Shown: positions 1 through 64,000 of the stretch, in pieces
Position numbering within the stretch: the stretch's first letter is position 1
Layout: each line of letters begins with the position of its first letter
Origin: Lota lota
Taxonomy: Eukaryota; Chordata; Actinopteri; Gadiformes; Lotidae
Assembly (NCBI GenBank): GCA_026745465.1
Contig: JACYXH010000317.1
Coordinates: 42,731-106,730 of the forward strand
Direction: 5' to 3'
Length of the DNA stretch: 64,000 bases
Made by a program: the position numbers and the translations under genes
Notes under the pieces: model-generated
Seen by the model: the letters and a program-made list of their open reading frames with translations, nothing else
Database searches by the model: none
Told to the model about the DNA's origin: nothing

Positions 1-131
1 ATGATTTCTACATCAAATTCATAATACTCATGAAAAATGTAAACACCAAAAAAACTCGTCCATCAAAAATCACCCAACATTGAAGAAAGAAATGGTTCAA
101 ACCACATTTTCTATTGTGTGTATATATGCAG

Positions 132-906
132 CACACATGGTAGAGAGGCCCTGCTGGACAGCATCTTGACCATGGAGAACTACTGTGAGAAGTTCCAGCT
201 GCTGCTCTATCTGGAGGAGCTGCAGATGCAGATTGACATCAAGCGCTACAACATCCCCAACAGTGACAAAGAATACGCGACCATGTCCAAAGACCCAACA
301 AACAAGAAACTTCTCGTCCTGGAGGTAGAGACCCATCTTTCCCACACATTGCCTCATCTTATCTCCGAGCGTGCCATGCACTCGCTCACTTACTTACTCA
401 TGGACTCATTGTTCTTAATTAGGCTTGCTGCTATCTTTACTCATGTTGTCATCCTCAGGTGCCCGGAGTGGCTGAGAACCGTCCGTCTGTTCTGTGTGGG
501 GACAAGATCCTGGTGTGTCCAAAAGGGGAAACCAGGGAGAAGTATTGTGGCTACGTTCATGCACTGCATCTGGAAGCGGTCAAACTGGGCTTCAGCTCAA
601 AGTAAGACGGTCCAAAGGTCTAAAATGGAAATGAGCTCACAGATGCACTAGGCCTGACTTCACAGTGGCCCACCTATGCTAACGTAATTTACAACAGTTT
701 CCCTTGACGGTGTCTGTCCGTGACTACAGGCTACTGGATCGCTTCATAGATGGCATGAAGTTCAGCGTTGAGTTCACCGTGTGCCGTTTGCCCATGCGGC
801 TGCAGCATCGGGCCGCTGAGCTGGCGACGAAGCACGGGCTTGGCAGGGTTTTGTTCCCCATCAGGCCTCCTCCTCTGGAGACCGAGCCAGAACTACCCTC
901 GCTCAG
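132..906 (+). other. mov10: mov10 exons before the helicase core (132-324, 459-601, 730-906)
   Basis: These three exons encode the region just N-terminal to RecA domain 1. It is recognisable from the stretches [33 protein letters not shown] and [15 protein letters not shown], which match the MOV10 beta-rich stalk/1B-like region. Exon phases fit: exon 132-324 ends on a full codon, 459-601 leaves two bases, and 730-906 completes that codon and leaves two more. Position 132 follows a TATATATGCAG acceptor, so bases 1-131 are intron. Confidence 0.85.
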
Positions 907-3900
907 GTGGGCACTGGATCAAAAGGGGGGTGTTCTGGTTGTACTTCCCTGAAAGTAAATGTGGGAGTGGATTGATTCAGCAATTGGGCATTTTTGCATT
1001 TAGGATGAGCAGTGTTTTTATCCAAAGCATCTTAAGAGGACAGTTTGTGTCACTTACCTCGTAAGGGAGTTTCTCTTGCGGGACATGAACATATGAACTG
1101 TTCTCCCAGGGGAATTGAACCACTAGGTTATTATTTTACTACTGTTTGGTGCCATACTCTACCAACATGAGCTACACGTATATATATACACCTGTAGAAC
1201 GGGAGACTCAACAGATACACCTGGCAACATACACACTCATTTAACATAACCTAAACTTAACCATCCTTGAATTTATACTGAAGTTTGATCTTTGTAGCTT
1301 AGACCTAAAAGAAAAATCATTATCATGTTTACATCACCTCAGCTTAAGCAACGTACGCACCTCTGTTGCTAAGTTGAAGCATCAAGAAGTTGCAGTGGCA
1401 AGTAGATTTGCACTTTAGCAGTTTAATAAGAATTTGGGTACAGCCTGACTCCAAGGCGGGAGAGCAAGAATGCACAATGTCCCATCATACACATGGCTTA
1501 TTTATACTTAAAAACATATGAATGTTATACAGTGGGGATCTATGAATATTCGCTAATTATAACCTATGAATGTTAAACAGTGGTAACCTATGAATGTTAA
1601 ACAGTGGTAACCTATGAATGTTAAACAGTGGTAACCTATGAATGTTAAACAGTGGTAACCTATGAATGTTAAACAGTGGTAACCTATGAATGTTAAACAG
1701 TGGTAATCTATGAATGTTAAACAGTGTTAACCTCTTAATGTTAAACAGTGGTAACCTACAAACGTTAAACAGTGGTAACCTACAGACGCCACATCATGGT
1801 GACCTGTGAACATTACATGGTGACCTGTGAACATTACATGGTGACCTGTGAACATTACATGATGACCTGTGAACATTACATGGTGACCTGTTTTACAGCT
1901 AGATCTCATGAGTAATGTCAGTATACTGAAGAGTGGTTAGACACACTAAATGAAAAGTAGAAACTGAATACATTGCTAGAATAGTAGAAGTATATTAGCA
2001 TATATTGTTATCCTATACCAAACCACTTATCACCTTCTTACATACTCGACCCTTTGAACAACCTTGTTATCGCTATAGGCTGTTTGACAGAAAGCTGGAG
2101 GAGAACCCGGAGCAGTACAAGGCCGTACAGCACATCGTGGCCGGGTCCTCTAAACCAGCTCCCTACCTGGTGTTCGGACCGCCGGGGACAGGTGCGTGCC
2201 CTGTGCCGTGTTCAAGGGAGCTGTGTTCTGTGTTGGTTGTTCTTGTTTTCTTTTTGCTTTGTGTTCTACAATGTAGGGATTACAGTCCCGACAGCACATG
2301 TAGTTCTACGAGATGGCAGTCCTACGCAGAGTGATTTAGTACAATTTCTTTGTCTTTGTCTGGTTCTACACATTCAACACATCATTTCTGCTTTATAGGA
2401 TTAACAATGTTTGACCACATGATCATCATGGTCTATTGCATAGTGCATGATGATTGGCATTCAGAGAGCGTGTTGTAGATAAGCAAATAGTTTAACAAGG
2501 GGATCTTGAATGTGTCGCTTGTGTTTGGGAACGAGCTTGAACCATTAGATGATGCCAATAGCCACAACTCTCCTCTGAACACGGTGTTTTGTGCACAGGT
2601 AAAACGGTCACTGTGGTGGAAGCCATCAAGCAGATCGAGAAGACCCAGACATCCTGCCACATCCTGGCCTGTGCCCCCTCTAACAGCGCTTCTGACCTGC
2701 TCTGTAAGAAGATCCTGGAGCACGTGGACGAGCGCAAGGTGTTCCGCATGTACGCCAGCAGCTGGGACCAAAAGAGAGTTCCTGCTGAACTGATGGTCAG
2801 CATCAAACGCTTATTTCTGCATTTAGGGAAATCAAGTGTTACCTTACTTGCTTATTGCGTTCATTGTCAGTTGTCCTCACATTGCATCACTTGTACTACC
2901 TGAGCCACGCTGTGATGTCTGGAGGAGTGTGACTGTATAACGTGTGTATGTGTTCACAGGCCTGCTGTAACCTCACAGGCAGTGTGTATATGTACCCCTT
3001 AAAAGAAGACCTGCTAAAGTACACCATCATTGTCACCACCCTGTGCACCGCTGGAAGGTAGTTAACACTAAATACTAAATAACTACTACTACCACCACTA
3101 CTACCACTACTACTACTACGACTGCTACTACCACCACTACTACTACTATACTACTACTACTACTACTACTACGACTGCTACTACCACCACTACTACCACT
3201 ACTACTACGACTGCTACTACCACCACTACTACTACTATACTACTACTACTACTACTACTACGACTGCTACTACCACCACTACTACTACTTCCACTACCAC
3301 CACTACTACTACTACTGCTACTACCACCACTACTACTACTACTAATACTACTACTACTGCTACTACCACCACTACTACTGCTACTACTTCTACTACTACG
3401 ACTAATAATATAAAAATTAAAATAAAAAGATTCAAGCTGCTCGCAGCTTCTAAAGGTACACTGCCGACACGAGTAAATCATGTTTATATACAATTTTGAG
3501 CAATAGCACTTAGCTTAGCATTTATTCAAATTAACGTTAATTGAGCTATCGACACAACTTGGTACACTTGTTTTGAGAGACGTCTTCTATGTTCTGGGAC
3601 CTTGTGAAGTGGACTTGTGATTGATATAATAACGTTGGCTAAATAAAATATTTAGATTCAAGCACAAGTCGGCCATATCTTCCAATTTCCATGATTTCTT
3701 TCAATCAGACACATCCATAGAACATGTGTAGCTAATTGTGTGTAGCTAAGTCATTTGGGCGTTCATTTTCCCAAAACCTTCACTGTACAGAAATCGATCC
3801 AGATGGATCTTATGTGTCCACAAGGAAAACATTTTCAGCATGTAAAAGAAGGCCTGTGTACCAAGTTTCAGACATATTCATCCATCCGGGCAGCGGGGCT

Positions 3901-6900
3901 GATTGTTTGACTGTGACCACGAATTATAGGGCCCCCTATGGGTGAAGTGGTACCAAACCTTTTGAAGACCTGCTAACCGTGGATACATTTACACTTTTGA
4001 CCAGTCACAGGCTGAGGTTTGGGCGTTGATAATAAAAATAATAATAATACATAATATATAATACAGAACCACCACAATAACAATAGGTATCCACAAATAC
4101 TGTATGAATACCTAATAATTCATATTCTACCATTTGCAATTGCAGCCAGTATAAATCCAAAGCCCCCAAATGTCAACTACACTCTTACTGAAAATACTAA
4201 CATGTTATAATGACACTTTCACTGAACCTTTCCTCATTGGGAAATATGCCATTAACCAAGTATATGTTAAGAATCATGTTTGTGTTTAGTTTCTGTTACG
4301 TAAATTTAAAGGGGTGGCCCTCCTGGAAATGAACCAAGAGTATGTAATGAACCATGTTTGTGTTTTATCTGTTAGGTAAATTTAAAGGGGTGGCCCTCCT
4401 GGAAATGAACCAAGAGTATGTAATGAACCATGTTTGTGTTTTATCTGTTAGGCTAGTCACAGGGGGAATCCCTACTGGACATTTCAGCCATGTGTTTGTC
4501 GACGAGGCAGGACATGCTGTTGAGACTGAATGCATAATCCCGCTGGCAGGTACTGACCCCCCTGTGTGTGTGTTTATATTTATCATATCATGTGGATATG
4601 GCTGCATATCCATGTATTAGCAATACATCATCCTCAGATGCTTTGGATAAAAGCGTCTGTCATTTATTGATCATTGATATTTGATACCTTTGAACAAAGG
4701 CCTCCTCCGGCCAGAGTCTGGTCAGGTGGTCCTCGCGGGAGACCCCAAGCAACTGGGACCCATTCTAAGATCCCCCCTGGTACAGCGATATGGCATGGGT
4801 AAGTGTGTGAAATAAAGAATTCATTCATAATTCGTTGATTCTTTCCTTTAGTCAGCATTGAAAAAGTGTCCGGCAACACCCAACACCACAAAAGGATTTA
4901 AAAAGCACATGCTTAAAGGAAACCTTCTTTTCGGATGGTTTTGGGTCTAAGGGACTAATGCCGCCAACATTATGTTGAATTGGTCCAGTATTGAGCGGGG
5001 AAGCTGCACTCATAGTCCGCAAAAACGGGCTGCGATGTAATCCTTTGGGGATATAGCGCCCTGTTAATGCTCGTCCTCTAAGAGTACTCGTTTCTGCTAC
5101 TGACGGGCCTCAGAATATACTCTACCATTATTGTAAGGACCCCGACAGAGAAATTTAGCTTTATTGTTTTCCTCTGCTTGATCCCGGTCCGTTTGTTATT
5201 GTGTCCAACCCAAGTCCTCCTCAATGAGTAGTCATGCGAGGGTTTACTTCTTGCAGGAAGAGAACGGTGGAAACGTGAGTGAGAGCTGGAGAGAGGAGAG
5301 TTCTTTGTGTTGGACTTCAGAAAGCGTAGTGTAGCGTGTTATCTAAACGATTTGGGTGAAAGAGAGTTGAGATTGGAATGGCAATAAGGAAATATCCTAT
5401 TGGCCCAAAGGATTACATTGCAGCACGTTTGTCGTGGATTACGGGACAGAGTTCTCGCTCAATGCTGCACCAATTTCTCCCAAAAATCCTGAAAGAAAAT
5501 ATGGTTCAGGTGAAAGGTTTTCCTTTAAAGTGCAGTAAAGGGGTGGCGTTTGCACAGAGGAATTTGTAGCAGTGCCTTCTGGAAGGACACAGATAGAGGT
5601 ATGGACACTGGTCGAAGGTTGGGCAAGAGAAGGAAGACACAACACAGCACAGCACAGAACAACATGGATGTCTTGTTATGGAGTAATTTATTTTAAGTAT
5701 TTGATTTAATCTAGAACATGATCATGGGAAGATACAGGCAGCGATTTACCAAGCATTTTCCATGAGGCAATGGGTGCACACGATTCTTACAGGGAAACGT
5801 TCACATCGTGAGCTGCAACAACAAAGTAAACCAAGGGAGGGGGGGGGGGGGGGGGGGGGGTGATCATGTGGAGGGTTGAGGGTTGAGGATTGGCCAGGGC
5901 TGAAGTCAGCCATGGCGGGAGAGACACAGTTAATTTGCAATACCCTATGGGGGGAAGTGGACACGTCTGCAAGGCTGCAAGACGGCTAAAGGAATCAGGA
6001 GATTGGCATGACCTCCGTATCAGACTTCGTGGCTACAGTGGCAATGCAAATGTGGCAATGCGAATGGAAACTACCTTAACACCTTTCAACCAGAGAGAGG
6101 AAGTGGGGCATCTCCAGGTGCAAGGAGAATGTATACAAATGTGTTTTCAATTGATATTAATTATATACAATTATATAATCAAGGTTTGTATAATTTGTAT
6201 ATAATGTGATATAAACATTACGATTAATATTTCCACGACAGGGAGTCAGCATAACCATCCTGCTGTGACAACTGCAATCTATACAAATATTTTTATAGCA
6301 AAAATTATTAATTATAGCTGCATATAGATTATTAAAGTGCCACGTAGGGGTTAGGCATTTTGTTCAACGATACCTAAATAGAGACTGCTGACATTGGGGT
6401 TTGAACCCAGAATCTTTTGGCTGGGAGTCAAACCCCCTACCATTTGACTCTCCTGCCTTTTTTTCCGTTCACTAACACTCAAACTATAGGGCCACAGTAT
6501 GTGTGTGTGTGTGTGTGTTATTGTGTAGCTGTCATTGAATCTGGATTCTCCTGTCGACAGATAAGTCTCTGTTGGAACGTCTCATGGCCACCATGCCTCT
6601 GTACCAGAAGATAGTTGTTGACCATGGAGATGAGGAAGACAGTGACAACGACAAAGTCAGGGATGAAGATGAGGAAGACTCAAAGCAGGAGGCTTTCGAC
6701 CCCCGTTTTGTAACAAAGTTGTTGTGCAACTACAGGTTTGTCTTATTCATTAGCTTCTATAATTGCCGTTATTCACGGGTTATCTTAGCGTTTGATATGC
6801 CCTGGCTATTCCTTTTATTCTACTTTTGCCTTCCTTCTAAAGGTCTCATCCTGCCATCCTGAAGATCCCTAATGACCTCTTCTATGCCGGGGAGCTCCAG

Positions 6901-9900
6901 GTCTGTGCTGACGAAGCCCTCTGCAACTCCTTCTGTAGATGGGAGTATCTTCCTAAGATGGTAATGAACTCACACGCACACACACTTGGGCTGGCCCCAA
7001 TACATCATTTCAAGCTAACGAGTATTCGTTAGGTTTTAAGAAGAAATAATTGAATATGTTTCAATTCACACGGAGTATCTTTCCCTGCCTGAATGGAAGT
7101 CGGCGGAGACCACTGCTGTGAAAACCGATCGTTTTCCCTTTTCATTTCTACAGTGCTTCTTTTTTTTTAATAACGCACAAAGCACAACTACAGTATCACA
7201 TAGGATTGCTGGGTTGACACCAGTGGCTTTCGGATCCACTCATAGGTCTGAGTCTGACTCGTTTACGGCAGACCTTCAATGTAGCCTCAAAGGTTTCTAT
7301 GCCTTCTATACTTTGAGAGTAGGCCTATTTCCAATTATCACAAAGCACATAGTTTTGTTTTTAGAAAATTGGTCAAAAAACATTGCCACCTGTTCTATTC
7401 ATGTTGATAGAATTACCAACCCGTTATTATTGGTAGGTAGAACTTTTTGGTATCTTTTGGCCTCGTTGAAACTAGCTGCTGAATACATTCATCATTAACC
7501 CTTCTAAAACCATACTTGCCTCTTATTTCAATGGCCGCAACTGACCAGTGAGATCACCGCCTGGAAAACCATATCATGGGGAGAAAGCTATGCAATACAT
7601 ATTATTATTATTATTATTACAACCAGTTAGTTAAAAGTCTGTCTGTCGGTCTTGCTGATTCTCACACTGGATGCCAGGTGTCAAAGTGCAAACAAAGTAA
7701 AATGGGTACAATATATAATAATCCAATAATGTTCTATGTTCTATAACGCGCTATTAAATATATATTTGTATTTAATCCCTGGGATATCACTGGTATATTT
7801 GGACGAAATGTAACCTAACCTTCTACCTGCGGTTCGCAAATATGCATAGTGTTGTCTAGTAAAATGATCGAGTTGGCTTTTAATTATATGGAACCCTCCT
7901 AAGTAAAAAATTGAGTTCAACAGTCCAATTGAGTTGACGATTCCCGTGATTTTAATCAGTATAAAACAAGGTCTATCAATAGAATAGTACAAGAACGATA
8001 TTACAGGTCTATCAGCTACTCGGTACCGAGTTCTCTCCACGCAGGGAAAGACAACGAAGCTCGCTCGAGCCTCGCTGGGCTAACACACACATGTCAGTGT
8101 CCAGTTGGGGTTTTTAAGTGTTGAGTTCCCGCCCCCCAGGCGGGACGGTTTTCTTGTCAGTTGCTGGGCAGAATATCTGGTGTACCGGTTCTTCATGCCC
8201 AATTTGGGACCGAGTCTCCACTTTCCGGTGGGACGTCCCTTCTTGTCAGTTGCCGGTTTTCTGTTCATGCTTTGCTTGTTATTTGAGAGCTTCGCTTGTA
8301 GCTTTGCTTGTGCTTTTTCTCAGGTGTCAGACTGAGGAACTGTCATTATGAGTAATTTGTCTTATTGTCTGAGTTTTCGAAGTCTGCACTCAGGATGACC
8401 TTGTCTACTACACAGTACATTTCCTTTTGTCATCAGTTTTCCGTCTACAATAGATATTAAAAAAATATTTATTTTCATAAAAGAAAAAACCTGAAGCATT
8501 CAAACACTGAATGAAGGTTTTGATTACCTACGTAACGAACGAATATCCCAATATTCAAAATCACATTCTGATTGACGGAGTTATTTTGTTTGTAATTCCC
8601 ACCACAATGTACAGGTAAGAACACATGTTAGGAATCAAACTTTAAACAATTGCAAAAAAAAAAAAATACTAAATGTGTATGAGCGTATTAAGGTTGGGCT
8701 AAAGTGAAGACAGACAAACACACACACACACACACATCAACACACACACACCTCCCATTCATCCGTGTACTGGGTCATCACAGGGCTTCCCGGTGATCTT
8801 CCATGGGGTCACTGGTCAGGATGTGCGGGAGGCCAACAGCCCGTCATTCTTCAACATAGCTGAGGTGGAGAAGCTGATGGAGTACGTGAAGAAGCTACTT
8901 GAGAGTCACGGGAGGAAGGGCCGTTACAAAGTCTCACCCAAAGACATTGGCATCATCGCCCCGTACAGGAAACAGGTAGCTACGGCATGCACCCACTTTT
9001 GGTCAAAAGTACACCACCTTTTACTTGATTTGTTCATGTCGTGAAAGGCATGCTGAAAATAAAAAACAACCTTTCCCCCCCCCCTGAATAACAGGTGTTA
9101 AAGATCCGTAAGGGCCTTCAGATATTGGAGAAAGAGCTGCCAAACATCCAGCTCACAAAATACTTGAAGGTGGGAGGCAGAATTATTTCCAGATAATAAA
9201 ACGATGATTGTGCGTTTTCACAAGCGGCTCGTTACAGTGTGTCTCGTGTCAGGTGGGGTCCGTGGAGGAGTTCCAAGGACAGGAGAGGATGGTGATCCTG
9301 GTGTCTACGGTGCGCAGCAGCCCCAAGTACACAGAGCTGGACCAGCAATTCACCCTGGGCTTCGTCAAGAACGAGAAGGTGCCTTACAAACACACTTATG
9401 TAAACAGTCCAAAATGAACACCTGCCGTCAGCCAATGGCAGATAGAGTTGACCATTCGCCAAACAACTGTATAAATGTATATTTATTAAAAACAATAACT
9501 TGGCCGGTAAACTCACCGCCTCAAAATACATTTTTGGGCAAAATTCTAAAAGTACATTTTGGACCCTGTTTAATACAAAGCACAAAAACGAACTCATAAA
9601 TGAATACGTTGTACATGGGTACAGAAGTGTGCTGCAAATAAGCACACACACACATCAAGGTCATCTATGGATACTTTTGTTTGTTGCTTTGGACAGAGAT
9701 TTAATGTTGCAGTGACTCGTGCCAAAGCCCTGCTGATCATGGTGGGAAACCCCAGAGTGCTCAGTACAGACCAGGTTTGGAACAGGTGGGTGTCTTGCTA
9801 TGAATCACTGTTTGGAACTAAAAAGGAGAGAGTATACGAGCTGCAGAAACAAACTAACCCTAGATAATTTATGAATGGAACAATGAAAAGGGAATGTTTG

Positions 9901-10888
9901 TCTGCTGACATTCCTTCGGGTGTCTGGGTTCAGCTGTGCAAAGCTAGTTGTTGTTAGTACTTATTCACTTGTCTGTTTCTCCTCCTCCATCTCTAGCTTT
10001 ATCGAGTACTGTAAAGACAACGGTGGCTACACTGGTTTCTTGCACACAGAGGAAGAGGAGGATGTGGTGGCCAGACTCACCGCCCTATGGCCAAGCATCG
10101 AACCCCAAGGTATTATGCACACAAGCATCAGTGCCCCCATGTTGCAGGCAGTAGCTGGGGCAGATAGACGGGGGGTTCGACTCCCAGCGGGAAGGTACCG
10201 GGTTCGATCCCCAGTGTCCACAGCCTAGCCGTAGGCATCCTTGAGCAAGTTCAGCTCCTCAATGCTATGTATCTGAATTCACTGTAAGCTGTTATCCAAG
10301 CTAGGATTGGATATCAGGTGGGCGGTGGCTTATGGCTAAATGTGCCAATCATATCAGCAGCATAGCTAAGCCCCACCGCACAGAAGTCCTGACTTCTTCC
10401 TTACACCCGGTGGCTTTTACTCTTTTTTTAATTGTCAGAATAAACACATACAATGACAGTTATACCCATGCATCACGACATAATTGTTAGATGTGTTTGA
10501 GAGTGGTAAAAAGGGTTATATGTAAGTACTACAACAGAGATGGAGTACATTTATAAAGGTTTATGGTATTGCGTTATGGTTAAACTTGGGTATAATGTTT
10601 TTATGTTAGATAATTTAGGATTGATTTTATGTTCATCTTTAGAAGTGAATATGTTTATATATCAGTAAATAAATATGGGTATTAACGGTTTACACAAGTG
10701 ATATTTTGGCAAGGTAGCATCAAAGAACCACCATCTGCTGTAGCCTGACTATGGCCTTGTATGGGCCTGGTGCCTCCTGTTATCCAGCCATGCACCAGTC
10801 TGCAGATAACCTTCCCCCCAAAACACAGGCACACAAATAAACACTACACCCCTCCCGCCCACACTCACCTCCTCTCCATTGTGTCATC

Positions 10889-10921
<33 letters not shown>

Positions 10922-11000
10922 CCCCCCAGGGGAGACAGAAGAGACAGGAGAGAGCCCCCTTCAGCAGCAGCTGCACCTAGAGTGGAGGAACGAGCTGTGA
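132..11000 (+). CDS. mov10: MOV10 RNA helicase, 3' two thirds of gene (5' partial, 16 exons)
   Basis: This is a 5'-to-3' SF1 (UPF1-like) RNA helicase of cytoplasmic RNA granules, known to act with Argonaute/UPF1 in mRNA silencing and decay and to restrict retroelements. Sixteen exons with GT-AG borders join in one frame: 132-324, 459-601, 730-906, 2079-2191, 2599-2795, 2960-3057, 4452-4549, 4700-4798, 6561-6735, 6843-6960, 8784-8975, 9095-9169, 9253-9378, 9697-9785, 9997-10109, 10930-11000. They give 691 residues plus stop. Human MOV10 is about 1000 residues, so roughly 300 N-terminal residues lie left of the window. Helicase motifs in order are GPPGTGKT (split over exons 4/5), [29 protein letters not shown] and [10 protein letters not shown], and the protein ends EWRNEL as in MOV10, which separates it from MOV10L1. 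The neighbouring rhoc gene agrees with human synteny. Fish carry several mov10 copies, and which one this is cannot be told. Exon borders are read by eye, without transcript support. Confidence 0.93.
1008..1180 (-). mobile_element. tRNA-derived SINE fragment
   Basis: On the minus strand there is an A-box-like TAGCTCATGTTGGTAGAG (plus 1158-1175) and, about 50 bp on, a B-box-like GGTTCAATTCCCC (plus 1109-1121). Downstream at plus 1017-1029 is TGCTTTGGATAAA, a typical 3' tail of fish tRNA-derived SINEs. The order A box, B box, tail is right for one element. The spacing is wide for a true tRNA and no cloverleaf closes, so it is not called as a tRNA gene. The family is not identified. Confidence 0.55.
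1561..1783. repeat. 24-bp minisatellite, about 9 copies
   Basis: The unit AACCTATGAATG + TTAAACAGTGGT repeats head to tail every 24 bp (starts 1561, 1585, 1609 and so on). Degenerate copies lie at both ends, including one around 1515-1550. Inner copies are identical and the last three drift (AATCTATG, CCTCTTAATG, CCTACAAACG). Confidence 0.92.
1795..1890. repeat. 21-bp minisatellite, about 4.5 copies
   Basis: The unit CATGGTGACC + TGTGAACATTA repeats every 21 bp directly after the 24-bp array. One copy has GATGACC instead of GGTGACC. The shared frame GTGACCTGTGAACATTA / GTAACCTATGAATGTTAA suggests the 21-mer derives from the 24-mer. Confidence 0.9.
3068..3412. repeat. Imperfect CTA/ACC triplet microsatellite
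   Basis: About 345 bp of ACT/CTA triplets are broken regularly by ACC and ACGACTGCT blocks. A longer block (ACTACTATACTACTACTACT followed by ACGACTGCTACTACCACC) recurs at about 3138, 3229 and nearby, so blocks larger than the triplet have also been copied. It lies just inside the intron after exon 2960-3057. Confidence 0.9.
3413..4299. other. mov10 intron remainder, no feature seen
   Basis: This is AT-rich intron sequence between the triplet tract and the 76-bp duplication. I see no gene, RNA or recognisable mobile element. Confidence 0.5.
4300..4451 (+). repeat. Perfect 76-bp tandem duplication carrying a splice acceptor
   Basis: 4300-4375 and 4376-4451 are identical over 76 bp. Each ends in GTGTTTTATCTGTTAG, the acceptor used for exon 4452-4549. 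A diverged end of a third copy lies at 4270-4299, where the acceptor AG has become AC. If the upstream acceptor (after 4375) were used, the codon finished at the junction would be followed at once by TAA. Confidence 0.95.
4632..4666 (+). mobile_element. SINE tail-like remnant
   Basis: The string GCTTTGGATAAAAGCGTCTG occurs in intron sequence. It is typical of the 3' end of fish tRNA-derived SINEs. No head with A and B boxes is visible beside it, so it is at most a 5'-truncated copy. Confidence 0.35.
5839..5860 (+). repeat. Poly-G run (22 bp)
   Basis: This is a homopolymer G run inside the mov10 intron. Its exact length is uncertain in any assembly. Confidence 0.9.
6380..6460 (-). mobile_element. 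tRNA-like SINE head fragment
   Basis: On the minus strand there is GGTAGGGGGTTTGACTCCCA, then, about 20 bp on, GGGTTCAAACCCC, a good pol III B box. This resembles the tRNA-related head of a SINE. Neither a cloverleaf nor a tail is clear. Confidence 0.4.
6561..10109 (+). other. mov10: mov10 RecA2 exons (6561-6735 to 9997-10109)
   Basis: Seven exons (6561-6735, 6843-6960, 8784-8975, 9095-9169, 9253-9378, 9697-9785, 9997-10109) encode the second RecA domain. NYRSHP (motif IV region) spans the 6735/6843 junction, IIAPYRKQ ends exon 8784-8975, [10 protein letters not shown] (motif V) is at 9256-9285, and [10 protein letters not shown] (motif VI, with the arginine finger) starts at 9706. [13 protein letters not shown] follows in 9997-10109, as in MOV10. 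Exon 6561-6735 carries an acidic stretch ([12 protein letters not shown], then [11 protein letters not shown]) between [10 protein letters not shown] and [10 protein letters not shown]. Confidence 0.9.
6961..8783 (+). other. mov10 intron of 1.8 kb
   Basis: The intron runs from donor GTAATG to acceptor TCATCACAG. It is mostly AT-rich, with an ATT tract near 7595-7620, an A run near 8653 and CA tracts near 8718-8752. At about 8150 and 8240 the phrase CTTGTCAGTTGC recurs with similar flanks, a weak internal repeat. There is no gene signal. Confidence 0.6.
10140..10300 (+). mobile_element. tRNA-derived SINE fragment
   Basis: This intron piece has GTAGCTGGGGCAGATAGACG (A-box-like) followed by GGTTCGACTCCCAGCGGG (B box at 10174). 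A second B-box-like GGTTCGATCCCCAGTG follows at 10201, then CCTTGAGCAAG. These are features of common fish tRNA-derived SINEs. The two B boxes 27 bp apart point to an internal duplication in the element. Confidence 0.6.
10890..10920 (+). repeat. Poly-C run (31 bp) at the last mov10 acceptor
   Basis: Thirty-one consecutive C, one G, six C, then AG and the last coding exon. The run therefore is the polypyrimidine tract of the terminal exon's 3' splice site. Confidence 0.9.
10930..11000 (+). other. mov10: mov10 terminal coding exon
   Basis: This short last coding exon reads [14 protein letters not shown], then LHLEWRNEL and TGA at 10998-11000. The EWRNEL end is the conserved MOV10 C-terminus. 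The acceptor CCCCCCAG follows a 31-base C run, and the one-base codon carry-over from the exon ending at 10109 fits. Confidence 0.85.
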
Positions 11001-13090
11001 TGAAAGGCCTGGGACGATTCATCCATTCATTGTTTTCTGGACCATTTCGGCAGACTATTGCTGGATGTTTAAGTTCACGGTGACGACTCCTCAATCAATC
11101 ATTCTGGAAAAGGAATTTTACATTTTGGTTCAACTACAAGCTAAAACACGTTATGGGTTATGGTATATTGGTTTTAAATAGTAATCTGATAGAAAGTTCT
11201 ACCTGGACATGGTGTGTCCTTCAATTGCTTGGTTGTCATTATTTTGTCAAAGAAAAAACTTTTGATCTTGGAATATTTTTCTAGTTCTTGTTTTACAGTA
11301 CTCACATAAAAGATGAGTACTCAGGGAAAAATGTGCCTTAATGCTGTGCCTACTGTAATGTTTAATTTAAGTACATTTATAACAATGTGATAAAGAATGC
11401 ATTTTCTTGATAGTCGCCGTTTCCATTCTGCATGAACATCTTTCATTTTCTACCACGGAGCTCAACATATAGTTTCTTAATGGGGATGTGAAAGTGAAAA
11501 GTGCATCACTCGGTTATTTTGCATTTCAAAAATACTTTATTAGCGTACTTTCCTCATTTAGACACTGAACGCGGGCCCCAGTCCGGTTTGTAAAACCATC
11601 ATTAAGTCAGCGTCTTGTTTTGAGTGTTTGTGGCGGATACTCTGGGAAATGACAGATAGGAGGTCCCTTGACCCATGCTTTCTGACTAGATCTTAAGAGA
11701 CCACTTAAGCACTGGCGAGGTATTGGTAAAGCTGTTGCTTTTAACGGTTACTGGCAGAATAGATCCACTCTCACCATGTTAGGCCATTAAGTGTACATGC
11801 ATTGGAGGTTGTTCTTGGACATATCACTGATGGATTGATTGATCACAAAGTACTTAAAGCTGTGATGCATATTAAGCATATGAAGACCATGTCATGATTC
11901 ATTACATTGCTGCACTGAAGGATTTGAATGTTGAATCATGTTGAATAGTAAAAATAACTCTGTAGGTATAGAATAGCTCTGTTGGTCTTAAGGAATGTTT
12001 ACATGTTCATCTATTTACAAAGCTGTCATTACAGTTCCAAAATGGCACATATATTAAATAACCTAAGCCAAAATTAATTCAGCTGTTTGCCATTTAGAGT
12101 AGCACTGTTTAAGGTTGGCGTTCTTGAGCTCTGATCAACAAAAACCTAAAGTATTTAATTGCAACTCTGCATTTGTAATGTTGCCTAATACCTGTCTGTG
12201 ACTATGGAAAGCAGAATAGAGCATGATTTCACTCATTAGGACTGCATAAGGTATCTATGAAATGGAGGTCAGACATATAGTGCCCACTGAGCATTGGCCA
12301 GTATTGCTTTATGTAGAGTATTGGTTTTGGACATTAAGCCCTATGTGTCTTAACAATTTGGTAGGAACCAAGTCAACCTGCCGTCTGAGCCCCATCGACA
12401 CAGAAATGCTGCAGTTATTTTATATATAGACTAATATAATGCAACTAACCACTATGAAGTATTGTTAGTTAAAAATGTCATGTCATATTATAAGTGGTGT
12501 TGTATGGCAAATAGATGGAAACTAACCAAAGCAGGCGAGACATGGACACGAGATGGCAGATCAGCGTTGCGTGAAGCATGTGCTTTTAACAGGATGCTTC
12601 CCATTTACGTTGAATCTAAAGTAGTGTTTTATGTGAACGTGCTTTCCACGAGTAGTTGGCCCTTTGGAAAACGCAAGCCCTTAGCCCCCTATCTGTAAAC
12701 AATCAACACAGAAGCCGTTGGCCAGTTGAAAATATATGTCATGATTATACACATAAATAGAAAACATACACTCATACACACAGGAGGAGGGGGCTGGCCC
12801 CTCACGTACACAGGCTGGTGTGTTTGTGAAGGAAAAAACACAGAAAGACGGTAAACGAGAAGAAAATGAGAGAGCAAAGGGAAATGGAGACAGTAAAAGG
12901 CTGATCTGTTACGGTTTTCAACAAGTGTGTCAGTCTCAATTTGCCGTGGCGTGTTATTGGTGTGTCCTTATGGAAATACAGTCCACCAGAACCGTTGGTA
13001 TAAAGGTTTCATCTTTCCGAAAGGTTGCACTTGTACCCCCCCTCCACTTTTAGGGCGGGGGGGTGGGAGGTAGTTAGGCTCCTCCCCGCT
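11001..13090. other. Convergent 3' interval: mov10 and rhoc 3' UTRs
   Basis: No coding signal is seen between the two stop codons. I found no AATAAA on the + strand in the 600 bp after the mov10 stop; only weak variants occur (CATAAA near 11306, GATAAA near 11389). For rhoc a minus-strand AATAAA lies at 11536-11541, which would give a 3' UTR of about 1.55 kb. The UTR ends are therefore guesses. Confidence 0.45.
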
Positions 13091-17098
<4,008 letters not shown>

Positions 17099-17380
17099 TC
17101 AACATCAATACACAAATTAAAAGATAACCGTTCTAGAGAATTGTTTTCCTTCTTTAAATATATATTTAAAAAAAAAGTATATGATATTATTCAGGTTACG
17201 GTTGATTTATCATCATCACGATTACATTGATAGAGAGAGAGCTTGGACAAGAGTGATAGAAGGACATGGTCCAGGTGCAGACAGATCCATGCTGGTCCCT
17301 GCCCCTGGGCTGGGAGTGGTAGCTGGAGAAATAAGCTGAACACCAAGTCCAGAGTCTGGAGAAATTTGGCTTTTCTACAT

Positions 17381-17536
<156 letters not shown>

Positions 17537-17932
17537 CACACATGACATCTCATAAGGAAACACATGAATACCTCATCATGAGTTTGCAGAAATGTCCCCT
17601 TGGCCCAGGTTTGTTTTATTACGGAGAAGTCTGTTGTGGCATCGCTATACTGCACCCAGTCCTCCTTCACATTCACACACAATGTTGTTCAATGAAAAAA
17701 AAAAAAGTGTTTCAAGGGTGTATTTGTATCCTTGAATTCCCTACTTCAAGCGACTACAATTCTAGTATTAGTAGACCATTTTTCAAATATAACACAATCT
17801 CGAGCTAGTGTCAATGTACTTCACAAGCACACACACACACCCAACCGCTAAATCAGGCAAGGTTGCTCTCATGGTTTCTGGAGGGAGTCACCTGTTCACT
17901 GCGATAGCTGGCGACAAATAGCCACAATTTAC

Positions 17933-18082
<150 letters not shown>

Positions 18083-20105
18083 ACTGTGTAAAACAATGTG
18101 TTTTAACTTTTAAGTGTGTGAGTGTTTTGTGGAGTAGCTGCCACATCTTGCATAATATTTGCTCCTGCCACGTGGTGTTAAGTAAAGGACAAAGTTCTCA
18201 TTCCTCTGCCACCCACACCCACTTCTCCAAGGCAGGTCCCGGTGAACTCATACTGGTGAAACATTAGCCCAGACATTAGTTAGGCTAATGTTAGCAGGTG
18301 TGGAAATATCATTGTCGGAAGTTAAAAGGATGTCAGTATCAACCACGTATCAACACTCCCAGGAACAAGACTCTGAGAAGTATTTAACACACCCCAGTAA
18401 CACGATAATCTATTCTGTTAAATATTTATATAGAAGGAAAAAACGTCATAAACAGAGATTTTATGTATTTTCATTGCCCTAACAAAATCGTCTGCTAAAC
18501 AAATTCCTAGTGAACCATTTGACATAAGGGATGAAGTGTCTATAAAAAATATTATAAGGACAAAATAACAAGTACTTTATAATAAACACTGAAGCCATTT
18601 ACATGTTAATGGCCAATCTGTGTGAGGCACCAATTAAAAGCGTCCCGACTGCAAGAGGGCCTACAAACAGCCTTCTTGGGGACATGACTTTCAAATGGGA
18701 AGAAAATACCCATTTGTAGTAGGTTGAAACCCTGATTTAAAACTAAATGATCACATGACTCAAAAGATAAGAGTTGGGAGGGGGAACATAAACCACATTG
18801 GTTATTTCAAATTAGTAACGGCAGCTAACGGGGTGATACTTCTCAGTAACAACGGTTCACTGAAAGGTCACAAGGAAACACACGCCCTCATCCCGGGGTC
18901 AAATTAAGCGATATGGGATTTGAGGAATGTCGCCCGCACACACACCTTTATCTATTCCCGATTCTTCCATCCAAGTAAAACATCCCTTTCGAGGAAGGTG
19001 GACCGACTGCATGGAATTACATGACACATTATGTAGTTATTATAGATGACATTACTCTACTGTAGTTCGACAGCTTTGCACAACACATATTCAAACGTAT
19101 AACCTATTCACGCTAGTTGCCGGATGTGTTGTAATGTGTGGTCTTTCAAAAAGTGAAAAGAGAACAACAGGTCAGTTTTCCTTCCAATGGGAGCATAATG
19201 ATGTCAGCACTCTGACCTGGGAACCACGTGGTGAAATGTAGACAGTGAAATGGTGCCTTAAGACAAGAACTTGAAACCCAACTGAACGACTGACCAAGAA
19301 AAGGGCCTCACAGATCCATCCTTATTCCTTCAGTTGGACGTTCTCCAGGAATATTATGGGGCTGTCCCTCCCTATTGTCTTAGGAGGATTGTTAGCAATG
19401 ACACGACGAGGTTATACAACAATCCAGGTTTCACTTGAGCCGCAGTTCCAGCTGCTAACCGGTGTCGATATATTAAGGAGGGGAAGCAACCAACCAAAAC
19501 AGAGAAGTCAGAAACCTGAAATAGGGCAGAGCCAGTGAGACTCCCCCGGCCCGATTCATCACATTGCTTAGCTGAGCTCGCAGAAGTGAAGCCGAGAGGA
19601 AATATCGAGATTTATCCAAAGCTTTCGCTGCAGCTCACAGACAGACAGAATGGGAGATGGAGAGGCAGATTTAGAACACAGGCGAGATAATCAGAGAGGT
19701 GCCGCATGTGAAGCAAATGTCAAATCAAAGCGAGACCTGCATTACAGTTAAGAAAATTATTTATGGACTATGAATCAGTTAAATGAATGAATTAGTCATG
19801 GGGCGACTTCAAGAGGAAAACTGAGTTACACGACAGCTTCAACACACATTTCTTAAATCATTTTCTTAACTTATTTTTTCCCACTTTCCTTCCTCTCATC
19901 CAACTCTATCAATCCATTCTGCCTGTCCTCCTCCTGTTCTCCACCCTTCACTCTCACTTCCTGTGTTGCAGCGTGATGTCACCATTAGGGAGCTAATGTT
20001 CTGTGCCCGGCGTTCCCACTGAAACACGTTTTAAAGTGACAACACAACCAGGCCACACAATAGACAAACGCATGCTACATAACACGGCTAACACACAGTC
20101 TACAC

Positions 20106-20229
<124 letters not shown>

Positions 20230-20592
20230 TATCGCCTGTTCCATCTGTGAAAATAACATACAAGGGCGATCCTCACGGCGTAGCTGTCAAAACGAGTTGT
20301 GGGGGAAACACCAAAATATATTAATGACTAAGTGTCTTGGAACCAGTGAAAAGGTGTTGGGAGCAGGTTTCCCTTTCATTTTGTTGTTTAAAAAATAATG
20401 TGATTTCAGCTGCACTTGTTACACATTGTTGTCCTTACCCTCTGACCTAACCACAGCACCAGATTGTAAGGTATAGGCCGACCTGAGACATGGGGAATTC
20501 CTACGGTCTTTTGTACTATTGAGACAATCTGCATCACGAAACAAATAAGACACACCTTCAACTCTCTAAAGTACCATGACTAAGGGTAGGAG

Positions 20593-20710
<118 letters not shown>

Positions 20711-20840
20711 AATCTCAGTGTCAAGATGGAACGATGGAAATGCAGATTCGATCCTCTTTTAAAGAAAGGAATCAGATCAATAGATGAGACTTAAGATAAT
20801 GTAAACTGATGTGAATTCCCTCAACGGAAGTACGCCTGTC

Positions 20841-20976
<136 letters not shown>

Positions 20977-21071
20977 GTGTGAACTGCTTGGTTGGCCCTC
21001 AGCTGTTCAAATGCAATGACATCATACATATAAAGTGGCTCTCCTCTTGTAGTGCGTCCAGACGAACGGGC

Positions 21072-21099
<28 letters not shown>
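21072..21099. repeat. Poly-G run (28 bp)
   Basis: A homopolymer of G on the + strand (poly-C in the rhoc transcript). Confidence 0.9.
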
Positions 21100-21102
<3 letters not shown>

Positions 21103-22030
21103 AGGCAGGAGGACAATCTTGATTCATGCACATGTGATCGCCTCAGCCACTATGGGCACGTTATAATGTAGAAAAAAAAGAAGGCGTGGTCGAGTTGAGG
21201 CGCAGTGCAAAAATCACAAACACGTACGTATACTTTATGGTGCGGTAAAGCCCGAAGGTCTTGGGGCAGATACACTGTTTTGGGCAGATGCTTTTTGGTT
21301 ACGAGGCGTGAAGGTCTGATCGCTTGTCGTGGACAAGCCGAACAAGGAAGGGTGTGGTGGGGAGAGAAAGGAATGTCCCCGGGACAGGGGACTGTTTCAC
21401 CCAATAGACAATGCATGACGTGATCACTACTATAACACATTCACAATCGGCAAGGAATTCACGTACGGGCAATGTCGTTTCCTATCCTCGCGTCTCAAAG
21501 CGAAAGGTCGGTCGAAACATCCGAGGGTAGTCGTTCCAAAACTGGCCTAACAGGTTCACGTAGAGACTGTGTGTAGAAACAAGCAAACAAAAAAGGAACA
21601 GGCCACGTATGATTCCGCTTGAAGACACCGAGGTATCGAGACGACACCGAGGTTTAAACAGTGGGACATATAGGACCGGTCACAAAAACGCCCAACGTTA
21701 CTTGTTTGCTAGATTAATAATAATAAAAAAAAAAACGTTGACATTGTCGGAATGCAAGCGACACTCGGTCTGGGGGAGAACCCTGTGAATAGTTTGGGAA
21801 CACTTTTCCACAAATCCAACAGCCATGTCCCGCAACTCGACCGATCACTGGGAATTCCGCGAAACACGCTACAAGTTGAAAAACGCACAAATCTGTCCCG
21901 TCAAGCGACGCTTCGATCCCGTTTCGGCCAACACCTAGCTACTACTTGGATCCCCACAACTTTGTTAAATAAACTGGAATGCAAGGCGACACCCCGGAAA
22001 GGTGATCGAAAACCAAGTTTGAGATCCTAC

Positions 22031-22160
22031 CTTTATTGTATGTTTTCAGATTCCCGTGAACTCAGAGACTTCCACTCCTCCGCCGTAAGCCTCCTTATCG
22101 CAGCTCTAATCACGTTGTTGGAGCTAATACTAGCTGAGGCTGGAAGGGAAGGACACTGAC
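22031..22160 (-). other. rhoc: Probable rhoc non-coding 5' exon (upstream border uncertain)
   Basis: On the minus strand a purine-rich, CpG-containing segment ends CAATAAAG|GTAGGATC, a good donor at 22030-22029. Joined to the ATG exon it gives TAAAG-ATGG, with A at -3 and G at +4, a strong start context. This fits because the coding exon has no 5' UTR of its own. The start of the exon is not fixed by the sequence. Confidence 0.5.
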
Positions 22161-22320
22161 TGGCAGGAAGAAGACCCGCCCATTCTCTGCGGGAACATTT
22201 GAGAGTCTTGAGCTGGCACGCCATTGGCTAAGGGGAGGTTTCAACCGTTAGAAATGTCGAGGACCCTACCGTTAGAGACGAATGACGTCATTATAGAGCG
22301 AACCAACAACGTGGGTGGGC
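22160..22320 (-). promoter_or_regulatory. rhoc: Probable rhoc promoter (CCAAT box, CRE, TATA-like)
   Basis: Upstream of the inferred first exon are a minus-strand CCAAT (plus ATTGG at 22223-22227), a perfect palindromic CRE TGACGTCA at 22283-22290, a minus-strand TATAA at 22291-22295 and a GC-rich GTGGGTGGGCG at 22311-22321. The flanking DNA (about 21430-22320) is visibly CpG-rich against its surroundings, as at CpG-island promoters. Confidence 0.45.
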
Positions 22321-22565
22321 GAAATACTTTTTTCTGGGGTTTATATCTCAGTTCTTTGATTCTTTTTTTGGGGGGGAGGGGGATTTGAAGCAACATCTAA
22401 ATGTGTGTAATTAATGATCTCTCATGGAAGATACTTCTCAAAATATATACCGACCAATGCCTTACCATTTTCATTTTGGCCACATGGTTATGAATGGGCA
22501 ATAATCTGAGCACATGTAAGCACATCACATTATTTATTGGACTTTCTTATGCGTAACCAACACAC

Positions 22566-23095
22566 GGTGATTCACGTTTCGTGTACTGCGATCCACAAAT
22601 ATTTGGTAGTTGATCTTTGTGAAATAATATCCACACGGATATTTCACGATCCACAAAAACACTTTTTTTTTTTTACTTGTGTCTCATCCAAGTTGATCCA
22701 CGGGGATATTTCGCGATCAGCAAATACACAATTTTCGCTTGTGTCATGTACAATTTAATCCACACTCACTTTTACACAATTGTGGATCGCATGGCTCTTA
22801 ATTTTTGGCACTTAATTATCTTTGTGGATTTTTGTGCAACATGTGCCACTGCTGATCTGTAAAATGTGAATGCGCAAGATTGTATTTGAAAATGCGCAAC
22901 CCACAGAAGACGATTCACGTTGCGTGTACCGCGATCCACAAATATTTTGTACTAGTACTTTGCAATTACGATCCACAAATACAAATTTTTAACTCACATT
23001 CAAAACAGATTATGACATATGAACTCCTCTAAACCCATTTGTGGATATCGTAGAGTTTTGTCCAATGTGTACCGCAGCTGATCCATAAAAAAATA
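22566..23095. repeat. Unclassified repeat, imperfect direct duplication with GATCCACAAATA motifs
   Basis: ATTCACGTTTCGTGTACTGC then GATCCACAAATATTT at about 22570 recurs as ATTCACGTTGCGTGTACCGC then GATCCACAAATATTTT at about 22914. The ends also match: TTTGTGGATTTTTGTGCAAC then ATGTGCCACTGCTGATC near 22831, and TTTGTGGATATCGTAGAG then ATGTGTACCGCAGCTGATCC near 23038. GATCCACAAA and its complement occur many times between. It looks like two copies of one non-autonomous element. Confidence 0.6.
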
Positions 23096-23154
23096 AAAAG
23101 GTATGTAAAATGGGGATGCATACACCTGTAGGTGGCAATATGCATATAAAAGGA

Positions 23155-23170
23155 GGTGAGTTAACTCACC
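23155..23170. repeat. 16-bp perfect palindrome
   Basis: GGTGAGTTAACTCACC reads the same on both strands, and is followed by GAGTTAAC again. Confidence 0.85.
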
Positions 23171-23689
23171 GAGTTAACTGCCAAAACTCGCGAGCATTTG
23201 TGCACACAAATAATTATTGCAAGGACCATGACTGCCAAAAATCGCGAGCAAAAATGGCCTGGGGCGCACACACAACTAACACATCAGTCGCACATTATTG
23301 TTGAGCCCTTTTGCTGCACTCGCACGCAGTATTTCTCTGCACTCAGCAATTCTATAGCCTGTGAGGAGAAAAGCATTAATTGGGCGTGCACATAGAGTGA
23401 AGCAGCACGAAGTAGTGATGGTGCGATCCCACTTATTTCCTTTCCGATCCGATACAAAGTAAAAACCAGGCTGGTATCACAGATACTAATACCAAAACCG
23501 ATCGTTTTTGCATATTGTATTTCCTGTATCATTTTTACAACTTCTACAATCACAACAACGGAATCTAACAGGGTAGCTGTGTTGTTAAACCTAACCGGGT
23601 AGCCGTGTTGTTAATCCTAACCGGGTAGCTGTGTTGTTAAACCTAACCGGGTAGCCGTGTTGTTAATCCTAACCGGGTAGCCGTGTTGT

Positions 23690-23970
23690 TAAACCTAACC
23701 GGGTACCTAACCGGGTAGCCGTGTTGTTAAACCTAATCATGTAGCCGTGTTGGTAAACCAAACCGGGTAGCTGTGTTGTTACACCTAACCGGGTAGCTGT
23801 GTTGTTAAACCTAACCGGGTAGCTGTGTTGTTAAACCTAACCGGGTACCTAACCGGGTAGCCGTGTTGTTAAACCTAATCATGTAGCCGTGTTGCTAAAC
23901 CAAACCGGGTAGCTGTGTTGTTACACCTAACCGGGTAGCTGTGTTGTTAAACCTAACCGGGTAGCTGTGA
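23690..23970. repeat. 142-bp repeat at the left edge of the array
   Basis: The rare string CCTAATCATGTAGCCG occurs at about 23732 and 23874 (offset 142 = 5 x 26 + 12). The flanking monomers match as well. It was not noticed elsewhere in the array, so it marks an edge-specific duplication. Confidence 0.8.
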
Positions 23971-24087
23971 TGTTAAACCTAACCGGGTAGCTGTGATGTT
24001 AAACCTAACCGGGTAGCTGTGTTGTTAAACCTAACCGCGTAGCTGTGTGGTTAAACCTAACCGGGCAGCTGTGTGGTTAATCCTAAC

Positions 24088-25059
24088 CGTTTAGCTGTGT
24101 TGTTAAACCTGACCGGGTAGCTGTATTGTTAAACCTAATCGGGTAGCTGTGATGTTAAACCTAACCGGGTAGCTGTGTTGTTAAACCTAACCGGGTAGCT
24201 GTATTGTTAAACCTAACCGGGTAGCAGTGTTGCTAAACCTAACCGGGTAGCTGTGTTGTTAAACCTAACCGGGTACCTAACCGGGTAGTCGTGTTGTTAA
24301 ACCTAACCGGGTAGCCGTGTTGCTAAACCAAACCGGGTATCTGTGTAGTTAAACCTAACCGGGTAGCTGTGTTGTTAAACCTAACCGGGTAGCTGTGTTG
24401 TTAAACCAAACCGGGTAGCTGTGATGTTAAACCTAACCGGGTAGTTGTGTTGTTTAACCTAACCGGGTACCTAACCGGGTAGTCGTGTTGTTAAACCTAA
24501 CCGGGTAGCCGTGTTGCTAAACCAAACCGGGTAGCTGTGTAGTTAAACCTAACCGGGTAGCTGTGTTGTTAAACCTAACCGCGTAGCTGTGTGGTTAAAC
24601 CTAACCGGGCAGCTGTGTGGTTAATCCTAAACGTTTAGCTGTGTTGTTAAACCTGACCGGGTAGCTGTATTGTTAAACCTAATGGGGTAGCTGTGATGTT
24701 AAACCTAACCGGGTAGCTGTGTTGTTAAACCTAACCGGGTAGCTGTATTGTTAAACCTAACCGGGTAGCAGTGTTGCTAAACCTAACCGGGTAGCTGTGT
24801 TGTTAAACCTAACCGGGTACCTAACCGGGTAGTCGTGTTGTTAAACCTAACCGGGTAGCCGTGTTGCTAAACCAAACCTGGTAGCTGTGTAGTTAAACCT
24901 AACCGGGTAGCTGTGTTGTTAAACCTAACCGGGTAGCTGTGTTGTTAAACCTAACCAGGTAGCTGTGATGTTAAACCTAACCAGGTAGCTGTGTTGTTTA
25001 ACCTAACCGGGTAGCTGTGTGGTTAAACCTAACCGGGCAGCTGTGTGGTTAATCCTAAC
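24088..25059. repeat. 544-bp higher-order repeat
   Basis: The marker CGTTTAGCTG (after GGGCAGCTGTGTGGTTAATCC) is at 24088 and 24632. The 544-bp offset equals 20 x 26 + 2 x 12, and two 12-mers are indeed present between them. The next marker is at 25060 (428 bp = 16 x 26 + 12), so the third copy has lost monomers. Confidence 0.8.
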
Positions 25060-26699
25060 CGTTTAGCTGTGTTGTTAAACCTAACCGGGTAGCTGTATTG
25101 TTAAACCTAACCGGGTAGCTGTGATGTTAAACCTAACCGGGTAGCTGTGATGTTAAACCTAACCGGGTAGCTGTGTTGTTAAACCTAACCGGGTAGCTGT
25201 GATGTTAAACCTAACCGGGTAGCTGTGTTGTTAAACCTAACCGGTTAGCTGTGTTGTAAAACCTAACCGGGTAGCCATGTTGCTAAACCAAACCGGGTAG
25301 CTGTTTTGTTAAACCTAACCGGGTACCTAACCGGGTAGCATTTTTGGTAAACCTAACCGGGTAGCCGTGTTGCTAAACCAAACCGGGTAGCTGTGTTGTT
25401 AAACCTAACCGGGTAGCAGTGTTGTTAAACCTAACCGGGTAGCTGTGTTGTTAAACCTAACCGGGTAGCTGTGTTGTTAAACCTAACCGGGTAGCTGTGT
25501 TGTTAAACCTAACCGGGTAGCTGTGTTGTTAAACCTAACCGGGTAGCTGTGTTGTTAAACCTAACCAGGTAGCCGTGTTGCTAAACCAAACCGGGTAGCT
25601 GTGTTGTTAAACCTAACCGGGTACCTAACCGGGTAGCCGTGTTGTTAAACCTAACCGGGTAGCCGTGTTGCTAAACCAAACCGGGTAGCCGTGTTGTTAA
25701 ACCTAACCGGGTAGCCGTGTTGTTAAACCTAACCGGGTAGCCGTGTTGTTACACCTAAACAGGTAGCAGTGTTGTTAAATCTAACAGGGTAGCCGTGTTG
25801 TTTAACCTAACCGGGCAGCTGTGTTGGTAATGCTAACCGGGTAGCTGTGTTATTAAACATAACCGTGTAGCTGTGTTGTTAAACCTAACCGGGTAGCTGT
25901 GATGTTAAACCTAACCGGGTAGCTGTGTTGTTAAACCTAACCGGGTAGCTGTGTGGTTAAACCTAACCGGGCAGCTGTGTGGTTAATCCTAACCATTTAG
26001 CTGTGTTGTTAAACCTGACCGGGTAGCTGTATTGTTAAACCTAACCGGGTAGCTGTGATGTTAAACCTAACCGGGTAGCTGTGTTGTTAAACCTAACTGG
26101 GTAGCTGTATTGTTAAACCTAACCGGGTAGCAGTGTTGCTAAACCTAAACAGGTAGCTGTGTTGTTAAACCTAACCGGGTACCTAACCGGGTAGTCGTGT
26201 TGTTAAACCTAACCGGGTAGCCGTGTTGCTAAACAAAACCGGGTAGCTGTGTAGTTAATCCTAACCGTTTAGCTGTGTTGTTAAACCTGAACGGGTAGCT
26301 GTATTGTTAAACCTAACCGGGTAGCTGTGATGTTAAACCTAACCGGGTAGCTGTGTTGTTAAACCTAACCGGGTAGCTGTATTGTTAAACCTAACCGGGT
26401 AGCAGTGTTGCTAAACCTAAACGGGTAGCTGTGTTATTAAACATAACCGTGTAGCTGTGTTGTTAAACCTAACCGGGTAGCTGTGATGTTAAACCTAACC
26501 GGGTAGCTGTGTTGTTTAACCTAACCGGGTAGCTGTGTGGTTAAACCTAACCGGGCAGCTGTGTGGTTAATCCTAACCGTTTAGCTGTGTTGTTAAACCT
26601 AATCGGGTAGCTGTGATGTTAAACCTAACCGGGTAGCTGTGTTGTTAAACCTAACCGGGTAGCTGTATTGTTAAACCTAACCGGGTAGCAGTGTTGCTA

Positions 26700-28850
26700 A
26701 ACCTAACCGGGTAGCTGTGTTGTTAAACCTAACCGGGTACCTAACCGGGTAGTCGTGTTGTTAAACCTAACCGGGTAGCCGTGTTGCTAAACCAAACGGG
26801 GTATCTGTGTAGTTAAACCTAACCGGGTAGCTGTGTTGTTAAACCTAACCGGGTAGCTGTGTTGTTAAACCTAACCGGGTAGCTGTGATGTTAAACCTAA
26901 CCGGGTAGCTGTGTTGTTTAACCTAACCGGGTACCTAACCGGGTAGTCGTGTTGTTAAACCTAACCGGGTAGCCGTGTTGCTAAACCAAACCGGGTAGCT
27001 GTGTATTTAAACCTAACCGGGTAGCTGTGTTGTTAAACCTAACCGCGTAGCTGTGTTGTTAAACCTGACCGGGTAGCTGTGTTGTTAAACCTAATCGGGT
27101 AGCTGTGATGTTAAACCTAACCGGGTAGCTGTGTTGTTAAACCTAACCGGGTAGCTGTATTGTTAAACCTAACCGGGTAGCAGTGTTGCTAAACCTAACC
27201 GGGTAGCTGTGTTGTTAAACCTAACCGGGTACCTAACCGGGTAGTCGTGTTGTTAAACCTAACTGGGTAGCCGTGTTGCTAAACCAAACCGGGTAGCCGT
27301 GTTGTTAAACCTAACCGGGTAGCCGTGTTGTTAAACCTAACCGGGTAGCCGTGTTGTTACACCTAAACAGGTAGCAGTGTTGTTAAATCTAACAGGGTAG
27401 CCGTGTTGTTTAACCTAACCGGGCAGCTGTGTTGGTAATGCTAACCGGGAAGCTGTGTTATTAAACATAACCGTGTAGCTGTGTTGTTAAACCTAACCGG
27501 GTAGCTGTGATGTTAAACCTAACCGGGTAGCTCTGTTGTTAAACCTAACCGGGTAGCTGTGTGGTTAAACCTAACCGGGCAGCTGTGTGGTTAATCCTAA
27601 CCGTTTAGCTGTGTTGTTAAACCTGACCGGGTAGCTGTATTGTTAAACCTAACCGGGTAGCTGTGATGTTAAACCTAACCGGGTAGCTGTGTTGTTAAAC
27701 CTAACCGGGTAGCTGTATTGTTAAACCTAACCGGGTAGCAGTGTTGCTAAACCTAAACGGGTAGCTGTGTTATTAAACATAACCGTGTAGCTGTGTTGTT
27801 AAACCTAACCGGGTAGCTGTGATGTTAAACCTAACCGGGTAGCTGTGTTGTTTAACCTAACCGCGTAGCTGTGTGGTTAATCCTAACCGTTTAGCTGTGT
27901 TGTTAAACCTAATCGGGTAGCAGTGATGTTAAACCTAACCGGGTAGCTGTGTTGTTAAACCTAACCGGGTAGCTGTATTGTTAAACCTAACCGGGTAGCA
28001 GTGTTGCTAAACCTAACCGGGTAGCTGTGTTGTTAAACCTAACCGGGTACCTAACCGGGTAGTCGTGTTGTTAAACCTAACCGGGTAGCCGTGTTGCTAA
28101 ACCAAACGGGGTATCTGTGTAGTTAAACCTAACCGGGTAGCTGTGTTGTTAAACCTAACCGGGTAGCTGTGTTGTTAAACCTAACCGGGTAGCTGTGATG
28201 TTAAACCTAACCGGGTAGCTGTGTTGTTTAACCTAACCGGGTACCTAACCGGGTAGTCGTGTTGTTAAACCTAACCGGGTAGCCGTGTTGCTAAACCAAA
28301 CCGGGTAGCTGTGTAGTTAAACCTAACCGGGTAGCTGTGTAGTTAAACCTAACCGGTTAGCTGTGTTGTAAAACCTAACCGGGTAGCCGTGTTGCTAAAC
28401 CAAACCGGGTAGCTGTTTTGTTAAACCTAACCGGGTACCTAACCGGGTAGCAGTGTTGTTAAACCTAACCGGGTAGCCGTGTTGCTAAACCAAACCGGGT
28501 AGCTGTGTTGTTAAACCTAACCGGGTAGCAGTGTTGTTAAACCTAACCGGGTAGCTGTGTTGTTAAACCTAACCGGGTAGCTGTGTTGTTAAACCTAACC
28601 GGGTAGCTGTGTTGTAAAACCTAACCGGTTAGCCGTGTTGCTAAACCAAACCGGGTAGCTGTTTTGTTAAACCTAACCGGGTACCTAACCGGGTAGCAGT
28701 GTTGTTAAACCTAACCGGGTAGCCGTGTTGCTAAACCAAACCGGGTAGCTGTGTTGTTAAACCTAACCGGGTAGCAGTGTTGTTAACCTAACCGGGTAGC
28801 TGTGTTGTTAAACCTAACCGGGTAGCTGTGTTGTTAAACCTAACCGGGTA
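26700..28850. repeat. 1,310-bp block duplication
   Basis: The rare variant ACCAAACGGGGTATCTG lies at 26791 and 28101. Flanking 12-mers and variant order agree at the same offset (GTAGCTGTGT at 26711 and 28021). A further, indel-laden copy of the marker is at 29247. Confidence 0.75.
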
Positions 28851-29400
28851 GCTGTATTGTTAAACTTAACCGGGTATGCAGTGTTGCTTAAACCTAAACG
28901 GGTAGCTGTGTTATTTAACATAAACCGTGTAGCTGTGTTGTTAAACCTAACCGGGTAGCTGTGATGTTAAAACCTAACCGGGTACGTAGCTGTGTTGTTT
29001 AACCTAACCGCGTAGCTGTGTGGTTAATCCTAACCGTTAGCTGTGTTGTTAAACCTAATCGGGTAGCAGTGATGTTAAACCTAACCGGGTAGCTGTGTTG
29101 TTAAACCTAACGGGTAGCTGTATTGTTAAACCTAACCGGGTAGCAGTGTGCTAAACCTAACCGGGTAGCTGTGTCTTGTTAAACCTAACCGGGTACCTAA
29201 CGGGTAGTCGTGTTGTTAAACCTAACCCGGGTAGCCGTGTTGCTAAACCAAACGGGGTATCTGTGTAGTTAAACCTAACCGGGTAGCTGTGTTGTTAAAC
29301 CTAACCGGGTAGCTGTGTTGTTAAATCTAACGGGTAGCTGTGATGTTAAACCTAACCGGGTAGCTGTGTTGTTTAACCTAACGGGTACCTAACCGGGTAG
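28850..29400. repeat. Indel-rich stretch of the satellite
   Basis: Monomers here carry many single-base gains and losses, for example GGGTATGCAGTG, GTTGCTTAAACC, TTATTTAACATAAACC, GGGTACGTAGC, AACCGTTAGC and several CTAACGGGTA. The corresponding block near 27710-28250 has the same variant order without them. Confidence 0.85.
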
Positions 29401-32400
29401 TGGTGTTGTTAAACCTAACCGGGTAGCCGTGTTGCTAAACCAAACCGGGTAGCTGTGTAGTTAAACCTAACCGGGTAGCTGTGTTGTTAAACCTAACCGC
29501 GTAGTTGTGTGGTTAAACCTAACCGGGCAGCTGTGGTGTTAATCCTAACCGTTTAGCTGTGTTGTTAAACCTGACCGGGTAGCTGTATTGTTAAACATAA
29601 TCGGGTACCTGTGATGTTAAACCTAACCGGGTAGCTGTGTTGTTAAACCTAACCGGGTAGCTGTATTGTTAAACCTAACTGGGTAGCAGTGTTGCTAAAC
29701 CTAACCGGGTAGCTGTGTTGTTAAACCTAACCGGGTACCTAACCGGGTAGTCGTGTTGTTAAACCTAACCGGGTAGCCGTGTTGCTAAACCAAACCGGGT
29801 AGCTGTGTAGTTAAACCTAACCGGGTAGCTGTGTTGTTAAACCTAACCGGGTAGCTGTGTTGTAAAACCTAACCGGGTAGCTGTGTTGTTAAACCTAACC
29901 GGGTAGCTGTGTTGTTAAACCTAACCGGGTAGCTGTGTGGTTAAACCTAACCGGGTAGCTGTGTGGTTAATCCTAACCGTGTAGCTGTGTGGTTAAACCT
30001 AACCGGGTAGCTGTGTTGTTTAACGTAACCGGGTAGCTGTGTTGTTAAACCTAACTGGGTAGCTGTGATGTTAAACCTAACCGGGTAGCTGTGTTGTTAA
30101 ACCTAACCGGTTAGCTGTGTTGTAAAACCTAACCGGGTAGCCGTGTTGCTAAACCAAACCGGGTAGCTGTTTTGTTAAACCTAACCGGGTACCTAACCGG
30201 GTAGCAGTGTTGGTAAACCTAACCGGGTAGCTGTGTTGTTAAACCTAACCGGGTAGCTGTGTGGTTAAACCTAACCGGGTAGCTGTGTGGTTAATCCTAA
30301 CCGTGTAGCTGTGTGGTTAAACCTAACCGGGTAGCTGTGTTGTTTAACCTAACCGGGTAGCTGTGTTGTTAAACCTAACCGGGTAGCTGTGATGTTAAAC
30401 CTAACCGGGTAGCTGTGTTGTTAAACCTAACCGGTTAGCTGTGTTGTAAAACCTAACCGGGTAGCCGTGTTGCTAAACCAAACCGGGTAGCTGTGTTGTT
30501 AAACCTAACCAGGTAGCAGTGTTGCTAAACCAAACCGGGTAGCTGTGTTGTTAAACCTAACCGGGTACCTAACCGGGTAGTCGTGTTGTTAAACCTAACT
30601 GGGTAGCCGTGTTGCTAAACCAAACTGGGTAGCCGTGTTGTTAAACCTAACCGGGTAGCCGTGTTGTTAAACCTAACCGGGTAGCCGTGTTGTTACACCT
30701 AAACAGGTAGCAGTGTTGTTAAATCTAACAGGGTAGCCGTGTTGTTTAACCTAACCGGGCAGCTGTGTTGGTAATGCTAACCGGGTAGCTGTGTTATTAA
30801 ACATAACCGTGTAGCTGTGTTGTTAAACCTAACCGGGTAGCTGTGATGTTAAACCTAACCGGGTAGCTGTGTTGTTAAACCTAACCGGGTAGCTGTGTGG
30901 TTAAACCTAACCGGGCAGCTGTGTGGTTAATCCTAACCGTTTAGCTGTGTTGTTAAACCTGACCGGGTAGCTGTATTGTTAAACCTAACCGGGTAGCTGT
31001 GATGTTAAACCTAACCGGGTAGCTGTGTTGTTAAACCTAACTGGGTAGCTGTATTGTTAAACCTAACCGGGTAGCAGTGTTGCTAAACCTAAACAGGTAG
31101 CTGTGTTGTTAAACCTAACCGGGTACCTAACCGGGTAGTCGTGTTGTTAAACCTAACCGGGTAGCCGTGTTGCTAAACCAAACCGGGTAGCTGTGTAGTT
31201 AATCCTAACCGTTTAGCTGTGTTGTTAAACCTAACCGGGTAGCTGTATTGTTAAACCTAACCGGGTAGCTGTGATGTTAAACCTAACCGGGTAGCTGTGT
31301 TGTTAAACCTAACCGGGTAGCTGTATTGTTAAACCTAACCGGGTAGCTGTATTGTTAAACCTAACCGGGTAGCTGTGATGTTAAACCTAACCGGGTAGCT
31401 GTGTTGTTAAACCTAACCGGGTAGCTGTATTGTTAAACCTAACCGGGTAGCAGTGTTGCTAAACCTAACCGGGTAGCTGTGTTGTTAAACCTAACCGGGT
31501 ATCTGTGTAGTTAAACCTAACCGGGTAGCTTTGTTGTTAAACCTAACCGGGTAGCTGTGTTGTTAAACCTAACCGGGTAGCTGTGATGTTAAACCTAACC
31601 GGTTAGCTGTGTTGTTTAACCTAACCGGGTACCTAACCGGGTAGTCGTGTTGTTAAACCTAACCGGGTAGCCGTGTTGCTAAACCAAACCGGGTAGCTGT
31701 GTAGTTAAACCTAACCGGGTAGCTGTGTTGTTAAACCTAACCGCGTAGTTGTGTGGTTAAACCTAACCGGGCAGCTGTGTGGTTAATCCTAACCGTTTAG
31801 CTGTGTTGTTAAACCTGACTGAGTAGCTGTATTGTTAACCCTAATCGGGTAGCTGTGATGTTAAACCTAACCGGGTAGCTGTGTTGTTAAACCTAAGCGG
31901 GTAGCTGTATTGTTAAACCTAACCGGGTAGCAGTGTTGCTAAACCTAACCGGGTAGCTGTGTTGTTAAACCTAACCGGGTACCTAACCGGGTAGTCGTGT
32001 TGTTAAACCTAACCGGGTAGCCGTGTTGCTAAACCAAACCGGGTAGCTGTGTAGTTAAACCTAACCGGGTAGCTGTGTTGTTAAACGTAACCGGGTAGCT
32101 GTGTTGTTAAACCTAACCAGGTAGCTGTGATGTTAAACCTAACCAGGTAGCTGTGTTGTTTAACCTAACCGGGTAGCTGTGTGGTTAAACCTAACCGGGC
32201 AGCTGTGTGGTTAAACCTAACCGGGCAGCTGTGTTGTTAAACCTAACCGGGTAGCTGTATTGTTAAACCTAACCGGGTAGCTGTGATGTTAAACCTAACC
32301 GGGTAGCTGTGTTGTTAAACCTAACCGGGTAGCTGTGTTGTTAAACCTAACCGGGTAGCTGTGTTGTTAAACCTAACCGGGTAGCTGTGTTGTTAAACCT

Positions 32401-35050
32401 AACCGGGTAGCTGTGTTGTTAAACCTAACCGGGTAGCTGTGTGGTTAAACCTAACCGGGTAGCTGTGTGGTTAATCCTAACCGTGTAGCTGTGTGGTTAA
32501 ACCTAACCGGGTAGCTGTGTTGTTTAACCTAACCGGGTAGCTGTGTTGTTAAACCTAACCGGGTAGCTGTGTTGTTAAACCTAACCGGGTAGCTGTGTTG
32601 TTAAACCTAACCAGGTAGCTGTGATGTTAAACCTAACCAGGTAGCTGTGTTGTTTAACCTAACCGGCTAGCTGTGTGGTTAAACCTAACCGGGCAGCTGT
32701 GTGGTTAATCCTAACCGTTTAGCTGTGTTGTTAAACCTAACCGGGTAGCTGTGATATTAAACCTAACCGGGTAGCTGTGTTGTTAAACCTAACCGGGTAG
32801 CTGTGTTGTTTAACCTAACCGGGTAGCTGTATTGTTAAACCTAACCGGGTAGCAGTGTTGCTAAACCTAACCGGGTAGCTGTGTTGTTAAACCTAACCGG
32901 GTACCTAACAGGGTAGTCGTGTTGTTAAACCTAACCGGGTAGCCGTGTTGCTAAACCAAACCGGGTATCTGTGTAGTTAAACCTAACCGGGTAGCTTTGT
33001 TGTTAAACCTAACCGGGTAGCTGTGTTATTAAACCTAACCGGGTAGCTGTGATGTTAAACCTAACCGGGTAGCTGTGTTGTTTAACCTAACCGGGTACCT
33101 AACCGGGTAGTGGTGTTATTAAACCTAACCGGGTAGCCGTGTTGCTAAACCAAACCGGGTAGCTGTGTAGTTAAACCTAACCGGGTAGCTGTGTTGTTAA
33201 ACCTAACCGCGTAGTTGTGTGGTTAAACCTAACCGGGCAGCTGTGGTGTTAATCCTAACCGTTTAGCTGTGTTGTTAAACCTGACCGGGTAGCTGTATTG
33301 TTAAACATAATCGGGTACCTGTGATGTTAAACCTAACCGGGTAGCTGTGTTGTTAAACCTAACCGGGTAGCTGTATTGTTAAACCTAACCGGGTAGCAGT
33401 GTTGCTAAACCTAACCGGGTAGCTGTGTTGTTAAACCTAACCGGGTACCTAACCGGGTAGTCGTGTTGTTAAACCTAACCGGGTAGCCGTGTTGCTAAAC
33501 CAAACCGGGTAGCTGTGTTGTTAAACCTAACCGGGTAGCTGTGTTGTTAAACCTAACCGGGTAGCTGTGTTGTTAAACCTAACCGGGTAGCTGTGTTGTT
33601 AAACCTAACCGGGTAGCTGTGTTGTTAAACCTAACCGGGTAGCTGTGTGGTTAAACCTAACCGGGTAGCTGTGTGGTTAATCCTAACCGTGTAGCTGTGT
33701 GGTTAAACCTAACCGGGTAGCTGTGTTGTTTAACGTAACCGGGTAGCTGTGTTGTTAAACCTAACTGGGTAGCTGTGATGTTAAACCTAACCGGGTAGCT
33801 GTGTTGTTAAACCTAACCGGTTAGCTGTGTTGTAAAACCTAACCGGGTAGCCGTGTTGCTAAACCAAACCGGGTAGCTGTTTTGTTAAACCTAACCGGGT
33901 ACCTAACCGGGTAGCAGTGTTGGTAAACCTAACCGGGTAGCTGTGTTGTTAAACCTAACCGGGTAGCTGTGTGGTTAAACCTAACCGGGTAGCTGTGTGG
34001 TTAATCCTAACCGTGTAGCTGTGTGGTTAAACCTAACCGGGTAGCTGTGTTGTTTAACCTAACCGGGTAGCTGTGTTGTTAAACCTAACCGGGTAGCTGT
34101 GATGTTAAACCTAACCGGGTAGCTGTGTTGTTAAACCTAACCGGTTAGCTGTGTTGTAAAACCTAACCGGGTAGCCGTGTTGCTAAACCAAACCGGGTAG
34201 CTGTGTTGTTAAACCTAACCAGGTAGCAGTGTTGCTAAACCAAACCGGGTAGCTGTGTTGTTAAACCTAACCGGGTACCTAACCGGGTAGTCGTGTTGTT
34301 AAACCTAACTGGGTAGCCGTGTTGCTAAACCAAACTGGGTAGCCGTGTTGTTAAACCTAACCGGGTAGCCGTGTTGTTAAACCTAACCGGGTAGCCGTGT
34401 TGTTACACCTAAACAGGTAGCAGTGTTGTTAAATCTAACAGGGTAGCCGTGTTGTTTAACCTAACCGGGCAGCTGTGTTGGTAATGCTAACCGGGTAGCT
34501 GTGTTATTAAACATAACCGTGTAGCTGTGTTGTTAAACCTAACCGGGTAGCTGTGATGTTAAACCTAACCGGGTAGCTGTGTTGTTAAACCTAACCGGGT
34601 AGCTGTGTGGTTAAACCTAACCGGGCAGCTGTGTGGTTAATCCTAACCGTTTAGCTGTGTTGTTAAACCTGACCGGGTAGCTGTATTGTTAAACCTAACC
34701 GGGTAGCTGTGATGTTAAACCTAACCGGGTAGCTGTGTTGTTAAACCTAACTGGGTAGCTGTATTGTTAAACCTAACCGGGTAGCAGTGTTGCTAAACCT
34801 AAACAGGTAGCTGTGTTGTTAAACCTAACCGGGTACCTAACCGGGTAGTCGTGTTGTTAAACCTAACCGGGTAGCCGTGTTGCTAAACCAAACCGGGTAG
34901 CTGTGTAGTTAATCCTAACCGTTTAGCTGTGTTGTTAAACCTGACCGGGTAGCTGTATTGTTAAACCTAACCGGGTAGCTGTGATGTTAAACCTAACCGG
35001 GTAGCTGTGTTGTTAAACCTAACCGGGTAGCTGTATTGTTAAACCTAACC
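29400..35050. repeat. Block duplication at 3,710-bp offset
   Basis: About 1.95 kb at 29400-31340 recurs at 33110-35050. Rare variants agree at the same offset: GTAGTGGTGTT (about 29398/33108), TTTAACGTAACC (30021/33731) and the ACACCTAAAC cassette (30695/34405). The copies part near 31345/35055, where CTGTATTG is followed by different monomers. 3,710 = 139 x 26 + 8 x 12. Confidence 0.85.
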
Positions 35051-37019
35051 GGGTAGCAGTGTTGCTAAACCTAAACGGGTAGCTGTGTTGTTAAACCTAA
35101 CCGGGTACCTAACCGGGTAGTCGTGTTGTTAAACCTAACCGGGTAGCCGTGTTGTAAAACCAAACCGGGTAGCTGTGTAGTTAAACCTAACCGGGTAGCT
35201 GTGTTGGTATACCTAACCGGATAGCTGTGTTGTTAAACCTAACCGGGTAGCTGTGATGTTAAACCTAACCGGGTAGCTGTGTTGTTTAACCTAACCGGGT
35301 AGCTGTGTGGTTAAACCTAACCGGGCAGCTGTGTGGTTAATCCTAACCGTTTAGCTGTGTTGTTAAACCTAATCGGGTAGCTGTGATGTTAAACCTAACC
35401 GGGTAGCTGTGTTGTTAAACCTAACCGGGTAGCTGTATTGTTAAACCTAACCGGGTAGCAGTGTTGCTAAACCTAACCGGGTAGCTGTGTTGTTAAACCT
35501 AACCGGGTACCTAACCGGGTAGTCGTGTTGTTAAACCTAACCGGGTAGCCGTGTTGCTAAACCAAACCGGGTATCTGTGTAGTTAAACCTAACCGGGTAG
35601 CTTTGTTGTTAAACCTAACCGGGTAGCTGTGTTGTTAAACCTAACCGGGTAGCTGTGATGTTAAACCTAACCGGGTAGCTGTGTTGTTTAACCTAACCGG
35701 GTACCTAACCGGGTAGTCGTGTTGTTAAACCTAACCGGGTAGCTGTGTTGTTAAACCTAACCAGGTAGCTGTGATGTTAAACCTAACCAGGTAGCTGTGT
35801 TGTTTAACCTAACCGGGTAGCTGTGTGGTTAAACCTAACCGGGCAGCTGTGTGGTTAATCCTAACCGTTTAGCTGTGTTGTTAAACCTAACCGGTTAGCT
35901 GTATTGTTAAACCTAACCGGGTAGCTGTGATGTTAAACCTAACCGGGTAGCTGTGATGTTAAACCTAACCGGGTAGCTGTGTTGTTAAACCTAACCGGGT
36001 AGCTGTGATGTTAAACCTAACCGGGTAGCTGTGTTGTTAAACCTAACCGGTTAGCTGTGTTGTAAAACCTAACCGGGTAGCCGTGTTGCTAATCCAAACC
36101 GGGTAGCTGTTTTGTTAAACCTAACCGGGTACCTAACCGGGTAGCAGTGTTGTTAAACCTAACCGGGTAGCCGTGTTGCTAAACCAAACTGGGTAGCTGT
36201 GTTGTTAAACCTAACCGGGTAGCAGTGTTGTTAAACCTAACCGGGTAGATGTGTTGTTAAACCTAACCGGGTAGCTGTGTTGTTAAACCTAACCGGGTAG
36301 CTGTGTTGTTAAACCTAACCGGGTAGCTGTGTTGTTAAACCTAACCGGGTAGCTGTGTTGTTAAACCTAACCAGGTAGCCGTGTTGCTAAACCAAACCGG
36401 GTAGCTGTGTTGTTAAACCTAACCGGGTACCTAACCGGGTAGCCGTGTTGTTAAACCTAACCGGGTAGCCGTGTTGCTAAACCAAACCGGGTAGCCGTGT
36501 TGTTACACCTAACCAGGTAGCCGTGTTGTTAAATCTAACAGGGTAGCCGTGTTGTTTAACCTAACTGGGCAGCTGTGTTGGTAATGCTAACCGGGTAGCT
36601 GTGTTATTAAACATAACCGTGTAGCTGTGTTGTTAAACCTAACCGGGTAGCTGTGATGTTAAACCTAACCGGGTAGCTGTGTTGTTAAACCTAACCGGGT
36701 AGCTGTGTTGTTAAACCTAACTGGGTAGCTGTATTGTTAAACCTAACCGGGTAGCAGTGTTGCTAAACCTAAACAGGTAGCTGTGTTGTTAAACCTAACC
36801 GGGTACCTAACCGGGTAGTCGTGTTGTTAAACCTAACCGGGTAGCCGTGTTGCTAAACCAAACCGGGTAGCTGTGTAGTTAATCCTAACCGTTTAGCTGT
36901 GTTGTTAAACCTGACCGGGTAGCTGTATTGTTAAACCTAACCGGGTAGCTGTGATGTTAAACCTAACCGGATAGCTGTGTTGTTAAACCTAACCGGGTAG
37001 CTGTATTGTTAAACCTAAC

Positions 37020-40000
37020 CGGGTAGCAGTGTTGCTAAAACTAAACGGGTAGCTGTGTTATTAAACATAACCGTGTAGCTGTGTTGTTAAACCTAACCGG
37101 GTAGCTGTGATGTTAAACCTAACCGGGTAGCTGTGTTGTTTAACCTAACCGGGTAGCTGTGTGGTTAAACCTAACCGGGCAGCTGTGTGGTTAATCCTAA
37201 CCGTTTAGCTGTGTTGTTAAACCTAATCGGGTAGCTGTGATGTTAAACCTAACCGGGTAGCTGTGTTGTTAAACCTAACCGGGTAGCTGTATTGTTAAAC
37301 CTAACCGGGTAGCAGTGTTGCTAAACCTAACCGGGTAGCTGTGTTGTTAAACCTAACCGGGTACTTAACCGGGTAGTCGTGTTGTTAAACCTAACCAGGT
37401 AGCCGTGTTGCTAAACCAAACGGGGTATCTGTGTAGTTAAACCTAACCGGGTAGCTGTGTTGTTAAACCTAACCGGGTAGCTGTGTTGTTAAACCTAACC
37501 GGGTAGCTGGGATGTTAAACCTAACCGGGTAGCTGTGTTGTTTAACCTAACCGGGTACCTAACCGGGTAGTCGTGTTGTTAAACCTAACCGGGTAGCCGT
37601 GTTGCTAAACCAAACCGGGTAGCTGTGTAGTTAAACCTAACCGGGTAGCTGTGTTGTTAAACCTAACCGCGTAGCTGTGTTGTTAAACCTGACCGGGTAG
37701 CTGTGTTGTTAAACCTAATCGGGTAGCTGTGATGTTAAACCTAACCGGGTAGCTGTGTTGTTAAACCTAACCGGGTAGCTGTATTGTTAAACCTAACCGG
37801 GTAGCAGTGTTGCTAAACCTAACCGGGTAGCTGTGTTGTAAACCTAACCGGGTACCTAACCGGGTAGCCGTGTTGTTAAACCTAACCGGGTAGCCGTGTT
37901 GCTAAACCAAACCGGGTAGCCGTGTTGTTAAACCTAACCGGGTAGCCGTGTTGTTAAACCTAACCGGGTAGCCGTGTTGTTACACCTAAACAGGTAGCAG
38001 TGTTGTTAAATCTAACAGGGTAGCCGTGTTGTTTAACCTAACCGGGCAGCTGTGTTGGTAATGCTAACCGGGAAGCTGTGTTATTAAACATAACCGTGTA
38101 GCTGTGTTGTTAAACCTAACCGGGTAGCTGTGATGTTAAACCTAACCGGGTAGCTCTGTTGTTAAACCTAACCGGGTAGCTGTGTGGTTAAACCTAACCG
38201 GGCAGCTGTGTGGTTAATCCTAACCGTTTAGCTGTGTTGTTAAACCTGACCGGGTAGCTGTATTGTTAAACCTAACCGGGTAGCTGTGATGTTAAACCTA
38301 ACCGGGTAGCTGTGTTGTTAAACCTAACCGGGTAGCTGCATTGTTAAACCTAACCGGGTAGCAGTGTTGCTAAACCTAAACGGGTAGCTGTGTTGTTAAA
38401 CCTAACCGGGTACCTAACCGGGTAGTCGTGTTGTTAAACCTAACCGGGTAGCCGTGTTGCTAAACCAAACCGGGTAGCTGTGTTGTTAAACCTAACCGGG
38501 TAGCTGTGTTGTTAAACCTAACCGGGTAGCTGTGTTGTTAAACCTAACCAGGTAGCCGTGTTGCTAAACCAAACCGGGTAGCTGTGTTGTTAAACCTAAC
38601 CGGGTAGCTGTGTTGTTAAACCTAACCAGGTAGCCGTGTTGCTAAACCAAACCGGGTAGCTGTGTTGTTAAACCTAACCGGGTACCTAACCGGGTAGCCG
38701 TGTTGTTAAACCTAACTGGGTAGCTGTGTTGCTAAACCAAACCGGGTAGCCGTGTTGTTACACCTAAACAGGTAGCAGTGTTGTTAAATCTAACAGGGTA
38801 GCCGTGTTGTTTAACCTAACTGGGCAGCTGTGTTGGTAATGCTAACCGGGTAGCTGTGTTATTAAACATAACCGTGTAGCTGTGTTGTTAAACCTAAACG
38901 GGTAGCTGTGATGTTAAACCTAACCGGGTAGCTGTGTTGTTAAACCTAACCGGGTAGCTGTGTTGTTAAACCTAACTGGGTAGCTGTATTGTTAAACCTA
39001 ACCGGGTAGCAGTGTTGCTAAACCTAAACAGGTAGCTGTGTTGTTAAACCTAACCGGGTACCTAACCGGGTAGTCGTGTTGTTAAACCTAACCGGGTAGC
39101 CGTGTTGCTAAACCAAACCGGGTAGCTGTGTAGTTAATCCTAACCGTTTAGCTGTGTTGTTAAACCTGACCGGGTAGCTGTATTGTTAAACCTAACCGGG
39201 TAGCTGTGATGTTAAACCTAACCGGATAGCTGTGTTGTTAAACCTAACCGGGTAGCTGTATTGTTAAACCTAACCGGGTAGCAGTGTTGCTAAAACTAAA
39301 CGGGTTTGCTGTGTTATTAAACATAACCGTGTAGCTGTGTTGTTAAACCTAACCGGGTAGCTGTGATGTTAAACCTAACCGGGTAGCTGTGTTGACCTAA
39401 CCGGGTAGCTGTGTGGTTAAACCTAACCGGGCAGCTGTGTGGTTAATCCTAACCGTTTAGCTGTGTTGTTAAACCTAATCGGGTAGCTGTGATGTTAAAC
39501 CTAACCGGGTAGCTGTGTTGTTAAACCTAACCGGGTAGCTGTATTGTTAAACCTAACCGGGTAGCAGTGTTGCTAAACCTAACCGGGTAGCTGTGTTGTT
39601 AAACCTAACCGGGTACTTAACCGGGTAGTCGTGTTGTTAAACCTAACCGGGTAGCCGTGTTGCTAAACCAAACGGGGTATCTGTGTAGTTAAACCTAACC
39701 GGGTAGCTGTGTTGTTAAACCTAACCGGGTAGCTGTGTTGTTAAACCTAACCGGGTAGCTGGGATGTTAAACCTAACCGGGTAGCTGTGTTGTTTAACCT
39801 AACCGGGTACCTAACCGGGTAGTCGTGTTGTTAAACCTAACCGGGTAGCCGTGTTGCTAAACCAAACCGGGTAGCTGTGTAGTTAAACCTAACCGGGTAG
39901 CTGTGTTGTTAAACCTAACCGCGTAGCTGTGTTGTTAAACCTGACCGGGGTAGCTGTGTGTTAAACCTAATCGGGTAGCTGTGATGTTAAACCTAACCGG

Positions 40001-40150
40001 GTAGCTGTGTTGTTAAACCTAACCGGGTAGCTGTGTTGTTAAACCTAACCGGGTAGCAGTGTTGCTAAACCTAACCGGGTAGCTGTGTTGTTAAACCTAA
40101 CCGGGTACCTAACCGGGTAGTCGTGTGTAAACCTAACTGGGTAGCCGTGT
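37020..40150. repeat. Block duplication at about 2,252-bp offset
   Basis: Rare variants GCTGGGATGTT (37509/39761) and GCTAAAACTAAACGGGT (about 37033/39285) recur at matching spacing. Correcting for a 1-bp loss near 37838, a 1-bp gain near 39306 and a 4-bp loss near 39394 gives 2,256 = 84 x 26 + 6 x 12, and six short monomers (one of them the CTTAACC variant) are seen between. Confidence 0.7.
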
Positions 40151-43100
40151 TGCTAAACCAAACCGGGTAGCTGTGTTGTTAAACCTAACCGGGTAGCCGT
40201 GTTGTTAAACCTAACCGGGTAGCCGTGTTGTTACACCTAAACAGGTAGCAGTGTTGTAAATCTAACAGGGTAGCCGTGTTGTTAACCTAACCGGGCAGCT
40301 GTGTTGGTAATGCTAACCGGGAAGCTGTGTTATTAAAACATAACCGTGTAGCTGTGTTGTTAAACCTAACCGGGTAGCTGTGATGTTAAACCTAACCGGG
40401 TAGCTCTGTTGTAACCTAACCGGGTAGCTGTGTGGTTAAACCTAACCGGGCAGCTGTGTGGTTAATCCTAACCGTTTAGCTGTGTTGTTAAACCTGACCG
40501 GGTAGCTGTATTGTTAAACCTAACCGGGTAGCTGTGATGTTAAACCTAACCGGGTAGCTGTGTTGTTAAACCTAACCGGGTAAGCTGCATTGTTAAACCT
40601 AACCGGGTAGCAGTGTTGCTAAACCTAAACGGGTTAGCTGTCTTGTTAAACCTAACCGGGTACCTACCGGGTAGTCGTGTTGTTAAACCTAACGCGGGTA
40701 GCCGTGTTGCTAAACCAAACCCGGGTAGCTGTGTTGTTAAACCGAACCGGGTAGCTGTGTTGTTAAACCTAACCGGGAAGCTGGTGTTGTTAAACCTAAC
40801 CAGGTAGCAGTGTTGGCTAAACCAAACCGGGTAGCTGTGTTGTTAAACCTAACCGGGTACCTAACCGGGTAGTCGTGTTGTTAAACCTAACTGGGTAGCT
40901 GTGTTGCTAAACCAAACCGGGTAGCCGTGTTGTTACACCTAAACAGGTAGCAGTGTTGTTAAATCTAACAGGGTAGCCGTGTTGTTTAACCTAACTGGGC
41001 AGCTGTGTTGGTAATGCTAACCGGGTAGCTGTGTTATTAAACATAACCGTGTAGCTGTGTTGTTAAACCTAACCGGGTAGCTGTGATGTTAAACCTAACC
41101 GGGTAGCTGTGTTGTTAAACCTAACCGGGTAGCTGTGTTGTTAAACCTAACTGGGTAGCTGTATTGTTAAACCTAACCGGGTAGCAGTGTTGCTAAACCT
41201 AAACAGGTAGCTGTGTTGTTAAACCTAACCGGGTACCTAACCGGGTAGTCGTGTTGTTAAACCTAACCGGGTAGCCGTGTTGCTAAACCAAACCGGGTAG
41301 CTGTGTAGTTAATCCTAACCGTTTAGCTGTGTTGTTTACCTGACCGGGTAGCTGTATTGTTAAACCTAACCGGGTAGCTGTGATGTTAAACCTAACCGGA
41401 TAGCTGTGTTGTTAAACCTAACCGGGTAGCTGTATTGTTAAACCTAACCGGGTAGCAGTGTTGCTAAAACTAAACGGGTAGCTGTGTTATTAAACATAAC
41501 CGTGTAGCTGTGTTGTTAAACCTAACCGGGTAGCTGTGATGTTAAACCTAACCGGGTAGCTGTCTTGACCTAACCGGGTAGCTGTGTGGTTAAACCTAAC
41601 CGGGCAGCTGTGTGGTTAATCCTAACCGTTTAGCTGTGTTGTTAAACCTAATCGGGTAGCTGTGATGTTAAACCTAACCGGGTAGCTGTGTTGTTAAACC
41701 TAACCGGGTAGCTGTATTGTTAAACCAAACCGGGTAGCTGTGTTGTTAAACCTAACCGGGTAGCTGTGTTGTTAAACCTAACCGGGTAGCTGTATTGTTA
41801 AACCTAACCGGGTTGCAGTGTTGCTAAACCTAAACGGGTAGCTGTGTTGTTAAACCTAACCGGGTACCTAACCGGGTAGTCGTGTTGTTAAACCTAACCG
41901 GGTAGCCGTGTTGCTAAACCAAACCGGGTAGCTGTGTAGTTAAACCTAACCGGGTAGCTGTGTTGGTATACCTAACCGGATAGCTGTGTTGTTAAACCTA
42001 ACCGGGTAGCTGTGATGTTAAACCTAACCGGGTAGCTGTGTTGTTTAACCTAACCGGGTAGCTGTGTGGTTAAACCTAACCGGGCAGCTGTGTGGTTAAT
42101 CCTAACCGTTTAGCTGTGTTGTTAAACCTAATCGGGTAGCTGTGATGTTAAACCTAACCGGGTACCTAACCGGGTAGTCGTGTTGTTAAACCTAACCGGG
42201 TAGCCGTGTTGCTAAACCAAACCGGGTATCTGTGTAGTTAAACCTAACCGGGTAGCTTTGTTGTTAAACCTAACCGGGTAGCTGTGTTGTTAAACCTAAC
42301 CGGGTAGCTGTGATGTTAAACCTAACCGGGTAGCTGTGTTGTTTAACCTAACCGGGTACCTAACCGGGTAGTCGTGTTGTTAAACCTAACCGGGTAGCTG
42401 TGTTGTTAAACCTAACCAGGTAGCTGTGATGTTAAACCTAACCAGGTAGCTGTGTTGTTTAACCTAACCGGGTAGCTGTGTGGTTAAACCTAACCGGGCA
42501 GCTGTGTGGTTAATCCTAACCGTTTAGCTGTGTTGTTAAACCTAACCGGGTAGCTGTGATGTTAAACCTAACCGGGTAGCTCTGTTGTTAAACCTAACAG
42601 GGTAGCTGTGTGGTTAAACCTAACCGGGCAGCTGTGTGGTTAATCCTAACCGTTTAGCTGTGTTGTTAAACCTGACCGGGTAGCTATATTGTTAAACCTA
42701 ACCGGCTAGCTGTGATGTTAAACCTAACTGGGTAGCTGTGTTGTTAAACCTAACCGGGTAGCTGTATTGTTAAACCTAACCGGGTAGCAGTGTTACTAAA
42801 CCTAAACGGGTAGCTGTGTTGTTAAACCTAACCGGGTAACTAACCGGGTAGTCGTGTTGTTAAACCTAACCGGGTAGCTGTGTTGTTAAACCTAACCGGG
42901 AAGCTGTGTTGTTAAACCTAAACCGGGTAGCTGGGATGTTAAACCTAACCGGGTAGCTGTGTTGTTTAACCTAACCGGGTACCTAACCGGGTAGTCGTGT
43001 TGTTAAACCTAACCGGGTAGCCGTGTTGCTAAACCAAACCGGGTAGCTGTGTAGTTAAACCTAACCGGGTAGCTGTGTTGTTAAACCTAACGCGTAGCTG

Positions 43101-45104
43101 TGTTGTTAAACCTGACCGGGTAGCTGTGTTGTTAAACCTAATCGGGTAGCTGTGATGTTAAACCTAACCGGGTAGCTGTGTTGTTAAACCTAACCGGGTA
43201 GCTGTGTTGTTAAACCTAACCGGGTAGCAGTGTTGCTAAACCTAACCGGGTAGCTGTGTTGTTAAACCTAACCGGGTACCTAACCGGGTAGCCGTGTTGT
43301 TAAACCTAACTGGGTAGCCGTGTTGCTAAACCAAACCGGGTAGCCGTGTTGTTAAACCTAACCGGGTAGCCGTGTTGTTAAACCTAACCGGGTAGCCGTG
43401 TTGTTACACCTAAACAGGTAGCAGTGTTGTTAAATCTAACAGGGTAGCCGTGTTGTTTAACCTAACCGGGCAGCTGTGTTGGTAATGCTAACCGGGAAGC
43501 TGTGTTATTAAACATAACCGTGTAGCTGTGTTGTTAAACCTAACCGGGTAGCTGTGATGTTAAACCTAACCGGGTAGCTCTGTTGTTAAACCTAACCGGG
43601 TAGCTGTGTGGTTAAACCTAACCGGGCAGCTGTGTGGTTAATCCTAACCGTTTAGCTGTGTTGTTAAACCTGACCGGGTAGCTGTATTGTTAAACCTAAC
43701 CGGGTAGCTGTGATGTTAAACCTAACCGGGTAGCTGTGTTGTTAAACCTAACCGGGTAGCTGCATTGTTAAACCTAACCGGGTAGCAGTGTTGCTAAACC
43801 TAAACGGGTAGCTGTCTTGTTAAACCTAACCGGGTACCTAACCGGGTAGTCGTGTTGTTAAACCTAACCGGGTAGCCGTGTTGCTAAACCAAACCGGGTA
43901 GCTGTGTTGTTAAACCTAACCGGGTAGCTGTGTTGTTAAACCTAACCGGGTAGCTGTGTTGTTAAACCTAACCAGGTAGCCGTGTTGCTAAACCAAACCG
44001 GGTAGCTGTGTTGTTAAACCTAACCGGGTACCTAACCGGGTAGTCGTGTTGTTAAACCTAACTGGGTAGCTGTGTTGCTAAACCAAACCGGGTAGCCGTG
44101 TTGTTACACCTAAACAGGTAGCAGTGTTGTTAAATCTAACAGGGTAGCCGTGTTGTTTAACCTAACTGGGCAGCTGTGTTGGTAATGCTAACCGGGTAGC
44201 TGTGTTATTAAACATAACCGTGTAGCTGTGTTGTTAAACCTAACCGGGTAGCTGTGATGTTAAACCTAACCGGGTAGCTGTGTTGTTAAACCTAACCGGG
44301 TAGCTGTGTTGTTAAACCTAACTGGGTAGCTGTATTGTTAAACCTAACCGGGTAGCAGTGTTGCTAAACCTAAACAGGTAGCTGTGTTGTTAAACCTAAC
44401 CGGGTACCTAACCGGGTAGTCGTGTTGTTAAACCTAACCGGGTAGCCGTGTTGCTAAACCAAACCGGGTAGCTGTGTAGTTAATCCTAACCGTTTAGCTG
44501 TGTTGTTAAACCTGACCGGGTAGCTGTATTGTTAAACCTAACCGGGTAGCTGTGATGTTAAACCTAACCGGATAGCTGTGTTGTTAAACCTAACCGGGTA
44601 GCTGTATTGTTAAACCTAACCGGGTAGCAGTGTTGCTAAAACTAAACGGGTAGCTGTGTTATTAAACATAACCGTGTAGCTGTGTTGTTAAACCTAACCG
44701 GGTAGCTGTGATGTTAAACCTAACCGGGTAGCTGTGTTGACCTAACCGGGTAGCTGTGTGGTTAAACCTAACCGGGCAGCTGTGTGGTTAATCCTAACCG
44801 TTTAGCTGTGTTGTTAAACCTAATCGGGTAGCTGTGATGTTAAACCTAACCGGGTAGCTGTGTTGTTAAACCTAACCGGGTAGCTGTATTGTTAAACCAA
44901 ACCGGGGTAGCTGTGTTGTTAAACCTAACCGGGGTAGCTGTGTTGTTAAACCTAACCGGGTAGCTGTATTGTTAAACCTAACCGGGTTGCAGTGTTGCTA
45001 AACCTAAACGGGTAGCTGTGTTGTTAAACCTAACCGGGTACCTAACCGGGTAGTCGTGTTGTTAATCCTAACCGGGTAGCCGTGTTGCTAAACCAAACCG
45101 GGTA
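39700..45104. repeat. Block duplication at about 3,172-bp offset
   Basis: About 2.2 kb at 39700-41930 recurs at 42872-45104. Paired rare variants are GGGATGTT (39761/42933), the ACACCTAAAC cassettes (40233/43406 and 40935/44106), a shortened TTGACCTAACC (41565/44737) and GGGTTGCAG (41810/44984). Small offset drift (3,171-3,174) reflects indels. Confidence 0.85.
39940..40850. repeat. Indel-rich copy of a satellite block
   Basis: At least a dozen 1-3 bp indels occur in 0.9 kb (for example GACCGGGGTAG, GTCGTGTGTAAACC, ATTAAAACATAA, GTTGTAACCTAACC, GGGTAAGCTG, GGGTACCTACCGGG, AAACCCGGGTAG, GCTGGTGTTG, GTTGGCTAAACC). The sister block 43112-44020 shows the same monomer order nearly free of them. 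Confidence 0.85.
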
Positions 45105-45299
45105 GCTGTGTTGTTAAACCTAACCGGGTAGCTGTGTTGTTAAACCTAACCGGGTAGCTGTATTGTTAAACCTAATCGGGTAGCTGTGATGTTAAACCTA
45201 ACCGGGTAGCTGTGTTGTTAAACCTAACCGGGTAGCTGTATTGTTAAACCTAACCGGGTAGCAGTGTTGCTAACCTAACCGGGTAGCTGTGTTGTTAAA

Positions 45300-48200
45300 C
45301 CTAACCGGGTACCTAACCGGGTAGTCCGTGTTGTTAAACCTAAGCAGGTAGCCGTGTTGCTAAACCAAACCGGGTAGCTGTGTAGTTAAACCTAACCGGG
45401 TAGCTGTGTTGTTAAACCTAACCGGATAGCTGGGTTGTTAAACCTAACCAGGTAGCTGTGATGTTAAACCTAACCAGGTAGCTGTGTTGTTTAAACTAAC
45501 CGGCTAGCTGTGTGGTTAATCCTAACCGTTTAGCTGTGTTGTTAAACCTAACCGGGTAGCTGTGATATTAAACCTAACCGGGTAGCTGTGTTGTTAAACC
45601 TAACCGGGTAGCTGTGTTGTTTAACCTAACCGGGTAGCTGTGTGGTTAAACCTAACCGGGCAGCTGTGTGGTTAATCCTAACCGTTTAGCTGTGTTGTTA
45701 AACCTAATCGGGTAGCTGTGATGTTAAACCTAACCGGGTAGCTGTGTTGTTAAACCTAACCGGGTAGCTGTATTGTTAAACCTAACCGGGTAGCAGTGTT
45801 GCTAAACCTAACCGGGTAGCTGTGTTGTTAAACCTAACCGGGTACCTAACAGGGTAGTCGTGTTGTTAAACCTAACCGGGTAGCCGTGTTGCTAAACCAA
45901 ACCGGGTATCTGTGTAGTTAAACCTAACCGGGTAGCTTTGTTGTTAAACCTAACCGGGTAGCTGTGTTGTTAAACCTAACCGGGTAGCTGTGATGTTAAA
46001 CCTAACCGGGTAGCTGTGTTGTTTAACCTAACCGGGTACCTAACCGGGTAGTCGTGTTGTTAAACCTAACCGGGTAGCTGTGTTGTTAAACCTAACCAGG
46101 TAGCTGTGATGTTAAACCTAACCAGGTAGCTGTGTTGTTTAACCTAACCGGGTAGCTGTGTGGTTAAACCTAACCGGGCAGCTGTGTGGTTAATCCTAAC
46201 CGTTTAGCTGTGTTGTTAACCTAACCGGGTAGCTGTGATGTTAAACCTAACCGGGTAGCTCTGTTGTTAAACCTAACAGGGTAGCTGTGTGGTTAAACCT
46301 AACCGGGCAGCTGTGTGGTTAATCCTAACCGTTTAGCTGTGTTGTTAAACCTGACCGGGTAGCTATATTGTTAAACCTAACCGGGTAGCTGTGATGTTAA
46401 ACCTAACTGGGTAGCTGTGTTGTTAAACCTAACCGGGTAGCTGTATTGTTAAACCTAACCGGGTAGCAGTGTTACTAAACCTAAACGGGTAGCTGTGTTG
46501 TTAAACCTAACCGGGTACCTAACCGGGTAGTCGTGTTGTTAAACCTAACCGGGTAGCCGTGTTGCTAAACCAAACCGGGTAGCTGTGTAGTTAAACCTAA
46601 CCGGGTAGCTGTGTTGGTATACCTAACCGGATAGCTGTGTTGTTAAACCTACCGGGTAGCTGTGATGTTAAACCTAACCGGGTAGCTGTGTTGTTTAACC
46701 TAACCGGGTAGCTGTGTGTTAAACCTAACCGGGCAGCTGTGTGGTTAATCCTAACCGTTTAGCTGTGTTGTTAAACCTAATCGGGTAGCTGTGATGTTAA
46801 ACCTAACCGGGTAGCTGTGTTGTTAAACCTAACCGGGTAGCTGTATTGTTAAACCTAACCGGGTAGCAGTGTTGCTAAACCTAACCGGGTAGCTGTGTTG
46901 TTAAACCTAACCGGGTACCTAACCGGGTAGCTGTGTTGTTAAACCTAACCGGGTAGCCGTGTTGCTAAACCAAACCGGTAGCTTTGTTGTTAAACCTAAC
47001 CGGGTAGCTGTGTTGTTAAACCTGACCGGGTAGCTGTATTGTTAAACCTAATCGGGTAGCTGTGATGTTAAACCTAACCGGGTAGCTGTGTTGTTAAACC
47101 TAACCGGGTAGCTGTATTGTTAAACCTAACCGGGTAGCAGTGTTGCTAAACCTAACCGGGTAGCTGTGTTGTTAAACCTAACCGGGTACCTAACCGGGTA
47201 GTCGTGTTGTTAAACCTAAGCAGGTAGCCGTGTTGCTAAACCAAACCGGGTAGCTGTGTAGTTAAACCTAACCGGGTAGCTGTGTTGTTAAACCTAACCG
47301 GATAGCTGGTTGTTAAACCTAACCAGGTAGCTGTGATGTTAAACCTAACCAGGTAGCTGTGTTGTTTAAACTAACCGGCTAGCTGTGTGGTTAATCCTAA
47401 CCGTTTAGCTGTGTTGTTAAACCTAACCGGGTAGCTGTGATATTAAACCTAACCGGGTAGCTGTGTTGTTAAACCTAACCGGGTAGCTGTGTTGTTTAAC
47501 CTAACCGGGTAGCTGTGTGGTTAAACCTAACCGGGCAGCTGTGTGGTTAATCCTAACCGTTTAGCTGTGTTGTTAAACCTAATCGGGTAGCTGTGATGTT
47601 AAACCTAACCGGGTAGCTGTGTTGTTAAACCTAACCGGGTAGCTGTATTGTTAAACCTAACCGGGTAGCAGTGTTGCTAAACCTAACCGGGTAGCTGTGT
47701 TGTTAAACCTAACCGGGTACCTAACAGGGTAGTCGTGTTGTTAAACCTAACCGGGTAGCCGTGTTGCTAAACCAAACCGGGTATCTGTGTAGTTAAACCT
47801 AACCGGGTAGCTGTGTTGTTAAACCTAACCGGGTAGCTGTGATGTTAAACCTAACCGGGTAGCTGTGTTGTTTAACCTAACCGGGTACCTAACCGGGTAG
47901 TCGTGTTGTTAAACCTAACCGGGTAGCCGTGTTGCTAAACCAAACCGGGTAGCTGTGTAGTTAAACCTAACCGGGTAGCTGTGTTGTTAAACCTAACCGC
48001 GTAGTTGTGTGGATAAACCTAACCGGGCAGCTGTGTGGTTAATCCTAACCGTTTAGCTGTGTTGTTAAACCTGACCGGGTAGCTGTATTGTTAAACCTAA
48101 TCGGGTAGCTGTGATGTTAAACCTAACCGGGTAGCTGTGTTGTTAAACCTAACCGGGTAGCAGTGTTGCTAAACCTAACCGGGTAGCTGTGTTGTTAAAC

Positions 48201-51000
48201 CTAACCGGGTACCTAACCGTGTAGTCGTGTTGTTAAACCTAACCGGGTAGCCGTGTTGCTAAACCAAACCGGGTAGCTGTGTAGTTAAACCTAACCAGGT
48301 AGCTGTGTTGTTAAACCTAACCGGGTAGCTGTGTTGTTAAACCTAACCAGGTAGCTGTGATGTTAAACCTAACCAGGTAGCTGTGTTGTTTAACCTAACC
48401 GGGTAGCTGTGTGGGTAAACCTAAACGGGCAGCTGTGTGGTTAATCCTAACCATTTAGCTGTGTTGTTAAACCTAACCGGGTAGCTGTGATGTTAAACCT
48501 AACCGGGTAGCTGTGTTGTTAAACCTAACCGGGTAGCTGTGTTGTTAAACCTAACCGGGTAGCTGTGTTGTTAAACCTAACCGGGTAGCTGTGTTGTTAA
48601 ACCTAACCGGGTAGCTGTGTTGTTAAACCTAACCGGGTAGCTGTGTGGTTAAACCTAACCGGGTAGCTGTGTGGTTAATCCTAACCGTGTAGCTGTGTGG
48701 TTAAACCTAACCGGGTAGCTGTGTTGTTTAACCTAACCGGGTAGCTGTGTTGTTAAACCTAACCGGGTAGCTAACCGGGTAGTCGTGTTGTTAAACCTAA
48801 CCGGGTAGCCGTGTTGCTAAACCAAACCGGGTAGCTGTGTAGTTAAACCTAACCGGGTAGCTGTGTTGTTAAACCTAACCGGGTAGCTGTGTTGTTAAAC
48901 CTAACCAGGTAGCTGTGTTGTTAAACCTAACCGGGTAGCTGTGTTGTTAAACCTAACCAGGTAGCTGTGTTGTTAAACCTAACCGGGTAGCTGTGTTGTT
49001 TACCTAACCGGGTAGCTGTGTGGTTAAACCTAACCGGGCAGCTGTGTGGTTAATCCTAACCGTTTAGCTGTTTTGTTAAACCTAATCGGGTAGCTGTGAT
49101 GTTAAACCTAACCGGGTAGCTGTGTTGTTAAACCTAACCGGGTAGCTGTATTGTTAAACCTAACCGGGTAGCAGTGTTGCTAAACCTAACCGGGTAGCTG
49201 TGTTGTTAAACCTAACCGGGTACCTAACCGGGTAGTTGTGTTGTTAAACCTAACCGGGTAGCCGTGTTGCTAAACCAAACCGGGTAGCTTTGTTGTTAAA
49301 CCTAACCGGGTAGCTGTGTTGTTAAACCTGACCGGGTAGCTGTATTGTTAAACCTAATCGGGTAGCTGTGATGTTAAACCTAACCGGGTAGCTGTGTTGT
49401 TAAACCTAACCGGGTAGCTGTATTGTTAAACCTAACCGGGTAGCAGTGTTGCTAAACCTAACCGGGTAGCTGTGTTGTTAAACCTAACCGGGTACCTAAC
49501 CGGGTAGTCGTGTTGTTAAACCTAAGCAGGTAGCCGTGTTGCTAAACCAAACCGGGTAGCTGTGTAGTTAAACCTAACCGGGTAGCTGTGTTGTTAAACC
49601 TAACCGGATAGCTGGGTTGTTAAACCTAACCAGGTAGCTGTGATGTTAAACCTAACCAGGTAGCTGTGTTGTTTAAACTAACCGGCTAGCTGTGTGGTTA
49701 ATCCTAACCGTTTAGCTGTGTTGTTAAACCTAACCGGGTAGCTGTGATATTAAACCTAACCGGGTAGCTGTGTTGTTAAACCTAACCGGGTAGCTGTGTT
49801 GTTTAACCTAACCGGGTAGCTGTGTGGTTAAACCTAACCGGGCAGCTGTGTGGTTAATCCTAACCGTTTAGCTGTGTTGTTAAACCTAATCGGGTAGCTG
49901 TGATGTTAAACCTAACCGGGTAGCTGTGTTGTTAAACCTAACCGGGTAGCTGTATTGTTAAACCTAACCGGGTAGCAGTGTTGCTAAACCTAACCGGGTA
50001 GCTGTGTTGTTAAACCTAACCGGGTACCTAACAGGGTAGTCGTGTTGTTAAACCTAACCGGGTAGCCGTGTTGCTAAACCAAACCGGGTATCTGTGTAGT
50101 TAAACCTAACCGGGTAGCTTTGTTGTTAAACCTAACCGGGTAGCTGTGTTGTTAAACCTAACCGGGTAGCTGTGATGTTAAACCTAACCGGGTAGCTGTG
50201 TTGTTTAACCTAACCGGGTACCTAACCGGGTAGTCGTGTTGTTAAACCTAACCGGGTAGCCGTGTTGCTAAACCAAACCGGGTAGCTGTGTAGTTAAACC
50301 TAACCGGGTAGCTGTGTTGTTAAACCTAACCGCGTAGTTGTGTGGATAAACCTAACCGGGCAGCTGTGTGGTTAATCCTAACCGTTTAGCTGTGTTGTTA
50401 AACCTGACCGGGTAGCTGTATTGTTAAACCTAATCGGGTAGCTGTGATGTTAAACCTAACCGGGTAGCTGTGTTGTTAAACCTAACCGGGTAGCAGTGTT
50501 GCTAAACCTAACCGGGTAGCTGTGTTGTTAAACCTAACCGGGTACCTAACCGTGTAGTCGTGTTGTTAAACCTAACCGGGTAGCCGTGTTGCTAAACCAA
50601 ACCGGGTAGCTGTGTAGTTAAACCTAACCAGGTAGCTGTGTTGTTAAACCTAACCGGGTAGCTGTGTTGTTAAACCTAACCAGGTAGCTGTGATGTTAAA
50701 CCTAACCAGGTAGCTGTGTTGTTTAACCTAACCGGGTAGCTGTGTGGGTAAACCTAACCGGGCAGCTGTGTGGTTAATCCTAACCATTTAGCTGTGTTGT
50801 TAAACCTAACCGGGTAGCTGTGATGTTAAACCTAACCGGGTAGCTGTGTTGTTAAACCTAACCGGGTAGCTGTGTTGTTAAACCTAACCGGGTAGCTGTG
50901 TTGTAAAACCTAACCGGGTAGCTGTGTTGTTAAACCTAACCGGGTAGCTGTGTTGTTAAACCTAACCGGGTAGCTGTGTGGTTAAACCTAACCGGGTAGC
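45300..51000. repeat. Serial block duplications (offsets about 1.88, 2.31 and 2.33 kb)
   Basis: ACCGGATAGCTGG, followed downstream by GTTTAAACTAACCGGCTAG, occurs at 45421, 47297 and 49603. GTAGTTGTGTGGATAAACC is at 48001 and 50334, and GTGTGGGTAAACC near 48409 and 50742, both at 2,333 bp. The 27-bp change from 2,306 to 2,333 equals one extra monomer in the right copy plus a 1-bp loss near 47305. Confidence 0.75.
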
Positions 51001-53800
51001 TGTGTGGTTAATCCTAACCGTTTAGCTGTGTGGTTAAACCTAACCGGGTAGCTGTGTTGTTTAACGTAACCGGGTAGCTGTGTTGTTAAACCTAACCGGG
51101 TAGCTGCGTTGTTAAACCTAAACGGGTAGCTGTGATGTTAAACCTAACCGGGTAGCTGTGATGTTAAACCTAACCGGGTAGCTGTGTTGTTAAACCTAAC
51201 CGGGTAGCTAACCGGGTAGTCGTGTTGTTAAACCTAACCGGGTAGCCGTGTTGCTAAACCAAACCGGGTAGCTGTGTAGTTAAACCTAACCGGGTAGCTG
51301 TGTTGTTAAACCTAACTGGGTAGCTGTGTTGTTAAACCTAACCAGGTAGCTGTGTTGTTAAACCTAACCGGGTAGCTGTGTTGTTAAACCTAACCAGGTA
51401 GCTGTGTTGTTAAACCTAACCGGGTAGCTGTGTTGTTTAACCTAACCGGGTAGCTGTGTGGTTAAACCTAACCGGGCAGCTGTGTGGTTAATCCTAACCG
51501 TTTAGCTGTTTTGTTAAACCTAATCGGGTAGCTGTGATGTTAAACCTAACCGGGTAGCTGTGTTGTTAAACCTAACCGGGTAGCTGTATTGTTAAACCTA
51601 ACCGGGTAGCAGTGTTGCTAAACCTAACCGGGTAGCTGTGTTGTTAAACCTAACCGGGTACCTAACCGGGTAGTCGTGTTGTTAAACCTAACCGGGTAGC
51701 CGTGTTGCTAAACCAAACCGGGTATCTGTGTAGTTAAACCTAACCGGGTAGCTTTGTTGTTAAACCTAACCGGGTAGCTGTGTTGTTAAACCTAACCGGG
51801 TAGCTGTGATGTTAAACCTAACCGGGTAGCTGTGTTGTTTAACCTAACCGGGTACCTAACCGGGTAGTCGTGTTGTTAAACCTAACCGGGTAGCCGTGTT
51901 GCTAAACCAAACCGGGTAGCTGTGTAGTTAAACCTAACCGGGTAGCTGTGTTGTTAAACCTAACCGGGTAGCTGTGTTGTTAAACCTAACCAGGTAGCTG
52001 TGATGTTAAACCTAACCAGGTAGCTGTGTTGTTTAACCTAACCGGCTAGCTGTGTGGTTAATCCTAACCGTTTAGCTGTGTTGTTAAACCTAACCGGGTA
52101 GCTGTGATATTAAACCTAACCGGGTAGCTGTGTTGTTAAACCTAACCGGGTAGCTGTGTTGTTTAACCTAACCGGGTAGCTGTGTGGTTAAACCTAACCG
52201 GGCAGCTGTGTGGTTAATCCTAACCGTTTAGCTGTATTGTTAAACCTAATCGGGTAGCTGTGATGTTAAACCTAACCGGGTAGCTGTGTTGTTAAACCTA
52301 ACCGGGTAGCTGTATTGTTAAACCTAACCGGGTAGCAGTGTTGCTAAACCTAACCGGGTAGCTGTGTTGTTAAACCTAACCGGGTACCTAACAGGGTAGT
52401 CGTGTTGTTAAACCTAACCGGGTAGCCGTGTTGCTAAACCAAACCGGGTATCTGTGTAGTTAAACCTAACCGGGTAGCTTTGTTGTTAAACCTAACCGGG
52501 TAGCTGTGTTGTTAAACCTAACCGGGTAGCTGCGATGTTAAACCTAACCGGGTAGCTGTGTTGTTTAACCTAACCGGGTACCTAACCGGGTAGTCGTGTT
52601 GTTAAACCTAACCGGGTAGCCGTGTTGCTAAACCAAACCGGGTAGCTGTGTAGTTAAACCTAACCGGGTAGCTGTGTAGTTAAACCTAACCAGGTAGCTG
52701 TGTTGTTAAACCTAACCGGGTAGCTGTGTTGTTAAACCTAACCAGGTAGCTGTGATGTTAAACCTAACCAGGTAGCTGTGTTGTTTAACCTAACCGGGTA
52801 GCTGTGTGGTTAAACCTAACCGGGCAGCTGTGTGGTTAATCCTAACCATTTAGCTGTGTTGTTAAACCTAACCGGGTAGCTGTATTGTTAAACCTAACCT
52901 GGTAGCTGTGATGTTAAACCTAACCGGGTAGCTGTGTTGTTAAACCTAACCGGGTAGCTGTGTTGTTAAACCTAACCGGGTAGCTGTGTTGTAAAACCTA
53001 ACCGGGTAGCTGTGTTGTTAAACCTAACCGGGTGGCTGTGTTGTTAAACCTAACCGGGTAGCTGTGTGGTTAAACCTAACCGGGTAGCTGTGTGGTTAAT
53101 CCTAACCGTTTAGCTGTGTGGTTAAACCTAACCGGGTAGCTGTGTTGTTTAACGTAACCGGGTAGCTGTGTTGTTAAACCTAACCGGGTAGCTGCGTTGT
53201 TAAACCTAAACGGGTAGCTGTGATGTTAAACCTAACCGGGTAGCTGTGTTGTTAAACCTAACCGGGTACCTAACCGGGTAGTCGTGTTGTTAAACCTAAC
53301 CGGGTAGCCGTGTTGCTAAACCAAACCGGGTAGCTGTGTAGTTAAACCTAACCGGGTAGCTGTGTTGTTAAACCTAACCGGGTAGCTGTGTTGTTAAACC
53401 TAACCAGGTAGCTGTGTTGTTAAACCTAACCGGGTAGCTGTGTTGTTAAACCTAACCAGGTAGCTGTGTTGTTAAACCTAACCGGGTAGCTGTGTTGTTT
53501 AACCTAACCGGGTAGCTGTGTGGTTAAACCTAACCGGGCAGCTGTGTGGTTAATCCTAACCGTTTAGCTGTTTTGTTAAACCTAATCGGGTAGCTGTGAT
53601 GTTAAACCTAACCGGGTAGCTGTGTTGTTAAACCTAACCGGGTAGCTGTATTGTTAAACCTAACCGGGTAGCAGTGTTGCTAAACCTAACCGGGTAGCTG
53701 TGTTGTTAAACCTAACCGGGTACCTAACCGGGTAGTCGTGTTGTTAAACCTAACCGGGTAGCCGTGTTGCTAAACAAAACCGGGTATCTGTGTAGTTAAA
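50880..53800. repeat. Block duplication at 2,088-bp offset
   Basis: TTGTAAAACC at 50901/52989 and GCTGCGTTGTT at 51103/53191 share the 2,088-bp spacing. Further right the spacing falls by exactly one monomer to 2,062 (TAGTCG sites 51671/53733). Confidence 0.75.
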
Positions 53801-56800
53801 CCTAACCGGGTAGCTTTGTTGTTAAACCTAACCGGGTAGCTGTGTTGTTAAACCTAACCGGGTAGCTGTGATGTTAAACCTAACCGGGTAGCTGTGTTGT
53901 TTAACCTAACCGGGTACCTAACCGGGTAGTCGTGTTGTTAAACCTAACCGGGTAGCCGTGTTGCTAAACCAAACCGGGTAGCTGTGTAGTTAAACCTAAC
54001 CGGGTAGCTGTGTTGTTAAACCTAACCGCGTAGTTGTGTGGTTAAACCTAACCGGGCAGCTGTGTGGTTAATCCTAACCGTTTAGCTGTGTTGTTAAACC
54101 TGACCGGGTAGCTGTATTGTTAAACCTAACCGGGTAGCTGTGTTGTTAAACCTAACCGGGTAGCTGTATTGTTAAACCTAACCGGGTAGCAGTGTTGCTA
54201 AACCTAACCGGGTAGCTGTGTTGTTAAACCTAACCGGGTACCTAACCGGGTAGTCGTGTTGTTAAACCTAACCGGGTAGCCGTGTTGCTAAACCAAACCG
54301 GGTAGCTGTGTAGTTAAACCTAACCGGGTAGCTGTGTTGTTAAACCTAACCGGGTAGCTGTGTTGTTAAACCTAACCAGGTAGCTGTGATGTTAAACCTA
54401 ACCAGGTTAATGTGTTGTTAAACCTAACCGGGTAGCTGTATTGTTAAACCTAACCGGGTAGCCGTGTTGCTAAACCAAACCGGGTATCTGTGTAGTTAAA
54501 CCTAACCGGGTAGCTTTGTTGTTAAACCTAACCGGGTAGCTGTGTTGTTAAACCTAACCGGGTAGCTGTGATGTTAAACCTAACCGGGTAGCTGTGTTGT
54601 TTAACCTAACCGGGTACCTAACCGGGTAGTCGTGTTGTTAAACCTAACCGGGTAGCCGTGTTGCTAAACCAAACCGGGTAGCTGTGTAGGTAAACCTAAC
54701 CGGGTAGCTGTGGTGTTAAACCTAACCGCGTAGTTGTGTGGTTAAACCTAACCGGGCAGCTGTGTGGTTAATCCTAACCGTTTAGCTGTGTTGTTAAACC
54801 TGACCGGGTAGCTGTATTGTTAAACCTAATCGGGTAGCTGTGATGTTAAACCTAACCGGGTAGCTGTGTTGTTAAACCTAACCGGGTAGGTGTATTGTTA
54901 AACCTAACCGGGTAGCAGTGTTGCTAAACCTAACCGGGTAGCTGTGTTGTTAAACCTAACCGGGTACCTAACCGTGTAGTCGTGTTGTTAAACCTAACAG
55001 GGTAGCCGTGTTGCTAAACCAAACCGGGTAGCTGTGTAGTTAAACCTAACCAGGTAGCTGTGTTGTTAAACCTAACCGGGTAGCTGTGTTGTTAAACCTA
55101 ACCAGGTAGCTGTGATGTTAAACCTAACCAGGTAGCTGTGTTGTTTAACCTAACCGGGTAGCTGTGTGGTTAAACCTAACCGGGCAGCTGTGTGGTTAAT
55201 CCTAACCATTTAGCTGTGTTGTTAAACCTAACCGGGTAGCTGTATTGTTAAACCTAACCGGGTAGCTGTGATGTTAAACCTAACCGGGTAGCTGTGTTGT
55301 TAAACCTAACCGGGTAGCTGCGTTGTTAAACCTAAACGGGTAGCTGTGATGTTAAACCTAACCGGGTAGCTGTGATGTTAAACCTAACCGGGTAGCTGTG
55401 TTGTTAAACCTAACCAATTAGCTGTGTTGTAAAACCTAACCGGGTAGCCGTGTTGCTAAACCAAACCGGGTAGCTGTTTTGTTCAACCTAACCGGGTACC
55501 TAACCGGGTAGCAGTGTTGGTAAACCTAACCGGGTAGCCGTGTTGCTAAACCAAACCGGGTAGCTGTGTTGTTAAACCTAAGAGGGTAGCAGTGTTGTTA
55601 AACCTAACCGGGTAGCTGTGTTGTTAAACCTAACCGGGTAGCTGTGTTGTTAAACCTAACCGGGTAGCTGTGTTGTTAAACCTAACCGGGTAGCTGTGTT
55701 GTTAAACCTAACCGGGTAGCTGTGTTGTTAAACCTAACCGGGTAGCAGTGTTGCTAAACCAAACCGAGTAGCTGTGTTGTTAAACCTAACCGGGTACCTA
55801 ACCGGGTAGTCGTGTTGTTAAACCTAACTGGGTAGCCGTGTTGCTAAACCAAACCGGGTAGCCGTGTTGTTAAACCTAACCGGGTAGCCGTGTTGTTAAA
55901 CCTAACCGGGTAGTCGTGTTGTTACACCTAAACAGGTAGCAGTGTTGTTAAATCTAACAGGGTAGCCGTGTTGTTTAACCTAACCGGGCAGCTGTGTTGG
56001 TAATGCTAACCGGGTATCTGTGTTATTAAACATAACCGTGTAGCTGTGTTGTTAAACCTAACCGGGTAGCTGTGATGTTAAACCTAACTGAGTAGCTGTG
56101 TTGTTAAACCTAACCGGGTAGCTGTGTGGTTAAACCTAACCGGGCAGCTGTGTGGTTAATCCTAACCGTTTAGCTGTGTTGTTAAACCTGACCGGGTAGC
56201 TGTATTGTTAAACCTAACCGGGTAGCTGTGATGTTAAACCTAACCGGGTAGCTGTGTTGTTAAACCTAACCGGGTAGCTGTATTGTTAAACCTAACCGGG
56301 TAGCAGTGTTGCTAAACCTAAACGGGTAGCTGTGTTGTTAAACCTAACCGGATACCTAACCGGGTAGTCGTGTTGTTAAAGCTAACCGGGTAGCCGTGTT
56401 GCTAAACCAAACCGGGTAGCTGTGTAATTAAACCTAACCGGGTAGCTGTGTTGGTATACCTAACCGGATAGCTGTGTTGTTAAACCTAACCGGGTAGCTA
56501 TGATGTTAAACCTAACCGGGTAGCTGTGTTGTTTAACCTAACCGGGTAGCTGTGTGGTTAAACCTAACCGGGTAGCCGTGTTGCTAAACCAAACCGGGTA
56601 GCTGTGTTGTTAAACCTCACCGGGTACCTAACCGGGTAGTCGTGTTGTTAAACCTAACCGGGTAGCCGTGTTACTAAACCAAACCGGGTAGCTGTGTAGT
56701 TAAATCTAACCGGGTAGCTGTGTTGGTATACCTAACCGGATAGCTGTGTTGTTAAACCTTACCGGGTAGCTGTGATGGTAATCCTAACCGGGTAGCTTAG

Positions 56801-58009
56801 TTATTAAACATAACCGTGTAGCTGTGTTGTTAAACCTAACCGGGTAGCCGTGTTGTTAAACCTAACCGGGCAGCTGTGTTGTTAAACCTAACCGGGCAGC
56901 TTTGTTATTAATCCTAAACGGGTAGCTGTGTTGTTAATCCTAACCGGGTAGCTCTATTCTTAAACCTAACCGGGTTGCCGTGTTGCTAAACCAAACCGGG
57001 TAGCTTTGTTGTGAAACCTAACCGGGTAGCAGTGTTGTTAAACCTAATCGGGTAGCCGTGTTGCAAAACCAAACCGGGTAGCTGTGTTGTTAAAACTAAC
57101 CGGGTAGCAGTGTTGTTAAACCTAACCGGGTAGCCGTGTTGTTTAACCTAACAGGGTAGCCGTGTTGTTAAACCTAACAGGGTAGCCGTGTTGTCAAACA
57201 TAACAGGGTAGCCGTGTTGTTACACCTAAACAGGTAGCAGTGTTGTTAAATCTAACAGGGTAGCCGTGTTGTTTAACCTAACCGGGCAGCTGTGTTGGTA
57301 ATGCTAACCGGGTAGCTGTGTTGTTAAATCTAACAGGGTAGCCGTGTTGTTTAACCTAACAGGGTAGCTGTGTTGTTAAACCTAAACGGTCAGCTGTGTT
57401 GTTAAACCTAACCGGGCAGCTGTGTTGTTAAACCTAACAGGGTAGCCGTGTTGTTTAACCTAACAGGGTGGGCATGTTGTTAAACCTAACCGGGTACCTA
57501 ACCGGGTAGCCGTGTTGTTAAACCTAACCGGGTAGCAGTGTTGTTAAACCTAACCGGGTAGCTGTGTTGTTAATCCTAATCGGGTAGCCGTGTTGTTAAA
57601 CCTAACCGGGTAGCCGTGTTGTTACACCTAACCAGGTAGCCGTGTTGTTAAATCTAACAGGGTAGCCGTGTTGTTAAACCTAACCGGGTAGCCGTGTTGC
57701 TAAACCAAACCGGGTAGCCGTGTTGTTAAACCTAACCGGGTACCTAACCGGGTAGCCGTGTTGTTAAACCTAACCGGGTAGCTGCGTTGTTTAATCTAAC
57801 GGGGTAGCTGTGTTGTTAAACCTAACCGGGTACCTAACCGGGTAGCCGTGTTGTTAAACCTAACCGGGTAGCCGTGTTGCTAAACCAAACTGGGTAGCCG
57901 TGTTGTTAAACCTAACCGGGTAGCAGTGTTGTTAAACCTAACCGGGTAGCTGTGTTGCTAAACCTAACCGGGTAGCTGTGTTGCTAAACCTAACCGGGTA
58001 GCTGTGTTG

Positions 58010-61000
58010 TTAATCCTAACCGGGTAGCTCTATTCTTAAACCTAACCGGGTTGCCGTGTTGCTAAACCAAACCGGGTAGCTTTGTTGTGAAACCTAACCG
58101 GTAGCAGTGTTGTTAAACCTAACCGGGTAGCCGTGTTGCAAAACCAAACCGGGTAGCTGTGTTGTTAAACCTAACCGGGTAGCAGTGTTGTTAAACCTAA
58201 CCGGGTAGCCGTGTTGTTTAACCTAACAGGGTAGCCGTGTTGTTAAACCTAACAGGGTAGCCGTGTTGTCAAACATAACAGGGTAGCCGTGTTGTTACAC
58301 CTAAACAGGTAGCAGTGTTGTTAAATCTAACAGGGTAGCCGTGTTGTTTAACCTAACCGGGCAGCTGTGTTGGTAATGCTAACCGGGTAGCTGTGTTGTT
58401 AAATCTAACAGGGTAGCCGTGTTGTTTAACCTAACAGGGTAGCTGTGTTGTTAAACCTAAACGGTCAGCTGTGTTGTTAAACCTAACCGGGCAGCTGTGT
58501 TGTTAAACCTAACAGGGTAGCCGTGTTGTTTAACCTAACAGGGTGGGCATGTTGTTAAACCTAACCGGGTACCTAACCGGGTAGCCGTGTTGTTAAACCT
58601 AACCGGGTAGCAGTGTTGTTAAACCTAACCGGGTAGCTGTGTTGTTAATCCTAATCGGGTAGCCGTGTTGTTAAACCTAACCGGGTAGCCGTGTTGTTAC
58701 ACCTAACCAGGTAGCCGTGTTGTTAAATCTAACAGGGTAGCCGTGTTGTTAAACCTAACCGGGTAGCCGTGTTGCTAAACCAAACCGGGTAGCCGTGTTG
58801 TTAAACCTAACCGGGTACCTAACCGGGTAGCCGTGTTGTTAAACCTAACCGGGTAGCTGTGTTGTTTAATCTAACGGGGTAGCTGTGTTGTTAAACCTAA
58901 CCGGGTACCTAACCGGGTAGCCGTGTTGTTAAACCTAACCGGGTAGCCGTGTTGCTAAACCAAACCGGGTAGCCGTGTTGTTAAACCTAACCGGGTAGCA
59001 GTGTTGTTAAACCTAACCGGGTAGCTGTGTTGCTAAACCTAACCGGGTAGCTGTGTTGCTAAACCTAACCGGGTAGCAGTGTTGTTAAACCTAACTGGGT
59101 AGCAGTGTTGTTAAATCTAACAGGGTAGCCGTGTTGTTTATCCTAACAGGGTAGCCTTGTTGTTAAACCTAACAGGGTAGCTGTGTTGTTAAACCTAACA
59201 GGGTAGCTGTGTTGTTAATCCTAACCGGGTAGCTGTGATGTTAAACCTAACCGGGTAGCTTTGTTGTGAAACCTAACCGGGTAGCAGTGTTGTTAAACCT
59301 AACCGGGTAGCTGTGTTGTAAAACCTAACTGGGTACCTAACCGGGTAGCAGTGTTGTTAAACCTAACCGGGCAGCTGTGTTGTTAATCCTAACCGGGTAG
59401 CAGTGTTGTAAAACTAAACCGGGTACCTAACCGGGTAGCAGTGTTGTTAAACCTAACTGGGCAGCTGTGTTGTTAAACCTAACCGCGTAGCAGTGTTGTT
59501 AAACCTAACGGGGTAGCTGTGTTGTAAAACCTAACCGGGTACCTAACCGGGTAGCCGTGTTGTTAAACCTAATAGGGTAGATGTGTTGTTAAACCTAACC
59601 GGGTAGCAGTGTTGTTAAACCTAACCGGGTAGCTGTGTTGTTAATCCTAACCGGGTAGCCGTGTTGTTAAACCTAACCGGGTAGCCGTGTTGTTAAACCT
59701 AACCGGGTAGCCGTGTTGTTAAACCTAACCGGGCAGCTGTGTTGTTAATCCTAACCGGGTAGCTGTGTTGTTAAACCTAACCGGGTAGCTGTGATGTTAA
59801 ACCTAACCAGGTAGCTGTGATGTTAAACCTATCCGGGTAGTTGTGTTGTTCAATCTAACAGGGTAGCCGTGTTGTTTAACCTAACAGGGTAGCCGTGTTG
59901 TTAAACCTAACAGGGTAGCTGTGTTGTTATTCCTAACCGGGTAGCTGTGTTGTTAATCCTAACCGGGTAGCTGTGTTGTTAATCATAACTGGGTAGCTGT
60001 GTTGTTAAACCTAACCGGGTAGCTGTGTTGTTAAACCTAACTGGGTAGCCGTGTTGTTAAACCTAACCGGGTAGCCGTGTTGCTAAACCAAACCGGGTAG
60101 CCGTGTTGTTAAACCTAACCGGGTAGCAGTGTTGTTAACCCTAACCGGGTAGCTGTGTTGCTAAACCTAACCGGGTAGCTGTGTTGTAAAACCTAACTGG
60201 GTACCTAACCGGGTAGCAGTGTTGTTAAACCTAACCGGGCAGCTGTGTTGTTAATCCTAACCGGGTAGCAGTGTTGTAAAACTAAACCGGGTACCTAACC
60301 GGGTAGCAGTGTTGTTAAACCTAACTGGGCAGCTGTGTTGTTAAACCTAACCGCGTAGCAGTGTTGTTAAACCTAACGGGGTAGCTGTGTTGTAAAACCT
60401 AACCGGGTACCTAACCGGGTAGCCGTGTTGTTAAACCTAACAGGGTAGATGTGTTGTTAAACCTAACCGGGTAGCAGTGTTGTTAAACCTAACCGGGTAG
60501 CTGTGTTGTTAATCCTAACCGGGTAGCCGTGTTGTTAAACCTAACCGGGTAGCCGTGTTGTTAAACCTAACCGGGTAGCCGTGTTGTTAAACCTAACCGG
60601 GCAGCTGTGTTGTTAATCCTAACCGGGTAGCTGTGTTGTTAAACCTAACCGGGTAGCTGTGATGTTAAACCTAACCAGGTAGCTGTGATGTTAAACCTAT
60701 CCGGGTAGTTGTGTTGTTAAATCTAACAGGGTAGCCGTGTTGTTTAACCTAACAGGGTAGCAGTGTTGTTAAACCTAACAGGGTAGCTGTGTTGTTAATC
60801 CTAACCGGGTAGCTGTGTTGTTAAACCTAACCGGGTAGCTGTGTTGTTAATCATAACTGGGTAGCTGTGTTGTTAAACCTAACCGGGTAGCTGTGTTGTT
60901 AAACCTAACCGGGTAGCTGTGTTGTTAAACCTAACCGGGTAGCCGTGTTGCTAAACCAAACTGGGTAGCCGTGTTGTTAAACCTAACCGGGTAGCAGTGT

Positions 61001-64000
61001 TGTTAAACCTAACCGGGTAGCTGTGTTGCTAAACCTAACCGGGTAGCAGTGTTGTTAAACCTAACTGGGTAGCAGTGTTGTTAAATCTAACAGAGTAGCC
61101 GTGTTGTTTAACCTAACAGGGTAGCCTTGTTGTTAAACCTAACAGGGTAGCTGCGTTGTTTAATCTAACGGGGTAGCTGTGTTGTTAAACCTAACCGGGT
61201 ACCTAACCGGGTAGCCGTGTTGTTAAACCTAACCGGGTAGCCGTGTTGTTAAACCTAACCGGGTAGCTGTGTTGCTAAACCTAACCGGGTAGCTGTGTTG
61301 CTAAACCAAACCGGGTAGCTGTGTAGTTAAATCTAACCGGGTAGCTGTGTTGGTATACCTAACCGGATAGCTGTGTTGTTAAACCTTACCGGGTAGCTGT
61401 GATGGTAATCCTAACCGGGTAGCTTAGTTATTAAACATAACCGTGTAGCTGTGTTGTTAAACCTAACCGGGTAGCCGTGTTGTTAAACCTAACCGGGCAG
61501 CTGTGTTGTTAAACCTAACCGGGCAGCTTTGTTATTAATCCTAAACGGGTAGCTGTGTTGTTAATCCTAACCGGGTAGCTCTATTCTTAAACCTAACCGG
61601 GTAGCCGTGTTGCTAAACCAAACCGGGTAGCTTTGTTGTGAAACCTAACCGGGTAGCAGTGTTGTTAAACCTAATCGGGTAGCCGTGTTGCAAAACCAAA
61701 CCGGGTAGCTGTGTTGTTAAAACTAACCGGGTAGCAGTGTTGTTAAACCTAACCGGGTAGCCGTGTTGTTTAACCTAACAGGGTAGCCGTGTTGTTAAAC
61801 CTAACAGGGTAGCCGTGTTGTCAAACATAACAGGGTAGCCGTGTTGTTACACCTAAACAGGTAGCAGTGTTGTTAAATCTAACAGGGTAGCCGTGTTGTT
61901 TAACCTAACCGGGCAGCTGTGTTGGTAATGCTAACCGGGTAGCTGTGTTGTTAAATCTAACAGGGTAGCCGTGTTGTTTAACCTAACAGGGTAGCTGTGT
62001 TGTTAAACCTAAACGGTCAGCTGTGTTGTTAAACCTAACCGGGCAGCTGTGTTGTTAAACCTAACAGGGTAGCCGTGTTGTTTAACCTAACAGGGTGGGC
62101 ATGTTGTTAAACCTAACCGGGTACCTAACCGGGTAGCCGTGTTGTTAAACCTAACCGGGTAGCAGTGTTGTTAAACCTAACCGGGTAGCTGTGTTGTTAA
62201 TCCTAATCGGGTAGCCGTGTTGTTAAACCTAACCGGGTAGCCGTGTTGTTACACCTAACCAGGTAGCCGTGTTGTTAAATCTAACAGGGTAGCCGTGTTG
62301 TTAAACCTAACCGGGTAGCCGTGTTGCTAAACCAAACCGGGTAGCCGTGTTGTTAAACCTAACCGGGTACCTAACCGGGTAGCCGTGTTGTTAAACCTAA
62401 CCGGGTAGCTGTGTTGTTTAATCTAACGGGGTAGCTGTGTTGTTAAACCTAACCGGGTACCTAACCGGGTAGCCGTGTTGTTAAACCTAACCGGGTAGCC
62501 GTGTTGCTAAACCAAACAGGGTAGCCGTGTTGTTAAACCTAACCGGGTAGCAGTGTTGTTAAACCTAACCGGGTAGCTGTGTTGCTAAACCTAACCGGGT
62601 AGCTGTGTTGCTAAACCTAACCGGGTAGCAGTGTTGTTAAACCTAACTGGGTAGCAGTGTTGTTAAATCTAACAGGGTAGCCGTGTTGTTTAACCTAACA
62701 GGGTAGCCTTGTTGTTAAACCTAACAGGGTAGCTGTGTTGTTAAACCTAACCGGGTAGCTGTGTTGTTAATCCTAACCGGGTAGCTGTGATGTTAAACCT
62801 AACCGGGTAGCTTTGTTGTGAAACCTAACCGGGTAGCAGTGTTGTTAAACCTAACCGGGTAGCTGTGTTGTAAAACCTAACTGGGTACCTAACCGGGTAG
62901 CAGTGTTGTTAAACCTAACCGGGCAGCTGTGTTGTTAATCCTAACCGGGTAGCAGTGTTGTAAAACTAAACCGGGTACCTAACCGGGTAGCAGTGTTGTT
63001 AAACCTAACTGGGCAGCTGTGTTGTTAAACCTAACCGCGTAGCAGTGTTGTTAAACCTAACGGGGTAGCTGTGTTGTAAAACCTAACCGGGTACCTAACC
63101 GGGTAGCCGTGTTGTTAAACCTAATAGGGTAGATGTGTTGTTAAACCTAACCGGGTAGCAGTGTTGTTAAACCTAACCGGGTAGCTGTGTTGTTAATCCT
63201 AACCGGGTAGCCGTGTTGTTAAACCTAACCGGGTAGCCGTGTTGTTAAACCTAACCGGGTAGCCGTGTTGTTAAACCTAACCGGGCAGCTGTGTTGTTAA
63301 TCCTAACCGGGTAGCTGTGTTGTTAAACCTAACCGGGTAGCTGTGATGTTAAACCTAACCAGGTAGCTGTGATGTTAAACCTATCCGGGTAGTTGTGTTG
63401 TTCAATCTAACAGGGTAGCCGTGTTGTTTAACCTAACAGGGTAGCCGTGTTGTTAAACCTAACAGGGTAGCTGTGTTGTTAATCCTAACCGGGTAGCTGT
63501 GTTGTTAATCCTAACCGGGTAGCTGTGTTGTTAATCATAACTGGGTAGCTGTGTTGTTAAACCTAACCGGGTAGCTGTGTTGTTAAACCTAACTGGGTAG
63601 CCGTGTTGTTAAACCTAACCGGGTAGCCGTGTTGCTAAACCAAACCGGGTAGCCGTGTTGTTAAACCTAACCGGGTAGCAGTGTTGTTAACCCTAACCGG
63701 GTAGCTGTGTTGCTAAACCTAACCGGGTAGCTGTGTTGTAAAACCTAACTGGGTACCTAACCGGGTAGCAGTGTTGTTAAACCTAACCGGGCAGCTGTGT
63801 TGTTAATCCTAACCGGGTAGCAGTGTTGTAAAACTAAACCGGGTACCTAACCGGGTAGCAGTGTTATTAAACCTAACTGGGCAGCTGTGTTGTTAAACCT
63901 AACCGCGTAGCAGTGTTGTTAAACCTAACGGGGTAGCTGTGTTGTAAAACCTAACCGGGTACCTAACCGGGTAGCCGTGTTGTTAAACCTAACAGGGTAG
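58010..64000. repeat. Block duplication at 3,552-bp offset, running off the right edge
   Basis: About 58010-60448 matches 61562-64000. Paired markers are 58297/61849 (ACACCTAAAC), 59331/62883 (GGGTACCTAA after AACT), 59831/63383 (ATCCGGGTAGTTG) and 60289/63841. 3,552 = 132 x 26 + 10 x 12. Confidence 0.85.
59310..60908. repeat. 868-bp tandem higher-order repeat
   Basis: 59310-60040 matches 60178-60908. Markers ATCCGGGTAGTTG (59831/60699) and CTGGGTACC (59330/60198) are 868 bp apart = 32 x 26 + 3 x 12, and exactly three 12-mers occur per period. The two copies differ at only a few bases. Confidence 0.85.

What the first reader, a model, noticed from the sequence alone, without database searches (positions are those of the whole stretch)
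23562..64000. A 40-kb-plus single-family satellite built from two monomer lengths (26 and 12 bp)
Seen: the array is uninterrupted for 63% of the window, in one orientation, with a 12-bp monomer that equals the 26-mer minus CTGTGTTGTTAAAC-type 14 bp, scattered at characteristic places (usually before TCGTGTTG or CCGTGTTG monomers). Inference: the short monomer arose once by internal deletion and was then spread by block duplication. I do not recognise this monomer as a named satellite.
Basis: partly seen in the sequence, partly recalled or inferred. Interest (0 to 1): 0.8.

Follow-up and report, generated by a model that had tools for sequence, protein, structure and literature searches.

The report
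New 26-bp satellite with 12-bp short monomer
A long stretch of short repeated DNA at the edge of an assembled piece of a (probably fish) genome is a real satellite repeat with two unit lengths; it is a new example of a well-known kind, useful mainly because its short unit is a marker that lets one follow how such arrays grow and spread.

Summary
Window 23565-64000 is one unbroken, one-orientation tandem array of 1615 units: 1505 of the 26-bp type (1461 exactly 26 bp), 109 full 12-bp units and a cut last unit. The 12-mer is the 26-mer minus 14 bp. The array stops only because the contig stops, so 40.4 kb is a minimum. The same satellite, with 12-mers, occurs on at least 14 contigs of this 575-Mb genome, reaching a contig end in 12 of 14.

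The deletion looks older than this array: 12-mers occur on at least 14 contigs, and a shared neighbour context in the window, on C1 and (weakly) in samples of 11 other contigs points to one origin. The spread is layered: a 12-mer followed by a TCG monomer is almost private to this array (51 of 52 exact places), within shifting higher-order repeats (strongest lags 90, 127, 142 and 147 units). That is ordinary unequal exchange.

A 3'-truncated rhoc copy (1.4% diverged) lies beside a second array on C127. No CENP-B box and no published monomer were found. Centromeric or subtelomeric position was not decided. New family, known kind.

The parts
23565..64000 (+). 26-bp/12-bp satellite array: 1505 units of 26-bp type, 109 full 12-mers and a cut last unit; runs to the contig end
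   Evidence: TRF; segmentation; contig end
23695..23706 (+). First 12-bp unit (CTAACCGGGTAC), the 26-mer minus GCTGTGTTGTTAAA; 109 such units in the array, mean spacing 373 bp
26067..35044 (+). Higher-order domain with lag of 147 units (3710 bp): 29415-31334 repeats at 33125-35044 with 4 mismatches
33605..41121 (+). Higher-order domain with lag of 90 units (about 2.25 kb)
   Evidence: 37-38% identical units at lag 90 against a median of 3-4%
43618..53660 (+). Higher-order domain with lags of 82-94 units (weaker, 22-23% identical units)
24265..55812 (+). Span of the exact 12-mer + TCG-monomer subtype (51 places; the only other exact place in the genome is on C127)
   Evidence: C317:66995-98542 minus 42730
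56162..64000 (+). Distal domain with different monomers (few consensus copies); lag 142 units strongest at the end; 58171-60436 repeats at 61723-63988 with 5 mismatches
13094..16984 (-). rhoc-type Rho GTPase gene, coding exons 16984-16826, 15356-15237, 14606-14475, 13273-13094; 14387-18658 has a partial copy beside a second array on contig C127
   Evidence: tblastn; Pfam Ras
118..2903 (+). mov10-type helicase exons (Mov-10_helical and AAA_11 hits)

Best explanation
This is a satellite DNA family of short (26-bp) monomers, with no sign of coding, that sits in long arrays at many places in the genome and evolves by unequal exchange and gene conversion. Shown: a 12-bp unit equal to the 26-mer minus 14 bp is present on at least 14 contigs. 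Shown: within arrays, particular 12-mer/neighbour combinations are locally abundant and, in the window array, whole blocks are repeated, giving nearly array-private subtypes and shifting higher-order repeats; in the window array this is the TCG subtype. Inferred: the 12-mer came from one deletion, before the satellite spread between loci. Inferred: spread between loci is rare and can involve flanking DNA, as the truncated rhoc copy beside the C127 array suggests. Inferred: the 12-mer has no job of its own and is a passenger; the array as a whole is probably packed as heterochromatin in chromosome regions that the assembly cannot cross.
For: Unbroken array and unit counts. One ORF of 64 aa is the only closed ORF of 40 aa or more. 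20 block pairs with 0-1% mismatches. Best local lags (147, 90, 127, 167, 92, 82, 185 and 142 among them) with 16-39% identical units against medians of 1-5%. The neighbourhood of the 12-mer decays within about 4 units, as for other variants of 20-79 copies. Block ends are not clearly concentrated at 12-mers: 2 of 17 left ends and 3 of 18 right ends against 6.8% of units. TCG subtype 51 of 52 on C317 and 1 on C127; 12-mer+CTG subtype 34 of 53 on C65 and C462. Shared 12-mer context in the window, C1 and, weakly, samples of 11 other contigs. The only long matches of the rhoc region (14380-18660) are on C317 and C127, both beside the satellite.
Against: The 12-mer's last bases vary (GGGTAC, GGGTAG, GGGTAA, GGATAC), and C1 has its own ATAATCGGGTAC lineage (6 of 17 called 12-mers), so more than one deletion event is not excluded. 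In samples of the other 11 contigs the context test is weak (13 of 24, P 0.017; 8 of 24 unclassed; +2 position P 0.15). The 14 contigs were found with patterns that contain the 12-mer, so arrays without it would be missed. No chromatin, FISH or read-depth evidence was available. Array ends are assembly ends, so long-range structure is unseen.
Confidence: 0.8

Rival explanations
1. Centromeric or pericentromeric functional satellite: the family marks or builds the centromere on many chromosomes.
For: At least 14 contigs carry it, reaching a contig end in 12 of 14. It has higher-order repeats. The flanks of three contigs (C1, C462, C777) look to me like Gypsy-type retroelement fragments, as is common in pericentromeres (recalled). 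C28, the one telomere-bearing contig end sampled, does not carry it in the sampled stretches that could be read.
Against: No CENP-B box: 0 full 9-of-9 core matches in the window and C1 arrays; the consensus reaches 7 of 9, P 0.071 against shuffles. Total assembled amount is small (about 0.34 Mb by my estimate). No CENP-A data. Gypsy calls are by eye; Pfam gave no hit for the two C1 flank peptides.
Confidence: 0.35
2. Subtelomeric satellite next to chromosome ends.
For: Arrays end contigs; the monomer holds CCTAACC, which resembles telomeric CCCTAACCC, but not significantly (8 of 12, P 0.115).
Against: Orientation towards the flank is mixed: 5 contigs one way, 9 the other. No (TTAGGG)2 in the window or in the 23.7-kb C1 array. 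The telomere of C28 is followed, after masked bases, by a different, G-rich repeat. The direct telomere-satellite junction search did not complete.
Confidence: 0.3
3. Recurrent deletion: the 12-mer arises repeatedly at a hotspot instead of once.
For: Variable final bases and separate lineages in C1; weak context signal in the 11-contig sample.
Against: Only one common short length class; shared neighbour context in the window and on C1. The deletion junction has only about 1 nt of microhomology, by reading the sequence.
Confidence: 0.15
4. Assembly artefact: the array length or block copies are made by the assembler.
For: The last 2.27 kb before the contig end is a near copy of sequence 3.55 kb upstream. 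Other contig ends show what looks like read noise: C65 decays into poly-C and C38 folds back on itself; C1 has many 25/27-bp units (78 and 70 of 903).
Against: The window array has only 44 of 1505 26-type units with a different length, so it looks well polished. Other contigs carry the same family.
Confidence: 0.05

Closest known systems
Human alpha-satellite higher-order repeats, especially 'cascading' HORs (PMC11157248; passages seen, abstract included)
   Same: Tandem monomers in higher-order repeats where monomer types recur within one HOR copy, with variant copies made by duplication and deletion of sub-blocks.
   Different: About 171-bp monomers with 20-40% divergence between types and megabase arrays; here 26 bp, about 6% from consensus, 40 kb, no single dominant HOR, no CENP-B box, centromere role untested.
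Short satellites of fish satellitomes, e.g. Astyanax paranae (PMC5635008; passages seen, abstract included)
   Same: Short repeat units are common there: 45 families of 6-365 bp, median 59 bp, with several clustered ones of about 20 bp.
   Different: Their monomer sequences were not compared here; the monomer core strings occur in no held paper text.
Meloidogyne satDNAs with simple and HOR arrays (PMC3694981; passages seen)
   Same: Simple and higher-order arrays of satellite monomers side by side, with shuffling between them.
   Different: [quoted passage not shown] here no full box was found and block ends do not clearly favour the 12-mer.

Membership tests
Satellite DNA | Long head-to-tail array of one monomer family | tested here: met
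   1615 units over 40.4 kb, no break
Satellite DNA | Present at many loci of the genome | tested here: met
   At least 14 contigs; 3329 + 3371 exact 20-mer places
Satellite DNA | Non-coding | tested here: met
   One ORF of 64 aa is the only closed ORF of 40 aa or more
Satellite DNA | Heterochromatic | not testable with these tools
   No chromatin data
Higher-order repeat satellite | Multi-monomer blocks more alike than neighbouring monomers | tested here: met
   16-39% identical units at the best local lags against 1-5% median; 20 block pairs of 0.5-2.3 kb with 0-16 mismatches
Higher-order repeat satellite | One dominant HOR period | tested here: not met
   Best lag changes along the array: 344, 147, 143, 90, 127, 167, 92, 82, 185, 43, 142
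CENP-B-box centromeric satellite | NTTCGNNNNANNCGGGN in monomers (motif recalled) | tested here: not met
   0 full matches in the window and C1 arrays; other arrays not tested
Subtelomeric satellite | Adjacent to telomere repeats | tested here: inconclusive
   C28 telomere end lacks it in readable samples; junction search unanswered
Named satellite in print | Monomer sequence published | tested here: not met
   0 of 5.39 million held papers contain CTAACCGGGTAG or CTACCCGGTTAG; 5 contain an 11-mer part and have unrelated titles (listing only). Dfam/Repbase not searched

The most novel reading that the evidence does not exclude
The family is the (peri)centromeric satellite of this species. Its single-origin 12-bp deletion unit, present on at least 14 contigs, together with array-private subtypes and the rhoc fragment shared by two arrays, is a natural record of DNA exchange between non-homologous centromere regions, which can be dated through about 1.4% divergence of the shared flank.
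Probability: 0.25. Interest if true: 0.5.

Novelty: new member of a known kind. Interest (0 to 1): 0.27.

Why it matters
It is an unpublished-looking satellite family with an unusually clean marker, a fixed-length deletion unit that is found across arrays and yet linked to array-private subtypes. That makes the order of events (deletion, spread, local amplification) readable from one genome. It does not change the picture of how satellites evolve.

Tried and rejected
CENP-B box: 7 of 9 core positions, P 0.071 by shuffling, and no full match. Telomere-like motif: P 0.115. A grainyhead-like AACCGGTT match reached 7 of 8 with P 0.008, but it was one of four motifs tried and recalled by me, so I give it no weight. 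The 24-bp minisatellite at 1513-1782 as a relative of the 26-mer: P 0.038, one of two tested, not convincing. The 26-mer as 12-mer plus a diverged copy: no similarity (P 0.72). The 12-mer as recombination end point: 2 of 17 and 3 of 18 block ends at a 12-mer, 29% and 33% within one unit against 20% background, small numbers. Identifying the species from assembly size in papers: no hit. Rfam on window 1-24000: no hit at the gathering score. Pfam on ten peptides: four family hits in three peptides (Mov-10_helical, AAA_11, and Ras with a sub-threshold Roc), none in the other seven, which include two C1 flank peptides. A 196-bp satellite at C450 as a general centromere repeat: of 141 exact 30-mer places the first 100 were listed, on C450 (42) and C692 (58).

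Full report
WHAT IS THERE. The window is G000:C317:42731-106730 of a 575,287,041-base assembly in 867 contigs. It holds mov10- and rhoc-type genes at left and the satellite from 23565 to its right edge. That edge is the end of contig C317 (106,730 bases).

UNITS. TRF finds one array at 23565-63961. Segmentation into the two unit types gives 1615 units: 1505 of 26-bp type (1461 exactly 26 bp) and 110 of 12-bp type, the last of which is a cut 26-mer. Of the 109 real 12-mers, 95 are exactly CTAACCGGGTAC. The reverse-orientation words searched for were not found. 26-bp units differ from consensus by about 5-8% in successive 100-unit bins; position 14 is the most variable (consensus T in 70% in the window and 70% on C1).

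SPACING AND HIGHER ORDER. The 109 12-mers are a mean 13.9 26-mers apart (CV 0.54; random placement 1.02) and unusually even: 6-8 per 100 units in each of 16 bins. I take the cause to be higher-order structure. 20 block pairs of 0.5-2.3 kb recur with 0-1% mismatches (e.g. 58171-60436 and 61723-63988, 5 mismatches; 29415-31334 and 33125-35044, 4 mismatches). The best lag changes along the array, from left to right: 344 (weak, 16%), 147 (34-39%), 143, 90 (37-38%), 127 (34%), 167, 92, 82, 185, 43, 142 (38%) units. So it is a patchwork of local higher-order repeats, not one fixed period. From about 56 kb the monomer set changes: consensus copies fall to 0-6 per bin (the last bin is short) and the exact 12-mer+TCG subtype has stopped.

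ELSEWHERE IN THE GENOME. The exact 20-mer GTGTTGTTAAACCTAACCGG has 3329 + 3371 places; 438 are in the window and 529 in the first 30 kb of C1. The exact 12-mer junction has 171 + 235 = 406 places, of which the first 100 were listed, C1 to C127. Complete lists of three subtypes (CAG 15, CTG 53, TCG 52 places) and the partial list together give 14 contigs: C1, C38, C65, C86, C98, C127, C134, C274, C312, C317, C432, C462, C777, C786. Contigs without a 12-mer, or with only other subtypes beyond the listed 100, could be missed. I read samples, not whole arrays, except on C1 and in the window. By those samples the array reaches the contig end in 12 of 14; C65 begins in poly-C that grades into satellite, and C462 begins in masked bases. 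Summing sampled extents gives about 0.34 Mb if arrays are continuous between samples, i.e. about 0.06% of the assembly (my arithmetic). None of 28 other contig ends taken without regard to the satellite carried it; two of the 28 were wholly masked and one was 75% masked.

ORIGIN OF THE 12-MER. On C1, 920 units include 17 called 12-mers: 6 are exactly ATAATCGGGTAC, 4 exactly CTAACCGGGTAC, the rest single variants, one of them a poor 6-bp call. For other contigs I used 49 samples (14.7 kb) from 11 contigs; C462 and the array-edge or noisy pieces L082, L123, L129, L131 and L138 were not used. In them 12 bp is again the only common short length, with 24 12-mers; the samples of C65 and C777 held none, although exact 12-mers lie elsewhere on them. 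The next unit after a 12-mer is CC/TC type in 89 of 109 (window), 11 of 17 (C1) and 13 of 24 (others), against backgrounds of 20%, 16% and 32%; the second next unit is CC in 82 of 108, 8 of 17 and 9 of 20; the preceding unit is mostly CT (97 of 110, 13 of 17, 14 of 21). This shared context fits one deletion followed by spread. It is weak in the 11-contig sample (P 0.017 at +1, 0.15 at +2). Recurrent deletion is not excluded.

ARRAY-PRIVATE AMPLIFICATION. 12-mer+TCG: 51 of 52 exact places on C317 and 1 on C127. 12-mer+CTG: 34 of 53 on C65 (18) and C462 (16). So at least three arrays hold a locally abundant combination, most simply amplified after the family had spread.

A SHARED FLANK. C127 (719,598 bases) starts with the satellite (seen in samples from 1 to 15456, minus strand). 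Next to it lies a copy of window 14387-18658 and of 20754-20871 with gaps. It carries rhoc coding exons 1-3; exon 4 was not found in the 10 kb read, and exon 2 has one changed base. Divergence is 41 of 2985 aligned bases, and 5 of 623 in a second piece. Beyond it C127 has a SET-domain ORF that I recognise as setmar-like (not searched). In a genome search with 14380-18660, the only long matches are C317 and C127; the other hits are under 200 bases and fall on the exons or the GT/CA tracts, and I take the exon ones for Rho paralogues (12 candidates scored). The array junction is not shared: C127's array starts near the (CA)n tract that lies about 2.6 kb from the array in the window. Either a 3'-truncated copy of rhoc was duplicated to a satellite locus, or one contig is misjoined, or this is an unusual allele. 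I cannot tell which, but the single TCG subtype copy on C127 agrees with a shared history.

FUNCTION. No long coding frame, no full CENP-B box in the two arrays tested, no significant telomere likeness. The most likely account is a passenger satellite evolving by unequal exchange. A centromeric role is possible and untested.

LITERATURE. CTAACCGGGTAG and its reverse complement occur in no held paper. Short fish satellites (PMC5635008) and cascading higher-order repeats (PMC11157248) are the closest described kinds; of both I saw passages, abstract included. PMC3694981 was seen in passages. Other papers were seen in search listings only; two searches returned nothing.

Noticed in passing
window 14387-18658 and L082 (C127:15478-19716): 3'-truncated rhoc copy (exons 1-3, exon 4 not found, about 1.4% diverged) beside a second satellite array on C127; duplication, allele or misjoin not settled.
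   Followed up: partly
C28:1-22300 (L062-L070): Contig starts with (CCCTAA)n telomere repeats followed, after masked bases, by a G-rich GGAGGAAGGAC-type minisatellite sampled out to 22.3 kb.
   Followed up: partly
C450:15-22142 and C692:334-43948 (listed places): A different 196-bp satellite at the start of two contigs (100 of 141 places listed).
   Followed up: partly
C1 from 23.7 kb (L015), C462 from 24.2 kb (L131), C777 before 77.55 kb (L129): Flanks of three arrays look like fragments of Gypsy-type retroelements (by eye; Pfam gave no hit for two C1 flank peptides).
   Followed up: no
C65:1-3000 (L049, L123), C38:5150-5450 (L138): What looks like assembly noise: satellite decays into poly-C at the start of C65, and C38 folds back from plus to minus orientation across a noisy junction.
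   Followed up: no
window 1513-1891: 24-bp and 21-bp minisatellites among the mov10 exons; the 24-mer shares GTTAAAC and AACCTA with the satellite, P 0.038.
   Followed up: partly
window 22696-23083: Stretch just left of the array matches C1:33807-34199 at 74%, so a dispersed repeat probably borders the array; the genome search of this flank did not complete.
   Followed up: partly
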